Shown: positions 1 through 64,000 of the stretch, one piece after another
Layout: every line of letters begins with the position of its first letter
How positions within the stretch are numbered: the stretch's first letter is position 1
Source: Planctomycetota bacterium
GTDB lineage: Bacteria > Planctomycetota > Planctomycetia > Pirellulales > Lacipirellulaceae
DNA: 64,000 nucleotides
Direction of reading: 5' to 3'
Assembly: GCA_029259915.1 (NCBI GenBank)
Contig: JAJDED010000010.1
Span: 62,001-126,000, forward strand
Position numbers and translations under genes: made by a program
Notes under the pieces: generated by a model
What the model was told of the DNA's origin: nothing
Seen by the model: the letters and a program-made list of their open reading frames with translations, nothing else
Database searches by the model: none

Positions 1-149
1 TCGGGGGAAGGCGTTAGACTGCCCGCACCATCGTTGTGGCACATGGTACACGCGCTGTTTGAACCTGGAAATGCGTAGGCAGTTCCAGCTGCAAACACCA
101 GCAGACAAGCCACAGTGGCGACCGTCGTTAAGTTAAAAAATGTTTTCAT
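1..149 (-). CDS. Exported c-type cytochrome-like protein, 5' part only
   Basis: Reading from the ATG at 147-149 toward the window edge gives 49 codons without a stop: MKTFFNLTT, a hydrophobic stretch ending AYA, then a CTMCHNDG sequence. This is a signal peptide followed directly by one heme c attachment motif (CxxCH), so the protein is exported and probably binds heme. A GAGGGG ribosome-binding site lies about 7 bases upstream. The rest of the gene lies beyond base 1, so size and family cannot be judged. It has the same orientation as the large respiratory operon but is separated from it by about 660 bases, so it probably has its own promoter. Confidence 0.75.
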   Translation of the reverse strand, partial: MKTFFNLTTVATVACLLVFAAGTAYAFPGSNSACTMCHNDGAGSLTPSP

Positions 150-808
150 GGTCAAGCCCCTCACTTTCGTGATATCAGAGTCCCTTAAAAAATTACTTTA
201 CCTCCATGCAAAAAATTTTCTGTTCAACCATATTAGCGCCCCCTCCATTACAACAGTTAAGTTCCTGAACCGACCCCACGATATGCTTGCTTTGAACAAA
301 CACAAAACATGCTTGGGAAAAGAAATCCGCAAACGCTATACCAAAAATGTTCTGCAAGTGGTGACGGCAACAACTTCCTGAAGGTGTACTTCCGCGTTTG
401 TTAGCCAAGAATGCTTACCCTTTTGAGGGTAAGAACCACCCGTCATCAAGTTGCCCTCGTAGAAAACACCTAGATGCAATTAGATGTCTTTCTGAAGTGA
501 ATGTGGAGCGCTGTTACGAATTCACCGGCCGACTATTGCTGCAAGTGCATATCGCACAACCATGTTCCGACAAACTGCTTTTCTCTCCGCAGTTTTTACT
601 GAGAAAAAGGCGATATGTTCGTAGGGAAGGTGCCAGAATCGCCTGCAAAAGACTCTCCCTGAACAAGCATGCAATCCCATAATTTTTCTGACTGTGCAAA
701 AGTTCTTTGAATCACGTAATTCGTGCCACCACAAATGTGTGCGGAGACGCGCGCATTTGTGTACAAACCAGACATAAATGCACAGCAACTGCAATTTTTT
801 CGGGGTAA
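150..808. other. Intergenic region with two hairpins, no gene seen
   Basis: This gap lies between the end of the respiratory operon and the cytochrome at 1-149. Open frames here are short and lack family features. Two dyads stand out: CTTACCC/GGGTAAG at 414-433, and a 14-bp stem with a GAGA loop at 730-761. Neither is followed by a clear T tract. Confidence 0.6.
730..761 (+). other. 14-bp hairpin with GAGA tetraloop
   Basis: The left arm 730-743 (CACAAATGTGTGCG) pairs with 748-761 through 14 consecutive pairs, two of them G-U if read as plus-strand RNA. The loop is GAGA, a GNRA-type tetraloop. In the minus (operon) direction the two G-U pairs become A-C mismatches, so the fold favours a plus-strand transcript. 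There is no T run on either side, so a simple terminator is unlikely. Function unknown. Confidence 0.45.
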
Positions 809-3028
809 TTACATGGCCGAAGTGCGCATTTCCATGGGTTGCTTGAGCAACCACAGACTGAAAACGCTGAAAGCAATCATCCCCGCCAACATGGGGAGCT
901 GACTGCGAAACGCCGCCTGGCGATTGCCAAAAAGATTTAACGAAGTTCGTTGCGCGACCCACAGACTAAACACGTGTCCAACTAAAACTAAAAGAACTTG
1001 CAGAATCCAGAGTACGTCGAGCGACACCAACGGCGGAACGCGCCAATCGAGCGTACCGAACATATTCCAGCCCCAGCCGAATGGGTCGGACAACAGCGAC
1101 ACCACCTTAGGCCCTTCCATAAGCAAATGCTCAAGGTTGTGGGCGAGATGGTAGAACAAGGCGATCGGGAGCAGCGCATAGGCGTAACGAATGAAATAGT
1201 CGCGGTACGTCATTCGTGTCGGCGTTTCGATTCCTGCCACCATCCGAAACGAAAAATGCACAAGCACTGCATAAATGAGAATCGGCGCGATCATCAAGCC
1301 CGCCATGCCGATTGAAAAAGAAATCATATGCCCCACCGAAAAACTACTGCTGAGCCAATCAGTCAGTCGGTGCCAATTGGGCGTCATGGTCAATCCATGA
1401 AAACCGGTGATCGAAAGCATCAACAGCGCAAGATAGGCTTCGTCGGACCGTGCCCGATGATTGGCTACCAAGTCGGCGCCCCAAGGCCGAAGATTGAGCG
1501 CCAAATTGTCTTCAGGACATGCCTGAATGCATTCGGAACACTGAATGCAGTACGTGTTCTCCGTGAGATTACCGGGATATAAAAACGTCGGACAGCCGTA
1601 GGCCGTTTCGCTGCCATGCACACATTCCTTGCCATGGCACGTTCGACATGTGCCCTCGTCTTTTGCGCGAATCTCCACACCGGAGAACATGGCATACAGC
1701 CCACTCACTCTTCCCACCAGGCACGCGTACCGGCAAAAACCTTTGCGCTCGAAGAGAAACGCGCTGACAATCGCCATCAGCAACATCGCGATTGCCAGGT
1801 AGGCCGTCACGCGCGGTTTCATCGTGACGCCAAAACCAAGTTCGACCCACGTCAGACCCACAAAGAGTATTGTCGCGATCAAAACATTGCGCAGCGCTCG
1901 GGGCCATTTCAAGTTGAGCCCCAGGCCTTCGTCCGTTTTGCGCCAGAATCGCAGCTTTTCCATCCAGCCCGCCACGGCATCCCACGGGCAAACAAAGCAC
2001 CAAGCCTTGCCGGCAAACATAATGAGAATCACCAGCCCGCCCCACCACACGGTCCACGTCAGTAGCGGAGCGATGTTGAGCGCCGGATTCTGATTTCCAA
2101 ATAGTCCTGCGGCTATGATTAGAAAGAACAAAACCACCATCACCGCTTGGCAAAAAAAGCGAAACGGCCGGTTGGTGGCTAAAAAGAAAAACACTCGATT
2201 CTTTAGCAGATCGATGCGGTCGGTTGCCGCAGATTGTTTGACCGACGCCCGGGCAGGCCTTCCAATCACCGGCAACGTGGCCACGGCGGCGGTCGCGAAC
2301 CGCTTGGTTCCGTTGACTATTGGCCCACTCCCCTCAAACACGCCGAAGCTAACCACCAACACACAGCTAATCGAAATGTAATACATCCAGGGCGGGATGC
2401 CCCACATCGTGTGCATGAAGTAAGCCGCCGGGTCGGACTTGAACTGCGTGCGATGCTCCTCGCTGCAAACGTGATAGGTTTTGCCAAGGTAGGTCGCTGT
2501 CAAATTTGCGCCTGGATCGACTAACTCGCTACACACGATGCAGCGGTCGCCGAGAAAGTCATCAGGGGAAGCCACAAAACGGTCGCGGCAGGCGCTGGTG
2601 CAGAAATGGTATTTGGTGCCTTCATACCGGGCCGAAAATCCCCACGACGGGGCAACTTCCATGTGACATACCGGATCGAGCGGATGACCGCCGCTTTCGC
2701 CAGCAGAGGTTGCTGAAGAGTCAGCGATTCTCGTTCCGCTGCCCTGTGATGTGGCTTCCAGTTCATCGTCGTCTTTTGACTTAGCGCGAGCCAGGCAGTG
2801 TTCGCAACAGTAGTAACTTACGGTTCCGTCGGTTTCTTGAACAACGGCATGCTCGACATCGAGCGACGAGCCGCAGCCACCACACGTCGCTTGCGTTGCG
2901 CCTACAGGCTCAGACACCGAATGCGCGTCGATCGTCTCCGCCCCCGGTCGATAGTGCGAAGCAACAATGGCAATGCCAATGCCAAAAAATAACGAATAGG
3001 GCAGGAAAATTTTGAGCAGGGATTTCAT
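809..3028 (-). CDS. YHS-domain/NapH-like membrane iron-sulfur protein
   Basis: 739 residues, last gene of the operon. After an N-terminal membrane segment come three Cys-rich YHS/TRASH-like units at about residues 49-80 (CGGCGS..YYCCEHC), 119-150 (DPVCHMEV..FCTSACRDRF) and 163-195 (CIVCSEL..HVCSEEH). Several membrane helices follow, with CFVCPW and CRYACLVG motifs typical of NapH/NosR/FixG polyferredoxins, and one clear ferredoxin motif CIQCSECIQACP. A CRTCH sequence sits among the C-terminal cysteines; I do not count it as heme because it is followed by a Cys-rich segment and a CP motif. YHS units in related proteins bind metal; electron transfer to or from quinones is inferred from the NapH-like part. 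The fusion of three YHS units to NapH is unusual. Confidence 0.8.
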   Translation of the reverse strand: MKSLLKIFLPYSLFFGIGIAIVASHYRPGAETIDAHSVSEPVGATQATCGGCGSSLDVEHAVVQETDGTVSYYCCEHCLARAKSKDDDELEATSQGSGTRIADSSATSAGESGGHPLDPVCHMEVAPSWGFSARYEGTKYHFCTSACRDRFVASPDDFLGDRCIVCSELVDPGANLTATYLGKTYHVCSEEHRTQFKSDPAAYFMHTMWGIPPWMYYISISCVLVVSFGVFEGSGPIVNGTKRFATAAVATLPVIGRPARASVKQSAATDRIDLLKNRVFFFLATNRPFRFFCQAVMVVLFFLIIAAGLFGNQNPALNIAPLLTWTVWWGGLVILIMFAGKAWCFVCPWDAVAGWMEKLRFWRKTDEGLGLNLKWPRALRNVLIATILFVGLTWVELGFGVTMKPRVTAYLAIAMLLMAIVSAFLFERKGFCRYACLVGRVSGLYAMFSGVEIRAKDEGTCRTCHGKECVHGSETAYGCPTFLYPGNLTENTYCIQCSECIQACPEDNLALNLRPWGADLVANHRARSDEAYLALLMLSITGFHGLTMTPNWHRLTDWLSSSFSVGHMISFSIGMAGLMIAPILIYAVLVHFSFRMVAGIETPTRMTYRDYFIRYAYALLPIALFYHLAHNLEHLLMEGPKVVSLLSDPFGWGWNMFGTLDWRVPPLVSLDVLWILQVLLVLVGHVFSLWVAQRTSLNLFGNRQAAFRSQLPMLAGMIAFSVFSLWLLKQPMEMRTSAM

Positions 3029-3038
3029 CGCGGTTTGT

Positions 3039-4619
3039 TTAGGGGTGCGTGGCTACATGTGAACCGGTGATTAGCGGTTGTTCGTTTGGTTCTAAGATTG
3101 TGATGTCAGCACTTCGCTTTTGTTGTTTGATCTTGATCGCCCGGACAACCACCAGAAAACAAGCCAAACCCAACACGATGGCAACCACTACCGACACCGT
3201 AGCCGTAGGGTTACCTACGACGATCAAAAACGGAATCACTTCCTGCTGACCTTCGACCTGCATGGTCAGCTCGACCACGAATTCGGCCTCTTCAGGAAAA
3301 TTGATGGTAAAGCGATGCTGATTGTCAAACGCTTGGTGCGTGGTCGACGGATGGACGATCGTGTTGTCGCCGAAGGTGGCGGTTTGCAGGACGCGAACTG
3401 CTACCGGCTGGTCGTAAGGCCGGTTTGTGTTGCGATCTTTAATATAAAAAGCAATGGTTGCCGCTTCGCCAGGCACAGGCCTACCGGGATAGGAAGTCAT
3501 GAGCACGTCGTAGGGACCCGTCGTGGCCGGATATTCCAACGTCGGTGCCTGCGGATAATTTTCTTTGTACGAGTAGTGTGGCAGCCCAAGAATATGGTGT
3601 CCCAAGGCCGTCGAAGGCAACAGCACGGTAAAGACCAGCGCTATCAAAACAACCTTCAGCGCCACAGCCGGCAGGTCTTTTTGACCATGCCCTTTCCCCC
3701 GCTGTTTCGTGATTCCTGGCAGCACGAACGCAAAGCTCAACGCATCGGAATCGCAGGCCTGAATGCAGGAAGCACAATTCGTGCATTCCATGCCTGTTTG
3801 GGCGACCAGCATCGGTCGCAAGTCGAACTGACACGTGGTGACACAATCGCCGCACTGAACGCAGTTTTGCTCGTTGCGCTGAACACGAACCAAACGAAAA
3901 CGACCCAACAGCGAGTACAAACCGCCGCCGGGACAAATAACTCGGCACCACCAACGTCGGCTCACAAACAGCTCGAATACACAAATGGCCAGAATCAAAT
4001 AGACACCCACACCGATGCCCGTGCCGAACACAAACAGATGCAATTCGCGGCTGATGACCGCCGGCGGGTAAATCATTGCTAAAAAAGGCACACTACTCAC
4101 CGCAACAAACCCGAGCGATACGGCTAGCACCAGATATTTTGTCCCTTTCGAGAAGCGCACGTCACGCTCGCGAATTTCAAGCAAGCCAAGCCACCGTCGG
4201 CAGCGATCGACCAACTCCAGCAACGTATTCATCGGACATATCCAGCCACAAAAAACACGCCCCAGTAACACGCTAAGAATGATTGGCACCACAAGCGACC
4301 ACAACAGCGGCACATAAAACGAACGGCTACTCACAATCGCTTCTGCTCCTGCAAGCGGATCGGAAAGGCTATATCCCAAGATCCTCGCCGACCAAAACGT
4401 TCCCTGCGTGGTCTCAACCATTTGGCGACGCGAATTACTTTCGCCCACCGCTGCATCCACACCACGGATGGCCGTGCTGCGCCAACCGTCGGGCAAATCG
4501 CCGATCGCCCGGGCAGCTTTGTAGTGGGTGGTCAGTGCAAAAATTGGGAGCAGCGCGAGAACCGCAATGCTTGCGATCTGAACAATTCGCCGCATGAAGG
4601 GCACGAGTTGTTTGCTCAT
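3039..4619 (-). CDS. napH: NapH-like polyferredoxin with C-terminal periplasmic domain
   Basis: 526 residues from the ATG at 4617-4619, which overlaps the previous gene's stop (ATGA); a longer upstream reading is possible but would overlap napG. Membrane helices carry the CGWICPMNT and CRVICPGGG motifs of NapH/CcoG-type proteins, followed by two 4Fe-4S motifs (CVQCGDCVTTC and CTNCASCIQAC). After another hydrophobic segment comes about 140 residues of beta-rich sequence like the extracytoplasmic domain of FixG/YtkA-type proteins, then a last membrane helix and a short basic tail. NapH normally oxidises quinol and passes electrons to NapG; the same role is inferred here. Confidence 0.82.
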   Translation of the reverse strand: MSKQLVPFMRRIVQIASIAVLALLPIFALTTHYKAARAIGDLPDGWRSTAIRGVDAAVGESNSRRQMVETTQGTFWSARILGYSLSDPLAGAEAIVSSRSFYVPLLWSLVVPIILSVLLGRVFCGWICPMNTLLELVDRCRRWLGLLEIRERDVRFSKGTKYLVLAVSLGFVAVSSVPFLAMIYPPAVISRELHLFVFGTGIGVGVYLILAICVFELFVSRRWWCRVICPGGGLYSLLGRFRLVRVQRNEQNCVQCGDCVTTCQFDLRPMLVAQTGMECTNCASCIQACDSDALSFAFVLPGITKQRGKGHGQKDLPAVALKVVLIALVFTVLLPSTALGHHILGLPHYSYKENYPQAPTLEYPATTGPYDVLMTSYPGRPVPGEAATIAFYIKDRNTNRPYDQPVAVRVLQTATFGDNTIVHPSTTHQAFDNQHRFTINFPEEAEFVVELTMQVEGQQEVIPFLIVVGNPTATVSVVVAIVLGLACFLVVVRAIKIKQQKRSADITILEPNEQPLITGSHVATHP

Positions 4620-5245
4620 ATTATGCCCTCCGTCGCCGCGGCACTGCCGAGCGGATACACGCGAATCGCCCGGTAGGGGACGATACATACCTCTTCGCAG
4701 AGCCCACACCCCGTGCAATGTTCTGGATGCACCGTAGGAGCGTTGAACAGCCCTTGCGTAATCGCTTCACCCCGGAGCGGGCACGCGGTAAAACATGCGC
4801 CACATGCCCCGGTACGCAAATGCGAAACGCAAAGGTTTTCGTCCACCGCCGCCCCACCCATGCGTACTTCGTTTTTCTCTGCCAACGGCAGGAGCGCACC
4901 CGTGGGACATACCTCGCCGCATTTCAGACAAAGCGTACAAGCTTTCTCGCGAGGAACTATGGTCGGCGTATGGCGGTCGGGCTCGCCGTCGGGTTTCATC
5001 TGAATGCAGCCAGGCGGGCAGACGTCTTGGCATAGATAACAATGAATACAACTCGCCAGAAAATCGGGCTCGTCCACCGCGCCGGGAGGGCGAAACGTGT
5101 GTTCAAGTTTGTCGTCAACGCGAGGCCTGGCCGTGTGACGCTCGCCAGCGCCCAGGCGAAGCAAAGCCGCCGTGCCAACCACGGTGACACATACCGCCGA
5201 GGATTTTGCGACTCGAGCCAACCATTTGCGCCGTGAGCTTATCAT
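4616..5245 (-). CDS. napG: NapG-like periplasmic ferredoxin (second copy)
   Basis: 209 residues with four 4Fe-4S binding motifs: CIHCYLCQDVCPPGC, CTLCLKCGEVCP, an irregular CVSHLRTGACGACFTACP, and CTGCGLCEEVC. The N-terminus SRRKWLARVAKSS followed by a hydrophobic run resembles a twin-arginine export signal. In Nap systems NapG carries electrons between the NapH quinol site and periplasmic acceptors. It overlaps both neighbours by four bases (ATGA), indicating translational coupling. It is paired with a second NapG-like protein immediately upstream; the two share the four-cluster layout but differ in sequence, so the duplication is old. Confidence 0.85.
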   Translation of the reverse strand: MISSRRKWLARVAKSSAVCVTVVGTAALLRLGAGERHTARPRVDDKLEHTFRPPGAVDEPDFLASCIHCYLCQDVCPPGCIQMKPDGEPDRHTPTIVPREKACTLCLKCGEVCPTGALLPLAEKNEVRMGGAAVDENLCVSHLRTGACGACFTACPLRGEAITQGLFNAPTVHPEHCTGCGLCEEVCIVPYRAIRVYPLGSAAATEGII

Positions 5246-5883
5246 CCGTCGCCCTCAACAGAAACCGTCGGTCGCGCGGCTCGGCCAACTGGCTCAATGC
5301 GAACGGCTTGTGGATAACGAATGCATGCTCGCTCGCACAAACCGCAACCAATACATGCTTCTTCGATAATCGTGGGCCGTTCCCACATGCCAAGCTTGAT
5401 CGCGCCCACGGGACAAGCATAAAAACATGTGCCGCAGGTGTAGTTGTTGTAGGAGTAACAAAGGTTCAGGTCGATCTTTGCCACGCCCATCTGTACGTTT
5501 TCTTGAACATCTTCGAGGGTCTTACGAATCGGCTGGAGCGCACCGCTGGGGCACGCCTCGGTACAACGGAGATAGTCACCTTCAGAGCGGCTGCAGAGCA
5601 TGCAAGCTTGTTCGCGAGGTTTGATGTGCGGAGTGCCCGCTATTGCGCGCCCCGCGGAGGCGGGCAACGATTTAATCGCTAAATTCGGGCAGGCGTCGAC
5701 GCAGCGCATGCAGCGGATACACGTGGCAATAAAATCTTCCTCGGGCAATGCGCCGGGGGGGCGCAGCGAGGGCGATCCTGCGCCGCTCGCTGCGTTCCAT
5801 GCCCCCGTTGTAAACACGCCGGCTGTTGCAGCCGCTCCAACGCCTGCCAAATTTCGGAAGAATTCTCGCCGTGAATCGGTCAC
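5242..5883 (-). CDS. napG: NapG-like periplasmic ferredoxin (first copy)
   Basis: 213 residues from a GTG start one base after the napA stop, with an AGGA ribosome-binding site 8 bases upstream. The N-terminus has SRREFFRNLAGVGAAATAG, a good twin-arginine signal. Four Fe-S motifs follow: CIRCMRCVDACP, CMLCSRSEGDYLRCTEACP (widened spacing), CYSYNNYTCGTCFYACP and CIGCGLCERAC. The family moves electrons in the periplasm alongside NapH. The ATGA overlap with the next gene suggests the two ferredoxins are made in matched amounts. Confidence 0.86.
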   Translation of the reverse strand: MTDSRREFFRNLAGVGAAATAGVFTTGAWNAASGAGSPSLRPPGALPEEDFIATCIRCMRCVDACPNLAIKSLPASAGRAIAGTPHIKPREQACMLCSRSEGDYLRCTEACPSGALQPIRKTLEDVQENVQMGVAKIDLNLCYSYNNYTCGTCFYACPVGAIKLGMWERPTIIEEACIGCGLCERACIRYPQAVRIEPVGRAARPTVSVEGDG

Positions 5884-5884
5884 G

Positions 5885-8647
5885 CTAAATCCTTTCGATC
5901 CGAGCTGCCGATTTCTTAAAATCTGCCTGACCGCTCACCGGATCCCAGGCGCGGTGGCTCACTGCGTTCACCAACCAGCGATTCTCCGATGGGTTGGCCG
6001 TGTCGGCAACCGACAGATTCCAAGGACTGAACAGATATCCCTCAGGCACCTCGCTCCGCGAAGGTCGCAATTCGCTTTGCAGTCCGATTGTCACTCGGCA
6101 TTCGTAGCTGCCACGCCGCGTGACAATGCGCACCATGTCGCCGTCGCGCAAGCCAAACCGCTCGGCGTCGTAAAGATTCATCTCGACGTATTGCTCGGGC
6201 ACCAGTTTCTGCGTCGTTGCGCCACGAATCGTTTTAGCGGAGTGGAAATGTTCGTAAACAATGCCCAGACCCAGCCAGAAGGGATAGACGTCGCTCCGCT
6301 TGTGATCGGCCAATCCCAACGCCTGGTTTTCATAAACGTCGAGGTGCGGCAGATCGGGCGTGAGAGCCAAGTCACGTGCCTGGACCAATATGTTGTCCCG
6401 GCCTTCGCGAGCGGCGTCGGCCAACTCGTCGATGAGCCACGGGCCTTGTCCCGGACGATCGCGATGCCCGTATTGCATCAGCTTGTCGGTCACCTCCACG
6501 ATGTTGCTGTAATCCTGCTCGCAGAGTTTCATCAATGCTTTGCCGTTGGGTCGGCTGAAGGTGCCGTACGGTTTGCCAGCCCAACCTTCCTGCCCGAGAT
6601 AACGTCGTGGTGTGCCGCCCTTGCGAGCAATTTCGTACGTGGGCGCCGGCCACTGCACACCGCGCAGTTCGCGGATCTGATCGTAAAGGCCAATGCCATC
6701 GCGCGCTTCGACTTCCAGCATGCCGGTGAGATCGGCGTCGCTCCCTTTGCTGGCGGCAACAATGTCGCGGAAGACCTCTTCGGGATCGTAAACCATGGTG
6801 CCATTACCAGCGGGAATCTTCTTTTTGTAAGGAAAAACTTTGTCCGGATCGAGTCCAAGCTTTTTGCACAACGCCTTGCTTTTGTCGATCGCCATGTCCA
6901 TGTCGGGACGGCATTCGCTCTTGCCGGTCTCGGGATCGGCCACGGGATTGTTCGTGCCATCGCACACGTAAACGCGGCGCTCCGACTGGATATAGGTTCC
7001 ACCGTGCCATTCTCCCCAAGTGGAAGCGGGAAAGATGACGTCGCCATACAGCAGATTCGGCGCGTGACGATAAATATCTTGCACGACGCAAAACATGCGC
7101 GTCATCGCTGGGCGCACGAGATTCTGCACGTCGGGCAAATGAATGTGCGTGGTGTACATCCAGAACATCGCCTGGAGTTGGTCGTCCCCTTCGCGCAGCG
7201 CCCTTTCCATCATGCCCATGACCATGCCCGGATTGGCCAACAGCGCGGTTTCTTGCAGACGATCGCGCGGCACGCGCCAGGCGTCGGCAATGTGATCGCG
7301 CCAGGCAGCGTTCTTTAGCGGTTGATTGAACGGCAATCGGCCCGTCAATCCGCCCATCAAACGTTCGCTCATCGCGTTGGGCTGACCCGTTTGCGAATGG
7401 CTACCGCACCCGGGGCGGCCTAAGTTGCCTGTGAGCAAATGAAGATTGATGATGCTGATCGTGTTGTGCTGGCCATGCAGCATCTGGTTGTAACCGATGC
7501 CCCAAAAACTAAGCACGCCCCCGCGGCCACGTTGCCGACCCTTGATCGAAGCAGCCGCCCACAGCCGGGCCGCTTCCTCGATTTGCTCGACCGTCACCCG
7601 CCCACGATCCAAAAGCCGCAACCGCTGGACAACTTGCTCGGGAGAATAACGCTCGCGGATGCCCGTGATGTAATCTTGATAGCCGTCGACATTTTCCTCG
7701 AGCCATTCCTCGGGCATACATGCTTCGGGATACTTGGTGATCAGCACGTGAGCGATCGCGTTCAGGTAGCTGATGTCGCCGTTGAGCGTGGCAAAATGCA
7801 GACTGTTTCTGGGATTGATATCCTCCAAACCAATCGCCGTGCCGGTGCGACGTGGATCGGCGACCAGCGTGGGGATGCCCGTCTTTTGTTTGTGGTCGGC
7901 AACACGCCAAAACAGAATCGGATGGGCTTCGCGCGCGTTGTGACCCCAGAACGTAATGAAGTCGGCTTCTTCGATATCTTCGTAACTGGTTGGCGGTGCA
8001 TCGCTGCCGTAGCTGTGGAAGTAACCGGTCACCGCCGAGGTCATGCACATGCGGGCATTCGCTTCGATCGAGTTGCTTTGGATGATGCCCTTCATCAACA
8101 GGTTCTCGATCCATTGGGCCTCCATCGTAAGCTGACCGCTGCCGGTCAGGGCGATGGAATTGCCCCCTTTGGCCTTGATGATTTCGGCAATTTTCTCAGC
8201 CACCATCTCTTCGGCTTCTTCGTACGGCATCTCGTCAAACACGTCTTCGTCGAAGCGCCCCTTGGTGCTGGAAACGTGCCCTCGCAGCGGGTCACTCATG
8301 TCCTTGCGCACCAACACTTTGAGCAGGCGATCTTTATAAATGGGTTCATGGGCGTTGAGTCCCTTGATGCATTGGATTCCCTTGTTGGTCGGGTGTTTCT
8401 TGTCGGGAATCATGCCGACCACTTTGCCGTTTTCGACTTTGATCAACGTGCCGCAACCGACGCCGCAATAAGGGCACGCGGCTTGCAAAAGTTTCACGCC
8501 CTGTGCAGCCGGCACCGGGGCTGCGTTGAGCGCTTGAATATATTCCTCCGGAAAACAAGTCGTGGCCGCGACGCCAACGCCCGTGGTGGCCGCCATTTGC
8601 ATGAACCGGCGACGATCAAATTCTTCAAGTCCGCGTCGAATACCCAT
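5885..8647 (-). CDS. napA: NapA-like molybdopterin oxidoreductase (periplasmic nitrate reductase family)
   Basis: 920 residues, somewhat longer than typical NapA (about 830). DRRRFMQMAATTG near residue 11 is a twin-arginine signal. The 4Fe-4S cluster ligands are C58, C61, C65 (CPYCGVGC) and C93. C201 in ARMCMTSAV is the expected molybdenum ligand. NapA/NasA-type signatures follow (HLLTGNLGRPG, TGQPNAMSER) and a C-terminal molybdopterin-dinucleotide binding domain. GAGGAG lies 9 bases before the ATG. The family reduces nitrate in the periplasm, but the sequence is divergent and several related enzymes use other substrates, so nitrate is the best guess rather than a certainty. No NapB, NapC or NapD gene is nearby; a decaheme cytochrome precedes it by three bases. 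Confidence 0.88.
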   Translation of the reverse strand: MGIRRGLEEFDRRRFMQMAATTGVGVAATTCFPEEYIQALNAAPVPAAQGVKLLQAACPYCGVGCGTLIKVENGKVVGMIPDKKHPTNKGIQCIKGLNAHEPIYKDRLLKVLVRKDMSDPLRGHVSSTKGRFDEDVFDEMPYEEAEEMVAEKIAEIIKAKGGNSIALTGSGQLTMEAQWIENLLMKGIIQSNSIEANARMCMTSAVTGYFHSYGSDAPPTSYEDIEEADFITFWGHNAREAHPILFWRVADHKQKTGIPTLVADPRRTGTAIGLEDINPRNSLHFATLNGDISYLNAIAHVLITKYPEACMPEEWLEENVDGYQDYITGIRERYSPEQVVQRLRLLDRGRVTVEQIEEAARLWAAASIKGRQRGRGGVLSFWGIGYNQMLHGQHNTISIINLHLLTGNLGRPGCGSHSQTGQPNAMSERLMGGLTGRLPFNQPLKNAAWRDHIADAWRVPRDRLQETALLANPGMVMGMMERALREGDDQLQAMFWMYTTHIHLPDVQNLVRPAMTRMFCVVQDIYRHAPNLLYGDVIFPASTWGEWHGGTYIQSERRVYVCDGTNNPVADPETGKSECRPDMDMAIDKSKALCKKLGLDPDKVFPYKKKIPAGNGTMVYDPEEVFRDIVAASKGSDADLTGMLEVEARDGIGLYDQIRELRGVQWPAPTYEIARKGGTPRRYLGQEGWAGKPYGTFSRPNGKALMKLCEQDYSNIVEVTDKLMQYGHRDRPGQGPWLIDELADAAREGRDNILVQARDLALTPDLPHLDVYENQALGLADHKRSDVYPFWLGLGIVYEHFHSAKTIRGATTQKLVPEQYVEMNLYDAERFGLRDGDMVRIVTRRGSYECRVTIGLQSELRPSRSEVPEGYLFSPWNLSVADTANPSENRWLVNAVSHRAWDPVSGQADFKKSAARIERI

Positions 8648-8650
8648 CGC

Positions 8651-11491
8651 TTATCTCCTCATTTCAATTGGTCGATGATCGGTGACTTTTTCCCCGACCG
8701 GGCCGGGGCTTTGTTTTTCTGGTTGTCGCAGGGGTTGCTGCTGCGGTTGTTGTTCCGCAAATGGTTCGGTCCGACGCATCGGGCGCATGTCGGGACTCCA
8801 CTGGCGAATGAACGACACGATGTCGTTCACCTGTTCCTGTGTGAGATCGGCCAAACCGTGCCGACCGATGCCGAATGGTCGCATCGCCGTGCCGCGACGT
8901 CCGCGAATGATTGTCGCCTGCAAATAGCCGTCCGTCGCCGCCCGTAGGAAGCCGGCATTGTTCAGCTCGGGTGCGAAATTGCCCGTGCCATCCGCACCAT
9001 GGCAACCGGCGCAGAATTGACCATACAAGTGTTCTCCCTGATCGGGATTGGCACCGATCACAAACCGATGCGCCGGCTGCGACGTCGGTTCCGCCGTACG
9101 GAGATAAGCAATCAAGTCGTCGATTTCGTCCGCGCGAAATTCGACTATCCCTCCGCCATGGTGACCCATCGCACGCATTTCGGTTCCATCGCGACCCAAC
9201 ACAATAGTCGCGCGAAGAAATCCGTCAGATGCCGCGGCCAAAAACGCCGGATTGCGAATCGCCGGTCCGTTAGCCCCTTCACCATTCGGGCCATGGCAAC
9301 CGGCGCAGGCACGCTGATAGGTAACTTCGCCGCGCGGAGCATAACCCAAGCCAATCTGTTGCCCCACGATCGCCTTACGGCCAGTCTGGTGCCGCAGGAA
9401 CGTGGCAATGTCTTCAATCTGATGCGGCGACAACTCGGCAGCGCCTTGTAATCCGCGTAGAAACGGTCGCATCTGGGTGCCCGTGCGTCCGTGGCTGATC
9501 CATTCGACCAGCACTGCATCGCTCACCGTTTCGAGAAACACCGGGTTGACCAGTTGGGGACCAATGGCACCTTCCGCCTGTGGGCCGTGGCAACTGGCAC
9601 ACATCCCTTGATAAAGCAGTGCCCCATTCTGCCAGTCGCCGGTTAGGTGGATGTCGTCAAGTTGTTTCGCGGGCTCGGTCTGCCAAGAACGCAAAAGTGC
9701 GATCAAGTCGATCACGTCGTCGGTCCCCAGTTGCCGCCAGGCAGGCATCGCCGTGCCGGGGCGACCGCGGACGATCGTGTCGTGCAAAAAGGCATTCGAA
9801 ACAACCGACAACACCGACTGGTTGTTGAGCGACGGCCCGATGCTGCCCTGGCCATTCTCGCCATGGCAAACAATACAACGACTCCGATAAAGTATGCGTC
9901 CGGTGGCCACATGATCGGCAGGCGGAGTGTTGGCAACCAACACTCTGCTGCGAAGCACCGCACTGCGCTCGGACTGTAGCGGCTGCCAACCGCGAATGAA
10001 GGCCAGCAGATCGCTTACTTCGCGATTGTCGAATTGTCGCCATGACGGCATCGCCGTGTTGGGTCGTCCGCGGAGGATCGTCGAAGCAAGAAAATCATCA
10101 CTGGCGATCGCCAGGAGCGTGGACGCACGAAGCGAGATGCCGATCTGACCACCGCGTCCATCGTTGCCATGGCAGCCGGCACAGTTCGCGCGGAACAGCG
10201 CCCCACCGATCCGCGCGTCGCCGCGCGATGCGGAAATCATCGCGCTGTCGGCCTCCCGCGGTTCCCAACGTCGGATCGTGGCGACCAACAGCTCGATTTC
10301 GTCGTCGCTCAAGCCCCCCTGCTCCGCCCATGCAGGCATGCTGGTGCCGGGACGACCTTCCGCGATGATGGTGCGCAGGTAGTCGTCGCTGGCAACACCC
10401 AGCGTGTCGATATTTCGCAAAGATGGGGTGAGCAACTCCCGCGGATGGTCGATCAGCTTGGCTGCCTCGGCATCGCGAACAATGGCGCCAACGCCGTCGG
10501 AACCATGGCAGGCAGCACAATAGGTTTTGTACAAAGTCTCGCCGCGGACTGGTGTCGAGTCGACTTCGCGCGGCAGCGGCGTGTAAGCGGCCGGTGCTGA
10601 TTTGTGCTTCAGGCTGATCATGTAAGCAGCCAAGTCGTGCGCTTCGTCGTCGGTGAGCCCCATCTCCGGCATCACCGTGTTGGGAACAATTGCAGAGGGT
10701 GATTTGAAGTGGACGAACATCCAGTTTTCCACCGACCGCTCGCCATGGACGTGTTGAAAATCGAGATCATGGACCGTTTTTTCGCCCACGTGCGTAATGT
10801 CTGGCCCAAGCGACCCGCCACGTCCGCGATACTGGTGACAACCCAGGCAACCTTTCTCCACGACCAGGCGTTTGCCCTTCGCAAGATTGTCGGCACCTGG
10901 CAGTCCCGCCGCCAATTCGCCGCTCGAGATGTTTACGATGGGGCTTGTCTGTCCATAAAGATCGCTTTGCCCGCCATAGAGGTCGTTTTCGTAATGGCAG
11001 CGGCCACAACTCGTGTAAACCATCTTGCCGGCCAACAGCGGCTCTTCCCAATGGGCCGCATTGTGTCCGCGTTTGTTGAGCACGTTGGCATGGGCGTCGG
11101 CTACACTCGTCGCACGGCCCTGCCCTTGGTGGCAAATGGTGCAGCCAAATTTGTCGGACGGATGATGCTTGAGAATGTCTCCCGGATGCGCGGCAAGCGG
11201 AATCGGCTGGCCTTGCATCGCCGGGTTGTCGATGCCCACGTGACACGTCACACACCGGTCCACTCGTCCGAGTTCTTCTAAGTAAATCTGCCGAACTTCT
11301 ATCGGATAACTGACGGAGGTTGCATCACTCTCAACGGCTGCGTTTTCGATGAGTCGGGCATAGGCACTCTGATGTTCACGCCACTTCGAGGAAAAGTTCT
11401 CTTGCTGTGCCGCCAATAGCAAGAAAGCCAAGAAGACCAGGCTGGAACCCAGTAGCACGACCTTCATCAAACGAAGATGAGATTGTTCCAT
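8651..11491 (-). CDS. Membrane-anchored decaheme cytochrome c with six tandem cytochrome c domains
   Basis: 946 residues from the ATG at 11491 (AGGA 8 bases upstream, just after the cytochrome b stop). One membrane anchor at about residues 11-28 is followed by ten CxxCH heme motifs at about residues 80, 117, 162, 215, 325, 437, 539, 631, 729 and 827. The last six each head a repeat of about 100 residues containing CHG..G and, about 55 residues later, a TxMP or TxMR segment giving the probable axial methionine. This looks like serial duplication of one class I cytochrome c domain. It sits between cytochrome b and NapA, so it is the likely electron wire from the bc-type complex to the molybdoenzyme. 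The tail is Gln/Pro-rich. Confidence 0.9.
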   Translation of the reverse strand: MEQSHLRLMKVVLLGSSLVFLAFLLLAAQQENFSSKWREHQSAYARLIENAAVESDATSVSYPIEVRQIYLEELGRVDRCVTCHVGIDNPAMQGQPIPLAAHPGDILKHHPSDKFGCTICHQGQGRATSVADAHANVLNKRGHNAAHWEEPLLAGKMVYTSCGRCHYENDLYGGQSDLYGQTSPIVNISSGELAAGLPGADNLAKGKRLVVEKGCLGCHQYRGRGGSLGPDITHVGEKTVHDLDFQHVHGERSVENWMFVHFKSPSAIVPNTVMPEMGLTDDEAHDLAAYMISLKHKSAPAAYTPLPREVDSTPVRGETLYKTYCAACHGSDGVGAIVRDAEAAKLIDHPRELLTPSLRNIDTLGVASDDYLRTIIAEGRPGTSMPAWAEQGGLSDDEIELLVATIRRWEPREADSAMISASRGDARIGGALFRANCAGCHGNDGRGGQIGISLRASTLLAIASDDFLASTILRGRPNTAMPSWRQFDNREVSDLLAFIRGWQPLQSERSAVLRSRVLVANTPPADHVATGRILYRSRCIVCHGENGQGSIGPSLNNQSVLSVVSNAFLHDTIVRGRPGTAMPAWRQLGTDDVIDLIALLRSWQTEPAKQLDDIHLTGDWQNGALLYQGMCASCHGPQAEGAIGPQLVNPVFLETVSDAVLVEWISHGRTGTQMRPFLRGLQGAAELSPHQIEDIATFLRHQTGRKAIVGQQIGLGYAPRGEVTYQRACAGCHGPNGEGANGPAIRNPAFLAAASDGFLRATIVLGRDGTEMRAMGHHGGGIVEFRADEIDDLIAYLRTAEPTSQPAHRFVIGANPDQGEHLYGQFCAGCHGADGTGNFAPELNNAGFLRAATDGYLQATIIRGRRGTAMRPFGIGRHGLADLTQEQVNDIVSFIRQWSPDMRPMRRTEPFAEQQPQQQPLRQPEKQSPGPVGEKVTDHRPIEMRR

Positions 11492-11501
11492 GGCGGTTGT
11501 C

Positions 11502-13121
11502 CTAATGTGTCGGCCACTGGTCTTGCGACCAATAAAAATCCCAGTTCGGGCCACGGTGCACGGTTGCGAAATAAGTCAAAATTACAAATGCGATCAGAAA
11601 ACAGGTAAACACGGCCAAAGCACCCATGCGCGTCGAGTTGGTTGCTTTCGTAATGCCGAGGGACCACGCCATGAATACGACAAGCAGCACCGTACCCGGG
11701 TTGACCAGTGTGATCACGATCTGTGGAATACCCGGGAACCAGCTGCGAAGCCAACCGTATTGCACCGTGAAAATAAGCATGCCGATCACGACCACCGCGG
11801 TGACGATCGCCGTCAACAGACAGATCCACTTGCCTAGACTGCCGCCGAACCAGATGCCAACATCCTCTTCATCGCGGTCGAGGTACGGCACACACATCAA
11901 CCCAAGCACAACAATTGCCGGAATCCCCACGCCACCCATGAAGGCGGAGTAACTCACAAGTTCCTGAAGACCAAGGAAGTACCACGGGGCCTTGGCCGGG
12001 TTTTCTGGAACCGCCGGATTGGCCATCTCCTTCAGTGGTGCGTCATAGTAGTAGCCCAAGGCGAGCATCGCCGCCAAGGTGAGCATTGTCAGCGCAGCGA
12101 TTGCATACAGGGCCCCGGGATAGGTCGGTACGGTGTTGGCCATGGCGCGATCAACCGCGGGCGTTTTGCCGCGCACGACCGCCATCAACCCGTAAGTGCG
12201 AGAGGGGCGCATTGCAGGCGAGCTTTCCAGCGCGTTTGCGCTGCCGTTCGCGCCAGAACTTCCCGTAGCCGGAAGAGCATCCGTGTAAGCCGGCCGCGTC
12301 AAACCGCCGTCCTTACGAATTCTCCAAAAGTGCACACCCAGCAACACCGCCGTCATTAGCGGCAACACCATCACATGCAGTAAGTAAAAGCGAATCAACG
12401 CTTCCTGCCCAACCTGGTTCGCACCCAACAGCAACCGCTTCTGGAATCCGCCAATGTCGCACCAGTCGGTAATCCCCAACGCATCGGTCAATTCCCGAGG
12501 CGACTGGGCGATTTCAGAGCCAATCGTCACGGCCCAAAACGCGAGTTGATCCCAAGGCAACAAATAGCCAGTGAAACTTAGTGCCAATGTCAACACAAAG
12601 AGCAACATGCCGACAACCCAGTTGAATTGCCGCGCCCCTTTGTAGGCTGCCGTGTAAAACGCGCGAGCCATGTGCAACATGACCATAGCCACCATCGCGT
12701 GGGCCCCCCACCGATGGATGTTCCGCACAAAGCGTCCGGTCGGCACGATGTAATGAATCTCCTTCATCGAGTCGTAAGCCTGATCGATCGACGGCTTGTA
12801 GTAAATCATCAACGGAATGCCCGTCGCGGTCAGCAACAAGAACAGCACAAGCGTGATAATGCCCAGCCCCCACGTGGCCCGAATCCGCATCGAATAGCGG
12901 TGGATTCGCGTCGGCATTATGTGCAGGAAGAAATTCGTGAACACCGCCTGCGACGCGGCACGGTCCGACGTAGGACGACCATGCCGAATCAACGAGTCAC
13001 GAAAGCTCCGCGGCACGCTGCGCAAATTCTTAAGATAGCGCTGGATGGCGCTTTGAGGTTGCCCGTTCGCAGGAGCGCCTTGCTCGGGTTCTTGACGAGA
13101 TTCTTTTGTGTCCGTGACCAT
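11502..13121 (-). CDS. Cytochrome b (b6-type plus subunit IV in one chain)
   Basis: 539 residues. The N-terminal half has the four heme-ligand histidines H136 and H150 (IHRWGAHAMVAMVMLH) and H249 and H264. Their spacings of 14 and 15 match cytochrome b6 rather than mitochondrial cytochrome b. The C-terminal half carries KAPWYFLGLQE, the counterpart of the PEWY quinol-site motif of subunit IV, so b6 and subunit IV are fused. A linker of about 60 residues rich in Ala/Ser/Gly joins them. The protein should oxidise quinol in the membrane together with the Rieske protein encoded two bases upstream. Confidence 0.92.
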   Translation of the reverse strand: MVTDTKESRQEPEQGAPANGQPQSAIQRYLKNLRSVPRSFRDSLIRHGRPTSDRAASQAVFTNFFLHIMPTRIHRYSMRIRATWGLGIITLVLFLLLTATGIPLMIYYKPSIDQAYDSMKEIHYIVPTGRFVRNIHRWGAHAMVAMVMLHMARAFYTAAYKGARQFNWVVGMLLFVLTLALSFTGYLLPWDQLAFWAVTIGSEIAQSPRELTDALGITDWCDIGGFQKRLLLGANQVGQEALIRFYLLHVMVLPLMTAVLLGVHFWRIRKDGGLTRPAYTDALPATGSSGANGSANALESSPAMRPSRTYGLMAVVRGKTPAVDRAMANTVPTYPGALYAIAALTMLTLAAMLALGYYYDAPLKEMANPAVPENPAKAPWYFLGLQELVSYSAFMGGVGIPAIVVLGLMCVPYLDRDEEDVGIWFGGSLGKWICLLTAIVTAVVVIGMLIFTVQYGWLRSWFPGIPQIVITLVNPGTVLLVVFMAWSLGITKATNSTRMGALAVFTCFLIAFVILTYFATVHRGPNWDFYWSQDQWPTH

Positions 13122-13123
13122 GG

Positions 13124-13609
13124 TTACACCTTCAACCTCACGTCGGCTCCGACTTCTGCCTGTTTGTCGACGACCAACTGCCCGTCTGGAGAAACGCGGA
13201 GTTGCAAGTACATCAGCGGTTTTGGCGCCGGGCCTTGGGTGACCTGCCCTTGCACGTCAAAGCGACTTCCATGACAGGGACAGTGAAAGCCTTTCTCTCC
13301 GCCGTTCGTGACAATACATCCCAAGTGCGTACAAATCGCCGAGATGGCATACAAACCTGCTTTGTCTGCATAGATCCACAACCGGTGCTCAGGAATGGGA
13401 GTCATGCTCGAGGCCAAAAACGACGGCAAGGGGCCAAGCTTCACCCGACTGTTCGACTCGGGAAATACCGACGGCATCGGTAACCGCATCGCTCCCAATG
13501 TGGCAACGCCTAATGCCACCGCAGCCGACCAAAGTGCCGCCAAGCCAAGAAAATCACGTCGCTCCTTGGGAGCCTGAAAACGTTCACTCTGTTGAAGGTC
13601 GTTACTCAT
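13124..13609 (-). CDS. Rieske 2Fe-2S protein
   Basis: 161 residues with one N-terminal membrane anchor (about residues 19-40) and a Rieske domain. The cluster ligands are C93 and H95 in CTHLGC and C110 and H113 in CPCHGS; C98 and C112 would form the usual disulfide. It takes electrons from quinol at the cytochrome b site and passes them to a cytochrome c. Its ATG overlaps the stop of the upstream flavoprotein gene (ATGA), and the cytochrome b gene starts two bases after its stop. Confidence 0.95.
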   Translation of the reverse strand: MSNDLQQSERFQAPKERRDFLGLAALWSAAVALGVATLGAMRLPMPSVFPESNSRVKLGPLPSFLASSMTPIPEHRLWIYADKAGLYAISAICTHLGCIVTNGGEKGFHCPCHGSRFDVQGQVTQGPAPKPLMYLQLRVSPDGQLVVDKQAEVGADVRLKV

Positions 13610-15513
13610 ACCACAACACCCTCATTAGCTTCGATGGACCAAGAACTTGTCGTGCGAATCTGCTCCATCGTGATCGCGCCTACCGGACATCGCTCCGCAC
13701 ACAAAGCACAGCGGATGCACTTGGTCTCGTCCTTAATAATGGCCGAAAAACTGTCCTGCCCTTCTCCTTCCAGACGGCTGTCGAACACCTGCTGCATCAT
13801 GTCATCGCCAGCCAGTCGGTCGAGCGATACAAGCTCCAGGCAAATCTCGGGGCAAACATCCGCACACCCGCCGCAGAGAATACATTTGTCCGAATCAAAA
13901 ATCGTATTGATCCCACAGTCCAAACAGCGGCAGCCTTCGCACGTCGCTTGCGGCTGGTCGTAGCCGAGCTCGACAATGGCTAGTTGGCTTGTCCTGCGCT
14001 GCTCGGGGCTGGCAGCCGGAATCGATACCCGTTCCAGCTTTTCGTAGTCTTTCTCTCGCGCATAATCTGGAAGCTCGACATGCGTGAGATCAATTTTCTC
14101 GACCAACCGTTGGCCGTGCAGTTGTTGGTAAATACTGCGGGCAACTTTTTTTCCGTTTGCCACGGCGTCGATGAGCAATCGTGGCCCGTAGGCGATGTCC
14201 CCAGCCAAGAACACATCTGAGGCCGTGGTGCGCATCGTCTCCTGATCGACTTCGATCAATCCTCGCTCGTTGCGCTTGATGTCCTCTGCAACTAAAAATG
14301 AAAGCTCCGCTTGTTGGCCGATTCCCCAGATCACCGTGTCGGCCTGAAGAGTGATTCGATCCGATTCGTCAAATTCGGGCGCAAAACGACCCTGATCGTC
14401 GAACACGCGTAAGCATTTCTGAAAAGTGACGCCCGTTGCCCGGCCCGACTTATCCTGCGTGATTTCCACGGGCCCCAAACTGTGGTGCCGGATCACGCCT
14501 TCTTCGTCTCCCTCAAGGATTTCCAGATCGTCAGCAGGCAATTCTTCAAGACTTTCCAAACTGCATAGATTTACCGAATGAACTCCCGACCGACGCAGCA
14601 CGGTGCGCGAAATATCGACACCTGTCTGTCGGACGACTGTGCGGGCGATGTCGTAGGCGACATTGCCGCCGCCGATCACAACCACGTTGCCGCGAATGTC
14701 GACATCCTTACCGACTGCCACGTCGCGCAAGAGTTCCACGCCGCCGAGTACCCCCTCGGCATCCGCTCCGGGAATGGGCAAAGACCGCGACCGTTTCAGC
14801 CCGATGGCAATGATCGTCGCATCATGCCGCCCTCGGATCTCGGCAAGAGAAATATCCTTGCCCACTTGCGTGTTGCAGCGAAACTCGACTCCCAAGGAGC
14901 GAATAAACTCGACCTCGGCAGCAATCAATTCTCGCGGCAAACGGTAAGAGGGAATGCCCACGGCAAGCATCCCGGCGGGAACCGATTCCATCTCAAACAC
15001 CGTAGGGCGACATCCAAGCAGCGCGAGATCATGCGCCGCGGCCAGCCCGGCCGGTCCGGAGCCGATGATGGCCACTTTTTTCCCCGACTCGTTCTCGGCA
15101 ATCTGTTGCTCTGATAAGAAACTGGAAAAACCGCTCAGTTCCTCGCACCGCACACTCACGCGATGATTCGCTTGGTCTACAAGCCGATTGATCAACTGTT
15201 TCGGAGAATCCTGTTTCTCTTTGGCATTCGCTCCGAAACGATCGGTCACAAAGCGTTTTAATGCGCGGATGGAAACTGCCTGATCAATGTCTTTGCGCCG
15301 ACAAGCAGCTTCGCAGGGAGCCCCGCATACCCGGCCGCAGATCGACGCCAGAGGGTTCGGACCCCGCGCGATCAAGTAAGCATCCTCGATCCGCCCCTCG
15401 GCGATTGCCCGGACGTAGCCACGCGCATCGGTATGGACAGGACAAGCCTCTTGGCATTTGACCTGCCGACGCCAGTAGTCGGGTGTCGGAACCTCGACCT
15501 GATACTGTTGCAT
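13606..15513 (-). CDS. GltD-like FAD/NAD(P) oxidoreductase with N- and C-terminal Fe-S domains
   Basis: 635 residues from the ATG at 15513 (AGGA 8 bases upstream); a TTG at 15546 is an alternative. The N-terminus has the Cys-rich Fe-S domain of glutamate-synthase small-subunit-like proteins (CQEACPVH, CGRVCGAPCEAAC). Then come an FAD site (IIGSGPAGLAAAHDL), an NAD(P)H site (VIGGGNVAYD) and two ferredoxin motifs at the C-terminus (CILCGGCADVCP, CIRCALCAERCP). Relatives move electrons between NAD(P)H and ferredoxin-like partners. It is the first gene of the operon and overlaps the Rieske gene, so it probably links the NAD(P)H pool to this complex; the direction is unknown. Confidence 0.85.
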   Translation of the reverse strand: MQQYQVEVPTPDYWRRQVKCQEACPVHTDARGYVRAIAEGRIEDAYLIARGPNPLASICGRVCGAPCEAACRRKDIDQAVSIRALKRFVTDRFGANAKEKQDSPKQLINRLVDQANHRVSVRCEELSGFSSFLSEQQIAENESGKKVAIIGSGPAGLAAAHDLALLGCRPTVFEMESVPAGMLAVGIPSYRLPRELIAAEVEFIRSLGVEFRCNTQVGKDISLAEIRGRHDATIIAIGLKRSRSLPIPGADAEGVLGGVELLRDVAVGKDVDIRGNVVVIGGGNVAYDIARTVVRQTGVDISRTVLRRSGVHSVNLCSLESLEELPADDLEILEGDEEGVIRHHSLGPVEITQDKSGRATGVTFQKCLRVFDDQGRFAPEFDESDRITLQADTVIWGIGQQAELSFLVAEDIKRNERGLIEVDQETMRTTASDVFLAGDIAYGPRLLIDAVANGKKVARSIYQQLHGQRLVEKIDLTHVELPDYAREKDYEKLERVSIPAASPEQRRTSQLAIVELGYDQPQATCEGCRCLDCGINTIFDSDKCILCGGCADVCPEICLELVSLDRLAGDDMMQQVFDSRLEGEGQDSFSAIIKDETKCIRCALCAERCPVGAITMEQIRTTSSWSIEANEGVVV

Positions 15514-15703
15514 GACAGGTATCCTGAGAGTTTGCCCAGCACCCAAGCATCAGGCACGTTTCCTTGATGCCGCAACTCTCACACTTTGCGACACCTTTGC
15601 CGTACCCGGCCTCAGGCAACTTCCTGGAACAGGGATCTGACGTTCTTCTCCCCAAAAAACTGCAAAAAAGCGGTGTTATGAGTCGATTTTCATTCTTGCA
15701 AAC

Positions 15704-15732
15704 AAACTACCCGCGGCTATAAAGGATGTCAA
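15704..15732 (-). promoter_or_regulatory. Predicted promoter of the respiratory operon
   Basis: On the minus strand a perfect TTGACA (15732-15727) is followed after 17 bases by TAGTTT (15709-15704), a fair -10 box. Transcription would start about 190 bases upstream of the first operon gene. It lies next to, and face-to-face with, a TATAAT at 15745-15750 that could serve the Rrf2 gene, so a regulator bound between them could control both. Confidence 0.4.
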
Positions 15733-15785
15733 GGTCCGAATATCTATAATTTGCCCTGCGGCTTGCGGCAGGCTAAGGTTCTTGC

Positions 15786-16292
15786 ATGATCTCTCAAACC
15801 GTCGAGTACGCCCTTCGCGCCATCGTCACGATTGCCCAGCACGAGGGCCAGCCTTGCACCGCTCAGCAGATCTCGAAGATCACGCAAGTCCCTGCACCCT
15901 ATCTTTCCAAATTGATGCAGGGCTTGGTCCGCGCAGGTCTGACGAACTCGCAACGAGGGCTCCATGGTGGTTTTGTGTTGACTAGAAAGCCCGCTGAAAT
16001 GAGCATTTTGGAGGTCGTCGACGCAGTGGACCCAATCCAACGCATTCGCGAATGTCCATTGGGCATCAGCACCCACGGCAGCCACCTCTGCCCGCTACAT
16101 CAACGCTTGGATCGGGCGATGGAAATGGTAGAAAAGTTGTTTCGCGAAACAACAGTTGCCGACGTCCTTGCCGAGCCCGGGAGCGTCACCCCGCTCTGCG
16201 CGGAGAAGAAGTTGATGATGGTAAAAATGAATCTTGCGAAGCAGAAGCCAGCAACAACTAAGAAGCGACCAAAAACAAAGAAAAAAGGTTAA
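15786..16292 (+). CDS. Rrf2-family transcription regulator with an altered cluster site
   Basis: 168 residues. The N-terminal winged helix (SQTVEYALRAIVTIA, recognition region PYLSKLMQGLVRAGL) is typical of Rrf2 proteins such as IscR and NsrR. Cluster-site residues are C90, C102 and H105. In IscR-like spacing a third Cys would be at 96, but here residue 96 is Thr and 97 is His. The last 25 residues are Lys-rich and unlike the core family. It is divergent from the Rieske/NapA operon, so it probably controls that operon in response to redox state, iron-sulfur supply or nitrogen oxides. A hairpin terminator follows. Confidence 0.85.
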   Translation: MISQTVEYALRAIVTIAQHEGQPCTAQQISKITQVPAPYLSKLMQGLVRAGLTNSQRGLHGGFVLTRKPAEMSILEVVDAVDPIQRIRECPLGISTHGSHLCPLHQRLDRAMEMVEKLFRETTVADVLAEPGSVTPLCAEKKLMMVKMNLAKQKPATTKKRPKTKKKG

Positions 16293-16336
16293 GAGCCCTT
16301 CATTTCCCAGGCCAATCACGTGCAACCCTGCACGAA

Positions 16337-16372
16337 AAAACGCTCCTCGATCTTCCGATCCAGGAGCGTTTT
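16337..16372. terminator. Bidirectional hairpin terminator
   Basis: AAAACGCTCCT at 16337-16347 pairs with AGGAGCGTTTT at 16362-16372 around a 14-base loop. The A/T-rich ends provide a T tract in both directions. It lies between the converging Rrf2 and cold-shock genes. Confidence 0.8.
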
Positions 16373-16405
16373 GTGATGGTAAATCACTTCTTAAACGGTG
16401 TGTCA

Positions 16406-16615
16406 CTAAGCAGTTTGCTGAGCCAATCGAACGGAAACCGCGCAAGGGCCTTTTTTGCCTTGACCGACTTGGTATTCGACAACCTGGCCTTCGCTGAGTT
16501 GCTCAATAGTCGTGCCTTGGACTTCGGAGTGGTGAAAGAACAGGTCGCCCCGCTCGCCTTCGATGAATCCAAAACCCTTGTCCGACAATACTTTCTTGAT
16601 CTTACCTTCTGGCAT
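16406..16615 (-). CDS. Cold-shock domain protein
   Basis: 69 residues from the ATG at 16615, which has GGAGG 5 bases upstream; a GTG four codons earlier overlaps the ribosome-binding site and is less likely. The single cold-shock domain has the RNA-binding motifs KGFGFI and DLFFHHSEV, with position-1 KIKKVLSDKGFGF as in CspA. It probably binds single-stranded RNA or DNA as an RNA chaperone. Monocistronic, with a T-rich leader. Confidence 0.95.
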   Translation of the reverse strand: MPEGKIKKVLSDKGFGFIEGERGDLFFHHSEVQGTTIEQLSEGQVVEYQVGQGKKGPCAVSVRLAQQTA

Positions 16616-17222
16616 TGCTGCCTCCACAAAAAAAACAAAAACTTAAAACTTGGGCCGCGAGAATGACTTCTAACGAAGCGACTCGCTAACCTAAAAAATG
16701 GGAGCAGAATACCACAAAAATTAGTTGAACTCTTACATGAAGGGCACAGCTACGCAGAGTGCGGCGTGACGGAAAGAACCCTCGGTAGGCGTGTTGTACC
16801 AACTTGTGTACCACCTGCTTCTTTTTCTCTTCATCGCTGCTCGTCACGATTCATCGCAACAATAATATGGTAGATGATAGCCAAGCGAGTTGCAATGCCC
16901 GCAAGAAAGACGGCCAATTTGCCCATTCTAACGTTTTGACAACTTACCGCCATTATAGCCCCTGAAGTTCGTCAAGTTCGAAGAGCCTTGAATTCCCGAC
17001 AATATATGCGCAAAAAAGACATAAAATACTCCGCAGAAGATACGGGGGTGCAGCCCACGGTGTTATAATCGCCAAAACTGCTAACCGCGGGTGCCTTTTC
17101 TCTTACCATGCGGAGTTTGATAAATCGGCGTTGGCACACGCGATTATCGCATTTGCTCTCGTCCGCAAGTTCGGTGGGCTTGTCGTGGATTTCTATTCGC
17201 CTTCCATCCAAGGGTCCGAAGC
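16616..17222. other. Intergenic region, promoters only
   Basis: About 600 bases between divergent genes (cold-shock protein and FG-GAP protein). A TATAAT at 17064-17069 could be the -10 box of the downstream plus-strand gene, but no good -35 accompanies it. No conserved RNA or gene was recognised. Confidence 0.5.
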
Positions 17223-19013
17223 ATGAGATTACTAGCTACCCTGCGCTCGCTTTCTTGTGTACTTGGTTTACTTATCTTGTCGACCGACTCGCTCGCTCAA
17301 CCCACATTCACCGATCAGGCAGCGTCTATCCTGGGCGGAGCGAATTTCAATTCCCGCAGCGCCTCGTTGGGCGATATCGACAACGATGGCGACCTGGACA
17401 TGCTTTTCCAGGGAGCTTTAGGGGCTCAGCAACTTTATCGCAACAATGTGATCGGCACCGGTTCGCTCAACTTTACCAATATTTCAAGTCAGTTGCCCTC
17501 TGGGCCCAATGCGCTGGGGTCGTCGTGGAGTGCCGCTTGGGGCGACTACAATGGTGACGGCAATGTCGACGTATTCGTAGGGCAGTCGAACACCTCCGGG
17601 GCGACCGGCGACGTCTTGCGAAATAACGGAGTGGCTGGGTTTTCCAATGAAAGCGCAGCCACCGGCCTCGATGATCCAGGGTTTCATCAGAATGTCGCTT
17701 GGAGCGACATCGATGGCGATCGCGACCTGGACCTGATCATTGCCATGGAAGGGCCGGAGAGGCACGAGATTTATTTGCAGGGGCCTGGGGGCTCGTTCAC
17801 GCCGGTGGGAGCGTCCGTCGGGTTCCAGGAAGACTTCGGCTCCAAAGCCTACGGGATGGCGATCGGCGACACCGACGGCGACGGCGACCTGGACATCTAC
17901 ATCTCCACTTGCCACGGGAGCGGCACCATACGCAACAATTTTTACGAGAACCAGTTAGCGCAAACCGGCACGCTGAGTTTTATTGACATCGCCGACACCA
18001 ACGGGACCCAATACAACAGTAACAGCTATGGCTCGGAGTTTCTTGACTTTGACGACGACGGCGATCTCGACCTGTACATGACCGGCGCCGATGGCGAAGA
18101 CAGCAAGATATTCCGCAACGACGGCGGCAACCAATTCACCGACGTCGACACAATCACCGGCCACGCACTGCTGTCCGACAACAGTGGCGATCTGAACGGC
18201 GCTCGGGCGGTCGACTACGACAACGACGGCGATCTCGATCTATTTTTCCACGATCACAAACCACTCGGTGGGAAAGATATTGCCCGCAAGTTGTACCGCA
18301 ACGACGGCAATTGGGAATTTACCGATGTGACGGTCGCTGAAGGCCTCAACGCCACCAACGAAGGCTCCTACGACAGCGCTTGGGCCGACATCGATATGGA
18401 TGGCGATCAGGATCTGATCGCCACGACCGATAGCAGCTTTAACGAACGCGTCTTCATCAGCGATGCGGCAACCAACGGCAATCATTGGCTCTACGTCGAA
18501 CTGGAAGGCCCGACAGATAACACCACTGGCATCGGCGCAACGCTTTTCGCCACAATCAATCAAGGCACGCCGCAGGAGCGCACGATACGCCGCGAAGCCA
18601 ACACCAACGCCGGCACATTCAATCAAAGCGACTTGCCCGTGCATTTCGGACTCGGCACAGCCAGCCTGATCGATGAACTGCTCATTCAGTGGCCTGATGG
18701 GACGTTCCAAACTCTCAATGACATATCGGTCGACCAATACTTGACTATAGGTACACCAGGCGATTTCGACGGGGATGGCGATGTCGATGCGGCAGACCTT
18801 GCCCAATGGGAAGGCGATTTCGGCATCAACGGCAACAGCGATTCCAACCTTGACGGCAACAGCGATGGCCTCGATTTCCTCGCTTGGCAGCGCGCACTTG
18901 GCAACGGAGTCCCCCTGGCGGCGACTCAGGCAGTACCCGAGCCAACCACTTTCGTGCTTCTCCTAATCGGGTTCGCTGCGATCCTCTTGCGATCTTCTGC
19001 AGGGAAATGCTGA
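17223..19013 (+). CDS. Exported FG-GAP/ASPIC-UnbV protein with dockerin-like stretch and PEP-CTERM tail
   Basis: 596 residues. A signal peptide (ending near SLAQ) is followed by several FG-GAP/VCBS-type calcium-binding repeats (DIDNDGDLD, DTDGDGDLD, DFDDDGDLD, DYDNDGDLD and others) that should form a beta-propeller. An ASPIC/UnbV domain follows at about 420-515. Then comes a dockerin-like EF-hand pair (DFDGDGDVDAADLAQW..DGLDFLAWQ) and a C-terminal VPEPTTFVLLLIG sorting signal. Such proteins are exported and anchored or processed by an exosortase in planctomycetes. The ligand is unknown. Confidence 0.88.
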   Translation: MRLLATLRSLSCVLGLLILSTDSLAQPTFTDQAASILGGANFNSRSASLGDIDNDGDLDMLFQGALGAQQLYRNNVIGTGSLNFTNISSQLPSGPNALGSSWSAAWGDYNGDGNVDVFVGQSNTSGATGDVLRNNGVAGFSNESAATGLDDPGFHQNVAWSDIDGDRDLDLIIAMEGPERHEIYLQGPGGSFTPVGASVGFQEDFGSKAYGMAIGDTDGDGDLDIYISTCHGSGTIRNNFYENQLAQTGTLSFIDIADTNGTQYNSNSYGSEFLDFDDDGDLDLYMTGADGEDSKIFRNDGGNQFTDVDTITGHALLSDNSGDLNGARAVDYDNDGDLDLFFHDHKPLGGKDIARKLYRNDGNWEFTDVTVAEGLNATNEGSYDSAWADIDMDGDQDLIATTDSSFNERVFISDAATNGNHWLYVELEGPTDNTTGIGATLFATINQGTPQERTIRREANTNAGTFNQSDLPVHFGLGTASLIDELLIQWPDGTFQTLNDISVDQYLTIGTPGDFDGDGDVDAADLAQWEGDFGINGNSDSNLDGNSDGLDFLAWQRALGNGVPLAATQAVPEPTTFVLLLIGFAAILLRSSAGKC

Positions 19014-19176
19014 ACTGCTGAAAAACAGAAGTGTCTGTTGCTTAGGACAACCGGGGATGGCAGAATAGACTCTTGTAACAAGAATCATGCCTGGAAAATC
19101 TGGGACGATTCTCCTCGTCTATGATGTCGGTGTCGTATGATATCGGTTGAAGAAAAGCCTTTCGTCGGTTGGGTCC

Positions 19177-20634
19177 ATGGAAGCAACGGTCATTCGATTC
19201 TGCCCCAAGTGTGGCGCGCGCGTTCAAGCCGCGGAGAGCGTGTTTGAAGGTCTATGCGTTTGCCCCACATGTCACGAGCGGTCGCAATTTTACGATTATC
19301 CGCGAGAACCGATCGCTTCGCCTCCGAAGCCAAACTCGAAACCAACCGTCACCTGGTACGACCGTCTGTTTTGGGGCGCTCTGGCTGCTGCCAGCTTGGC
19401 AACCGTGATCACTCTTTGGTCGCTTACCCATGGCTGGGCAAATGCGGCGCTAGTCGGCGCAGCAATATGCCTCGTTGCAGGAATCGCTATCGTGGGCAGA
19501 ATTTCCCAGCTCAAGCGCGAATTGGCACATGTCTGCGAGGCACAGACTAGGGCCGAACGCGCTTTGAAGGTTAGCAATTCCCAATTGCAAGCTGCTACAG
19601 AAATTCAACGTGGCTTCAAGAAAAACTTCGACTCTCTGATTGCTGAAGAAAAACGTCGCGTACAGGAGGACATTTCCGCGCGTCGGGAAAGAACAAAAAA
19701 ACTCGAGGCGGAAGCGATCGAGCTTATGAACAACGCCCAGTCGAATACCAACTGTGCAAAACTGCTCGGCGAACGCCTTCTGGACGACAGCATCGATAGG
19801 ATTTGCAAAGAGCTCAACTCCTCGAACCTGGCTGCCTGCCGACGTTGGATGGCCGACGTAATCCAATTCTGCCGACTGAACGGATATCAAGTCGGCCGTC
19901 GTCGAGAAAACGATTTGATGGAACGGCTTACCATGGACCATCAGACGACACTACAAAAGGCGAAGCTAGGACACGAACAAGAACGAATCGAAGCCAAATT
20001 GCGCGAGGAACAACAAGTGCAGCGCGAGATGGAACAACAAATCCGCAATGTCGAAGAGGAACGCTCCGACGTAAAAAAAATACTAGCCATTGCTTTGCAG
20101 CAATCCAAGGGAGACGAAAGCGAGGAAGTGGCCTCTCTCCGAAAAAAACTTTATGCTGCCGAGGAAAAAGCAGAGCAGGCCTTATCCATCGCTCAGGGAA
20201 CCAAGGCAGGCTATGTTTATGTGGTGTCGAATTTTGGCTCGTTCGGTCCGAATGTTTTTAAGATCGGAACCACACGCCGTATGGACCCTCAGAAATTTGT
20301 CGACGAATTGGGCAGCCTGGCGGTGCCATTTCCTTACGATGTCCACATGATGATTGCCAGCGATGACGCCGCCAAGCTGGAAGCGGCACTGCACGAGGCA
20401 CTTCACGAAAACCGCGTGAACCGAGTGAACTTGAGCAGAGATTATTTCCGCACTGATATGAAAACCATCTGGCGATTGGTGGTTGCCAATCATGGAAATG
20501 TCGCCTTTTCCGTCGAACCTGCTGCCGTAGAATTGAACGAGAGCATGAAAATGACGGACGAAGATTTCCAGCGCATCTCGGAACTTCACGAATCGTTCGG
20601 CGAAGGCGAGGATCCCTGGGGAGAGGCCGACTGA
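19177..20634 (+). CDS. Zinc-ribbon, membrane, coiled-coil protein with MUG113 (T5orf172, GIY-YIG-like) domain
   Basis: 485 residues from the ATG at 19177; a TTG at 19147 would add ten residues. Order: a zinc ribbon (CPKCGAR..CPTCHE, residues 9-35), two membrane helices (about 60-110), long coiled coils (about 115-330, Glu/Lys/Arg-rich), and a C-terminal MUG113/T5orf172 domain (GYVYVVSNFGSFGPNVFKIGT, then LEAALHEALHENRVNRVN). MUG113 belongs to the GIY-YIG nuclease superfamily and is common in phage and mobile-element proteins, often with DUF4041-like coiled coils. The role is unknown; DNA processing or antiphage activity is possible. A tRNA-Lys follows 92 bases later. Confidence 0.8.
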   Translation: MEATVIRFCPKCGARVQAAESVFEGLCVCPTCHERSQFYDYPREPIASPPKPNSKPTVTWYDRLFWGALAAASLATVITLWSLTHGWANAALVGAAICLVAGIAIVGRISQLKRELAHVCEAQTRAERALKVSNSQLQAATEIQRGFKKNFDSLIAEEKRRVQEDISARRERTKKLEAEAIELMNNAQSNTNCAKLLGERLLDDSIDRICKELNSSNLAACRRWMADVIQFCRLNGYQVGRRRENDLMERLTMDHQTTLQKAKLGHEQERIEAKLREEQQVQREMEQQIRNVEEERSDVKKILAIALQQSKGDESEEVASLRKKLYAAEEKAEQALSIAQGTKAGYVYVVSNFGSFGPNVFKIGTTRRMDPQKFVDELGSLAVPFPYDVHMMIASDDAAKLEAALHEALHENRVNRVNLSRDYFRTDMKTIWRLVVANHGNVAFSVEPAAVELNESMKMTDEDFQRISELHESFGEGEDPWGEAD

Positions 20635-20726
20635 GGGCGGATGCCGTGGCTCCCCACTGGGAACCCCTCGAATAGCAATTTGCCACTGTCCCAAATTGCG
20701 GCAACTCGTTAAACTGGCGGTTTTCC

Positions 20727-20799
<73 letters not shown>

Positions 20800-20809
20800 T
20801 TTCAGAAGG

Positions 20810-20844
20810 AACCCCTGAAAAACATTCGTTTTCAGGGGTTTTTT
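20810..20844 (+). terminator. Rho-independent terminator after tRNA-Lys
   Basis: AACCCCTGAAAA at 20810-20821 pairs with TTTTCAGGGGTT at 20829-20840 and runs into a T tract. It also faces the end of the converging transporter gene. Confidence 0.85.
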
Positions 20845-20885
20845 CGTTCGGAGAGTTCAATCGAAGAGGTCCTCCAACTCACCCC

Positions 20886-22253
20886 TTACGCAAACATCAA
20901 ATAGCAAATAGCCGTCACCACCACGACGCCGATCAAGTTGAGCGCCACGCCTTCGCGTGCCATTGTGCGTACCGTCAATTGCTCGGAGCCGAAGACGATT
21001 GCGTTGGGTCCTGTGGCGGCGGGGAGCATGAATGCAAAGCTCGCGCTGATGGTTGCCGGCACCATGATGATCTTCGGGTCGATGCCGTTGCTGACTGCCG
21101 CTGCGCCGAGAATTGGCAGCAGCAGCGTTGTGGTGGCCGTGTTGCTGGTGACTTCCGTCATAAAAGTTATCGCCAGGCAAATACTCGCAATCAAAGACAG
21201 CGTAGGAAGTTGGCCAAGCCCGGTTAGTGCGGAACCGAGCGATTCGCTCAATCCAGAGCTCTTAAAGGCTTCCGCGATCACCATGCCAGCGCCAAATAAG
21301 AGCAGGATTCCCCAGGGAATCTTTCCTGCCGTTTCCCAGTCAAGCAATCGCCCGCCCTTTCCGTCGGGAATAATAAACATGGCGACGACCGCCACCAGCG
21401 CGACACTCGCATCGCTAGCCGACGGCAGATGGACCAACTCGCTCCAACCCCCAAAGGGTTCCTTCCGAGTAACCCAGAGTAAGGCGGTCACACCAAAAAC
21501 CAGCAGTGTGCGCAACTCTTCAGATCTCCATTGGCCCACCTCGGGCATCTCTATGGGCTCGTGAGATTGCAGTCCGCGTGTCAACCAGAGTCCAACCAGC
21601 GGCACCATCACTATGACCACGGGAAAAGCCCAAGTCATCCACTGGAAAAACGTCGGCTCGGTGCCAGTGATAACACGGTAGTTCTCCAGGAAAATAAGAT
21701 TCGGCGGGGTTCCAACCGGTGTGCCCACGCCTCCTACGCTGGCCGCATACGCAATTCCCAATAACAGGGCGGTCCGCAGCCTGGAATCGGTCACCTTTTC
21801 CAGGACCGCCATGGCAATCGGCAACAACATTAGCGTAGTAGCCATGTTAGAAATCCACATACTCAAAATCGCCGAGGCTGCCATAAAGCCAAACACCAGT
21901 CGTCGCGCACTGGAACCGCCAAACAGCGTAACCATTGTCAGAGCAATGCGCCGATGCGCGCCACTCTTTGCCATTGCCGAGGAAAGCATGAAACCGCCCA
22001 ACAACAGGAGAATGAGCTTGTTGCCGTAGGCTGCGCCAACTTCCCGATGATTGAGTACGCCTACGAGCGGCAACACACCGATGGGAATTAGAGATGTTGC
22101 CGGAATCGGAATCGGCTCAAAAATCCACCATAGAGCGGTCAGCGCGGTTACACCCGCCGTCCACGCAATGGGAACTGTCGAACCGGTAAAAAATAATCCC
22201 AGCCCCAGGCTCAGAGCGACCATTGGACCGGCGTAGAGAATCCACCGCTTCAT
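20886..22253 (-). CDS. SLC13/DASS-family sodium-coupled anion transporter
   Basis: 455 residues and about 11-12 membrane helices. The two inverted-repeat halves each carry the family's Ser-Asn-Thr-type motif (SNMATTLMLLPIA and TSNTATTTLLLPILG), which binds sodium and the carboxylate or sulfate substrate. The family imports C4-dicarboxylates, citrate or sulfate with Na+; which one cannot be told from sequence. GGGA lies 7 bases upstream of the ATG. It converges with tRNA-Lys and appears to be a single-gene unit. Confidence 0.9.
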   Translation of the reverse strand: MKRWILYAGPMVALSLGLGLFFTGSTVPIAWTAGVTALTALWWIFEPIPIPATSLIPIGVLPLVGVLNHREVGAAYGNKLILLLLGGFMLSSAMAKSGAHRRIALTMVTLFGGSSARRLVFGFMAASAILSMWISNMATTLMLLPIAMAVLEKVTDSRLRTALLLGIAYAASVGGVGTPVGTPPNLIFLENYRVITGTEPTFFQWMTWAFPVVIVMVPLVGLWLTRGLQSHEPIEMPEVGQWRSEELRTLLVFGVTALLWVTRKEPFGGWSELVHLPSASDASVALVAVVAMFIIPDGKGGRLLDWETAGKIPWGILLLFGAGMVIAEAFKSSGLSESLGSALTGLGQLPTLSLIASICLAITFMTEVTSNTATTTLLLPILGAAAVSNGIDPKIIMVPATISASFAFMLPAATGPNAIVFGSEQLTVRTMAREGVALNLIGVVVVTAICYLMFA

Positions 22254-22535
22254 CGGCTAATCCCAAACAAAGAGAAAAGTTCATGTAGACAGTCTAGCAG
22301 ACCTTCCAACCTGAATTAACGGGTGCCACTTAACGCTCCACAAGTGCAAGGTGCATATCCAAGTGCCCCTTACTGTGGTCTACATCTTGCCTGACTTCAA
22401 GCTTTCAGACGAGTGGCACGCCGTTTTTCTTCGCCGCGAACAGCGCCGCGCAATAGAAAGCCAGCCCCCCTAAAAGCCATGCGGACCCTTTCCGCTGACA
22501 CAAACCGTTGCATTTCGAGTGATGTGGCGGTTGCT

Positions 22536-24002
22536 TTATTCTTCAAAAACAACTTCGCAACCAACGGCTCGCTCAAGCTGCGCGAGTTTGCCGGCGAGCG
22601 TGGCCTTGGCTCGCGCGCTCTGGAGTTCGTACATCAATAGCTCGGTAAAGTTGTCGACGACTTCCCCAAAGTCGACGAGTTGGCCACGGTAATCGGCTGA
22701 CGAAAGATGCAAGGCCCGCTTGACGCGGGGAAGAATTCTTTCTTGATAAAGCCGGTGCTGTTCGTCCGCAGCCAGGGCCTGTTCCGAGAATCGCCGTATT
22801 CGCCGAAACGTGTCATCGCGCGAATCGTCGTACGCTCGCGAAGAGGCAATCACATTGGCAGAACTCTCGCGTATCGAGGCGTTGATTCTACTGCGCCAGA
22901 TTGGAAGCGTTACGCCCACCGCAAAATTCACCGCGTCGTGACCGTTGGCCACGGGCGAAACCGCGTCCGTTTCGGTGATTGTCGTCCAACCCGCACCCAA
23001 AGTGAAATCGGGATAGCGATTCAAACAAGCAAGCCGCCGCTTTTGACGGTCGCGGGATAGCTGCCACAGTTTTTCTTGTAGTTGGGGGCTACATTCTTCG
23101 GCAGCCGCGAACAGAGCGTCCACGCGTCCAGGAACATCGGCGACATCGATTTCTTCTGTGGGTTCGATGTCGGTACGTGCCGGCTGCTGGGTCAAGGCGG
23201 CCAGGTCGGCCTGGGCAACCACTTTTTGTTGCCGAAGTGTGATGAGCCGTTCGTCGAGCAAATCCAACTGCAACTCTGCGCGGACTACGTCCTGCTGACT
23301 ACCGCCGGCAGCGTTGCGCGCTTCGGCAAGCGAAATCAACTCGGCCGCGATCTCCCGATTCTCAGCGGTGATCGAGATCGCCCGGGCAGCGAACCACAAA
23401 TCGTAATACGCCAGCCGAACCGCCTCGGTGATTTCGAGTTCCACCTGCGAGAGCTGTGCCCTGGCGATTTGCACTTCGCGACATGCGACGGCCGCTTTCG
23501 CGCGGCGCTTTTCTGGCCAGGGATATTTCTGCGCAAGCGACATCGTATTGCCAGCCCGACCAGCGGCTGTCTGCAACGATTGGTCGGAAATGGGCCAAAA
23601 GGTATTCGAGAGTGTCGGGTCGGCCAGCGCCCTCGCTTGGGGAACTCGGTGCGAAGCAGCCGCGACCCGTGCGCGTGCCGAACGGATTCGGGGGTGATTG
23701 CCTAGCGCGAGTCTAATGTAGGATTCGACAGACTGAGCAACCTGCCCCACAGGAGCAGGTTCTGGCGGCAAGACAGTTTCGGGCTGATCAATTGTGGGCT
23801 GGGAAGACTCATTTTCATCCACGACAAATTGAGTAGGTTCAATTTGGCCACTTTCAGCGGCAGGCCTAGAACTTGCTAGCGGAGTAGCAGGTGTCTCATG
23901 CCTGGCAATTTTGCTGGGGGTTTGGCAGCCACCAAACAGCATGAAAGCCGCCAGCACCAGTATCCCATACGGAATGGGCTTTTTCTGAGCTTCCGCTAGC
24001 AT
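22536..24002 (-). CDS. TolC/CusC-like outer-membrane efflux lipoprotein
   Basis: 488 residues from the ATG at 24002, which places a lipoprotein signal (GILVLAAFMLFGGC) at the N-terminus; a start at 24116 would put 38 residues before the signal and run through an operator-like palindrome. A Pro/Glu-rich linker is followed by two outer-membrane-efflux repeats of long helices (SVESYIRLALGNHPRIRSARARV; TLRQQKVVAQADLAALTQ). It should form the outer-membrane duct of the divergent CusBA-like pump. Confidence 0.88.
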   Translation of the reverse strand: MLAEAQKKPIPYGILVLAAFMLFGGCQTPSKIARHETPATPLASSRPAAESGQIEPTQFVVDENESSQPTIDQPETVLPPEPAPVGQVAQSVESYIRLALGNHPRIRSARARVAAASHRVPQARALADPTLSNTFWPISDQSLQTAAGRAGNTMSLAQKYPWPEKRRAKAAVACREVQIARAQLSQVELEITEAVRLAYYDLWFAARAISITAENREIAAELISLAEARNAAGGSQQDVVRAELQLDLLDERLITLRQQKVVAQADLAALTQQPARTDIEPTEEIDVADVPGRVDALFAAAEECSPQLQEKLWQLSRDRQKRRLACLNRYPDFTLGAGWTTITETDAVSPVANGHDAVNFAVGVTLPIWRSRINASIRESSANVIASSRAYDDSRDDTFRRIRRFSEQALAADEQHRLYQERILPRVKRALHLSSADYRGQLVDFGEVVDNFTELLMYELQSARAKATLAGKLAQLERAVGCEVVFEE

Positions 24003-24082
24003 AGAAGGCTGAAAATCCCCTCGGCAGGCGTCAGAAAGCGTCTTGCCAAGTAGTGAAGTAGACTTGATTGGAAAACCGATCG

Positions 24083-24100
24083 TATCTATTAAGATAGATA
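24083..24100. promoter_or_regulatory. Perfect 7-bp palindrome between divergent metal-efflux genes
   Basis: TATCTAT at 24083-24089 and ATAGATA at 24094-24100 form a perfect inverted repeat with spacer TAAG. It lies between the CusC-like gene (minus) and the Cys-rich exported protein (plus, 28 bases downstream), where a repressor could control both. No regulator gene is adjacent. Confidence 0.45.
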
Positions 24101-24127
24101 GAGGTAATTCTTTCATCGGGCCCTGTT

Positions 24128-24640
24128 ATGCTGAAATCCGCTGCAATCCGTTTTGCCGTCAGTCTTTGCCTAACCGGTTTGCTTTTGCTCCCGGCATTGG
24201 TATCGGCTCGCATTTCGGACAACTCTTGCCCCGCGGACGAGCAAGCTAAGCATGTCTGCGGTGGTTGCGATCGGTGTCATGTCGAAGCTGCCGACGAATT
24301 GTGCGGCTGCTGCCAAGGCGCGAAATCGCAACTTGCCACGTCCACACCCGCCTTGGAACGGTCGTGCTGCAGCACACGCCACAACAAAAAAAGTCGCCGA
24401 CCAACCCCACTGCCCACGACCCCAACTTGTCGATGCGGTTTCACAGCACCTCCCGCAGCTCCCTCGCAGCTCCCTCGCAGCGAGGTTGAACTCATCTCCA
24501 CAGCAAAGACCCTCAAGTCTGCTAACAATCTCGCTATTATTCCGCAATCAGATTTCGCCGCAGTAGGCGACAGCCCCACGGGCCATCTTCTCAACACGCC
24601 GCGGGACGCCCAGCGGCGACTCTGCGTCTGGCTTATCTGA
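24128..24640 (+). CDS. Cys-rich exported protein of the metal-efflux locus
   Basis: 170 residues with a signal peptide (SLCLTGLLLLPALVSA). The next 80 residues hold clustered cysteines and histidines (CGGCDRCHVE, CGCC, CCSTRH, CRCG), a composition suited to metal binding, and the rest is low complexity. I do not recognise a named family. It is divergent from the outer-membrane duct gene and upstream of the YHS lipoprotein and pump genes, so a periplasmic metal-buffering role is plausible. Confidence 0.65.
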   Translation: MLKSAAIRFAVSLCLTGLLLLPALVSARISDNSCPADEQAKHVCGGCDRCHVEAADELCGCCQGAKSQLATSTPALERSCCSTRHNKKSRRPTPLPTTPTCRCGFTAPPAAPSQLPRSEVELISTAKTLKSANNLAIIPQSDFAAVGDSPTGHLLNTPRDAQRRLCVWLI

Positions 24641-24832
24641 TTATCTGGCGCTAGAGATGCGCGCTTGCTGTTTTGCCACAGCGGTCGCCTACTTTTTTCC
24701 TTTAGCGTATCTCGCCTGTTTGCTGTTCGTAGCGTTTGACGCGCGAATCCATTTGCCATTCGATTTCATCTTTATTAAGCGACTGTGCGCGGAATTTCAT
24801 CGCGAACATCGTTCATTCAAGGAATATTCAAA

Positions 24833-25180
24833 ATGCAAAACTATTTTTCATTCACCAAAGTGGTCTTACTGGGAACCCTTTTTCTTGTGGCGGGATGCAC
24901 TGACACGGATGCTCCGACTGCTTCGGACTCTGCGCAAACCGATTCCCCGCCTGTCACGCTGGCCAATACACACTGCCCCGTTTCGGGCGGCAAGGCCAAA
25001 GACACGATTACCGTCGAGTGGGACGGTAAAACCGTCGGGTTCTGCTGCGCGCCGTGCATCGCCGATTGGGAAAAACTTTCCGACGAAGAAAAGGCCGCAA
25101 AGCTGGCGGAGGATGCCAATGACGATGGAGCGGAAGAGGGCCACGAGCACGAAGGTAGCGACCATAAACATTCGTCCTAA
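24833..25180 (+). CDS. YHS/TRASH-like metal-binding lipoprotein
   Basis: 115 residues from the ATG at 24833 (AGGA 8 bases upstream); an upstream in-frame start would place extra residues before the signal. Lipobox LFLVAGC, then a YHS-like unit with CPVSGG and a CCAPC pair about 30 residues later, and a C-terminal His/Glu-rich tail (EEGHEHEGSDHKHSS). The Cys pairs and His tail suggest binding of copper or another soft metal. It precedes the CusB-like gene by 39 bases. Confidence 0.78.
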   Translation: MQNYFSFTKVVLLGTLFLVAGCTDTDAPTASDSAQTDSPPVTLANTHCPVSGGKAKDTITVEWDGKTVGFCCAPCIADWEKLSDEEKAAKLAEDANDDGAEEGHEHEGSDHKHSS

Positions 25181-25219
25181 GGCTTCTCGATATCAAAGAA
25201 ACGAATGGGAAGAAAAACA

Positions 25220-26854
25220 ATGAGACATCCAAAAGACAAACCGCCCAAAGAGGCAAACGGCGACGTGCGGAGTTGGTTGCTGCGTGTGGGCTTTCAAAGC
25301 GGTGCGCTGCTGGGAACCTTCCTGTTGGGAATTGTGCTGGTAGCCGTTGCGCAAAAAATCGGCTGGCTGGCCTCGACAAGCGATTCCGGAGGCGCTACCG
25401 CTTCCGTTGCGCAAAGCGAGGAAACGATCTACACCTGCCCGATGCATCCAGACATTCGTGTGAACGAGCCAGGCAATTGCCCCATCTGCGGCATGGAGTT
25501 GGTTGTGGCCAAAAGCAATAAGCCTGCGGTCCCAGTAAAGTCGAGCAACTATATTTGCCCGATGATGTGTACGCCGCCGCAGAGCGAGCCGGGGAAATGT
25601 CCAGTTTGTGCAATGGACTTGGTGGAAGCTGCCAGCGGCGGTTCAAGAGACGAAAATTCGGTGACCATCGATCCGGCCGCGCGACGGATCTTGGGCATTC
25701 AAACTGCGGTCGCCAGTTCCGGTCCCGTCACGCGAACGATTCGGGCGGTGGGACGGATTGATTACGACGAAGAACGGGTAGCAACCATCGCTGCCTATGT
25801 CGACGGCCGCTTAGAAGAACTCTTTGCAGATTACATCGGCGTGAGCGTGAATAAAGGAGGCAATCTTGCTCTGCTCTACAGCCCCAAGCTCTACTCGGCC
25901 CAAGTCGAATATCTAACGAGCCGCAGTACACCGGCGCTAGACGCACTGGTTGGCGACAGTGAGAGCCTGGCAAATGTAGCCCGCGACAACCTGAAGGAAC
26001 TCGGCATGTCCGACGAGCAAATCGAACGGCTCGTCAAATCCAGCAAGGCAGAGAAGCGACTGAAAATCACTTCTCCGATTAGTGGCACAGTCATCACCAA
26101 GCACAAAGTCGAAGGCGACTATGTCAAGACGGGCGAAGCGATCTATCGCGTGGCCGATCTCTCGATCGTTTGGCTGATGCTCGATCTTTATCCCAACGAG
26201 GCGGCAGCCGTCCGGTTTGGACAACAGGTCGAAGCCGAATTACAGTCGCTACCAGGCGTCGTTCATACCGGACGTGTGGCCTTTGTCGATCCGATGGTGA
26301 ACGAAACAACTCGCACCGTGGCCGTTCGCGTTGAGATGTCCAACTTCGACGGTAAGCTCAAGCCGGGCGACTACGCGACGGCTAAGATTCGCATCCCTGT
26401 CACACAACGCGACGTCATATTCGACCCGGCCTTAGCCGGAAAGTGGATTAGTCCGCGACACCCACAAATTGTCAGCAACGAACCGGGGAATTGCCCCATC
26501 TGCGGCGTCGATCTGATTCCCACCAGCGAACTCGGCTACTCGGAAAAACCGCTTTCCGAGTCGGACGTCGTCACCGTGCCGCGCAGTGCGGTGCTGATGG
26601 CCGGCGACAACAGCGTGCTTTATGTCGAGACCAAGCCCGGAGTCTTCGAACTCCGCCGCGTGACGGTTGGCCATCTTACCGATCAGGATGCCATCATTCT
26701 GGAAGGACTCGAAGCAGGCGAAACAGTCGCCACGGAAGGAAACTTCCTGATCGATTCGCAAATGCAGCTTTCCGGCAACGCCTCGCTGATCGATCCTGGC
26801 CGTGCAACGTCTGAAACGATCACACCCAATCCACATGCCGGACACCAACACTGA
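25220..26854 (+). CDS. cusB: CusB-like RND periplasmic adaptor with three heavy-metal-binding units
   Basis: 544 residues from the ATG at 25220 (GGAAG upstream); an ATG at 25205 is an alternative. One membrane anchor (about 24-46), then two heavy-metal-binding units: YTCPMHPDIRVNEPGNCPICG and a CPMMC..CPVCAMDLV variant. The adaptor core follows (ARRILGIQTAVA, barrel-sandwich hybrid, hairpin, beta-barrel). A third unit (ISPRHPQIVSNEPGNCPICG) is inserted at about residues 413-430, between the barrel and the membrane-proximal part. CusB proteins bind Cu(I)/Ag(I) and connect inner pump to outer duct. The inserted third unit is unusual. Confidence 0.9.
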   Translation: MRHPKDKPPKEANGDVRSWLLRVGFQSGALLGTFLLGIVLVAVAQKIGWLASTSDSGGATASVAQSEETIYTCPMHPDIRVNEPGNCPICGMELVVAKSNKPAVPVKSSNYICPMMCTPPQSEPGKCPVCAMDLVEAASGGSRDENSVTIDPAARRILGIQTAVASSGPVTRTIRAVGRIDYDEERVATIAAYVDGRLEELFADYIGVSVNKGGNLALLYSPKLYSAQVEYLTSRSTPALDALVGDSESLANVARDNLKELGMSDEQIERLVKSSKAEKRLKITSPISGTVITKHKVEGDYVKTGEAIYRVADLSIVWLMLDLYPNEAAAVRFGQQVEAELQSLPGVVHTGRVAFVDPMVNETTRTVAVRVEMSNFDGKLKPGDYATAKIRIPVTQRDVIFDPALAGKWISPRHPQIVSNEPGNCPICGVDLIPTSELGYSEKPLSESDVVTVPRSAVLMAGDNSVLYVETKPGVFELRRVTVGHLTDQDAIILEGLEAGETVATEGNFLIDSQMQLSGNASLIDPGRATSETITPNPHAGHQH

Positions 26855-26865
26855 CTACTCAAACT

Positions 26866-27029
26866 GAAAAAGAGAACCGCCAAGATCGCCAAGGACGCCA
26901 AGAAATATGAGGAAAAAAGTCATCATTCAAACAGACAAACTAATTCCCAACGCGACGGGAGCTGTGTCCCAAGGAATTGAAAAATCATTTCTTGGCGATC
27001 TTGGCGTCCTTGGCGGTTTTCACTTTTTT
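26866..27029. repeat. Long imperfect hairpin built from GCCAAG units
   Basis: The left arm (26866-26906) and right arm (26988-27029) each contain three GCCAAG units separated by ATC or GAC; the arms pair, with the two spacers swapped. It lies between the CusB and CusA genes, leaving 11 bases before the CusA ATG. One of several similar hairpins in this window. Confidence 0.8.
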
Positions 27030-27040
27030 AGTAACTAAAC

Positions 27041-28378
27041 ATGCTTACTCGTATCATCCAATTTTGCGTTCGTGAATCACCGTTGGTGGTGATACTGAGC
27101 ATCGCGCTGGCGGTGTTTGGCTGGTTCTGCACACAGACTGTGCCGATCGACGCGATTCCCGATATTGGTCAAAACCAGGTCATCGTACTTACGCAATGGC
27201 CTGGTCGGTCGCCGAAAGACATCGAGGATCAGGTGACCTACCCGTTGGGTGTGTCGCTGTTGGCCGTGCCGGGGGCGGAGAGCGTTCGCGGCAAGAGCAT
27301 GTTCGGTTATTCGTTTGTCCAAGTGACGTTCAAGGACAGCGTCGATTTCTACTGGGCTCGCAGCCGCGTGTCGGAACAACTCGGCTCGGCGGCGGCCCAA
27401 CTGCCTGAGGGGGTCACGCCGCAGCTAGGTCCCGACGCCACGGGGTTGGGACAGATTTATTACTATGTTTTGCTGCCTCCCAAACATGGAAAAAGCCTTG
27501 CCGAGTTGCGTTCGCTACAGGACTTCGTGTTGAAGTACGAACTGCAAGCGGTGGAAGGGGTGAGCGAAGTCGCTTCGATTGGCGGCTACGTGCGGCAATA
27601 TCAAATCGAGGTCGACCCCGACAAGCTTCGTTTTCATAGAGTACCGCTCGACCGGTTGGCGAAGGCGGTCCGTGGTTCGAATCTCGACGTCGGTGCCAAA
27701 ACGATCGAATCGACCGGCATGGAATACATTGTCCGCGGCAAGGGATTTTTGGGCACCGGAGGCGATTCGACCAAAGCCATCACCGACATCGAAGAGACTG
27801 TGATCGAACAGCGCGATGGCGTTCCGCTACGAATCAAAGACGTTGCCCGAGTGCAGCTAGGCCCCGATTTCCGCCGGGGGGCGCTCGACTACAACGGTGC
27901 CGAAGCCGTGGGCGGTGTGGTGGTGATGCGTTACGGCGAAAATCCCCGCAACGTCATCGATCGGGTCAAGCAGCGCATTCGCGAGATCGAACCCTCGCTC
28001 GACGGAGTAAAAATCCACGGGGTTTACGACCGGACCGGTTTGATCGACGAAACCATCGGCACGCTCACCACTGCGCTCCAAGAAGAAGTCCTCATCACGG
28101 CAGTCGTGATTTTGCTTTTCCTCTTGCACATTCGCAGCAGCATCATCGTCGCCTCGACCTTGCCTGCCGCCGTGCTTTTGTCCTTCATCGCGATGAAAGT
28201 TTTTGGCGTTGATGCCAATATCATGTCGCTGGCGGGCATTGCCATTGCGATTGGAACCATGGTCGACATGGGGATTATTGTTTCCGAGAACATTTATCAG
28301 CATTTGGCGGAATGGGAAGCGGGGAAAGGGGAAAGGGGAAGGCGGAAGGGGGAGATTTTGAGAAACGGAGCGAAGTGA
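27041..28378 (+). CDS. cusA: CusA-like RND metal pump, N-terminal part (frame ends in a repeat)
   Basis: 445 residues covering the first membrane helix (ESPLVVILSIALAVFGWF), the pore domain and helices up to the region of AIAIGTMVDMGIIVSENIYQHL, which carries the helix-4 Asp of the proton relay. After that the frame enters a GGGGAAA repeat (28321-28340) and reaches a stop at 28378. The second half continues in another frame from 28312. Full-length CusA pumps span about 1,050 residues, so this piece alone is not a working pump. See the entries for 28312-30573 and 28321-28340. Confidence 0.85.
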   Translation: MLTRIIQFCVRESPLVVILSIALAVFGWFCTQTVPIDAIPDIGQNQVIVLTQWPGRSPKDIEDQVTYPLGVSLLAVPGAESVRGKSMFGYSFVQVTFKDSVDFYWARSRVSEQLGSAAAQLPEGVTPQLGPDATGLGQIYYYVLLPPKHGKSLAELRSLQDFVLKYELQAVEGVSEVASIGGYVRQYQIEVDPDKLRFHRVPLDRLAKAVRGSNLDVGAKTIESTGMEYIVRGKGFLGTGGDSTKAITDIEETVIEQRDGVPLRIKDVARVQLGPDFRRGALDYNGAEAVGGVVVMRYGENPRNVIDRVKQRIREIEPSLDGVKIHGVYDRTGLIDETIGTLTTALQEEVLITAVVILLFLLHIRSSIIVASTLPAAVLLSFIAMKVFGVDANIMSLAGIAIAIGTMVDMGIIVSENIYQHLAEWEAGKGERGRRKGEILRNGAK

Positions 28379-30573
28379 TTGCTGCGGCTGCGGCGGAGGT
28401 TGCGCCGGCTGTTTTGACTGCGGTCACGACTACGATTGTTAGCTTCTTGCCGGTATTTTTTCTTACGGGCAGAGACTTCAAACTTTTCAGTCCTTTGGCG
28501 TGGACCAAGACATTTGCGATTGCCTCGGCCTTGATCGTTGCCGTGACCATCGTTCCGGCTCTTTGCCGACTGATGCTTCGCAGCGCCTCGTGGAAACGCT
28601 GGGCCAGCATCGCCGCCGCAGTGAGCGGCGCTTTTGCAGCAGGACTGCTCGTGTTTGCCTTGTGGTCGGACGACATCCAACAACGACTGCATCTGCCGAT
28701 TGCCGCTTCGACAGCGCTGGCAGCATTGCTTGGCGCAGCAGTCGGTTGGCTGCTCACGCGCGAGCGGGTTCGCCCTGTGGAAGAGAACTTTGTCAGCCGA
28801 ATGATTGTTCGCACTTATGTGCCAACGCTACAGTTGTTTCTGCGGCACAAGTTCGCTTTTATGCTGTTGCCGACCACAATCATTGTCCTTGGCCTGGGGG
28901 GATGGTTCGGACTTCCTGTGGTTCTGAAACCGGCTGAAAATTTTGTCGAACATTTGGGCGTAAAACCAAACGAACTCCCCGGCTACGTCAACCTGAAGCA
29001 CACGTTCACCGGCCTGAAAAGCGACGACTGGATTGCCCTGGACGAGGGGAGTTGGTTCTACATGCCAACCCTCTACCCGGCAGCCAGTTTCACCCAAGCG
29101 ATGCGCGTGCTGCAAGCGCAGGATTTGCTGATCAAGCAGATTCCCGAAGTGCAGGACGTGCTGGGAAAAATTGGGCGTGTCGAATCGGCGCTCGACCCCG
29201 CGCCTGCGGCGATGATTGAAACCTATGTGATGCTCAAACCGCAAGACGAATGGCGAGAGGGCATTTCTTCTCGCGACGTGTGGGACGAAATCAATCGCGT
29301 TGCCACGCTGCCGGGGGTTACGCCGGCCAGCGCACTGCAACCGATCGAGGGTCGTGTGGTCATGCTGCAAAGCGGCATTAAAGCTCCCATGGCAATTCGC
29401 ATTTATGGCGACAAACTCGAGGAACTCGCCACTGCCGCGATTGCCGTTGCCGAGAAGCTCAAACAATCGCCTTACGTCAAGCCAGGCACGGTGAACCCCG
29501 ACATTGTGTTGGGCAAGCCCTACGTGGAATTCACCGTCAATCGCGAAGCAGCCGCGCGCTTCGGCATGACCGTGCAGATGGTCAATCAAGTGGTGGAATC
29601 GGCCTTGGGCGGAATGAATCTCATCAAAACAGTCGAAGGCCGCGAACGCTACCCAGTTCGGCTGCGATATCGCCGCGATTTGCGCGAACGTATCGACCAA
29701 CTTTCGCGGCTACCGGTCGTCACTCACGCGGGGCAAGTCGTACCGCTGGAAGAACTGGCGACACTCGAAACCACCTGGGGTCCCGGCGCGATCAACAGCG
29801 AAAACGCACGGCTGGTGGCCCATGTCGCATTTGCAAGCAATGGCGTGGCGGGCGATCTGGAATCGGTTGCCGCAGTCGAAAATTTTCTTAATGAAGCCAA
29901 CTCGCTACCCATGGATGACGCCAATCGCTTGAATCTGCCACCAGGTTACACACTCGAAGCAGTCGGTTCTTTCCGCAATCAAATCGAAGCAAATCAAAGG
30001 CTGGTTTGGCTCGTGCCACTGGTAGTGCTTATCAATCTGCTGATTATCTATTTGCAGTTCCGTAATATTCCACTGACCTTGGCGGTGTTCGCCGGGATTC
30101 CTGTGGCGTTTGGTGGCGGCATGATCCTGCTTGCCATCTACGGTGCGGAAATGAACACCGCCATCTGGGTTGGTTTCATCGCGCTGTTTGGTATCGCGGT
30201 GGACGATGGCGTGGTGATTGCCACGTATCTCAATCAAGTTTTCACGAAGCGGAAACTCACCAGCATTGAAGATATTCGACAGGCCACCATCGACGCCGGC
30301 AAACGACGCATTCGTCCCTGCCTGATGACGACGGCAACAACGCTCGCTGCGCTTATTCCCGTGCTGATCTCAACCGGTCGCGGGGCAGACGTGGCGCGCG
30401 CGATGGCGCTACCGGTATTCGGCGGCATGTCGGTCGAGCTCATCACACTGTTCGTCGTCCCGGTCGCTTTTTGTGCGTACCACGAATTCAAAATGCACTT
30501 GGGATTCGCAGATCCGAAGTGGGAAGGCGCGGAGCCTTCTGGAAGTACCCCTGAAATTATTACGGCCGTGTAA
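28312..30573 (+). CDS. cusA: CusA-like RND metal pump, C-terminal part (frame begins in a repeat)
   Basis: 753 residues from an ATG at 28312 that overlaps the N-terminal part; translation could reinitiate there. It begins in the heptamer repeat, then continues CusA without a break: EVAPAVLTAVTTTIVSFLPVFFL, the rest of the first membrane bundle, a loop with extra hydrophobic residues, the second pore domain (FYMPTLYP is the metal-binding Met segment of HME-RND pumps) and the second bundle with IAVDDGVV. The frame is -1 relative to the N-terminal part. The join needs a net +1 (mod 3) insertion, such as one more 7-base unit. Confidence 0.87.
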   Translation: MGSGERGKGKAEGGDFEKRSEVIAAAAAEVAPAVLTAVTTTIVSFLPVFFLTGRDFKLFSPLAWTKTFAIASALIVAVTIVPALCRLMLRSASWKRWASIAAAVSGAFAAGLLVFALWSDDIQQRLHLPIAASTALAALLGAAVGWLLTRERVRPVEENFVSRMIVRTYVPTLQLFLRHKFAFMLLPTTIIVLGLGGWFGLPVVLKPAENFVEHLGVKPNELPGYVNLKHTFTGLKSDDWIALDEGSWFYMPTLYPAASFTQAMRVLQAQDLLIKQIPEVQDVLGKIGRVESALDPAPAAMIETYVMLKPQDEWREGISSRDVWDEINRVATLPGVTPASALQPIEGRVVMLQSGIKAPMAIRIYGDKLEELATAAIAVAEKLKQSPYVKPGTVNPDIVLGKPYVEFTVNREAAARFGMTVQMVNQVVESALGGMNLIKTVEGRERYPVRLRYRRDLRERIDQLSRLPVVTHAGQVVPLEELATLETTWGPGAINSENARLVAHVAFASNGVAGDLESVAAVENFLNEANSLPMDDANRLNLPPGYTLEAVGSFRNQIEANQRLVWLVPLVVLINLLIIYLQFRNIPLTLAVFAGIPVAFGGGMILLAIYGAEMNTAIWVGFIALFGIAVDDGVVIATYLNQVFTKRKLTSIEDIRQATIDAGKRRIRPCLMTTATTLAALIPVLISTGRGADVARAMALPVFGGMSVELITLFVVPVAFCAYHEFKMHLGFADPKWEGAEPSGSTPEIITAV
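28321..28340 (+). repeat. GGGGAAA heptamer tandem repeat inside cusA
   Basis: Two exact GGGGAAA units and a third GGGGAA (28321-28340), followed by degenerate purine units GGCGGAA and GGGGGAG to about 28353. The cusA frame breaks here. Adding one heptamer, or removing two, puts both halves in one frame; no in-frame stop is seen across the junction. Confidence 0.8.
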
Positions 30574-30620
30574 GGACATACGACCGGTAGTTTGATGTTT
30601 TTTTTGAAAGGATGTGAGGA

Positions 30621-31487
30621 ATGTTAATTTTAAGATTTATCGCGGCATGTTTCGTAAGTGTGGCAATTACTGCCAGCGCAATCGCCCAGCACTACCATGC
30701 GGGGCACGAGCAACATTCGCAGCCGGCAGCCGGCCCCCACGGCGGTAGTTTGCAGCAAGTCGACAATTTGCAGGTAGAAACGGTTCTCGAATCCGGGGGT
30801 CTGCGGCTGTTTGTTTACGACAACCAGGGAAAATCCGTTGATGTGCGCGCAGGACGTGGGACCGCCACGTTGCAGATTGCGGGCAACGCAAAAAAATATC
30901 GCTACGATCTTTTTGCAAAAGTTGGTCGGGGAAATGTCGCCCCATCACTCGCTGCTGCGGTCGACTTGACTCCGATTGCTGGAACACAGGTGGACCTTAC
31001 TTACCAAATTGTCGGCATACCAGGTGCCGAGCGTAGGCCACTGCAATTCAAAACTGAGACAATCGTGCCGATGACCGAAACGCAAAAGGTCGTCGCTGCA
31101 ATCAAAGCACAAGGCGTATGCCCCGTAAGCGGCCAACCGCTCGGCTCGATGGGCAAAGCAATCCCTGTGACCATCGGCGATCGAACAGTCTACGTCTGCT
31201 GTGCCGGTTGCATCGATGCCTTGAAAGCCAACGCGGGAAAGAACCTCGCCACCAAACCAACCACCGTCAAAACGACAGCCGCGGACGCCCAGTTCGTTGC
31301 CGCTCAGAAGGTATGTCCCGTGATGGACGAACCCTTGGATGCAATGGGCGGTCCGTACAAGACTGTGGTCCAGGGTCGCGTGGTCTACCTGTGCTGCCCC
31401 GGCTGCACGACGAAGCTACACGCCAATCCGGCTCGCTACCTAAAGATATTGGCAGACCGAGGCGTGACACCGCCGATCGTCCGTTAG
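30621..31487 (+). CDS. Exported protein with two YHS/TRASH-like units
   Basis: 288 residues with a signal peptide (ending ASAIAQ) and a His-rich start of the mature protein (HYHAGHEQH). A beta-rich central part is followed by two YHS-like units: CPVSGQPLGSMG..VYVCCAGC (about 167-197) and CPVMDEPLDAMG..VYLCCPGC (about 231-262). The CCxxC pattern matches the lipoprotein at 24833 and suggests a shared metal. It starts 48 bases after the CusA frame, so it is probably the last gene of the operon. Confidence 0.78.
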   Translation: MLILRFIAACFVSVAITASAIAQHYHAGHEQHSQPAAGPHGGSLQQVDNLQVETVLESGGLRLFVYDNQGKSVDVRAGRGTATLQIAGNAKKYRYDLFAKVGRGNVAPSLAAAVDLTPIAGTQVDLTYQIVGIPGAERRPLQFKTETIVPMTETQKVVAAIKAQGVCPVSGQPLGSMGKAIPVTIGDRTVYVCCAGCIDALKANAGKNLATKPTTVKTTAADAQFVAAQKVCPVMDEPLDAMGGPYKTVVQGRVVYLCCPGCTTKLHANPARYLKILADRGVTPPIVR

Positions 31488-31569
31488 AGTTCGCGAATTT
31501 GAAGCCACACGGAATGCTGTGCATTCCCGAATCTTTTTGAGCCCCCCTCCCCTTTCTCTGCAGCGGAAC

Positions 31570-31663
31570 GGGACTTGGGCTAGAGCATTGGCTATTAGCT
31601 GCTGGCGGAAGCCAGTGGTTCCAGTGGCTATGACGCCACGTTTTTCAGCCATGCTCTAGTCCC
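31570..31663. repeat. MITE-like element with terminal inverted repeats
   Basis: Left end GGGACT-TGGG-CTAGAGCATTGGCT (31570-31593) pairs imperfectly with AGCCATGCTCTAGTCCC (31647-31663). The interior has CCAGTGG twice and a short CTGGC/GCCAG stem. A degenerate fragment with similar GTGGCTACCACATTTTTGG sequence occurs near 36905. No transposase. Confidence 0.5.
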
Positions 31664-31679
31664 AAAGTCTTTCTTTGGG
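31661..31679. terminator. Possible terminator hairpin
   Basis: CCCAAAG (31661-31667) pairs with CTTTGGG (31673-31679), followed by CTGCTTTTC. It overlaps the right edge of the MITE-like element and could end the metal-efflux operon. The T tract is interrupted. Confidence 0.4.
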
Positions 31680-31832
31680 CTGCTTTTCTATTCACGACAA
31701 TTTTTCTTTGCCAGTGGGCTTGACGTCAGAATTGAGAAAGGGATAATTGCGAGAAAGACATAATGATACTGAGTCTCGTTAGCATATTTTGGAAAAGAGG
31801 GGCCGGACAGAGGCCGTTTTAGGAGATTTTTG

Positions 31833-32948
31833 ATGAGTAACTCTGTGAAACTCCATGTACGGGGCCGAAGAAAATTCAGAACAACTGGGAAGCATAACGC
31901 TTGCTTCTCTAGGCCCCTACATGGTTTCACGCTGGTCGAACTGCTTGTGGTCATTGCGATCATCGGCGTGCTGGTGGCACTCTTACTACCAGCCGTGCAG
32001 GCCGCGCGTGAGGCCGCGCGGCGGATGAGTTGTGCCAACAACGTCCGGCAACTTGCCCTGGCGATGCACAACTACGAAAGTGGCATCCAAAAGTTTCCGC
32101 CGCTGCTGATGATCGGCAAAGATCAGTATCGCTGGAGCGCGCTGGCGCGAGTGCTTCCTTATGTAGAAGAAGCGAATCTGGCCGGGAGAATCGATTTTTC
32201 TGTCGACTACCATCTGATTGGTGTCAGCGGACAAGTTTATGCCAGCGAAAGCGCGTTACTCAGCAGTGGCGAACCGATGCTTAAATCGTCGCGCGTTTCG
32301 ACTTTGATTTGCCCCTCAGAAGTCCGTGATGAGGTAAGAATCGACGACGCCACTGGTGCGCAGACCGACTACATTACCAACTACGGCGTGAACAGCGGTG
32401 TCTGGAAAGTTTACGACCCCACCGACCGAACCGGCGGCTCCGGGGCATTTTTCCCCAACTCTGGCTTGGGGACCAAGAGCTTTGCCGACGGCTTGTCGAA
32501 CACACTAATGCTGGCTGAAGTGAAAGGCTGGCAACCCTATTACCGCGATACAGAAAATGCGGGGGCCACTCCCGCGGCAACGACCGATGAGTTGTGTAGT
32601 CTAAAGAGCGGCAAACTCCGCGAAACGGCACACACCGAGTGGATCGACGGTCGGGTTCACCAGTCCGGATTCACAGCAACTTTTCCGCCCAACACCACGG
32701 TCGCCTGCGACGGCGCGGATGTCGATTGGAACAACCACCGCGTGAAAGGGTGGGACCCGGCAAACCCGACAGCACCGGCAGACACTTCGGGTATCGTCAC
32801 GTACGCCGCAGTCACATCCCGCAGTTACCACACGACGATTGTTAACGTCGCGATGATGGACGGCTCAGTCGACTCGATTTCCGGCGACATCGACCTCACT
32901 GTTTGGCACGCGATGGCGACCCGCGATGGTGAGGAAATAGAAAAGTGA
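31833..32948 (+). CDS. DUF1559 prepilin-like protein
   Basis: 371 residues from the ATG at 31833 (AGGAG 7 bases upstream). An unusually long basic leader of about 31 residues precedes the type IV pilin-like processing motif [34 protein letters not shown]. The rest is the DUF1559 pattern ([43 protein letters not shown]). Large DUF1559 families are a planctomycete hallmark and form pseudopilin-like surface proteins. The stop lies at the left arm of a hairpin. Confidence 0.93.
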
Positions 32949-33098
32949 GAAGGGAGATGTAAGTGAAGTAAGAAGGATGAAGTAAGAAGTTCGAGGTGCA
33001 CTCGTCATAAGCAGACATGCCCCTTCTGACATCATAAATCAAACATCTCACATTCCCCCACCTCTGCCTTCTCACATCTGACTTCTCACTTCACTTAA
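32943..33098. repeat. Hairpin whose arms begin at the stop codons of two converging genes
   Basis: The left arm AAGTGAGAAGGGAGATG starts with the final AAG-TGA of the DUF1559 gene. The right arm, read on the minus strand, is AAGTGAAGTGAGAAGTCAG and starts with the final AAG-TGA of tyrS. Both arms go on with degenerate GTGAGAAG/AGATG units. It may serve as a bidirectional terminator. Confidence 0.65.
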
Positions 33099-34386
33099 AT
33101 CTCAGCAACGCGTATTTCTTCTTGCCGCTGCGGAGTACCATTACCGATTCGCTGGCTAGGTTTTTTTCCGTGAGTGCTGTGTCGATTTCTTCGATGCGTC
33201 GGTTGTTCACATACGCCCCGCCCTGTTGGACGGTACGTCGGGCATCCCCTTTGCTTTTGGCCAGGCCCGCTTCGACCAGGGCGTCAACGACCGTGAGACT
33301 GCCGTCGCTAAGCCGCGAGCGGCTAATTTCCTTGGCGGGAACGTCGGCGAAAATTTGCCCCAACTGTTTGTCGTTTAAGTCCGCGATTTCCGCGCCAAAA
33401 AATATCTGGGTCGCCCGTTCTGCAGACTGCAATCCTTCTTCACCGTGAACCAACTTGGTCAGTTCCTCGGCTAAACGTCGCTGACTGTCCCGTTGGCCCG
33501 CGTTGCTTTGGCGGACGTCGTCCAGCGACGAAATCTCTTCTTGATCCAACTCGGTAAGCATCCGCAAGCAATCGCCGACATCCACGTCGTCGGCATTGAA
33601 CCAATACTGGTAAAACTGATAAGGACTCGTCCTCTCGGCGGAAAGCCAGACGGCCCCGCTTTCGGTCTTTCCCATCTTGGCGCCGTCGCCCTTGGTCAAC
33701 AGTGGCCAGGTCATGCCAACCAACTGAACCGAGCGCATGCGTCGTGCTAAATCGATGCCAGCCGTAATATTTCCCCACTGGTCGCTGCCGCCCGCTTGTA
33801 TTTCGCAGCCAAACTTGTCGTAGAGATGCACAAAGTCAAACGCCTGCAACAGCATATAGCTAAACTCCGTGTAACTCATCCCATCGCCCGGGGACGAATC
33901 GTCGCCCCGCCCGAGCCGACTTTTTACGGAGTCTTTGGCTAGCATCACGTTGACCGGGAAATTCTTGCCAACGTCGCGCAGAAAATCGAGATACGTCCAC
34001 TGTGCGGTCCAATCGAGGTTGTTTACCAGTTCCGCAGAACAGTCGCCCGCGTCGAAATCGAGAAAGCTGCGCATCTGCTCGGCAATGCCGACAACATTTT
34101 TCTCAAGGTCCTCCTTGGAAAGCAAATTCCGCTCGTCGCTTTTTCCGGTAGGGTCGCCGATCATGCCCGTGGCTCCCCCCACCACAGCAATCGGCTTGTG
34201 CCCCGCCTTTTGGAATCGCCGCAGCACGACCAACCCCAGCATGTGGCCGACGTGCAGGCTGTCGGCCGTCGGGTCGAACCCGGCGTACACGATACGCGGC
34301 TTGTCCTCGAGCCAAATTTCCAGACCGGCATCGTCGGTAGTTTGATGCACCAAGCCACGCCAGCGAAGATCGGAGAGAAACGTCAT
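33091..34386 (-). CDS. tyrS: Tyrosyl-tRNA synthetase
   Basis: 431 residues, the normal length of bacterial TyrRS. HVGH (the HIGH motif, near residue 45) and KMGKT (the KMSKS motif, near 240) are both present, with tyrosine-binding motifs YTEFSYMLLQAFDF and GGSDQWGNI. A C-terminal S4-like RNA-binding domain (VDALVEAGLAKSKGDARRTVQQGGAYVN) follows. It charges tRNA-Tyr. Only a weak ribosome-binding site is seen. A long hairpin lies upstream. Confidence 0.97.
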   Translation of the reverse strand: MTFLSDLRWRGLVHQTTDDAGLEIWLEDKPRIVYAGFDPTADSLHVGHMLGLVVLRRFQKAGHKPIAVVGGATGMIGDPTGKSDERNLLSKEDLEKNVVGIAEQMRSFLDFDAGDCSAELVNNLDWTAQWTYLDFLRDVGKNFPVNVMLAKDSVKSRLGRGDDSSPGDGMSYTEFSYMLLQAFDFVHLYDKFGCEIQAGGSDQWGNITAGIDLARRMRSVQLVGMTWPLLTKGDGAKMGKTESGAVWLSAERTSPYQFYQYWFNADDVDVGDCLRMLTELDQEEISSLDDVRQSNAGQRDSQRRLAEELTKLVHGEEGLQSAERATQIFFGAEIADLNDKQLGQIFADVPAKEISRSRLSDGSLTVVDALVEAGLAKSKGDARRTVQQGGAYVNNRRIEEIDTALTEKNLASESVMVLRSGKKKYALLRFK

Positions 34387-34448
34387 GTGAATTTGCCGAG
34401 GGATGTGATTTCGGATTGCGGGGTTTGCTTGCGATTCTAAAGAGATTT

Positions 34449-34561
34449 ACCACAGAGACACGGAGGGCACAGAGAAACGGAAGAAATTTGGGGATACTTT
34501 CTATTCCTGTATTCCTTCATTCACAAATATATTTCCTCTGTGTTCTCCGTGCCTCTGTGGT
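34449..34561. repeat. CACAGAG-type long hairpin
   Basis: ACCACAGAGACACGGAGGGC... at 34449-34477 pairs with the arm at 34532-34561, mismatching at about four positions. The unit resembles (A)CACAGAG/CACGGAG. It lies between ispD and tyrS, both minus-strand. Confidence 0.8.
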
Positions 34562-34643
34562 TAAAGATCCGGTGTCGCAGCACAAGCAAACTGGAAGTAG
34601 CCATGATAGTTCCGAAGGACAGATTCCGAAATGCGAAATCCGA

Positions 34644-35384
34644 TCAACGCCAGAGATCGTCGTCGGCAAACGGGTGGCTGGAACCCTTGGCCTTTGGTCG
34701 GGGAAGCACCTTGAGCACCTGCTCGGCCAGGCGGAGGTCGTCGCGGGTGGTGATTTTCAAATTCAGCGGCGAACCCTCGACAATGGTGACCGGCTCGCCA
34801 AGTTGCTCGACCAACGTCGCGTCGTCGGTCACCGCCTTGCCTGCCCGGGCGGCATAGGCCTTGGCAAGCAGCTCGCGTCGGAAAACCTGTGGCGTTTGCG
34901 CTTCCCAAAGATTCTGTCGATCGACGGTTGCTTCGATTTGCTTGTTGCTCCCAACGCGTTTGAGGGTGCCGGCAACTGGAGTGGCCAGCAGGGCAGCGCC
35001 ATTTTTTTCCGCCGCGGCGAAAACCTGATCAATCCACTTCTCGGCCACGCAAGGCCGAGCCGCATCGTGAACCGCCACAAAATCGATGTCGCTTTTCACC
35101 ATTGCCAAAGCGTTTTCGATCGAATCGGCCCGTTCGACGCCACCGCTACAAACGTCCACATCAAGAATGGCGATGTTCGCACCAAACTTGCGATTGAATT
35201 CTTCGCGGTCTTCGTCGGCTACGACCAGAACGACTTGTTTCACGTCCGGACGATTGAGGAACCGCTCGGCCGAATGAAGCCAAACGGCTCGCCCAGCGAG
35301 TGGGACAAACGGCTTTTTGTAGTGCTTGTCGTGGAACCGACGGCTCTTTCCCGCGGCGGGCATGATCACAGCGAATGTGGACAT
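34644..35384 (-). CDS. ispD: IspD, MEP cytidylyltransferase
   Basis: 246 residues. N-terminal nucleotide-binding loop AAGKSRRF with the KKPFVPLAGR segment, then VHDAARP (metal and CTP site), TPVAGTLKR and QTPQVFRRELL, all typical of IspD. The enzyme makes CDP-methylerythritol in the non-mevalonate isoprenoid route. The loop has K-S-R-R where most IspD have G-x-G-x-R, a mild divergence. A hairpin repeat separates it from the upstream uvrC. Confidence 0.93.
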   Translation of the reverse strand: MSTFAVIMPAAGKSRRFHDKHYKKPFVPLAGRAVWLHSAERFLNRPDVKQVVLVVADEDREEFNRKFGANIAILDVDVCSGGVERADSIENALAMVKSDIDFVAVHDAARPCVAEKWIDQVFAAAEKNGAALLATPVAGTLKRVGSNKQIEATVDRQNLWEAQTPQVFRRELLAKAYAARAGKAVTDDATLVEQLGEPVTIVEGSPLNLKITTRDDLRLAEQVLKVLPRPKAKGSSHPFADDDLWR

Positions 35385-35389
35385 AGTAC

Positions 35390-35491
35390 AAGTGAGAAGT
35401 GAGATGTGAGAAGTAAGATGTCAGAGATAGGAAATCATACAAGAATTCCCTCTGACATCATCAATCAACAATCTAACATCCTACATTCCTT
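35390..35491. repeat. GTGAGAAG-type hairpin between uvrC and ispD
   Basis: Left arm AAGTGAGAAGTGAGATG... at 35390-35426 is the same unit type as the hairpin at 32943. The exact core GATGTCAGAG (35417-35426) pairs with CTCTGACATC (35450-35459); outer parts pair weakly. The right end touches the uvrC stop at 35490-35492. Confidence 0.65.
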
Positions 35492-36872
35492 ACGACTCCC
35501 CTAAGGTTTTCTTGCGGCGTAGCAAGTGGTGGTAATGCTGCGCAAATCGATGCGATTCGTCGCGCACGTATTGCAGTAGCCGCAACGCGTAGGCGTGTCG
35601 GCCCAGGCGCAACGGTTCCGAACGTCCTTGGATGTAAATCAATTCTTCTCGTTTGGCAAGCGAAAGAATCAAGGGGGGCTCGATTTCCAACGCCTCGAAC
35701 GCCTTGACCACCCGGCCAAGTTGACCTTTGCCGCCGTCGATGAGCAAGATATCAGGAAACACATCTTGCTCGTCGCGCAACTTGGTAAATCGGCGGGAAA
35801 CCACTTCTTGCATGCTGGCATAATCGTCGATCCCCTCGACCTCGCGGATGCGATAACGCCGATAGCCGGGCTTGAAGGGCATTCCATCAATAAACTGCAC
35901 GAGACTGGCAACCGTTTCCTCCCCGCCCAGGTGGGCGATGTCCATTCCTTCGATGGTACGCGGCTGGTCGTCGAGCTTGAGAACTTTTTTTAGCCCGGCC
36001 AGCCCTTTTTTGGGATCAATGTAAAAAACCTCAGGCTGTTCGTGTTTTTCTAATTCTCCCCGTTCGTGGAGTGATTCGAGCAAATCGATCTCGTCGCGCA
36101 ATCGGCCCGCTTGCTCGAACCGCAAGGCGGTGGCCGCTTCTTGCATTTCGGTGCGCATCTCTTTTAGGAGCGACTTCCGATTGCCCTCCACAAATTTTTT
36201 CAGCCGCGCAATATCTCGTCGATAATCCTGCTTAGAGATCCGCAAATTACAGGGGGCGGTACACTGTTTAATCGACGCCAGCAAACAGGGTCGAAACCAC
36301 CGCCATCGCTGGTCGTCTTCTTCAATGTCAAGCGAACAAGTCCGGAACTGAAACACTCGCTGCAACACGTGCAATGCCCCGCGAAGACTGCCGACGCTGG
36401 CAAAGGGGCCATAAAGTTTCACGCCGCTGGAACGCGGTTCACGGGTGATTTCCACACGGGGGAAATCTTCGTGCGTTGTAATCTGGAGATAAGGAAAACT
36501 TTTGTCGTCGCGCATTTCGCGGTTGTACTTCGGCTGAATGTCTTTGATCAGCCTCGCTTCCATTAACAGGGCGTCGACTTCGCTTTCGGCTTCAAGAAAA
36601 TCGACGTCGTACGCTTCGCGCACCAAACGCGTAGTGCGCTGGTCTTCGGCAGCCGCCTTGAGAAAGTAGCTGCCGACTCGAGCCCGTAAGCTTTTCGCTT
36701 TACCGATATAGATCACACGCCCCGCTTGGTCCTGAAAAAGATAAACGCCGGGCGATTTGGGAAATTTTGCGCGTACTTTTTCGGCAGCGCGCTCGAAGAA
36801 CTCCGCTTGAGTTTTTGGCAATACTTGTTCAGCGTCGGACGCATCGTCCGGAATGTCGTGAGTTGCGCTCAT
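35490..36872 (-). CDS. uvrC: UvrC-like excision nuclease, short form
   Basis: 460 residues against about 600 for E. coli UvrC. N-terminal GIY-YIG nuclease domain (GVYLFQDQ..YIGKAKSLRARV), a Cys-rich segment, a UVR motif (EAATALRFEQAGRLRDEIDLL) and an RNase-H-like nuclease domain (GMDIAHLGGEETVASLVQF, DILLIDGGKGQLG, DESHRFA). The C-terminal helix-hairpin-helix pair is absent: the chain ends about 14 residues after DESHRFA. The linker between UVR and the second nuclease domain is also short. Catalytic Asp and His positions appear intact. It should cut DNA on both sides of lesions with UvrAB, but may bind DNA differently. Confidence 0.88.
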   Translation of the reverse strand: MSATHDIPDDASDAEQVLPKTQAEFFERAAEKVRAKFPKSPGVYLFQDQAGRVIYIGKAKSLRARVGSYFLKAAAEDQRTTRLVREAYDVDFLEAESEVDALLMEARLIKDIQPKYNREMRDDKSFPYLQITTHEDFPRVEITREPRSSGVKLYGPFASVGSLRGALHVLQRVFQFRTCSLDIEEDDQRWRWFRPCLLASIKQCTAPCNLRISKQDYRRDIARLKKFVEGNRKSLLKEMRTEMQEAATALRFEQAGRLRDEIDLLESLHERGELEKHEQPEVFYIDPKKGLAGLKKVLKLDDQPRTIEGMDIAHLGGEETVASLVQFIDGMPFKPGYRRYRIREVEGIDDYASMQEVVSRRFTKLRDEQDVFPDILLIDGGKGQLGRVVKAFEALEIEPPLILSLAKREELIYIQGRSEPLRLGRHAYALRLLQYVRDESHRFAQHYHHLLRRKKTLGES

Positions 36873-36940
36873 AGCAACTCAATCGTAGGCAGTGCGTGCC
36901 GAAGTGGCTACCACATTTTTGGCCATGCAGAGGAAAAACT

Positions 36941-37045
36941 AACCACAAAGACACGAAGGCACAAAGGAAGGAAAGGAATCAGAAAATTTCTCCAATTCCA
37001 AAATTCCTCTTTTCTTTGCCTTTGTGACTTCGTGTCTTTGTGGTT
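36941..37045. repeat. CACAAAG-type long hairpin
   Basis: AACCACAAAGACACGAAGGC... (36941-36979) pairs with the arm at 37003-37045. The arms match nearly throughout. It lies between the phosphohexomutase and uvrC genes (both minus) and ends about 20 bases from the mutase stop. Confidence 0.8.
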
Positions 37046-37063
37046 CAACTCTCCGAGGCAGTT

Positions 37064-38869
37064 CTAAACGCCCGCGAACTTGCGCATGTCGGCTTCCAAG
37101 CGGTCGAGCCGTTCGGCATGGTTCTGCTTGGCAAGGTCGAGGTTGGATAATTGCTCGGGAGGATCATACGTGAACATGTAAAGCTTGATTTTTGGCTCGG
37201 TGCCGCTCGGGCGGATGGCGACGTAGTTGCCGGCCAGCTCCAGATCAATAATGATCACGTCCCCGTGGGGACCGGCGAGCGGCAGCTCTTCGCCGCTAGC
37301 CAGCCGCGTGCTTTGCCGTAGATAGTCGCGCACCTGCTGAACTGCGCTGCCTGCCAATTCCGTGGGCGGTTGTGTACGAAACTGCTGCATCAGCTCTCGC
37401 ATGCGCTGCATCCCTTCGCTGCCTGGCATTTGCACAGATACCGTGCGCTCACAGTGCAAACCATGTTGCCAGAAAAGGGCGTCCAATTTTTCGTGGAGTG
37501 TTTTTCCCTCCGCCTTCAGCTTTGCCGCCAACTCGCAAAGCAACAGTGCCGCGACTGCTCCGTCCTTGTCGCGCACATGATCGCCCGCCATGTATCCGTA
37601 AGATTCTTCCGTGCCGTAAAGAAAATTTTCAGCCCCCTCGTCGTCGATCACCCCGGCGATCCATTTGAAGCCGACGAGATTGTCGCCAAAATATCGGGCC
37701 CCATAACTTTCGGTAACGCGGCGCGAAAGCTGCGTGGTGACCAAGGTCGAAACGATAAAATTCTCGGGCATCAAGCGACCTTGCTGTTGCCGCGATTCCA
37801 GCACGTAATCCGCCAGGAGCGCCCCAATTTGATTGCCGGTGAGAATCTCCCACTCGGCATCTTCTGCTGTTGTGAGCGGTGCCGAGCAGCCGATGCGATC
37901 GCAATCTGGGTCGCTGGCAACTGCCAAATCTGCGCCGGAGTGGCTGGCATGAGCAACAATCGATTCAAACACTTCGGGATTTTCAGGGTTGGAAACATTC
38001 CCCGGGACGTTGGGAAAATCGCCGTCCGGCTTCGCGTGCAGACTGAAAACTTCGACTTGATGGAACCCAGCTTTCTCCAGCACCGGGCAGACTGCCGTCG
38101 CTCCGACACCATGCAAGGGCGAATAAACAATACGCAGATCGCGAGGCCCCGGCGACGATTGACGCAACACGGCATCGAAAAAAGCAGGGTCGACCTCTTC
38201 CTGACAAACGACAATCCGACCGTCGGCAAGCGCCTCGTCGAACGAAATTCGATCGATCGTCGCGACCGACATAACACAATCGATCACTCCCTGGTCGTGC
38301 GGCGGCAACAACTGTCCGCCCGTTTTCCAATACGCCTTCACAGCATTGTCGCTGGGCGGATTGTGGCTGGCCGTGACCATGATGCCGCAAGAACAGTTCT
38401 TCAGTCGCACGGTAAACGACAGCTCGGGCGTGCTACGATGCCCTTGCAAAAAGAAAACTTTGAGCCCGGCAGCAGCCATGACTTCCGCACACAACCGTGC
38501 GAAATGTTCCGAACGATGACGCGTATCGTAGGCAATCGCGCAGGCCAACTCGCCGTCGCCCGTGTGTTGAGATTTTGTGTACTCTGCCAATCCCTGGGCA
38601 CTTTCGCCGATCGTGCGATCGTTGATCGCATTGCTGCCAATCGGATACATGCGCCCACGCCGACCACCCGTGCCAAACGGAATGATGGTCCAAAACACGT
38701 CGTCCAATTCGCGCCATTTTCCCTCGCGAATATGCTGAGCCACCTGCTCGGCGTACTCCGCATAACGGGACTCGGTCAGCCAACTACGGATGTGGTCCAC
38801 GGCCGACTCGGAAATCTTCTCTTCGGCAGCGGCTTGCTCAACCTGGACCAATAGGTTTTCGTGCGACAT
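37064..38869 (-). CDS. Phosphohexomutase (phosphoglucomutase/phosphomannomutase family)
   Basis: 601 residues from the ATG at 38869; upstream in-frame starts exist but add residues outside the family pattern. The catalytic serine loop TASHNPPSDN, the metal-binding loop AVASDPDCDR (DPDCDR) and the C-terminal phosphate-binding RPSGTEPKIKLY are all present. The four-domain phosphohexomutase fold at about 600 residues matches the longer phosphoglucomutase-type members. It interconverts hexose 1- and 6-phosphates for glycogen or cell-envelope sugar synthesis; the exact sugar is not clear. Confidence 0.92.
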   Translation of the reverse strand: MSHENLLVQVEQAAAEEKISESAVDHIRSWLTESRYAEYAEQVAQHIREGKWRELDDVFWTIIPFGTGGRRGRMYPIGSNAINDRTIGESAQGLAEYTKSQHTGDGELACAIAYDTRHRSEHFARLCAEVMAAAGLKVFFLQGHRSTPELSFTVRLKNCSCGIMVTASHNPPSDNAVKAYWKTGGQLLPPHDQGVIDCVMSVATIDRISFDEALADGRIVVCQEEVDPAFFDAVLRQSSPGPRDLRIVYSPLHGVGATAVCPVLEKAGFHQVEVFSLHAKPDGDFPNVPGNVSNPENPEVFESIVAHASHSGADLAVASDPDCDRIGCSAPLTTAEDAEWEILTGNQIGALLADYVLESRQQQGRLMPENFIVSTLVTTQLSRRVTESYGARYFGDNLVGFKWIAGVIDDEGAENFLYGTEESYGYMAGDHVRDKDGAVAALLLCELAAKLKAEGKTLHEKLDALFWQHGLHCERTVSVQMPGSEGMQRMRELMQQFRTQPPTELAGSAVQQVRDYLRQSTRLASGEELPLAGPHGDVIIIDLELAGNYVAIRPSGTEPKIKLYMFTYDPPEQLSNLDLAKQNHAERLDRLEADMRKFAGV

Positions 38870-39038
38870 CGAATCGATTTGCTTCTTTTCTGGACTGCTC
38901 AAGAGATAGTCAATGGGGAAGCGCCAACCTACACCAAGCGGCACGGACTCGCTAGTGTGGGGCTCGCTTCCAACCGCATGGAAGCCTTAAACTGACGCCC
39001 CCGGGTGACCAAGTCCTTTGGGCATGTGAATAGGTTGG

Positions 39039-39094
39039 TAGCCGGAGGACCACTGCCCTCCGGAAATCCTCCGGACCGCGTGGCGGTCCGGCTA
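39039..39094. repeat. Cruciform-like element between divergent genes
   Basis: Outer arms TAGCCGGA (39039-39046) and TCCGGCTA (39087-39094) enclose a first hairpin CCGGAGG/CCTCCGG (39042-39063) and a second CCGGACCGC/GCGGTCCGG with a GTG loop (39071-39091). It lies in the 359-base gap between the phosphohexomutase and rsmG; the rest of that gap shows nothing. Confidence 0.6.
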
Positions 39095-39228
39095 GTCAGC
39101 GTACTGACAGATTCAGATGGAATGTGGACCAAGCCTGATTCCAGCGGTTCGCCCCTAGCGGCAATCGCTTCCGAGCGGGATATTACGAGATTGATCTCAC
39201 AAGTTCTGTAACAAAGGGGACTGATTTC

Positions 39229-39927
39229 TTGGAAAGCCAGCAGCAATCATCCGATCCTTCTTCGCACAATCCAGATTCCGTTGCTGCACTTCACCGGCAG
39301 TTGGCTTCGTATGGCTTGGAACTGCCGTCCGACCAGATGGAATTGCTAGACAAATATCGTGATTTACTGTGGAACTGGAACCAACAGTTGAACCTTACAC
39401 GGCATACTACGCTGGAAAAATTTGTCGGCCGCGACGTGGTCGACAGCCTGCAAATTGGAAAGCTTCTGCAACAGCGCGAACGCGTGCTAGACATCGGCAC
39501 CGGGGGCGGGGTGCCAGGGTTGATACTCGCGATTTGCCGACCTGATTTACAAGTGAGCGTCTGTGAGTCGACGCAAAAAAAAGCACGAGCCGTCCAGGCG
39601 ATGGTGCAAGAACTCGGGTTAGCAGTCCACGTCTATGCTTGTCGCGCAGAAGAGGTTCTCGAACTTCAAACCTTCGATACGCTTACCGCGCGCGGTGTGG
39701 CAGCCATGGCAAAAATTCTCGCATGGCTAGAACCTTATTGGGGAGCGTTCGACCGATTGCTGCTTGTCAAAGGGCAACGTTGGGTGGACGAACGTGGCGA
39801 AGCACGCCACCGGGGACTGCTACGAAAACTCCAACTCCGCAAAACTTCCACATATCCCACACCGGAAACCAATGCCGAAAGTGTGATTCTCAGCATCCAA
39901 GAAAAACCTACTGCACTCGACGATTAG
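39229..39927 (+). CDS. rsmG: 16S rRNA (guanine-N7) methyltransferase RsmG
   Basis: 232 residues from a TTG start with AAGGGG about 10 bases upstream; there is no earlier suitable ATG. N-terminal helix YRDLLWNWNQQLNLT, SAM-binding loop DIGTGGGVPGLILAI, and ARGVAAMAKILAWLEPY are characteristic. The enzyme methylates G527 of 16S rRNA. The C-terminus is slightly divergent. It is divergent from the phosphohexomutase gene across a cruciform element. Confidence 0.93.
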   Translation: MESQQQSSDPSSHNPDSVAALHRQLASYGLELPSDQMELLDKYRDLLWNWNQQLNLTRHTTLEKFVGRDVVDSLQIGKLLQQRERVLDIGTGGGVPGLILAICRPDLQVSVCESTQKKARAVQAMVQELGLAVHVYACRAEEVLELQTFDTLTARGVAAMAKILAWLEPYWGAFDRLLLVKGQRWVDERGEARHRGLLRKLQLRKTSTYPTPETNAESVILSIQEKPTALDD

Positions 39928-40081
39928 TGCATGATGGCTTTCCTGACTTGGGGTAAATGGGGGATAGTATCTCGATTCTCATTGCCTTACACTGTGGAGT
40001 CTGAGAGCGTATTGCCCCTGCCGCCTTAAGTTCCGCGGCAACCTGTATGTGTTCAAGCAGCTCGAATAGGGAGAATTAGCC

Positions 40082-40456
40082 GTGGCAGAAGAGAAAACAA
40101 GCGCACCAGACAGTGCCTCCAAACAGGAACAGCCCCAAGCCGACGCGGCTCCACAAGCCCAGGAACAGCAAGCCCGTGTAAAAATCGATGATCATAACGC
40201 CACTTGCTCGTACGCCAATTTTTGCCGTGTGACGGGAACGCCCGAAGAGTTGATTATCGATTTCGGCCTCAATTCGCAACCGTTCGGAGTGCCCACCGAA
40301 CCGGTACTCGTTACCCAGCGAATTGTTACCAACTATTTCACGGCCAAACGAATGCTGCACGCGCTGCATTTGTCGGTACAACGCCACGAGCAAGCTTTCG
40401 GCGTTCTTGAGACCGACGTGCAGAAACGCGTGGTTGCAAAACCGCAAGCGACTTGA
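40082..40456 (+). CDS. DUF3467 family protein
   Basis: 124 residues from a GTG start with GGGAG about 9 bases upstream. A disordered Gln/Ala-rich N-terminus (about 30 residues) is followed by the DUF3467 pattern (ATCSYANFCRVTGTPEELIIDFG, NYFTAKRMLHALHLSVQRHE). Function is unknown; the family is widespread in planctomycetes and some other groups. Confidence 0.88.
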   Translation: MAEEKTSAPDSASKQEQPQADAAPQAQEQQARVKIDDHNATCSYANFCRVTGTPEELIIDFGLNSQPFGVPTEPVLVTQRIVTNYFTAKRMLHALHLSVQRHEQAFGVLETDVQKRVVAKPQAT

Positions 40457-40494
40457 AGTTGCTAGACGCTAGTTGTTAGGGGTTAGCGATTTTC

Positions 40495-40833
40495 TTACCC
40501 ACGCTGGCTTAGTTGGCGGCTTGCTTCCATGGCGTCCTCAGCCAGACGGATGTAGTCCATGTTGTTAGTGCCGGCATAGGCGCGCTGATAGGTAACGCTC
40601 AGTGCGGTGTAGCTAAACGGATCGTCGGCTTCTAGCTCACAAACTTTTTGGGCGTGAGCGACGGCTTGTTCGTGCTGGCCCAATCGCTGCCGAATTACTG
40701 CCAGCGCGGAATGCGCCAGTGCGTAATTCTCGTCGATTGCCAATGCCTCTTCGAGTTTGGCGACCGCCTCTTCGAGCTTTCCCTGCTCTTTGAGTTGATC
40801 GGCTTCATCATAAAGTTGTGCAACATCGGGCAT
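40495..40833 (-). CDS. Small TPR protein
   Basis: 112 residues. GAGGAGG lies 9 bases before the ATG at 40833 and 3 bases before an ATG at 40839; the former spacing is better. Two tetratricopeptide repeats (YDEADQLKEQGKLEEAVAKLEEAL; YALAHSALAVIRQRLGQHEQAVAHAQ) and a partial third. TPRs mediate protein contacts; the partner is not evident. It converges with the DUF3467 gene. Confidence 0.85.
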   Translation of the reverse strand: MPDVAQLYDEADQLKEQGKLEEAVAKLEEALAIDENYALAHSALAVIRQRLGQHEQAVAHAQKVCELEADDPFSYTALSVTYQRAYAGTNNMDYIRLAEDAMEASRQLSQRG

Positions 40834-41197
40834 AATCATAAACCTCCTCGGACGGTGTCTGGTTACTGAAAGAAATCGCAAGCATAGCGGCTTTAGCGTG
40901 TGCAATTCTTGGCGATGTCCCCAAGTGTACCCTATGCTAGCAGAGAGCCAAGGGCTGCTAGCTAAGAGCCATTAGCTCTTCGCTCTTCTTTTCTCTGCTA
41001 GCTTCAACATTTTCCCTCTTACTTGGTAAAGCAGATAAATCGCCAGCCAATTGTTAAGCACACACAAATCGTTTATCCGATAACACTGCTATCGGAGTTT
41101 CGCCCCGCTGAAGCTCCACCCCGCAAATACGAACGCCATTCCACACTCCGCGTTCGCAACCCTCCTGATTGATTCTGCTGATAGATGAGGACCCACC
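40834..41197. other. Intergenic region holding a CTAGC/AGAGC-type hairpin
   Basis: 364 bases between the divergent TPR gene and lpxA. The middle holds the repeat at 40936-41002, in which GCTAGCAGAGAGCCAAG pairs imperfectly with the AGCGAAGAGC-type right arm. The remainder is A/T-rich near 41040-41100 and shows no other structure. Confidence 0.6.
40936..41002. repeat. AGAGCC/GCTAGC-type hairpin
   Basis: GCTAGCAGAGAGCCAAGG... at 40936-40969 and GCTCTTCGCTCTTC..GCTAGC at 40975-41002 form an imperfect stem. Its unit resembles the hairpin at 58646-58725. Confidence 0.65.
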
Positions 41198-42067
41198 GTG
41201 AAGATCCATCCAACGGCAACTGTCAGCCCACAAGCCGAACTTGGAGCCAACGTAGAGATCGGCCCCTACTGCATCGTCGAGGCGGGAGCCCAGATTGCCG
41301 ACGATTGCCACCTCCTTGCTCATGCGAGTATCAAATCTGGCACCCGCATCGGCAGCGGGACCACGGTTTGCGAATCCGCCATACTCGGTGGTTTGCCCCA
41401 GCACATGAACACCACTACAGAACCCGGCACGGTTGTGATCGGCTCTCGCAACGTGATTCGCGAACACGCCACGGTCCATCGGGCAATGCATGCCGAGGGA
41501 CAAACCACAATCGGCGACGACTGCCTACTGATGGTCGGGGCCCACGTTGCCCACGACTGCTGTGTCGGCAATCAAGTGATTCTTACCAATGGTGTGATGC
41601 TGGGCGGACATGTTCAGATCGGCGACCGGGTTTGCTTAGGGGGTAATGCGGCCGTTCACCAATTCTGTCGCATCGGCCGCTTGGCGATGGTCGGCGGCTG
41701 CACGAAGGTGGTGCAAGATGTTCCCCCGTTTGTACTCACCGACGGGCCTGGATCGATGATCGTTGGCTTGAATCGCATCGGGCTGCGACGCGCAGGGTTC
41801 GACCGTCACGACGTCCTGCAACTCAAAGCCGCATACCGGTTGATTTACCGCGAGGGATTGACGTTTGATGCTATGATCGGCGCCTTGGAAGATCATTTCC
41901 CGCAGGGCGTAGCAGCGGAATTCGCCGCCTTTTTTCGCCAGGGACAACGAGGTTTTGTCCAAGAACGCCGCAGCCCGCCACGAGTTGCTCTGCGGATTCA
42001 TCCAGCCGTGGACGATGAGGGCGACGACACGCTTTCGCCGGAAAATCGCTGGCGGCAGGCTGGATAA
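41198..42067 (+). CDS. lpxA: UDP-N-acetylglucosamine acyltransferase LpxA
   Basis: 289 residues from a GTG start with GAGGA 6 bases upstream. Left-handed beta-helix hexapeptide repeats fill the N-terminal two thirds (IHPTATVSPQAELGANVEIGPYC). The catalytic His is H119 in GAHVAHDC; VHQFCRIGRLAMVGGC and DVPPFVLTDG match LpxA. A helical C-terminal domain follows, with a longer tail (about 25 extra residues) than E. coli LpxA. It starts lipid A synthesis, showing an LPS-type outer membrane. Confidence 0.95.
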   Translation: MKIHPTATVSPQAELGANVEIGPYCIVEAGAQIADDCHLLAHASIKSGTRIGSGTTVCESAILGGLPQHMNTTTEPGTVVIGSRNVIREHATVHRAMHAEGQTTIGDDCLLMVGAHVAHDCCVGNQVILTNGVMLGGHVQIGDRVCLGGNAAVHQFCRIGRLAMVGGCTKVVQDVPPFVLTDGPGSMIVGLNRIGLRRAGFDRHDVLQLKAAYRLIYREGLTFDAMIGALEDHFPQGVAAEFAAFFRQGQRGFVQERRSPPRVALRIHPAVDDEGDDTLSPENRWRQAG

Positions 42068-42074
42068 CGGGACA

Positions 42075-42512
42075 TCAACTGCGCAATACAAGCACAGGGC
42101 AATGCGCCAGTCGAACCACGTGTTCCGCGACCGAACCAATCATCAAACGAGCCAGTCCAGTTCGGCCGTGCGAGGGAAGTATAATCAGGTCGGTCTGAAA
42201 ATCTTGTGCACAACGAGCGATTTCGTCGGCAGGGTTGCCAAACACAACTTCGAATCGCACCGCGTCGTATTCAGAACTTGGAAAGTGGTCGCGAAATTCT
42301 TTTTGAAAGTAGTCGGTTCTTGTTTCACTACTCACCTGTTGCCAAACTACTGCAGGATCGCCGACCATGAATGAGTCTGTCGGCACTGCAACGTGCAGCA
42401 CCGTCAATTTTTCTGGCTCTCCTGCCAGCTCGAGCCCAAGCTCGACGGCTTCGAACGCTTGCTCTGAAAAATCGATGGGTACCAAAACCGATTTGCAACT
42501 CAGTGTAGCCAT
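42075..42512 (-). CDS. Universal stress protein (UspA family)
   Basis: 145 residues. KSVLVPIDFSEQAFEAVELG at the start and LIILPSHGRTGLARLMIGSVAEHVVRLAHCPVLVL at the end are the UspA pattern. GRTGLARLMIGS is the ATP-binding G-2x-G-9x-G(S/T)-type motif, so it probably binds ATP. AAGGGG lies upstream of the ATG. Last gene of the BON-CBS-USP operon (17 bases after the CBS stop), controlled by the predicted -24/-12 promoter at 43404-43420. Confidence 0.95.
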   Translation of the reverse strand: MATLSCKSVLVPIDFSEQAFEAVELGLELAGEPEKLTVLHVAVPTDSFMVGDPAVVWQQVSSETRTDYFQKEFRDHFPSSEYDAVRFEVVFGNPADEIARCAQDFQTDLIILPSHGRTGLARLMIGSVAEHVVRLAHCPVLVLRS

Positions 42513-42529
42513 GACGATCCCCTTTCCCT

Positions 42530-43033
42530 TTACCTGTCAACCTTGGTTGGACTGTTTATATTCGAACCAATCACCGCAGCAATCAAATCGAGGCTCGTCA
42601 GAATGCCGCAGGGATTGCCCTGCTTATCCACGACAATCAGCCGGTGAACATGCTCTTGGCACATGCAGCGCGCTGCCTGAGGTATCGGCGCATGCCGATC
42701 TACCGTCTGGACGGCTGGCGACATGTGATAACGCACTAGATTGTGACCAATGTCCTCGGTTCTGTAGGCTTCCTTAGAGCTCGGCTGGGTAAGAACGTGA
42801 CGACTCCCGAGGTCGCCGTCAATTTCAGAAGCCTTGTTGTGAACAAAATCGGTACCGCTGAGCACTCCAACACATCGACCCAATTCGTCAACAACGGGTG
42901 CACCGGTCACAGACTGATGGCACAAAATGTCGGCTGCTTCGCTCATGGTGTTGTTGGACGAGATCGTGGTCACCGGGCAAGACATGACATCTTCAACCCG
43001 CAAACGCAGCATTATATCTTGGGGTTCCTTCAT
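42530..43033 (-). CDS. CBS-domain pair protein
   Basis: 167 residues from the ATG at 43033, which overlaps the BON stop (ATGA). Two CBS domains (VEDVMSCPVTTISSNNTMSEAADIL..GAPVVDELGRCVGVLSGTDF; HMSPAVQTVDRHAPIPQAARCM..RLIVVDKQGNPCGILTSLDLIAAVIG) form one Bateman module that typically senses adenine nucleotides. Stand-alone CBS proteins often accompany USP proteins in hypoxia and stress operons, as here. Confidence 0.92.
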   Translation of the reverse strand: MKEPQDIMLRLRVEDVMSCPVTTISSNNTMSEAADILCHQSVTGAPVVDELGRCVGVLSGTDFVHNKASEIDGDLGSRHVLTQPSSKEAYRTEDIGHNLVRYHMSPAVQTVDRHAPIPQAARCMCQEHVHRLIVVDKQGNPCGILTSLDLIAAVIGSNINSPTKVDR

Positions 43034-43353
43034 AGCGGCCCCCTTTCTCGATTCTCGTTTCCTGTACTGCTCAACCCTTGAGACGAAATCACCTGAATTC
43101 GATTGTCGATCCTTGCTACTCCCGGCATATCGCGGAGAATCGTCTGTAGAACTTGTTTCAGATAAAAAGTAGGCAATTGACCACTCAATACCAGTTGGCC
43201 GTCCCGGCAAACAATCTCAATCGACTCGCTACGGCTTCGGAAATGAGGATGTTGGCTCAATTTTTGCTTGGCTTGTTGTGGAACCTGGCAATTTCGATCT
43301 GGAGACACACTTCGCAGATCGCAGTCGACAAAGGTGGAGTACAACACAGTCAT
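43030..43353 (-). CDS. BON-domain protein
   Basis: 107 residues from the ATG at 43353 (GAGG 9 bases upstream); a TTG five codons earlier is an alternative. A single BON-like domain (IEIVCRDGQLVLSGQLPTFYLKQVLQTILRDMPGVARIDNRIQV) is preceded by about 45 residues without clear features. No signal peptide is apparent, so it may be cytoplasmic. BON domains bind membranes or other macromolecules. First gene of the predicted sigma54-dependent stress operon. Confidence 0.85.
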   Translation of the reverse strand: MTVLYSTFVDCDLRSVSPDRNCQVPQQAKQKLSQHPHFRSRSESIEIVCRDGQLVLSGQLPTFYLKQVLQTILRDMPGVARIDNRIQVISSQGLSSTGNENRERGPL

Positions 43354-43403
43354 CTCAAGTGGCCTCAAATGAAGAGAATGTAGGAAAGCAGCGTAAATAT
43401 ACA

Positions 43404-43420
43404 GTGCAAACCGTGGGCCG
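43404..43420 (-). promoter_or_regulatory. Predicted sigma54 (-24/-12) promoter of the BON-CBS-USP operon
   Basis: Read on the minus strand, CGGCCCACGGTTTGCA has GG and GC separated by exactly ten bases and a perfect TTTGCA box. It matches TGGCACGNNNNTTGCA except at three positions. Transcription would begin near 43394, giving a leader of about 40 bases with a GAGG site for the BON gene. The divergent gene encodes a sigma54 activator. Confidence 0.7.
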
Positions 43421-43481
43421 TTTGCCCCGGTGGAGTTGCCCGTAAAACGAGACTTCCGAACACTTTGGAAACCGGGCCAAC

Positions 43482-43497
43482 TGTGCTATCCCGCACA
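43482..43497. promoter_or_regulatory. Predicted upstream activator site (TGTGC-N6-GCACA)
   Basis: TGTGC at 43482-43486 and GCACA at 43493-43497 form a perfect interrupted inverted repeat centred about 95 bases upstream of the predicted start site, the usual distance for sigma54 enhancers. The activator encoded at 43612 is the natural candidate to bind it. Confidence 0.5.
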
Positions 43498-43611
43498 CTG
43501 AAAGCAGAATACGCACGGTGGGCTTTGCCCTAAATGGGCCTATTTGGAAGACCGGTAAGAACTTGCTAAAAAAGAATCCTAAGGAGTCCCCCGCCATTCG
43601 GACTTAATGCC

Positions 43612-45090
43612 ATGCCATTCGAATTAAATCAAAAATATGCCGATTTACAGCAATATGTGGGCTGGACTTCCGAAGATCGGACTCGCGTTGCCGCGGTAGC
43701 CGAGTTGCTGCTGAAGGATGCCGATACGCTGGTCGACGACTTTTACGAAGTCATCCTGCAACATCCCCGGGCCGCTAGGGTCATCACAGGTGGCGAAGCG
43801 CAGATCGAGCGGCTCAAATCTACGCTCCGTCAATGGCTCCGCCAGCTACTCCACGGACCTTACGACCGAGACTATGTTGTCCAGCGAGCAAATGTCGGCC
43901 GTCGACACGTGGTGGTCGGCTTGGATCAGGTTTACACAAACGCCGCCCTCTCCCGGCTGCGCAACGGCTTGTGCTTCATATTATCCCGCGACTGGAAGGG
44001 ATCGCCTGAGGAATTGGCCCTTACGCTTTCTTCTCTGAACAAGCTCCTCGATCTCGATCTGGCAATCATTTGCGACTCCTACCAAACTGAATTTCTGGCC
44101 CGGCAAGACTCGCTCGGCAAAGAAAACCTCCAGCTTCGCACAGTGCTGGAGCGGCAACAAAAAACATCTAGTATTATCGGCGATTCCCAGGCGATGAAGG
44201 AAGTTTATCGGCTGATCGAAAGAACGGGCCCCACCGACAAACCGATCCTCATCCAGGGAGAGAGTGGCACGGGTAAGGAACTCGTTGCCAAGGCTTTGCA
44301 CCAGGCAAGTTTATTTTCTGGGAAGCCACTGGTGGTGATTAACTGTGCCGCGCTGCCAGAAACATTGTTGGAGAGCGAACTCTTCGGGCACGAAAAAGGC
44401 GCTTTCACTGGCGCGGTGGCAAGCAAGCTGGGACTTTTTGAGGTAGCCGACGGCGGTACGCTGTTTATCGACGAAATAGGTGAACTGGCTGCCTCGCTTC
44501 AGGCCAAGCTTTTGCGAGTGCTGGAAGACGGATCGCTCAGACGAGTAGGATCGGTGAAAGAGAGGCATGTTAGCGTACGCATACTCGCCGCTACGAATCG
44601 CGATCTCGCCGCGGAGGTCGCTGCCGGGAGATTTCGGGAAGATCTGTTTTACCGGATCAACGTCCTGACAATCCTGCTACCCCCGCTGAGAGAGCGCGGT
44701 GGAGACATCCAACTGTTGCTCGAACAATTCGCTCAAGGTCCCTGGAAATGGGATAACGAACTACTCGACGTACTCCGGCATTATGGATGGCCCGGGAATG
44801 TTCGGCAGCTCCGCAACGCAATCGAGCGCACCAAGATTCTGTCCGAAGACGACCAACTACTTCCCAAGCATTTACCGCCTGAAATTCTTCGGCAAAGCCA
44901 GGAAGCGGCCCAACGCCCACCCTCCAGCGAATCGGACCTGGAGTCGCTCAATCGACACCATATTGCCGACACCTTCCACCGCTTCCAAGGCAACAAAGCC
45001 CGCACGGCAAGGGCGCTGGGAGTGAGCCGGCGCACGCTGTACCGGCTCTTGGAGAAATACACCATCGGTGCAGGCAACGATGCGCCCTGA
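43612..45090 (+). CDS. Sigma54 activator with N-terminal globin (protoglobin) sensor
   Basis: 492 residues. Residues 1-165 match a globin-coupled-sensor/protoglobin domain: FYEVILQHP (B helix, with a Tyr that could contact ligand) and NVGRRHVVVGLDQVYTNA, where H99 is the probable proximal heme ligand. The AAA+ domain follows (Walker A GESGTGKE at 216-223, GAFTGA loop at 263-268, Walker B GGTLFIDE at 281-288), then a Fis-type HTH (NKARTARALGVSRRTLYRLLEKY). GAFTGA is the sigma54-contact motif. Heme sensing of O2, NO or CO is inferred. Divergent from the BON/CBS/USP operon, which has a -24/-12 promoter. Confidence 0.9.
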   Translation: MPFELNQKYADLQQYVGWTSEDRTRVAAVAELLLKDADTLVDDFYEVILQHPRAARVITGGEAQIERLKSTLRQWLRQLLHGPYDRDYVVQRANVGRRHVVVGLDQVYTNAALSRLRNGLCFILSRDWKGSPEELALTLSSLNKLLDLDLAIICDSYQTEFLARQDSLGKENLQLRTVLERQQKTSSIIGDSQAMKEVYRLIERTGPTDKPILIQGESGTGKELVAKALHQASLFSGKPLVVINCAALPETLLESELFGHEKGAFTGAVASKLGLFEVADGGTLFIDEIGELAASLQAKLLRVLEDGSLRRVGSVKERHVSVRILAATNRDLAAEVAAGRFREDLFYRINVLTILLPPLRERGGDIQLLLEQFAQGPWKWDNELLDVLRHYGWPGNVRQLRNAIERTKILSEDDQLLPKHLPPEILRQSQEAAQRPPSSESDLESLNRHHIADTFHRFQGNKARTARALGVSRRTLYRLLEKYTIGAGNDAP

Positions 45091-45194
45091 TCGAGTGGGG
45101 CCATAGTTACTTTGTTGTTCTGCAAGTACGTTCCCGAAGATCAGACGCCATGCTTTCTTTGGAATATCGACAGCCCCTTTTCCTTTCGCACTGC

Positions 45195-47024
45195 TTACAG
45201 AAAAGAGTGCAGACGGCATTTCCGATTCGGGATGAACACAATGCCTGTTGCCAGCAACAACCACGTGGCTGGTTCCGGCACAGCGGCAACAGCGGCAGTC
45301 AAAGGTGCTGTCGTACCAACATTCAGTTGCCACTGCAAAAAATCGAACCCATCGGTGTCGCCGTCCCCATCGGCATCGCTAAAGCTGTTGACGCCGTAAT
45401 CTCCGAACCATTGAGCCAAATCTTCGCTATCCACCGACCCGTCGCCGTTGAAGTCGCCGCTACTCTTGAGAGCGTCGGTCACCCCCCACCAAGCGAGCCC
45501 GTAATTCTGCGGCCCCAGTGGGAATGCGATTCCCGTGCCAAAGTGATCGACGATGATGTCGTACTGTCCAGTGGCGGGGACCTCAAAGAACAGGTGCTCC
45601 AGATTGTATCCACCGAAACTTACATCTCCAATCGACAAGCCACCCGGAACAACATCTAATGTGCCCCGATTCACCAACAAAATGTCGAGATCATTGACTT
45701 GTTCTTCAAGGTTCCCTGTTGGATATGTCTCAAACGTGTCCCCCGGGTCAAAGTTACCGTCTCCGTCCACATCGTTGGCAAACTCAACAATTCGGTCCCA
45801 GGCAAGCGTAATGGAAATCCGGCTCCCTGCCCGCAAAGCGGGCCCGATGGGATATCTATTGAATGTGTTATCTCCGTCGGTCGTATCAAAATCCCAGCCA
45901 ATGACCGGCACGTCGCCCGCATCATGATCCCACTCGCCGGAACTGAATTGTTTGACGGCACGCCGGGCATTGAGATGGCCGGCTCCGAACTCCAGGTCCA
46001 AAGGAATCGACGAGTCGGTTGCGGCGGGGGAAGTGAGCCAAGTGTCGGTACCATTCTGCCTGAGCACGGTCCGCGTCATCCCGAGCAGGTTGCCGTCGCC
46101 GGTGTCTTGCAGCTTGTCTGCCGAGTTCATCAGCACCACCTTGCTGACTTCGTGACGACGATGATCAAGGTCCCAGTGTGACGGATCAACGGGGAGCATT
46201 GCGGTACCAAACTCTTGCAATAATCCAACCGTTGCCGTGACATGAGGAGTGGCATAACTCGACCCGTTTCTAGTTACAGGGTCTTCAGGCAACCCCGTTA
46301 TCATGAGATCATCTCCAGGAGCAATCAAATCGACAGAAGTTCGATCCCCATCCGCGTCAAATCCATAGTCGTTGCCGTCAGAGACCTTTCGGAATACCCC
46401 GGCCACTTTTTCAGAACGTGCCACAGTGATACCGTTAAAATGGTCACCTGGCCAGAAAGGAAAGTTCATGGGGAAGCCCACAGGTTCGTTGCGGTTTCCA
46501 GTCACATTCAACACATCATGTATTCTCGCTAAGTAATCAATTCCCAAGGTGACTTGAGAATTTCCATTGGGAACGCCACCACCCGCTACATAACTATGGT
46601 TGATGGCGAGCACTCCTTGGTTAGCTACATGCTGAGTGCTCAGAAGAATCTCATCTGCACCTACACGGAATGCCGAAGCGTGGAGTGAGGACCCTGGGGC
46701 GACTCCTGGAGCATCAGGATCATTGGAAATCATTACGCCTGCTACTTCTTCTGGGTGAAAATCAACGTTAATATTCGCGGTGGCAGCACCATCTTCGACG
46801 AAGACCTGAGCAGGAGTAATAAAGGGGTTGGAGTTGGCTGCATTATCAAAACCTGGTTTGCCAGGTCGATCGAGTTCCACTTGACCAAGGTCAATTCCTG
46901 AACCAGTCAAGAGAGTTCCATTAGGCAAAAACAGCCCCGTCGCATCGATGCCATTGGGTCCCACCGAATCAATCCCGGCATAGACTGTCCCGTTAAAAAC
47001 AAGAACAATAAGAAAAATTCTCAT
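45195..47024 (-). CDS. Subtilisin-family protease with dockerin-like stretch and PEP-CTERM tail
   Basis: 609 residues with a signal peptide and GAGGAGG 7 bases before the ATG. The catalytic triad of family S8 appears as D in SGIDLG, H in FHPEEVAGVM (aligned with HGTHVAGI, so the motif is degenerate beyond the His), and S in NGSSYATPHV. TGNRNE may supply the oxyanion Asn. A beta-rich region follows, then a dockerin-like pair (DFNGDGSVDSEDLAQW..DGFDFLQWQ) and VPEPATWLLLATG. The lipoprotein gene lies 12 bases upstream in the same operon. Substrate unknown. Confidence 0.85.
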   Translation of the reverse strand: MRIFLIVLVFNGTVYAGIDSVGPNGIDATGLFLPNGTLLTGSGIDLGQVELDRPGKPGFDNAANSNPFITPAQVFVEDGAATANINVDFHPEEVAGVMISNDPDAPGVAPGSSLHASAFRVGADEILLSTQHVANQGVLAINHSYVAGGGVPNGNSQVTLGIDYLARIHDVLNVTGNRNEPVGFPMNFPFWPGDHFNGITVARSEKVAGVFRKVSDGNDYGFDADGDRTSVDLIAPGDDLMITGLPEDPVTRNGSSYATPHVTATVGLLQEFGTAMLPVDPSHWDLDHRRHEVSKVVLMNSADKLQDTGDGNLLGMTRTVLRQNGTDTWLTSPAATDSSIPLDLEFGAGHLNARRAVKQFSSGEWDHDAGDVPVIGWDFDTTDGDNTFNRYPIGPALRAGSRISITLAWDRIVEFANDVDGDGNFDPGDTFETYPTGNLEEQVNDLDILLVNRGTLDVVPGGLSIGDVSFGGYNLEHLFFEVPATGQYDIIVDHFGTGIAFPLGPQNYGLAWWGVTDALKSSGDFNGDGSVDSEDLAQWFGDYGVNSFSDADGDGDTDGFDFLQWQLNVGTTAPLTAAVAAVPEPATWLLLATGIVFIPNRKCRLHSFL

Positions 47025-47036
47025 GACTGTGCCTCC

Positions 47037-47735
47037 TCAATCTGTCAAGGTAAATGAAAACGACTCGCATGCGATTCTGTTGTTTGGGTCATCCTGATGT
47101 TCAGCTTCGTCCGACCAGACGATTTCGACTTGCACCTCCCCGGCAGGCAAACTGCCCAGCGGAATCACAGCAAAGTGCTCCGTGACATCAAGCGTCATGT
47201 GTTGTTGCAAACGATACTCGATGCGGATCGAATGACCCTTGATTTTCGCCTCTTCGAGGTGCACATAAGCACTTGCCTGGTAAGAAAAGAACACCAAAGA
47301 CAACTCGCTGCCGGCAAGAAATGATTGCTGAGGTTTTTTGCCGGCCACTAGGACCGAGTGTGCTTCTCGCAGTGCTTTTGCCCCGGATCCTTGCACGACA
47401 AAACTAGGTTTTGGTCCATTAGCTGGTCGATCATTCAGCGAACGCTGAATTTGTCTTACAAGTGACTGCCGTAATAGTTCTTGGCCTTCTATCACACTCA
47501 ATTCACGAAATTTCCCACTGACAAGAAGCGGCTCTAAGAGTCGAATGTCGCGTGTACCAGGCATCCTGAATGCCCAGATGTCTTTGAGAGGGACCACTAC
47601 GGCACCACTCTCTTGTGAGACGAATGTTTCAGTATCCTCGTAGTCTTGGTCTGTCGGTGCGGTATCCTGGTTGCAGCTCGCACATAAGCTGAACACCATC
47701 ATCAGAACTACGTGGGTTGGTTGACGACCGACCAT
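47037..47735 (-). CDS. Uncharacterised lipoprotein co-transcribed with a subtilase
   Basis: 232 residues from the ATG at 47735, which has AGAGG 6 bases upstream. Lipobox FSLCASC is followed by a Thr/Asp/Glu-rich spacer. The middle resembles no family I know; the C-terminal half has alternating hydrophobic strands (VHLEEAKIKGHSIRIEYRL; EVQVEIVWSDEA) suggesting a beta fold. Twelve bases separate it from the subtilase gene, so the two are probably made together; a chaperone or inhibitor role would be speculative. Confidence 0.75.
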   Translation of the reverse strand: MVGRQPTHVVLMMVFSLCASCNQDTAPTDQDYEDTETFVSQESGAVVVPLKDIWAFRMPGTRDIRLLEPLLVSGKFRELSVIEGQELLRQSLVRQIQRSLNDRPANGPKPSFVVQGSGAKALREAHSVLVAGKKPQQSFLAGSELSLVFFSYQASAYVHLEEAKIKGHSIRIEYRLQQHMTLDVTEHFAVIPLGSLPAGEVQVEIVWSDEAEHQDDPNNRIACESFSFTLTD

Positions 47736-48006
47736 AAGAAGCCTCTTCCGTTTAATGTGCCTTGTGTCCCGGAAACCGAGCATAGTGTTATAAGGTGGTC
47801 AGCTGCAAGTTTTTTTTCTGGAATTGCGGTGCAGCAACTCTACAGAGTGCCTCCGCAAAGACTGTGCATTCTAGCAGCTAGCACTCGTGCCGACTTGCCC
47901 TTGACCATCAGGGCGACTCTGAACTACTGTTCTGCCCCTGCTGCCAAAGGTGCGCGCCCGTTGCAGGCACTTGGGGCCCTTGTCTTTCCACGCTTTTTAA
48001 TTTGCG

Positions 48007-49398
48007 ATGTCGATTGCTATGTCAAAAAACTGGTCGACTATTGTTCTCTTGGCACTGCTCACATCGAGCGGTTGTGTCAGCTTGGACATGAACCCAAAGA
48101 ACTGGCAATTGCCAACCATGACCAGCGAAGCGGCGCCTCCCGGCACGCCCGAGTGGTGGAAAAAGAGCCAGAAGCAGGCGGAGTTCGTACTTGGTGAAGG
48201 TTGGCGGGTGCCCGGCGTTGACGGCTACTTCGACGACGAGGGCCGACCCATTCGAGCCCAAGTCGCAAAAATCGTCCATCGGGACGATTCAAAAAAGGGT
48301 CTGCTGGAAGACCCACAGGTTTCTAAGCGGGTGGCGAAATTCAAGGAACAATTCGGGATGGGGCCCGACCAACAGTTAGCCCAGCAAGTTTTCGCCGAAG
48401 GCGAAACGCTGTTTCGAGGGCAGAAATATTCCCAGTCGGCCAAGAAATTCAAAGAAGCCGCCAAACGTTGGCCCGAATCGCAACTGGAGCAAGATGCGTT
48501 TTTCTATCGGGCAGAAAGCGAATATTTCGACAAGCAATACTCCGATGCCATTGATACCTACAGCGCGCTGCTTAAGAAATATCCCAATACGCCGCATCTC
48601 GACGAAGTCGTCCAGCGTCAGTTCGACATCGCCCGATACTGGGAAAAGCATCACCAATACAAACCCCACTGGGCCACGACTCCGAATCTACTCGACGAGA
48701 CGCGACCACTGTTCGACACGCTGGGCCGAGCTATCAAGACTTACGACGATATCCGCCTGAACGACCCAACCGGCCCCTTGGCAGACGATGCCATCATGGC
48801 GACGGCCAACTCGTATTTTTTGCGGGGCCGATACAATGATGCCGACTACCAATACGAACTTTTGCGTAACGAGTATCCCCGAAGCGAACACCAATTCGAA
48901 GCACACATCCTGGGCCTGCAATGCAAGCTCCGCAAATATCAAGGGCCTGATTACGATGACACTTCGCTTCGCGAAGCAAAAAAGCTGGTCAAGCAGCTCA
49001 AGGTACAGTTCTCGGGAGAACTGAATGCAGAGGAACGCGCTCGTTTGTCAGATATCCAAGCACAACTCAACCAACAATTGGCCGAACGCGACTATAAAAT
49101 GGCCAAGTTTTACGACGACACCGAACACTTCGGCAGTGCAAAGTTCTATTACGGCCAACTAATCCGCGATTACCCGGGAACGCCGCTCGCAATTCAAGCC
49201 CGAGAACGATTTGTAGAACTTGGCGGAAAGCCCGACCATCCCCCAACGAAGTTGGAATGGCTTGTCGACGTCTTCCCAGAAAATTCTGAACGCAAGGCCA
49301 TTGCACAGGTCCCGATGATCGCTCCCAATGAGCAACCGCGTGTCGCAACACAGCCCTCAGAAGGCGGACCCGCCGATGGCAACACCATACTCCGCTAG
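48007..49398 (+). CDS. BamD/YbgF-like TPR outer-membrane lipoprotein
   Basis: 463 residues. Lipobox LLTSSGC near residue 23 makes it a lipoprotein. Several TPR-like helix pairs follow (LAQQVFAEGETLFRGQKYSQSAKKFKEAAKRWP; FYRAESEYFDKQYSDAIDTYSALLKKYP; YQYELLRNEYPRS; FYYGQLIRDYPGTPLAIQARERF), the spacing seen in BamD and YbgF proteins. It probably helps assemble outer-membrane proteins. It is followed 19 bases later by an LptE-like gene, so the two may form an outer-membrane biogenesis operon. Confidence 0.85.
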   Translation: MSIAMSKNWSTIVLLALLTSSGCVSLDMNPKNWQLPTMTSEAAPPGTPEWWKKSQKQAEFVLGEGWRVPGVDGYFDDEGRPIRAQVAKIVHRDDSKKGLLEDPQVSKRVAKFKEQFGMGPDQQLAQQVFAEGETLFRGQKYSQSAKKFKEAAKRWPESQLEQDAFFYRAESEYFDKQYSDAIDTYSALLKKYPNTPHLDEVVQRQFDIARYWEKHHQYKPHWATTPNLLDETRPLFDTLGRAIKTYDDIRLNDPTGPLADDAIMATANSYFLRGRYNDADYQYELLRNEYPRSEHQFEAHILGLQCKLRKYQGPDYDDTSLREAKKLVKQLKVQFSGELNAEERARLSDIQAQLNQQLAERDYKMAKFYDDTEHFGSAKFYYGQLIRDYPGTPLAIQARERFVELGGKPDHPPTKLEWLVDVFPENSERKAIAQVPMIAPNEQPRVATQPSEGGPADGNTILR

Positions 49399-49417
49399 AA
49401 AATGTACCACTGGTGTT

Positions 49418-49939
49418 ATGAGACGGATCGTCTTTCTCGTACTTGGCAGTCTATTCGTATTGCCCGGATGCGCCTCCTATCGTGTTGGCGCGCGATCGCT
49501 TTATGCTCCGGACATCAGCACGGTTTACGTTCCGATGATCGAGTCGAACAGTTTCCGTCGTGACTTAGGCGAGCGTCTGACCGAGGCAGTGGTAAAAGAA
49601 ATCGAGCTTAAAACACCGTTCAAGGTGGTTGGCACGCCTGATGCCGACAGCATCCTCTCCGCGCGCTTGGTAAGCGAAACCAAGCGAGTTACGATTGAAA
49701 ATCAAAACGATGATCCGCGCGCACTCGAAATCGCCATGGTTGCTGAAGTCACTTGGATCAACCGTCGCCGCGAACCGCTTCGGCTGCCGACTAGCATTGC
49801 TTTGCCACCCGATCTGCTTTCGATTGGCCAAACTTCAACTCTGATTCCCGAGGCGGGCCAGTCGATCGCCACCGCACAACAGCAGGCTATCCAGCGATTG
49901 GCGCAGCAAATCGTCTCGACCATGGAAGAACCGTGGTAG
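49418..49939 (+). CDS. lptE: LptE-like LPS-assembly lipoprotein
   Basis: 173 residues from the ATG at 49418, which places a clean signal and lipobox (LGSLFVLPGC) at the start. ASYRVGARSLYAPDISTVYVPMIESNSFRRDLGERLTEAVVKEIE is the LptE pattern, followed by a beta strand block and QAIQRLAQQIVSTME. LptE plugs the LptD channel that inserts LPS into the outer membrane. The stop lies at the left arm of a TTAGC-type repeat. The lipid A enzyme LpxA is encoded about 7.4 kb away. Confidence 0.82.
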   Translation: MRRIVFLVLGSLFVLPGCASYRVGARSLYAPDISTVYVPMIESNSFRRDLGERLTEAVVKEIELKTPFKVVGTPDADSILSARLVSETKRVTIENQNDDPRALEIAMVAEVTWINRRREPLRLPTSIALPPDLLSIGQTSTLIPEAGQSIATAQQQAIQRLAQQIVSTMEEPW

Positions 49940-49940
49940 A

Positions 49941-50020
49941 GCAGCTGTTAGCCGTTAGCAATTCATTCTGTCTTCAAAGGCTAACAGCTAACCGCTAACG
50001 GCTAATAGCTAATCGCTAAA
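49941..50020. repeat. TTAGC-type hairpin
   Basis: Left arm GCAGCTGTTAGCCGTTAGCAATT (49941-49963, written here as positions) pairs with the right arm at 49979-50020, a tandem of GCTAAC/GCTAAT units. It begins two bases after the lptE stop and ends directly before the stop of the converging gene. Confidence 0.75.
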
Positions 50021-50395
50021 TCAATACTTTGCCAGCAGCGAGATGATTTCTACTGCCAAGAGGGCGTGTTCCGGAGATCGGTTTCCGTGCTGCTCGCAAC
50101 GTCGCGACACGTCGACGGCGTATCGAAGATAATTCTCGCGCGATTCCTCGACGAGATGCCACTCGATTTCCTTAACGGCGCGTGGCCAAAGCGACTTCGC
50201 CTGCTCCAGCGCCTTCTCATCCCCTTGGATCGCGTCAAAAATGGCGTCATCCAAAGCTTCCAGAAGTTCTCTGATTTGATCAGATTCGGTGTGAAGCAAG
50301 TGCGAGGGGAGCTCCTCCGGAGGATACCCCTCTTTGCCATCCACCCCATTTCGGTTGGGATGGGCAGCATGCGACCGGCGGTGTGTTTCGCTCAT
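50021..50395 (-). CDS. Hypothetical protein, coupled to a coiled-coil protein
   Basis: 124 residues. The N-terminus is polar (His/Arg/Asn-rich), and the C-terminal 80 residues are predicted helical (LLEALDDAIFDAIQGDEKALEQAKSLW; YLRYAVDVSRRC). No family recognised. The start overlaps the stop of the upstream coiled-coil gene (ATGA). Confidence 0.7.
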   Translation of the reverse strand: MSETHRRSHAAHPNRNGVDGKEGYPPEELPSHLLHTESDQIRELLEALDDAIFDAIQGDEKALEQAKSLWPRAVKEIEWHLVEESRENYLRYAVDVSRRCEQHGNRSPEHALLAVEIISLLAKY

Positions 50396-51093
50396 GATTG
50401 CTCCGGTTGCTCCTGCTGCTCCGCATCTTGATGCCTGCGGAGTTTGGCAGCACGACGCGACTTGGCACGACGGCGAATCTCTGCAGTCCGCGACGTCGTT
50501 TCGCTCGCACTGATCGCGGTTTCCGATGGGCCGGACTCTTCTGCACTTGGTTCACGTGAATCACGGATTCGGCCCTCGAGCATAGAATACTGTTGCTCAA
50601 GCAACCTGCGCATATCTCGAAATTCGTCCTGCCACTGATGCTGTTCCTCGCTAGTGCGCGCCCGCTCCGTCTCCAGTAATTGTGCTAGATCAGTATTTCG
50701 CTTCTGGGTTGTTTTCAGCTCCGTTTCCAACTGTACGAGCTGCAGTTCCAGATTATCCAGCACCTGCAATTGTTCGGCATTTTCCTCTTCGAGTTGTTGC
50801 GATTCCTCTCGGACTTCGTCCAACTCCTGTTTCCAATGGGCTATTTGCTCCGCGGCATCTCCGGTAACTATTTCTGATTCGCCGCGGACAATCGTATCCT
50901 CGCGCAAGTCGAGTTCCGTTTGTTTGCGCGCCAATTCTGATTGCCATTCTGTCAGCTCGCTATGTAGCTTTTCAAGTGCGGAAAAGGAGTCATGAACCCA
51001 CGTCTCGAGTTGCGATTGCTCGCCTTTGAGTTCCTCGAATGGTTCTAACGTCGCTTGCAACGAATCTACGGCGTCGAATGTGGCGGTAGACAT
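50392..51093 (-). CDS. Coiled-coil protein
   Basis: 233 residues with AGGAC 7 bases upstream of the ATG. Residues 15-165 are continuous coiled coil with heptads rich in Leu, Glu and Gln. The last 70 residues switch to a Ser/Ala-rich then strongly basic stretch (RRRAKSRRAAKLRRHQ) before a Glu/Gln tail. No catalytic motif. The basic region could bind nucleic acid. Translationally coupled to the hypothetical protein downstream. Confidence 0.75.
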   Translation of the reverse strand: MSTATFDAVDSLQATLEPFEELKGEQSQLETWVHDSFSALEKLHSELTEWQSELARKQTELDLREDTIVRGESEIVTGDAAEQIAHWKQELDEVREESQQLEEENAEQLQVLDNLELQLVQLETELKTTQKRNTDLAQLLETERARTSEEQHQWQDEFRDMRRLLEQQYSMLEGRIRDSREPSAEESGPSETAISASETTSRTAEIRRRAKSRRAAKLRRHQDAEQQEQPEQS

Positions 51094-51503
51094 GGCAAAT
51101 GTCCTGTCACTAATGGGTCAAATAGGATTTGCAAGACCGACCGGGTCGGCGGCGAGTGGTGAGTACCAGTTGGTAGGAAACAACGACCGCAGGGAAGAAT
51201 CGTGCTGTCGGAAGGATAAGGGTGCGGAAATCGGTCTAGACCGCTTCGCTAATGAAAACGTAGCTTACGATTCACCCCTAGGCAAGAAAACTATTGAATT
51301 CGTATCCTTCAGCCATGGATGGCGCGCCTTGCACACTCGTTCCCTCACCCCAAAATAAAAGTCGAACCATCGTTTTGGCCATTTCCTGCATGGGGCGGTG
51401 ACTGGACAAGAATCATCTGTCACAATACGCATATCCAGACGTTCCTTTTTTGCATCATGTTTTTTTGCAATGCGAGAAAACCAACTTTCTTGATTCCTAT
51501 CGT
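51094..51503. other. Intergenic region, nothing recognised
   Basis: 410 bases between divergent genes. Open frames are short and overlap each other without family features. No clear hairpin or promoter stands out. Confidence 0.5.
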
Positions 51504-51875
51504 ATGACAACTCGTAAAAAAAAGAAGCGATCGAAACATCGATCCTCGCATGTCCGCTCCGAGGTCCCCAAGGAATCTCGCGCGGCAGAAGCGCTCACCA
51601 TCGGCTGGACCATGACATGTACAACTCTGTTCTTCTGCCATCTGACGGCAATCGTTGTTCACTACTACGTAGTCGGCCATCCAGACGAAAAGCGGTTGAT
51701 GATGTTGCGAGAGTTGTTGTTGTTCGCGGGCGCGGTGGTGGGAATCGTCTCGTTGGCGTTACTGCCCTTAGTCTACCGGTTTCGCCAAGTTGCGCTGCCG
51801 CGCGGATTGGCAGTGTTCGGAGTCTGCCTTGCCGCGGCGCCAATTTTTGCATTGATTCTGAGGACGGTACATTAG
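51504..51875 (+). CDS. Small membrane protein
   Basis: 123 residues from the ATG at 51504. A strongly basic N-terminus (TTRKKKKRSKHRSSH) is followed by three predicted membrane helices (about 32-57, 70-90, 100-119). The basic head should stay in the cytoplasm. No family recognised. Ribosome-binding site weak, so the start is less certain. Confidence 0.6.
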   Translation: MTTRKKKKRSKHRSSHVRSEVPKESRAAEALTIGWTMTCTTLFFCHLTAIVVHYYVVGHPDEKRLMMLRELLLFAGAVVGIVSLALLPLVYRFRQVALPRGLAVFGVCLAAAPIFALILRTVH

Positions 51876-52229
51876 ATCCAACCCCAACAGAATCTTGGGA
51901 GAAACACCCGGAATTTTCGATCAATTCGGCTATTCATCCGCTTAACGGTTTGTGCGAGGCGTACGAGAATCCACAAGGAAAGATTGACACACTTTGGTTA
52001 TCTGAGACAATTAACAGTAGGGAAAGAGGACCCTATGGGCTCCTGTGGATCAGTGTGCCGGGAGTTGCTTGGGGCTTTGCATTTGTCGGCTTGCGTTGTC
52101 GACAACGTCTGTTGTCTGCGCAGCACCGCAAGCCGCGTTCGCTGATCGTTTGCAAGGTGCCGGTCAAGGCATACTTTTCGAGTTAGAAGATGCGTTTGAC
52201 CAAACGCTGCTATGGCTAGGAGACGGATT
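51876..52229. other. Intergenic region, nothing recognised
   Basis: 354 bases between two plus-strand genes. The frames here give no recognisable product. AGGAG at the right end is the ribosome-binding site of the zinc-ribbon gene. Confidence 0.5.
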
Positions 52230-52595
52230 ATGGGGATATCTGTCAAATGTCCGCATGGACATGAATTCAAAGTGAAGGACAAGTACGCAGGCAAGAAAGG
52301 CTTGTGTCCGTTCTGCAAAGGTCAGGTAGCAGTACGCGTGCCCGACGCAGTTTCTTCCGAGAATTTACAAAAAGCAGCCCGACGCGCTGCCGCCGAACAA
52401 CATGGGGCGGGAGCTGCTGCAGCAGCCGCGGCGTCGTCCATTTTCGACGAATCGCTTCCCCAAGACGCCAGCACCAGCAGCAGCCTGATCGGCTCTTCGG
52501 TGATCCGTCACAACGTACTCTGCAAATGCGGCGAAAAAGTGCCGATGTGGTTTGCGCGTTGCCCCAAGTGCGGCGATTTTATGCCGCAACGCTAG
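52230..52595 (+). CDS. Small protein with two zinc-ribbon motifs
   Basis: 121 residues from the ATG at 52230 (AGGAG 7 bases upstream). The N-terminal motif CPHGHEFKVKDKYAGKKGLCPFC and the C-terminal motif CKCGEKVPMWFARCPKCG both resemble zinc ribbons. The middle is an Ala-rich linker. Similar proteins are frequent in planctomycetes, with unknown function; nucleic-acid or protein binding is possible. Confidence 0.75.
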   Translation: MGISVKCPHGHEFKVKDKYAGKKGLCPFCKGQVAVRVPDAVSSENLQKAARRAAAEQHGAGAAAAAAASSIFDESLPQDASTSSSLIGSSVIRHNVLCKCGEKVPMWFARCPKCGDFMPQR

Positions 52596-52775
52596 TGCCT
52601 GAACACATCTAATTGACGGGGTGCCACTGCCTGGCTCGTCCAGCAGTGGGAAGCGGGTACCAGGGTTCCACTGCTGAGCAAGTTCGCCTCGGCAAATCCG
52701 CCGTGGTGGATCAGACAGTGGCACACTCTACTTCAACCATTCAGGGTTGATGGGGCGCTATCTTGGAGTGCAAAT

Positions 52776-54638
52776 TCAGCACGACCGCCCACCAGCTAAT
52801 TCGGCTACGCCAGTGGTTGGCAATGGCGGTAGCGATTCTTCAAGCACGCCCTTTGCCCGGGGCCAGGCAACCAGTGCTTCGACAACCATCCACATTTGCA
52901 AAAGCATCGTCGCACCGCCAATAGAGAATAACAGATAGTTCCGCTGCGGCCACCAACCACTGGATGCATTGAACATTTGCCAACCGAGCGCCCAAAGCGG
53001 CATCACGATCATCACCACCATCGGCACCAGGGCGAACCAGATCGGCTTATTGCGCCGATAGAGGTAAAACACTGTCACCATAAAAGCCAAACCGGCTAGC
53101 AACTGATTGGTTGCGCCAAACAGGGGCCACAAATACAGGCCCCCCGTTCCGTAAGGGCGCAATTCACCGCCGGGAAGTTGCGGACCGCGCATCATGGCCA
53201 GTGCCATCGCTACTCCCACGGCAAACAATGTGGCTAGATATTTGTTGGCAAGCGGCGAAATGCGGAACGTCGTGGCAAGTTCCTGGATGACGTAGCGCTG
53301 CAACCGCGTTGCCGTGTCGAGCGTGGTGGCAGCAAAACAGGCAACCAGCACCGCAATCACTCCCACACAAAGCCGGAGCGGAATCCCCAACGCCGAGAGA
53401 AAATTTGCCGCGCCGTCGACGAAAGCGCCCACGGTGGCCTCGAGGCCAAAATCGTTCCAGTTTCCCTCGGGATTGTAGCGTGCCTGCCAAGCGGCGCGTC
53501 CGACCAATGCCGAACCATCTGCCGCAACAACCGCTTGATAGGTTCCGTCACTCTGTCGGCTAAACTTCCCCATGCCAACTCCCGCACAGCAGGCAAGAAT
53601 AACGATCACTGCCAACGCGCCTTCCAAGAGCATCGCACCGTACGCGACATACTGCGCATCGCATTCGTTGGCGACTTGTTTGCTCGAAGTCCCCGAACTT
53701 ACCAAGCAATGAAATCCGCTAATCGCGCCACAGGCGATAGTGATGAATAGGAAGGGCCAAATCGGGGGCGCTGCCACCGGTGTCCGCTCGGCAATCGCCG
53801 GCGCGCTGGCAATCAAATCGGCCTGGCCGCTAATTCCCGCCACGAAGATGCCCGTCACAAGCAGCACTAAGGCAACGATCAATTGATGGCTGTTGATATA
53901 ATCGCGCGGCTGCAACAGTATCCAAACCGGCAAAACCGACGCGAGAAAACAGTAGCTAAATAAAAACACCGTCCAAATTACGGTGGCATTCCCCCAACTT
54001 GTCGGCAAGGAAATGGGATACAGTGTCCCGACGTAAACGGCCCCGTAAAGAATGGCAAGCGCAAGCAGCGAAGGGACAAGCAGATTACCACCGTAGCGGA
54101 ACACCCAAATCCCCACACCCACAGCCACCGGCATGGCAATCCACACGCTCAAGACAGACTCCGGATACATCTTGAAAATCAGAGCGATCACCAATCCAAA
54201 AATTGCCAGCACCACGGTCAATGCAAAAAACAACACCAACAAAAACAAAACCTTCGCTCTGGGTGCAATCATCCGGCCGGCGATTTCGCCTACCGTTTGC
54301 CCTCGGTTACGCAAGCTCACCACCAGCGCGCCGAAATCGTGAACCGCGCCAATAAAAATGGAACCGAAAACCACCCACAACAGTGCCGGAAGCCAACCCC
54401 AAAAGACGGCAATCGCCGGACCAACAATTGGCCCTGTCCCGGCGATGCTTGTGAAGTGGTGCCCAAAAATAACTTCTTTGCGCGTGGGTACGAAATCGAC
54501 ATCATCGCGCAACTGGCAACTCGGCACCTCCGCCGTGGCGTCCAGCGCGAAGATTCTCTTTGCCAACCAGCGCCCATAAGTGTGGTAGGCGATCACAAAA
54601 CCAACAAACGAACCAACGGCAACAAGTAAAGTGAACAT
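52776..54638 (-). CDS. cstA: CstA-family carbon-starvation/pyruvate transporter
   Basis: 620 residues from the ATG at 54638; a TTG three codons earlier is possible. Many membrane helices, with the CstA signatures GHHFTSIAGTGPIVGPAIAV, FIGAVHDFGALVVSLRNRG, FHCLVSSGTSSKQV and the C-terminal helical block (LLAGLAFMVTVFYLYR). E. coli CstA and its paralogue take up pyruvate and peptides. The protein has the normal length and conserved motifs, so it is probably functional. Substrate is inferred. Confidence 0.93.
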   Translation of the reverse strand: MFTLLVAVGSFVGFVIAYHTYGRWLAKRIFALDATAEVPSCQLRDDVDFVPTRKEVIFGHHFTSIAGTGPIVGPAIAVFWGWLPALLWVVFGSIFIGAVHDFGALVVSLRNRGQTVGEIAGRMIAPRAKVLFLLVLFFALTVVLAIFGLVIALIFKMYPESVLSVWIAMPVAVGVGIWVFRYGGNLLVPSLLALAILYGAVYVGTLYPISLPTSWGNATVIWTVFLFSYCFLASVLPVWILLQPRDYINSHQLIVALVLLVTGIFVAGISGQADLIASAPAIAERTPVAAPPIWPFLFITIACGAISGFHCLVSSGTSSKQVANECDAQYVAYGAMLLEGALAVIVILACCAGVGMGKFSRQSDGTYQAVVAADGSALVGRAAWQARYNPEGNWNDFGLEATVGAFVDGAANFLSALGIPLRLCVGVIAVLVACFAATTLDTATRLQRYVIQELATTFRISPLANKYLATLFAVGVAMALAMMRGPQLPGGELRPYGTGGLYLWPLFGATNQLLAGLAFMVTVFYLYRRNKPIWFALVPMVVMIVMPLWALGWQMFNASSGWWPQRNYLLFSIGGATMLLQMWMVVEALVAWPRAKGVLEESLPPLPTTGVAELAGGRSC

Positions 54639-54708
54639 CGGGTCCAAGCAAACAAGGAATCAGGAATGTGAGGCAAACTCAGATTGGTTCAAATGTGTAG
54701 AGGATTGA

Positions 54709-54802
54709 ACCACGACGACACGACGAACACAACGAATTGGATAAGAAAGGAAGTTCTCAATTCCTTTATTCTAATTCGTTGTGTTCGTCGTGTCGTCGTG
54801 GT
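54709..54802. repeat. CACGACGA-type long hairpin, perfect over 30 bp
   Basis: The 30-base arm ACCACGACGACACGACGAAC... at 54709-54738 is exactly complementary to 54773-54802. The interior AAAGGAA/TTCCTTT segments extend the stem, giving about 40 bp. It lies upstream of the divergent cstA and cytochrome c'-like genes. Confidence 0.9.
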
Positions 54803-54920
54803 AAATATTCTCTACGGCTGCAAAATATTGAATACCACCATTCTATAATATCAACCCAACCGTCCGTGCCATAGCAGGGAATCTTGCCAAAGCGAAACTG
54901 GCTTTGAATAATAGGTACCG

Positions 54921-55856
54921 ATGAACATTTCGCGCTTTATTCCGATAACGATTCTATTGCTGGCCCCATGCCTGATAGTGCGTGCGGAACCGAAGAATTC
55001 GCAGCGTGCTGCTCCTCCCGACTGGCCGCAGGAAGTTCGGGGCACTTTTTTCGAGGATGCCCGGGACCAACTGGTTGGCGAAAGGCCGCAAATTGACGCG
55101 GCAACAAGCGGAAATAAGAATATACACACTTCAGCTAACGAAGCAGGTGTAAACGATTCGCAGCAGTGGTCGGCATTGATTGAAGCAGAAACCGTGACTT
55201 CGGAGATCAAACAGCTTCATAACCGACTCGCTTCGATTCTTGAGAGGCCAGGGAGATTTCGCAGTGGCGGGCATACCGAGTGTCGGCGAGACTTCAGCCA
55301 ACTCGCAGCAATGTTCTTCATCGTCGAGCGATTCGATCAAGACGTGCGCTGGCACAACTCGGCAGCTTCTCTGCGGGCCCAATGTTTGCAGGCAGCGCGC
55401 GAATGCCAAACGGCAAGCGACGCAAGTCTTGCATTGGCTAGAGACGTCCATGCACTGCTCGGCGATTTACTCCGCGGTCAAGAATTGCAGGAAACTACTG
55501 CTGCCAAACCGCCCGCAGAAGACGAGCAAGCCGACCGGGGCCAGTTGATGCTGCGGATGGAAGCCGCTGTCGAGGAAGTTATCTCGCCCGGCTTGGCTAG
55601 CAAGAAGCAATTCCGCAAGCACCGAAGCACCATTGCCCAGGAGGCGCAGATATTATCGGCGTTGGCACAACTCATCCGCCGCAAGCAGTACGATTACTCC
55701 GACGACGAAACGTTCTTAGACTACGCACTCGAGCTACAGCGGGCATCCGTTCGTTTGAACAAGGCGAGCTCCGATAGCAATTTTGAGGTGGCAAGCCGAG
55801 CGGCAGGTGGCGTCACCCAATCGTGCAGCGATTGCCACGAGGGCTATCGCGGGTAG
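54921..55856 (+). CDS. Exported cytochrome c'-like protein
   Basis: 311 residues with a signal peptide (ITILLLAPCLIVRA). The last 20 residues carry the heme motif CSDCHEGYRG, the usual position in class II (c'-type) cytochromes. The rest is mainly helical, but it is about twice as long as a normal cytochrome c' and holds two helix-bundle-like segments. Electron transfer or gas binding is possible; I see no partner gene nearby. Confidence 0.75.
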   Translation: MNISRFIPITILLLAPCLIVRAEPKNSQRAAPPDWPQEVRGTFFEDARDQLVGERPQIDAATSGNKNIHTSANEAGVNDSQQWSALIEAETVTSEIKQLHNRLASILERPGRFRSGGHTECRRDFSQLAAMFFIVERFDQDVRWHNSAASLRAQCLQAARECQTASDASLALARDVHALLGDLLRGQELQETTAAKPPAEDEQADRGQLMLRMEAAVEEVISPGLASKKQFRKHRSTIAQEAQILSALAQLIRRKQYDYSDDETFLDYALELQRASVRLNKASSDSNFEVASRAAGGVTQSCSDCHEGYRG

Positions 55857-55868
55857 TTCGGATTTTTC

Positions 55869-55949
55869 ACCACAGAGGGCACAGAGAACACGGAGAAAGA
55901 TTAAGAATATCTTCTTGATCTCTCTGCGATACTCTGTGTCCTCTGTGGT
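55869..55949. repeat. CACAGAG-type long hairpin
   Basis: ACCACAGAGGGCACAGAGAA... (55869-55900) pairs with the arm at 55921-55949; it has the same unit as the hairpin at 34449. It lies 12 bases after the cytochrome c'-like stop, between converging genes. Confidence 0.8.
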
Positions 55950-56030
55950 AGATCTTTCTCCCTGTTTTCATCTGGCTGAGTTACCGAACCTGCAATCATC
56001 GTGGGATAAATCCGTGGGCGCTTTGCTTGC

Positions 56031-56816
56031 TCACTCGTCAATCTCCAACTCCAGCCATTCTCGATCCGCCTTTTTTTCCCAGAAAAACCACCCAGGTCTT
56101 TTTTCTCGGAAATGGACCCAACACATTCCGGCGGACATTGGCACAACAGCCGCCGCAAGCCGGTACCATTTTGGCAAAATTGCCAAGCTAGCGGCCCAAT
56201 CTCCGCAAGTCGCGTAGGTCAAAGCAAGGCCGGTAGCTGTGGTCACCAATAGCGCAGCCAATCCGAGCCCCGGATATACGAAAATTGCGCGCCTAAATGA
56301 GAGGCCGGCTTCGATTTGGTCAACCAGCGCAGTTCCCAACAGCGAAAGGAAGAATACATTCACCCCGATAAAAGCAACGTAAGCCATGCCGAATCGAAAC
56401 AGTATTTGCCCACGAACTGTCCAATGCCAAATTTCCGACGCATTGAATGCCAGAGTAAGCAATATGACGCATAATGTGCCTACTGCAACCGTTACGGCAA
56501 GCCGCCAAGCATGATGCAAGCGCGTTTCGCCTTTGCGTCGTAGAGCAATGTCGTTAAGCCACTTATAACACAACTCAATTCGCGACACAGTCGTTTGTAG
56601 TTCGACCGTCAACTCGGCAGGATCACCCATGCGCGCGAGTGTACGCTGAACCGCTTCTTGTTCGCTGCCACCTTGTTCCAGCTCGTCATAAAAAATCTCC
56701 AGAGCATGGTCGTAGAGTTCCTCGCGCATTTTTAATTTATTTGGCCACATCGTGAACACGGGGCGTACTGTGCGCTCAACGAAAATCTTCAGCATGTCGT
56801 TGTGCGGTTCGTTCAT
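56031..56816 (-). CDS. Membrane protein with N-terminal permease-prefix-like domain
   Basis: 261 residues from the ATG at 56816, which overlaps the PadR stop (ATGA). The N-terminal 75 residues (KLKMREELYDHALEIFYDELEQGGSEQEAVQRTLARMGDP) resemble the helical prefix found in PadR-linked membrane proteins. Five or six membrane helices follow. Such proteins sit next to PadR regulators and may form a sensing or export unit. Function unknown. Confidence 0.8.
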   Translation of the reverse strand: MNEPHNDMLKIFVERTVRPVFTMWPNKLKMREELYDHALEIFYDELEQGGSEQEAVQRTLARMGDPAELTVELQTTVSRIELCYKWLNDIALRRKGETRLHHAWRLAVTVAVGTLCVILLTLAFNASEIWHWTVRGQILFRFGMAYVAFIGVNVFFLSLLGTALVDQIEAGLSFRRAIFVYPGLGLAALLVTTATGLALTYATCGDWAASLAILPKWYRLAAAVVPMSAGMCWVHFREKRPGWFFWEKKADREWLELEIDE

Positions 56817-57172
56817 GCGGGGGCTCCCACGATTTGGCCTACGACCGAGACGAATTGCACCCACTCTTCTCGTCCCTGCTGGAGACGCCGCTTTCCTTTG
56901 GACGTGAGCTTGTAGATGCGGCGACGGGGGCCGGGGCGATTAGTTTCGCACTTTTCCCAACGGCTTTTGATCAGGCCGCTTTTTTCGAGCCGATAGAGGG
57001 CCGGGTAGAGCGATCCTTCTTTCATCTTGAGTGCACCGCAGCCGGCTTTTTCCAAGCGGCGCAAAATTTCAAAACCGTGGGCGTCGGATTGCTCCAACGA
57101 GGAAAGGACCATCGTCTCCAAGTGCCCACGGAGCGAATTGCCGTTGATCGGCGTTACTTTTTGTGTCGTCAT
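56813..57172 (-). CDS. PadR-family transcription regulator
   Basis: 119 residues. Winged helix with GNSLRGHLETMVLSSLEQSDAHGFEILRRLEK and the wing MKEGSLYPALYRLEKSGLIKSRWE, followed by RRIYKLTSKGKRRL, the usual PadR pattern. The C-terminus is short, as in the small PadR subfamily. It is upstream of and coupled to a membrane protein that is probably its partner or target. Confidence 0.92.
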   Translation of the reverse strand: MTTQKVTPINGNSLRGHLETMVLSSLEQSDAHGFEILRRLEKAGCGALKMKEGSLYPALYRLEKSGLIKSRWEKCETNRPGPRRRIYKLTSKGKRRLQQGREEWVQFVSVVGQIVGAPA

Positions 57173-57995
57173 GCTTCGATCTCAATTTTTCAAATGACTA
57201 ACCGCATGTATTTAGACAGGCTAGGTACTAAATGTCAAGCTGCACTGGTGAGCCAGTGGCACACACGGACCGTACGTAAGTTGTTTCTGTGCATTGCTTT
57301 AGGGCGTCTTCTGAAGGCGGCTAGAAATTTGAGTCATTTTTCTTCTCCAAGGGCGAACCTTTTGGTCGAAACCACTGTCTGAGGGGTATTCGTAGTTGGC
57401 AGCAGCCTATTTCCCCAGGCAAGATTCGCTTGACTTGGGGCTCGGCGGCTGGGACACTCGAAAGATTAGAGTCGTTGGGGAATGTTTGCGTGTAGTAAGC
57501 TTTCTCTAGCGACCAAGTTATTTGTAAGGTTCTCTCACTAGCAGCGCACCCGCGCAACGAGGGTCATCATGCGTCAATATCAAAGCATCATCAGCGCCTT
57601 TAGCAATCTCATTGCTGAATTGGGTAACCGGCTGATTGTTTGCGGAGATGCGACGCGCTCCCTTGGCGCAAGCTCTCTCTCTGCGCTACAGCTAACCGCT
57701 TCGCGCTGGCTGCGCGACGCACTACGGCATGGGCCTAGTGCGACATGGGTGGCAACCGCCCATGTCCGTACGGTCCACCCGTGGCAACACAAATTAATGT
57801 GTTGCCCAGCCGTCGCCTGAAACCGGGTGAAAAGGTCTTAGCAACGCCTTCCAGTTTTAAGCACGGGCCAGCGGTCGCTCGATGCGCCTGATTTGCATTG
57901 ATCACTGCTTGCAGCTGCTTGCCAATTCTCTGCCGATTGTTTGGCTATCCGCCAACTCGGCAAACCAACGAGAAAACCAAACCAGAGTGATAACC
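57173..57995. other. Long intergenic region with two strong hairpins
   Basis: 823 bases between the divergent PadR and ECF sigma genes. An 83-codon open frame at 57569-57820 has no recognisable domain. Two stems lie at 57742-57766 (11 bp, loop CAA) and 57783-57806 (GGCAACACA/TGTGTTGCC, loop AATTAA), close together; they could be an RNA element upstream of the sigma gene or part of an unrecognised RNA. Confidence 0.5.
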
Positions 57996-58574
57996 ATGTC
58001 TGCCACATTACAAATAGACATAAGTGAAGAAATACCGAATGCCGAGCTGGTCGCGTTGGCCCAAGAGCAATCGAAAGAAGCGTTCAGCGAATTGGTCAAC
58101 CGATTCGAGCGGATGGTCTACGCCGTTTGCTTGCAACGCCTGCGCAACCACGCCGAGGCGCAAGAGGTTTCTCAAGATGTGTTTATCAAGGCTTTTGAGA
58201 AGCTACACCAATTGCAAGAGCCAGCTGCCTTTGCGGGTTGGTTGCGGTCGATCGCCGTCAGGCAGTCGATCAATCGCAGTACGCGACGACCTCCGACGAT
58301 CGCGGTCGAGCCGCACACGATCGACCGGGCCGACACGCGGAATGCCGCGCCCTTTGAATCGCTATTGGCCAACGAACGTAAGGACCAATTGCACAAAGGG
58401 CTGGGCCGACTGGCATCGCTCGACCGCAAGTCGTTGATTGCTTTTTACCTGGAAGGGCAGTCGATCGTGCAAATGAGCGACGCATTTTCCGCCCCCGTGG
58501 GCACAATCAAACGACGCTTGCACGTTGCACGAAAAAGGCTCGCCAAAGAACTGGAGTGCTTGCAGGCAGTGTAG
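57996..58574 (+). CDS. ECF-type sigma factor
   Basis: 192 residues from the ATG at 57996; an earlier in-frame start at 57882 adds residues without family pattern. Region 2 (SKEAFSELVNRFERMVYAVCLQRLRNHAEAQEVSQDVFIKAFEKL) and region 4 (LDRKSLIAFYLEGQSIVQMSDAFSAPVGTIKRRLHVARKRLAKEL) are clear. No anti-sigma gene follows, so control is not evident. Confidence 0.92.
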   Translation: MSATLQIDISEEIPNAELVALAQEQSKEAFSELVNRFERMVYAVCLQRLRNHAEAQEVSQDVFIKAFEKLHQLQEPAAFAGWLRSIAVRQSINRSTRRPPTIAVEPHTIDRADTRNAAPFESLLANERKDQLHKGLGRLASLDRKSLIAFYLEGQSIVQMSDAFSAPVGTIKRRLHVARKRLAKELECLQAV

Positions 58575-58645
58575 CTTTGCAAAAAGACCTAGCGAACGGG
58601 CCGGAGGTCGATCATGAGGATCGGCTTTCGGCCCGGTGTATTGGA

Positions 58646-58725
58646 AATAGCTAAGAGCAGAGAGCCAGAAATTGGGAGCCTACCATCTGGCTCAATAGCT
58701 CTCTGCTCTTGGCTTTTTCTGCTAT
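58646..58725. repeat. AGAGC-type hairpin
   Basis: AATAGCTAAGAGCAGAGAGC... (58646-58670) pairs imperfectly with the arm at 58686-58725. The right arm contains the stop codon (58722-58724) of the converging DUF423 gene. A similar, weaker pair occurs near 59143-59200. Confidence 0.7.
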
Positions 58726-59126
58726 CTTTTAATCGCCGCGTAGGCGATCGCTAACCAACCCACGATAAACGCCACGCCGCCTAATGGCACCACGGCACCT
58801 AGTCTGCGCCAAGCGTCAGAACCAAGCGTCATCGCATAGAGCGAACCACTGAAGAGCAGGATACCTACCACAAACGCTCCCGCCGCAAATCGGAACGCGG
58901 CAGCGTAATCTCCACTTCCGATAGCCACAGCAACGATTACTAGCGCCAGCGCGTGGAACATGTGGTAGCGAACGCCTGTCTCGAACCATGCGACTCGTTG
59001 GCTAAGGCTCTCGTCATGCCCCGACTGAAGCAGATGTTTCTCCAACCCATGGGCGGAGTACGCTCCCAATGCAACGGCAGCGGCAGCCAGCAAGGCTCCG
59101 ATCGGAAGAATGAACTTATCCGGCAT
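58722..59126 (-). CDS. DUF423 membrane protein
   Basis: 134 residues with four predicted membrane helices. GALLAAAAVALGAYSAHGLEKHL at the start and the later GVRYHMFHALALVIVA, LFSGSLYAM, PLGGVAFIVGWLAIAY are the DUF423 (YgdD/TMEM256-like) pattern. Function is unknown in most bacteria. Confidence 0.92.
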   Translation of the reverse strand: MPDKFILPIGALLAAAAVALGAYSAHGLEKHLLQSGHDESLSQRVAWFETGVRYHMFHALALVIVAVAIGSGDYAAAFRFAAGAFVVGILLFSGSLYAMTLGSDAWRRLGAVVPLGGVAFIVGWLAIAYAAIKR

Positions 59127-59218
59127 AGAATCTTTCCGCGTCAGCCGAAAGCTGAGACCCAGAAATAAGTGGACTCCCCTTCTGGCTCTAGACTCTTGTC
59201 TCTTGACACTCCGCTCTA

Positions 59219-62200
59219 CTAGAGCCGATCCTCTTCCTCTTCCTGGATGATAATGTGGGGAGTGACCATCATCATCAAGCTGTCGGTCTCGCGACCGATG
59301 CCCACATTGCGGAACAACCGGTCGACGTAGGGCATCTTGCTAAGCAGTGGCACCCCGAATTCGGTCCGACCTTCGCTCAAACGCTTGATACCGCCCAACA
59401 GGACCGTGCCCCCGTCGGGGACACTCACGGTTGTGGCAATCGAGATCACCTGGAACGTCGGCAACTGCACTGTGGTGCCACTACGGACGATGGAATTTGC
59501 GTTGTCGTTGGACTCATCGTTGCCGTCGTCGTCCTGGTCGGTCGTGTTGGCAGACGCGGACGATGTTTCAGAACCTTCGAACGTAAATGTATTCACTTCG
59601 CCAATTTGGCTGAAGAACGGTACCAGTGTGAGTCGTACGTAACGCCGGTCGTCGGAAACGACCGCCTGTACGGTGAGCATTGTCCCTTCGGAAAGTACGA
59701 CAATCACCGGCTGCTGTGCTGCGGCAAATTCGCCGACGACGGGGATCACGCTAATGACAAACGGCCTGAATGAAGAATCGACCACAGTTGCTTGCTGTCC
59801 GTTAAACAGCGTGACCTTGGGCGCCTGCAAGACATTCGCCCGTCGATCGCCCTGAGACGCATTGATCAGGAAAAACGCTTCGATGTCGCTGAGAATCGCA
59901 AAGCCAAACTGCCCCACGTCGACAGGCGTGCCAAATTGCGGTTGCGCCAGGTTGAAACTACTGTTGCGGAAGGGTACGTCAAGATCGACGGTAAAGTCCG
60001 GTAGTGGATCGTTCAGCCCAAGGGCACCACCGGTAACACCGACCGTGGCACTTGCCCGCGAAGGTTCGAACGATGCGCCTATGGTGTTCAAATCTGTAAT
60101 CCCGCTGCCGTCCTCGATATTGAAATCGAAATCGATGCCGATGCGCTCGAAGAAGCTATCGGTCAGCCGGATGAAGCGCACTTCAATCGTGACCTGCAAA
60201 TCTTGGAGTCGTCGCAATTGTTCCAACAGATCGGCAATTTGTTCGTGGACGCGTTGAGTTTGGCTAATCACTAGGCTCAAATTCGTGGGAAAGGGTTGAA
60301 TCTCGCCTTCGCCGGTGCCGTTTTCCATCCAGCTGTCATGCTCAACAGTGGAGACGATCAAATCAATGAGCGAATCGAAATCGGCGTTAGCCGCCCCTCC
60401 CATTCCACCCGGACCGCCACTAACTGGCGCAGACGTGCCGCCGGCATTGGTGCCGAATTGCTGTTGCAAAACGTTGGTGCCCATTGCAGGGGCCGGCTGC
60501 CCCGGAGCGTTGACTGGCACCACCGCAACCGGTCCACCGTAGCTACGGTTGTTCTGAGGAATCGCCGCGTAAGCGTCGTTAATCAGTCCTTGCAGGCCGA
60601 TATTCGAGCTGGGCACAAAATTGGGGATTGGCACGACAAGATCGGCCACATTGTAAACTTTCTCGTAGACATCTCCGTCGCGAATTTGTTCGCTGGTGAT
60701 CTTCAACACTTCGTCCTTGACCATGTAGGTCAGGTGCAAAGGCTCGAGAATCAGATTCAGTGCGCTCTCTAAGTTGACTTCTTGTCCCAGGTTGAGCGAA
60801 ACGGGCGTATCGCTCCGCACTCCCTCTTGCCCAAGACCGCGGGGATCGAGGTGGATGTTTACACCCGTCAATTGGGAAAGCTGCTCGACGACTTCCGTAA
60901 GCGGCGTATTGTCGTAGCGGGGCAACACAGGCGTGCGCAATTTGCGTTGGATTTCCAACTCGCGGGCTGAGCGACGTGCGCCCAGGTCGCCGGAACCCTT
61001 GCGGTTCTTCACCAAGTTGGCCCACGTTTCACCGTAATGTATGGGTGTATTCGAATCGAGCAATCCCTCGGCAGCCGTTTGACGTATGTTTTGGAAAATT
61101 CCCACCACACCTTCCTCGGTCATTTGATCGAGTTCCGTGTTGAGCATTTCGCGACGGATAAACTTCGCGTTTTCCCAGAGCTGCTGGGCAACGGGTTCCT
61201 CGGGCGCCATTTCGTAGAGCCGTTTGGCGACGATTTCCATTTCCGCATAGCGATGTTCGTCGCGGAATGTGTTGTATTGGTCGACCATCTCAGCCATTCG
61301 CGTTTGCACTTGCACACGCACTTCGCGCGTGCGGTCGATTTCTTCGAGCACCTCGCGGTTGGCCGCGTCGAGTTCCAGTTCGCTCTTATGATCGCGCAAG
61401 TAGCGCTCCGTCTCGCCGATGCTCAACTCCACGCGACGGTTCAACTGGATTTTGGTGTTTTCGTCGAGTTCCGAATCCGAGACGATTTCTTTGATTTCAC
61501 TCAATAATTCCAATGCTTCATATGGGTTCGTAGTGCGCAATTTTGCCGCTTCCGACTGACGTTTGCCAACTTCCATAGCAATTTGGCGGGCCAGCAGTTT
61601 TTGACCCGTGCTTGCCGAATTCAAAAGCGATTCGCCGCCGGCGGCGCGGGTAGTTCGATTCGAAGACTGGGAAGATAGCATTTGCAGATGGCCTTGCAAT
61701 TGCTCCTGGCTCACCACATCCAGTTCGCCACGCCGCTGATGTGCCTCTCGGAACAACCGTAGCGCCTCTCCGCGATTGCCGGCGCGCAAAGCCTGCTCGC
61801 CCTGCTGCAAGAGATCATAAGGATCCGTTGTACCAGACACGTTTTGGGTAGCATCGAGCTGTGGAAGCGGAGTCGGCGCTTCTTCCGGCACCTGTGCTAA
61901 GCGTGGAGTGGGTACAAATCCTTGTTCACGAAATGGCAGCCGCAGTTCCAACGGCAATTCGCTGGTGGCAAGCTGAACTTGTTCTGCTTCGGCGCGCGCA
62001 CGCTGCAAATCAGCGGCCAATCGCGCTGGGCTATCTTCGTCGGCAGCAAACTGCGAATCCGCAACATTCAGTTGACTGGTCTGCGCCGCGAGTTTCTCCG
62101 CTTGAGTCAAATTACCCCGGGACAATGCCTGACGTGCCTCGGCTAAAAGCTTGAGCGTATCGGCCTTGGCCACGGATATCGATTTTGGCGCTGCATGCAC

Positions 62201-63130
62201 AATTGTTTGTTCTTTACCCTGACGCAAGTTGGCCACGCGGATCAAAACATCTTGCGGAGTAGTATCCGTGGACTCGAAACTCGCTTGCAAGCCGGCTGCC
62301 TCATTCGCGATGTTTTCGGCACCATCCCAATCGCCGTGCTGAATCATCGCATCGGCTTGCGTAAGGAGAAACTTGGCAAACCCTTGTTGCCAACTGGGGC
62401 TATCGTCCTTGTTGGACGAAAGTTGTTCAAACTCGTCGATGGCTTGCAGTACGCGAACGGGGGAATCCCCAGCGACTCCGTAATCGACCGAAAACTCTTT
62501 GGCTTGCGCGACATGCTGTTTCGCTAGTGCAACATCGCCCACAGCAAGGGCCCGACGAGCGGACCGCAACTGGTTCATTCCCAGCGCATGTGGGTTTTTG
62601 AGTTGCTGGGGGATTTGTTGTGCATTGGTATTCGGATAGGTCAACTGGGGCACTGCCTCAGTAAGCTCCGCTTGCGCAGCATCTTGGCTTTCACCTTTTG
62701 CGGCGCTACGTAGCGCACCGGCAAAGGGATCTTGGGTCGGCTCCTGCTTACCGGAGGTTAAACCGGCTAGGGGATTGAGCGACTTCGTACGCTTGGTTGC
62801 CAACGGCTTGGCATCCTTGCTGCGGGCAACTGTTTTATCCCAATCGCTACGAACTCGCGCCGGTGTATCGCCAAAGTGTAAAACGGGATAGCGGATTTTA
62901 CTCGCTTCAGCGCGATGCAAGAGCGCATCGGCCTCATCCAGTTTTCCGGCAGCTATCGCCTGACGAGCCTGGGACAACAAATTATCGACTCCCTCGCGCG
63001 TTAACGAGGCAGTCGCCTGCGGCTGTCCTTCCTGCCCATAACTGGTTTCAATCCAGAAACCTGTAAACGAAGCAAGCGTAAAGATTGCCAATGCACTATG
63101 ACAACAAATTCGTGATCTGAACCGGTTCAA
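59219..63130 (-). CDS. Secretin (GspD/PilQ-like) with long repeat N-terminus
   Basis: 1303 residues from a TTG start, supported by AAAGGAG 7 bases upstream. A signal peptide is followed by about 700 residues with at least five short helical repeats (AGKLDEADALLHRAE, VGDVALAKQHVAQA, HGDWDGAENIANEA, RGNLTQAEKLAAQ, AGNRGEALRLFREAH). An STN-like/N0 domain lies near 745-830, then the secretin domain with VPLLSKMPYVDRLFR near the C-terminus. Type II secretion or type IV pilus secretins form outer-membrane channels; the N-terminal repeats are much longer than usual (secretins are about 650-750 residues) and may bind a partner. A large Gly/Asn-rich loop sits between N-domains and secretin core. Confidence 0.93.
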   Translation of the reverse strand: MNRFRSRICCHSALAIFTLASFTGFWIETSYGQEGQPQATASLTREGVDNLLSQARQAIAAGKLDEADALLHRAEASKIRYPVLHFGDTPARVRSDWDKTVARSKDAKPLATKRTKSLNPLAGLTSGKQEPTQDPFAGALRSAAKGESQDAAQAELTEAVPQLTYPNTNAQQIPQQLKNPHALGMNQLRSARRALAVGDVALAKQHVAQAKEFSVDYGVAGDSPVRVLQAIDEFEQLSSNKDDSPSWQQGFAKFLLTQADAMIQHGDWDGAENIANEAAGLQASFESTDTTPQDVLIRVANLRQGKEQTIVHAAPKSISVAKADTLKLLAEARQALSRGNLTQAEKLAAQTSQLNVADSQFAADEDSPARLAADLQRARAEAEQVQLATSELPLELRLPFREQGFVPTPRLAQVPEEAPTPLPQLDATQNVSGTTDPYDLLQQGEQALRAGNRGEALRLFREAHQRRGELDVVSQEQLQGHLQMLSSQSSNRTTRAAGGESLLNSASTGQKLLARQIAMEVGKRQSEAAKLRTTNPYEALELLSEIKEIVSDSELDENTKIQLNRRVELSIGETERYLRDHKSELELDAANREVLEEIDRTREVRVQVQTRMAEMVDQYNTFRDEHRYAEMEIVAKRLYEMAPEEPVAQQLWENAKFIRREMLNTELDQMTEEGVVGIFQNIRQTAAEGLLDSNTPIHYGETWANLVKNRKGSGDLGARRSARELEIQRKLRTPVLPRYDNTPLTEVVEQLSQLTGVNIHLDPRGLGQEGVRSDTPVSLNLGQEVNLESALNLILEPLHLTYMVKDEVLKITSEQIRDGDVYEKVYNVADLVVPIPNFVPSSNIGLQGLINDAYAAIPQNNRSYGGPVAVVPVNAPGQPAPAMGTNVLQQQFGTNAGGTSAPVSGGPGGMGGAANADFDSLIDLIVSTVEHDSWMENGTGEGEIQPFPTNLSLVISQTQRVHEQIADLLEQLRRLQDLQVTIEVRFIRLTDSFFERIGIDFDFNIEDGSGITDLNTIGASFEPSRASATVGVTGGALGLNDPLPDFTVDLDVPFRNSSFNLAQPQFGTPVDVGQFGFAILSDIEAFFLINASQGDRRANVLQAPKVTLFNGQQATVVDSSFRPFVISVIPVVGEFAAAQQPVIVVLSEGTMLTVQAVVSDDRRYVRLTLVPFFSQIGEVNTFTFEGSETSSASANTTDQDDDGNDESNDNANSIVRSGTTVQLPTFQVISIATTVSVPDGGTVLLGGIKRLSEGRTEFGVPLLSKMPYVDRLFRNVGIGRETDSLMMMVTPHIIIQEEEEDRL

Positions 63131-63868
63131 CGGTGTTCTCCTTTCGAGACAACCTGCGAAACGTTGCGGGTTATCTCGCGACGCGTAGTCAGTTGTAGAG
63201 CCCTATCGATTTCCTGAATCGGACGGGACCTACTCGGCGCGGCCACCCTCAAAAAAGCCTTTCTCGGTAGACGCCTGCTGGTTCAATTAGCACTCTCGTT
63301 ACCTATCCGTGGCGAAGAGTGGGGCGTTAAATACCGGTCAGCGGCAGTTTTCGTCAAGGCCAGTAGGAATAGCAGCCAAGAAAAAGAGGCAAATCAGAAC
63401 GATTTCCTCAGCAAGCAAAAAGCGCAATGCTAGCACGCTCAAGAAATACGCGATTAGAAAACGCAGGCGTAGGCCGCTGCAAAAAAATCGTCGTACTCAC
63501 TCAGTTCGACTTCTTGCACTTCTGGAGGGGTGGAACCACCCACAATTCCTTTTATAGCAAGTATCACTCGCGTGTTCCGCTTTTTCAGCCGTTTGGTGCT
63601 GAAATACAAGCATACGTACCGGAACACGCGTGTGCGGCTCGCACTAAAAAGAATAGAACGCAGATAAAGCGGATTGTCACTGATTACGAAATAGTTGAGA
63701 GATTCGTTCTCATGGACACAGTTATCAGTACCCTGAAAAAATCTGTGGGAATCTGCATGATCCGTGTACATCTGCGTTCTATTCTGCTTGCTAAAAAGTG
63801 CAAAACTCGAACTCTGGAGTTTCAACAATTTCAACGACATGGGTGTGCATTGCCAAGAAAAGCAAGAA
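63131..63868. other. Intergenic region holding a long hairpin
   Basis: 738 bases between the secretin gene and the upstream minus-strand gene. A 168-codon open frame (63454-63960) covers the hairpin and lacks any family features, so I do not call it. The hairpin at 63650-63785 is described separately. Confidence 0.6.
63650..63785. repeat. ATAGAACGCAGAT-type long hairpin
   Basis: AGAATAGAACGCAGAT at 63650-63665 is exactly complementary to ATCTGCGTTCTATTCT at 63770-63785. The GCGGAT/ATCCGT segments next to it extend the pairing, with mismatches. Confidence 0.85.
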
Positions 63869-64000
63869 CTATCGTTCGCCGTATCCACCCATTTCACCAT
63901 ACGGATCCCCATATCCGCCACCTTCCCCACGACCACCTCCGTAGGGACTGTTGCGCCCACCTCTCTGGTCCCCTCCTTCGATCACCTGCTGATACTCAGC
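63869..64000 (-). CDS. 3' end of a Gly/Tyr-rich protein
   Basis: 44 codons in frame to the window edge, ending with a TAG at 63869-63871. The sequence (AEYQQVIEGGDQRGGRN.. then several GGGYG/PYGE units) is low complexity and could be the tail of a secretion or pilus-associated protein upstream of the secretin. The body of the gene lies beyond base 64000. Confidence 0.55.
   Translation of the reverse strand, partial: AEYQQVIEGGDQRGGRNSPYGGGRGEGGGYGDPYGEMGGYGER

Follow-up and report, generated by a model that had tools for sequence, protein, structure and literature searches.

Nine genes packed on the minus strand at positions 809 to 15546 of the window (the whole 64-kb stretch of uncultured planctomycete DNA that was analyzed) form an operon that joins a Rieske/cytochrome b complex, a deca-heme cytochrome c, and a GltD-like flavoprotein to a NapA-like molybdoenzyme with NapG- and NapH-like partners. 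The operon is common to many other uncultured bacteria of several phyla, and in some relatives the entire Rieske/cytochrome b part is replaced by Alternative Complex III. On balance, we favor the view that the products work as one respiratory supercomplex, or as a tightly coupled pair of complexes, in which quinol electrons are split between the NapA-like enzyme and NAD(P)+. A bolder reading, which we put forward tentatively, is that the family represents a widespread and undescribed machine in which nitrate is reduced through a wire of ten hemes by a new subfamily of NapA-like enzymes, while a Rieske/cytochrome b complex free of heme cN makes NAD(P)H; the NapA module would also operate on Alternative Complex III, with the NAD(P) branch then gone.

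Table 1. Features of the operon and its upstream flank (positions within the window)
Feature	Position	Strand	Basis
YHS-NapH, 739 aa: YHS-type metal-binding domain and NapH-like polyferredoxin membrane protein	809..3028	-	PF04945, 56.5 bits; PF12801, 22.2 bits
NapH-like polyferredoxin membrane protein with C-terminal extension	3039..4619	-	ORF listed from TTG 4718; TIGR02163, 144.3 bits
NapG2-like periplasmic ferredoxin	4616..5245	-	TIGR00397, 101.4 bits
NapG1-like periplasmic ferredoxin, Tat-type RREFF motif	5242..5883	-	TIGR00397, 112.5 bits
NapA-like Mo-bisMGD enzyme, Tat signal, [4Fe-4S]	5885..8647	-	PF00384, PF04879, PF01568
Deca-heme cytochrome c	8651..11491	-	Ten CXXCH; ORF listed from GTG 11554
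Cytochrome b, b6-type half fused to subunit-IV-like half	11502..13121	-	PF00033, 126.8 bits
Rieske [2Fe-2S] protein, CTHLGC ... CPCHGSRF	13124..13609	-	PF00355, 50.2 bits
GltD-like FAD/NAD(P) flavoprotein, N- and C-terminal [4Fe-4S] sites	13606..15546	-	PF07992, PF14691, Fer4
Divergent intergenic region, 239 bp, presumed promoter/operator	15547..15785		Position only
Rrf2-family regulator, divergent	15786..16292	+	PF02082; rrf2_super above cut-off

An earlier note on this DNA had described nine minus-strand genes that overlap or lie a few bases apart. All nine open reading frames were confirmed in place, and two starts were corrected, the listed ones being probably too early: that of the cytochrome c moves to an ATG near 11491 and that of NapH moves to ATG 4619, where it overlaps the NapG2 stop. 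With these corrections, the junctions are 4-bp overlaps or gaps of 1 to 10 bp. The family assignments of the nine genes were upheld by searches with domain profiles and curated models, and the GltD-like flavoprotein is presumably cytoplasmic. ORFs of 11 other loci cluster with the divergent Rrf2 regulator, and a further 6 group in another Rrf2-like cluster.

A genome-collection scan with two exact peptide patterns returned 58 related loci, which is a lower bound, with NapA identities of 67 to 91%. The nine-gene order that the note had suggested seeking in other genomes was found on one strand in 23 of the 23 loci with matches to all nine genes, with YHS-NapH always the last gene; a chance neighborhood of common genes is ruled out by this order, which also supports the proposal of one conserved unit. 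At least 8 kb upstream of NapA was available in 39 of the 58 loci, and in 30 of these 39, the GltD, Rieske, cytochrome b, and cytochrome c genes stand together. Two deeper NapA members (57 to 60% identity), located later, stand outside the residue counts and the tree. A phylum sample of 14 genomes is not an independent one, as nine hold contigs among the 58 and one is the source genome.

The suggested kinship to the NAD(P)-linked Rieske/cytochrome b sets of anammox planctomycetes was borne out. Homology to both Kuenenia complexes was found for the Rieske protein, the cytochrome b, the flavoprotein, and a portion of the cytochrome c; the comparison was made with two clusters from a genome that matches the PDB 9rk4 fragment at 100% identity. 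The best PDB matches of the Rieske protein, 9rk4 and 9rk3, are Kuenenia Rieske proteins; the cytochrome b shares 47% identity with the cytochrome b of the Kustd1480-85 type and 32% with the corresponding subunit IV; and the flavoprotein is 36% identical over 620 aa to its counterpart of that type. In a fashion similar to that of the Kuenenia complexes R/b-2 (Kustd1480-1485) and R/b-3 (Kuste4569-4574), the Rieske protein, a b6-like cytochrome b, a subunit IV with five hydropathy peaks (here, the second half of the cytochrome b), a GltD-like flavoprotein, and a multiheme cytochrome c are encoded together. In contrast to those complexes, the planctomycete operon fuses cytochrome b with subunit IV and lacks the heme cN cysteine, its cytochrome c has ten hemes rather than six or eight, and only here do a NapA-like enzyme, NapG/H, and YHS-NapH follow.

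Among the residues named for Kuenenia (PMC12954380), the predicted interface-heme His is kept in 33/33 cytochromes b, and the propionate-side Arg and Lys are kept in 34/34. The interface His is not specific, as the cytochrome b of a neighboring cluster, beside which no flavoprotein gene lies, aligns the His too but not the Arg and Lys. Of 32 GltD rows, three were too short and were excluded; the other 29 all keep 17 cysteines and the equivalent of Arg550 (Kustd1483 numbering), whereas Gly stands in all 29 at the position where Kuste4570, the second flavoprotein of Kuenenia, has Arg511. The placement of the flavoprotein on the NAD(P) side is supported. The heme cN cysteine is missing in all 33 of the 35 cytochrome b rows in which the column is filled (Gly in 32 and Ala in 1), and the complex is therefore not a plain copy of that of Kuenenia, for which heme cN has been discussed as a step that runs uphill and as a place where unwanted reduction of quinone could occur (PMC12954380). 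An Ext (selenite/tellurite) operon was rejected on the scores with the ExtP/ExtQ models (NF040969, 241.3 versus 290 bits; NF040970, 47.4 versus 150 bits).

The ten hemes in one chain that the note had singled out were recovered in full, as ten CXXCH motifs, and ten are present in 37/37 uncut ten-heme-type members; 8 of 45 cytochrome c rows were left out of this count because they are cut by contig ends (L044, L055, L059, L069, L080, and L062) or are six-heme forms (L060 and L074). The chain consists of three N-terminal hemes like those of the cytochromes of the Kuenenia Rieske/cytochrome b complexes, followed by seven class-I domains. In the source-genome protein, an M[PR] motif follows each of hemes 4 to 10; the number of members with the motif 25 to 95 residues after these hemes varies by heme from 17 to all 37, and His/Met ligation of all seven is a candidate feature of the family.

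The molybdoenzyme proved to be NapA-like, as claimed, but it is not NapA by curated cut-offs (TIGR01706, 279.0 versus 930.55 bits; NF010055, 297.2 versus 904 bits), and for that reason, nitrate is a substrate that we infer. A tree built by a quick method, with long-branch warnings, placed 55 members in a clade of their own, outside the NapA clade and joined to the NapA references with an SH-aLRT value of 88; the stem of the clade measures 4.12 changes per column, against less than 0.3 for branches inside it. NapA members of 840 aa or less (4/59) were excluded from the residue counts and the tree, and cl_L010 (an FdhF/YdeP-type protein) and cl_L021 (a wrong-frame ORF) were dropped before the tree was built; the latter two, neither of which is a NapA reference, remain in the residue table. 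When the channel residues listed for Campylobacter jejuni NapA (PMC12769810) were mapped through the PDB 9pxt alignment, the equivalents of R174, D191, R463, and R471 were kept in 55/55 members, as were the Mo-ligand Cys (Cys201, at the position of C176) and the Met that follows it, whereas Glu192 was replaced in 55/55 (Ala in 41 and Thr in 14) and the place of His715 fell outside the aligned stretches. At the R471 position, the NapA-like family sides with NapA proper and with four planctomycete sequences placed in its group, and all of these are distinct there from the NasA-, FdhF-, and remaining references. A formate dehydrogenase was ruled out by the Met after the Mo-Cys and by channel residues unlike those of four FdhF references. 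The top 8 Foldseek matches of an AlphaFold model were all NapA, a ranking that is supporting only, because the model is of moderate quality (mean pLDDT of 63.5). The enzyme resembles that of Nap in its Tat signal, [4Fe-4S] cluster, Mo-Cys, four of six named channel residues, and NapG-/NapH-like partners and differs from it in an identity to NapA proper of only about 30%, in its position below the cut-offs and outside the NapA clade, and in the lack of NapB and NapD in the genome. It is a predicted terminal reductase, most likely of nitrate to nitrite. Lying so far below current NapA cut-offs, members of the clade would be missed or misnamed in nitrogen-cycling surveys.

The NapG-like pair falls under the TIGR00397 cut-off of 178.85 bits, and the NapH-like protein and YHS-NapH (47.9 bits) fall under that of TIGR02163, 213.05 bits; by these profile matches, the NapG- and NapH-like proteins are homologous to the NapGH quinol dehydrogenase but divergent. 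The note had set the operon against Nap systems fed through NapC and NapB and had reported NapB, NapC, and NapD as missing. Exceptions to such feeding are in print, in the form of NapGH- and NapM-type systems and Qcr-fed Nap, which dispense with NapB or NapC (PMC6195509, PMC6896113, PMC5317091). The note had named as a refutation the discovery of NapB, NapC, or NapD elsewhere in the genome in the service of this NapA. Neither NapB nor NapD was matched in the assembly (93.2% complete), in keeping with a periplasmic molybdoenzyme that works without NapB; the claimed absence of NapC is only partly right, because a NapC/NirT domain is present in a 12-heme protein encoded about 2.9 to 3.1 kb past the low end of the window. 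As a constant feeder, this protein was rejected, for the genes of its cluster are never the best match anywhere in the 58 loci. That cluster lies just beyond the operon in the source genome, where it may have a role.

Alternative Complex III provides the best evidence that quinol electrons reach the NapA-like enzyme via class-I hemes without NapB. Its genes are present in 7 of the 58 loci, as well as in L084 through the extension L090, and the carriers are a nested group of relatives, mostly Elusimicrobiota. None of these loci has GltD or cytochrome b, and NapA, NapG, NapH, YHS-NapH, and a homologous seven-heme array are kept; in 5/5 extended loci, the 7-heme protein shares homology with the class-I portion of the deca-heme cytochrome. 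PF03916 (NrfD) was found in 3/3 ActC candidates scanned and PF11821 (ActD) was found in L092, and L065 encodes an ActB-like molybdopterin-FeS fusion of QrcB/QrcC-type parts. The idea that a quinol oxidase feeds the molybdoenzyme gains independent support from this replacement of the whole Rieske/cytochrome b part, the physical complex and nitrate being its predicted elements. The flavoprotein is absent from the Alternative Complex III loci and from loci with 2-, 3-, or 6-heme proteins, and the NAD(P) branch is therefore dispensable for the NapA-like enzyme; its absence from the former also suggests that Alternative Complex III does not split electrons in the same way. The exchange, with the seven-heme array retained, amounts to a natural experiment on the function of Alternative Complex III. 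Two tunnel MAGs carry Nap and Nxr genes upstream of an Alternative Complex III-like cluster, which was interpreted there as perhaps encoding a nitrite reductase or else a complex of respiration (PMC10732223); we infer that they perhaps belong to the same family as L070 and L084. The word "rieske" does not occur in that text, and neither a Rieske/cytochrome b form nor a seven-heme array appears in its passages.

We suggest that menaquinol (two matches to the MqnA/MqnD family of menaquinone genes are present in the source genome) would be oxidized at the periplasmic side of the b6-like cytochrome b/Rieske complex. The first electron would pass from the Rieske protein through the N-terminal hemes of the deca-heme cytochrome to the seven class-I hemes and onward through the [4Fe-4S] cluster to the molybdenum of the periplasmic NapA-like enzyme, where nitrate would most likely be reduced to nitrite. 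The second electron would move through hemes bP and bN and probably an interface heme of the cytochrome b dimer before reaching the iron-sulfur clusters and then the FAD of the GltD-like protein, with reduction of NAD(P)+. With published potentials of -75, +420, and -320 mV (PMC6195509, PMC12954380), our own arithmetic gives a net +250 mV per quinol. NapG, NapH, and YHS-NapH may be auxiliary proteins that help the NapA-like enzyme to mature or activate it by reduction, or they may offer a second point of quinol entry. The scheme corresponds to the electron splitting put forward for Kuenenia, with the difference that the high-potential acceptor would be encoded in the same operon. NAD(P)+ reduction by this route is still a proposal for Kuenenia; an HAO-like acceptor has been proposed for R/b-3, no acceptor has been proposed for R/b-2, and no reaction that could power NAD(P)+ reduction in the Kustd1480-1485 complex has been put forward (PMC12954380). 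A relative of that complex with the same parts now has a likely acceptor enzyme in its own operon; because the acceptor is co-encoded and the heme cN cysteine is absent, the family is a cleaner object on which to test whether electron splitting from quinol can yield NAD(P)H.

The most serious challenge to this scheme concerns the substrate. The NapA-like enzyme might act on another oxyanion or might work in the oxidizing direction, turning nitrite into nitrate alongside an NXR-type enzyme while the hemes drain electrons; the long stem of its clade and the replaced E192 are in line with this, as is the report of Nxr and Nap genes together in the two tunnel MAGs (PMC10732223). Nitrite-oxidoreductase-type genes lie inside the L084 cluster, and the source genome encodes a 55% homolog of the L084 alpha subunit, so that an oxidizing nitrogen-oxide direction has to be allowed for. 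Against it stand the full retention of R174, C176, D191, R463, and R471 equivalents and the following Met, the R471 position that groups the family with NapA proper, and the occurrence of NXR genes in just 1 of 58 loci, and we regard a substrate other than nitrate as a minority possibility, albeit an appreciable one. Genes for HCP and protoglobin (three loci) and for hemerythrin (seven loci) fit nitrogen-oxide chemistry, and no NrfA-type nitrite reductase was found in the source genome beyond a partial match. The direction of the NAD(P) branch could also be reversed, or the branch could be regulatory, with NAD(P)H passing electrons through the GltD-like protein to cytochrome b in an NAD(P)H:quinone/nitrate oxidoreductase that serves redox balance. 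Flavoproteins of the GltD-like type are generally reversible, the wiring is identical in both directions, and the lost heme cN cysteine alters the low-potential branch relative to that of Kuenenia. We nevertheless find this direction unlikely, since it has been argued to waste energy in Kuenenia and since the residues that are named as linking cytochrome b with the Kustd1483 flavoprotein are retained, although Arg511 of Kuste4570 is not (PMC12954380).

NapG and NapH might instead pass quinol electrons straight to the NapA-like enzyme, leaving the Rieske/cytochrome b-deca-heme part to serve another acceptor, and they do accompany NapA even at loci for which no neighboring quinol oxidase turned up. 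We consider such feeding improbable: in 44 of 58 loci, a protein with class-I hemes is encoded just upstream of NapA, and one is encoded inside the Alternative Complex III cluster in 5/5 extended loci, and Campylobacter nitrate reduction needs the Qcr complex despite NapGH (PMC6195509). The domain names, being ordinary, would also suit a common nap operon with an unrelated neighbor beside it by accident. That reading is refuted by conservation, as the order of nine genes in 23/23 loci and exactly ten hemes in every uncut ten-heme-type member extend over several phyla, and with a genome devoid of napB and napD, we give it virtually no credence.

No description of an operon of this kind, and no biochemistry for any member of the NapA-like family or operon, was found in the open-licence literature among the matches listed (titles, starts of abstracts, and passages). 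Related arrangements are known, and the NapA-terminated Rieske/cytochrome b set, unfamiliar to the author of the note, is better seen as a variant of them. In Campylobacter and Wolinella, a bc-type complex likewise supplies periplasmic nitrate reduction, but qcrABC forms its own operon, NapB is present, and the passages concerned do not mention an NAD(P) flavoprotein (PMC6195509). Caldithrix abyssi carries Rieske and cytochrome b genes within a nap cluster without NapB and NapC; its locus differs in having the tetraheme NapM in place of a deca-heme chain, another gene order, and an adjoining putative nitrite reductase, and a GltD-like protein is not mentioned in the passages (PMC5317091). The nar gene cluster of haloarchaea likewise contains Rieske and cytochrome b genes (cited in PMC4683180).

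All nine genes that the earlier note had described were found, with its family assignments holding, and with the starts of the cytochrome c and NapH genes corrected (to near position 11491 and to 4619, respectively), neighbors overlap by 4 bp at the GltD/Rieske, NapG1/NapG2, and NapG2/NapH junctions and are separated by 1 to 10 bp elsewhere. The nearest named relatives of the window NapA are planctomycetes, and kinship analysis places the Kuenenia-like genome used for comparison below in the same phylum as the window; we therefore take the organism to be a planctomycete. NapA-type matches at E values up to 1e-60 occurred in 14 of 297 genomes of the class, two of which, besides the window's own, had 81 to 82% identity and the other eleven 34 to 38%. 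Scanning a collection of species-representative genomes with three aligned family members returned 58 loci (best-segment identity, 67 to 91%) from 33 planctomycete-type bacteria, 9 Elusimicrobia, 4 Deltaproteobacteria (Myxococcota in the tree taxonomy), 3 Wallbacteria, 1 each of Latescibacterota, Verrucomicrobia, and Hydrogenedentota, and 6 other bacteria. The search for the same nine-gene order that the earlier note advised found order and strand identical in every one of the 23 loci in which all nine genes were matched. Among the 39 loci with at least 8 kb before NapA, GltD, Rieske, cytochrome b, and cytochrome c were present in 30, always all four together; cytochrome b without GltD was seen in three loci (L043, L058, and L077), each with less than 6 kb of sequence upstream of NapA. 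Among 392 genomes sampled from the phylum, the family profile matched 14, nine of which are already represented among the 58 loci. By architecture, the 14 divide into five of the Rieske/cytochrome b type, two of the Alternative Complex III type, three carrying only a six-heme class-I protein, two (57 to 60% NapA identity) carrying only a two- or three-heme protein, and two cut by contig ends. We regard it as practically certain that the nine genes form a conserved functional unit.

The home assembly (4.2 Mb, 64 contigs, 93.2% complete) contained no match to NapB or NapD, which the earlier note had listed as absent beside this NapA; NapC, likewise listed, gave a single NapC/NirT-type match, in a 12-heme protein about 3 kb past the low end of the window. 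An NrfA-like reductase was likewise missing from this genome apart from a partial match within an 11-heme protein of the neighboring cluster. Two hits to MqnA/MqnD-family genes fit menaquinone. The genome also encodes an FdhF/YdeP-type protein and one further NarG/NXR-type catalytic subunit (1184 aa), which is 55% identical over nearly its full length to the counterpart in the NapA-like cluster of an Elusimicrobia locus, L084. The neighboring cluster holds a second Rieske/cytochrome b set and 9-, 9-, 12- (NapC domain), and 11-heme proteins, two of which have b561-like membrane domains; it resembles a multiheme electron transfer system that may be extracellular.

Coordinates of the operon and of other features in the window (contig positions 62001 to 126000), its home genome, and related loci
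Locus	Position	Strand	Feature
Window	15546-809	minus	Nine-gene operon, GltD-like to YHS-NapH
Window	15786-16292	divergent from operon	Rrf2 regulator
Window	27041-30573		Reading frame broken near 28.3 kb
Window	43612-45090		Sigma-54 activator domain fused to protoglobin
L008 (own genome, contig C64, ~52.5-61.4 kb, just below window)	7523-16441		Second Rieske/cytochrome b cluster
L012 (own genome, contig C18)	160-3714		NarG/NXR-type catalytic subunit
L033	2536-4533		HCP and protoglobin genes between Rieske and cytochrome b
L034	2175-4173		HCP and protoglobin genes between Rieske and cytochrome b
L077	3-1746		HCP and protoglobin genes upstream of cytochrome b
L084	12940-19717		NXR-type alpha, beta, delta, and heme-gamma genes between NapA-like gene and NapG

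The NapA-like proteins form a clade of 55 members, every pairwise identity being at least 66%. Its stem is 4.12 changes per column long, and the attachment of the clade to the NapA references is moderately supported (SH-aLRT, 88) and carries a long-branch warning. Curated NapA cut-offs were not reached; the eight best PDB matches of the structure model (mean pLDDT, 63.5) were eight NapA chains, with formate dehydrogenases next. R199, C201, M202, D216, R429, and R437 are kept in 55 of 55 and correspond, through alignment with PDB 9pxt, to R174, C176 and the Met after it, D191, R463, and R471 in C. jejuni; R174, D191, R463, and R471 belong to the six channel residues named in PMC12769810. The E192 position holds Ala or Thr, and no equivalent of His715 was located in the 9pxt alignment; because two of the six channel residues are thus changed or not located, our confidence in nitrate as the substrate, which we consider more likely than not, was lowered slightly, as was our overall confidence, now just above even.

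Each of the 37 uncut ten-heme-type proteins carries exactly ten CXXCH motifs. The N-terminal hemes resemble Kuenenia cytochromes and the other seven sit in class-I (cbb3-subunit-III-like) domains, each followed in the window protein by an M[PR] motif, and it is likely that quinol-derived electrons get to the NapA-like enzyme through these class-I hemes. Loci of Elusimicrobia and some planctomycetes lack the Rieske/cytochrome b part, and there the NapA module adjoins genes for Alternative Complex III (ActA-like, ActB-like, ActC [NrfD], and ActD). ActB was matched in 7 of the 58 loci and, via extended sequence, downstream of L084; GltD and cytochrome b were found in none of these. In five of five extended loci, the cluster includes a class-I protein with seven hemes that shares homology (33 to 42% over 600 to 736 aa) with the class-I portion of the deca-heme protein. 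Since the swapped loci lack GltD and keep this array, the flavoprotein goes with the Rieske/cytochrome b complex and the heme array with the NapA-like enzyme. Carriers of Alternative Complex III fall into one group of the NapA tree, with the nearest outer row (L081) and further neighbors of the Rieske/cytochrome b type, so that the exchange was probably secondary.

Among 177,635 PDB sequences, the best two matches of the Rieske protein were 9rk4 and 9rk3, which Table 1 of PMC12954380 identifies as the Kuenenia proteins Kuste4569 and Kustd1480, respectively. The likeness to NAD(P)-linked complexes of anammox bacteria mentioned in the earlier note was borne out, every part being homologous to both clusters of a Kuenenia-like genome (100% identical to 9rk4 across 103 residues) that match the layouts of Kuste4569-4574 and Kustd1480-1485, with identities of 35 to 36% for the flavoprotein, 44 to 47% for cytochrome b, 32 to 43% for subunit IV, 33 to 37% for Rieske, and, over part of its length, 29 to 33% for cytochrome c. 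The Kuenenia complexes are proposed to split menaquinol electrons, one going to a high-potential acceptor and one, via a predicted dimer-interface heme, to NAD(P)+ (PMC12954380). Residues named in that paper are retained, namely, the interface His (window His67; 33 of 33), Arg/Lys (window 269/270; 34 of 34), and the equivalent of flavoprotein Arg550 (window 619; 29 of 29). Two observations count against this: Gly replaces the Arg511 of the other Kuenenia flavoprotein in all 29 family members, and the neighboring cluster's cytochrome b likewise aligns a His at the interface position. Both Kuenenia proteins have the heme cN cysteine, but the family cytochrome b has Gly (32 of 33) or Ala (1 of 33); in 32 of 32 Rieske proteins, the second-sphere pair matches the Ser/Phe of Kustd1480, which was measured at +335 mV. 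With published potentials of about −75 mV for menaquinone and +420 mV for nitrate (PMC6195509) and −320 mV for NAD(P) (PMC12954380), we calculate that routing one electron down each branch would yield a surplus of +250 mV, equal to about 24 kJ per mole for the quinol. Production of NAD(P)H by the flavoprotein branch through electron splitting is put forward tentatively.

Components of this arrangement have precedents: Rieske/cytochrome b genes are reported inside a nap cluster (PMC5317091) and in a haloarchaeal nar cluster (cited in PMC4683180); Qcr-fed Nap (PMC6195509) has likewise been described, as have genes resembling Alternative Complex III in the vicinity of Nap/Nxr (PMC10732223). Our literature search, within the portions of text accessible, found no account of the nine-gene unit, a seven- or ten-heme array before NapA, or the NapA-like clade. 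NapG/NapH/YHS-NapH is the least understood part; in Campylobacter, NapH is essential and NapG loss highly deleterious, though Qcr supplies electrons (PMC6195509).

HCP and protoglobin genes accompany the operon in three related loci, and a hemerythrin gene lies downstream of it in six and beside cytochrome b in L058 (one representative of each family scanned against Pfam); Rrf2 regulators from 11 other loci fall in one cluster and from 6 in a second. From gene content, these neighbors would fit nitrogen-oxide chemistry. NXR genes lie within the cluster in 1 of the 58 loci. A tyrosine phenol-lyase/tryptophanase-type gene (one of five copies scanned) recurs near the NapA-like cluster, in the flanks of L061, L065, L066, L084, and L039, with no obvious link to it. 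In Elusimicrobia L061, L065, L066, L084, and L088, an alginate-export-type porin (scanned in L088) clusters with the NapA-like module, as do genes that we take to be MoaA- and MobA-like molybdenum-cofactor genes, presumably with a MoeA-like gene too in three of the five. Within the window, the protoglobin/sigma-54 fusion is a possible gas-sensing regulator, and the frame of what is presumably an RND-type efflux pump breaks into two ORFs that overlap and differ in frame, which is a frameshift or an assembly error.
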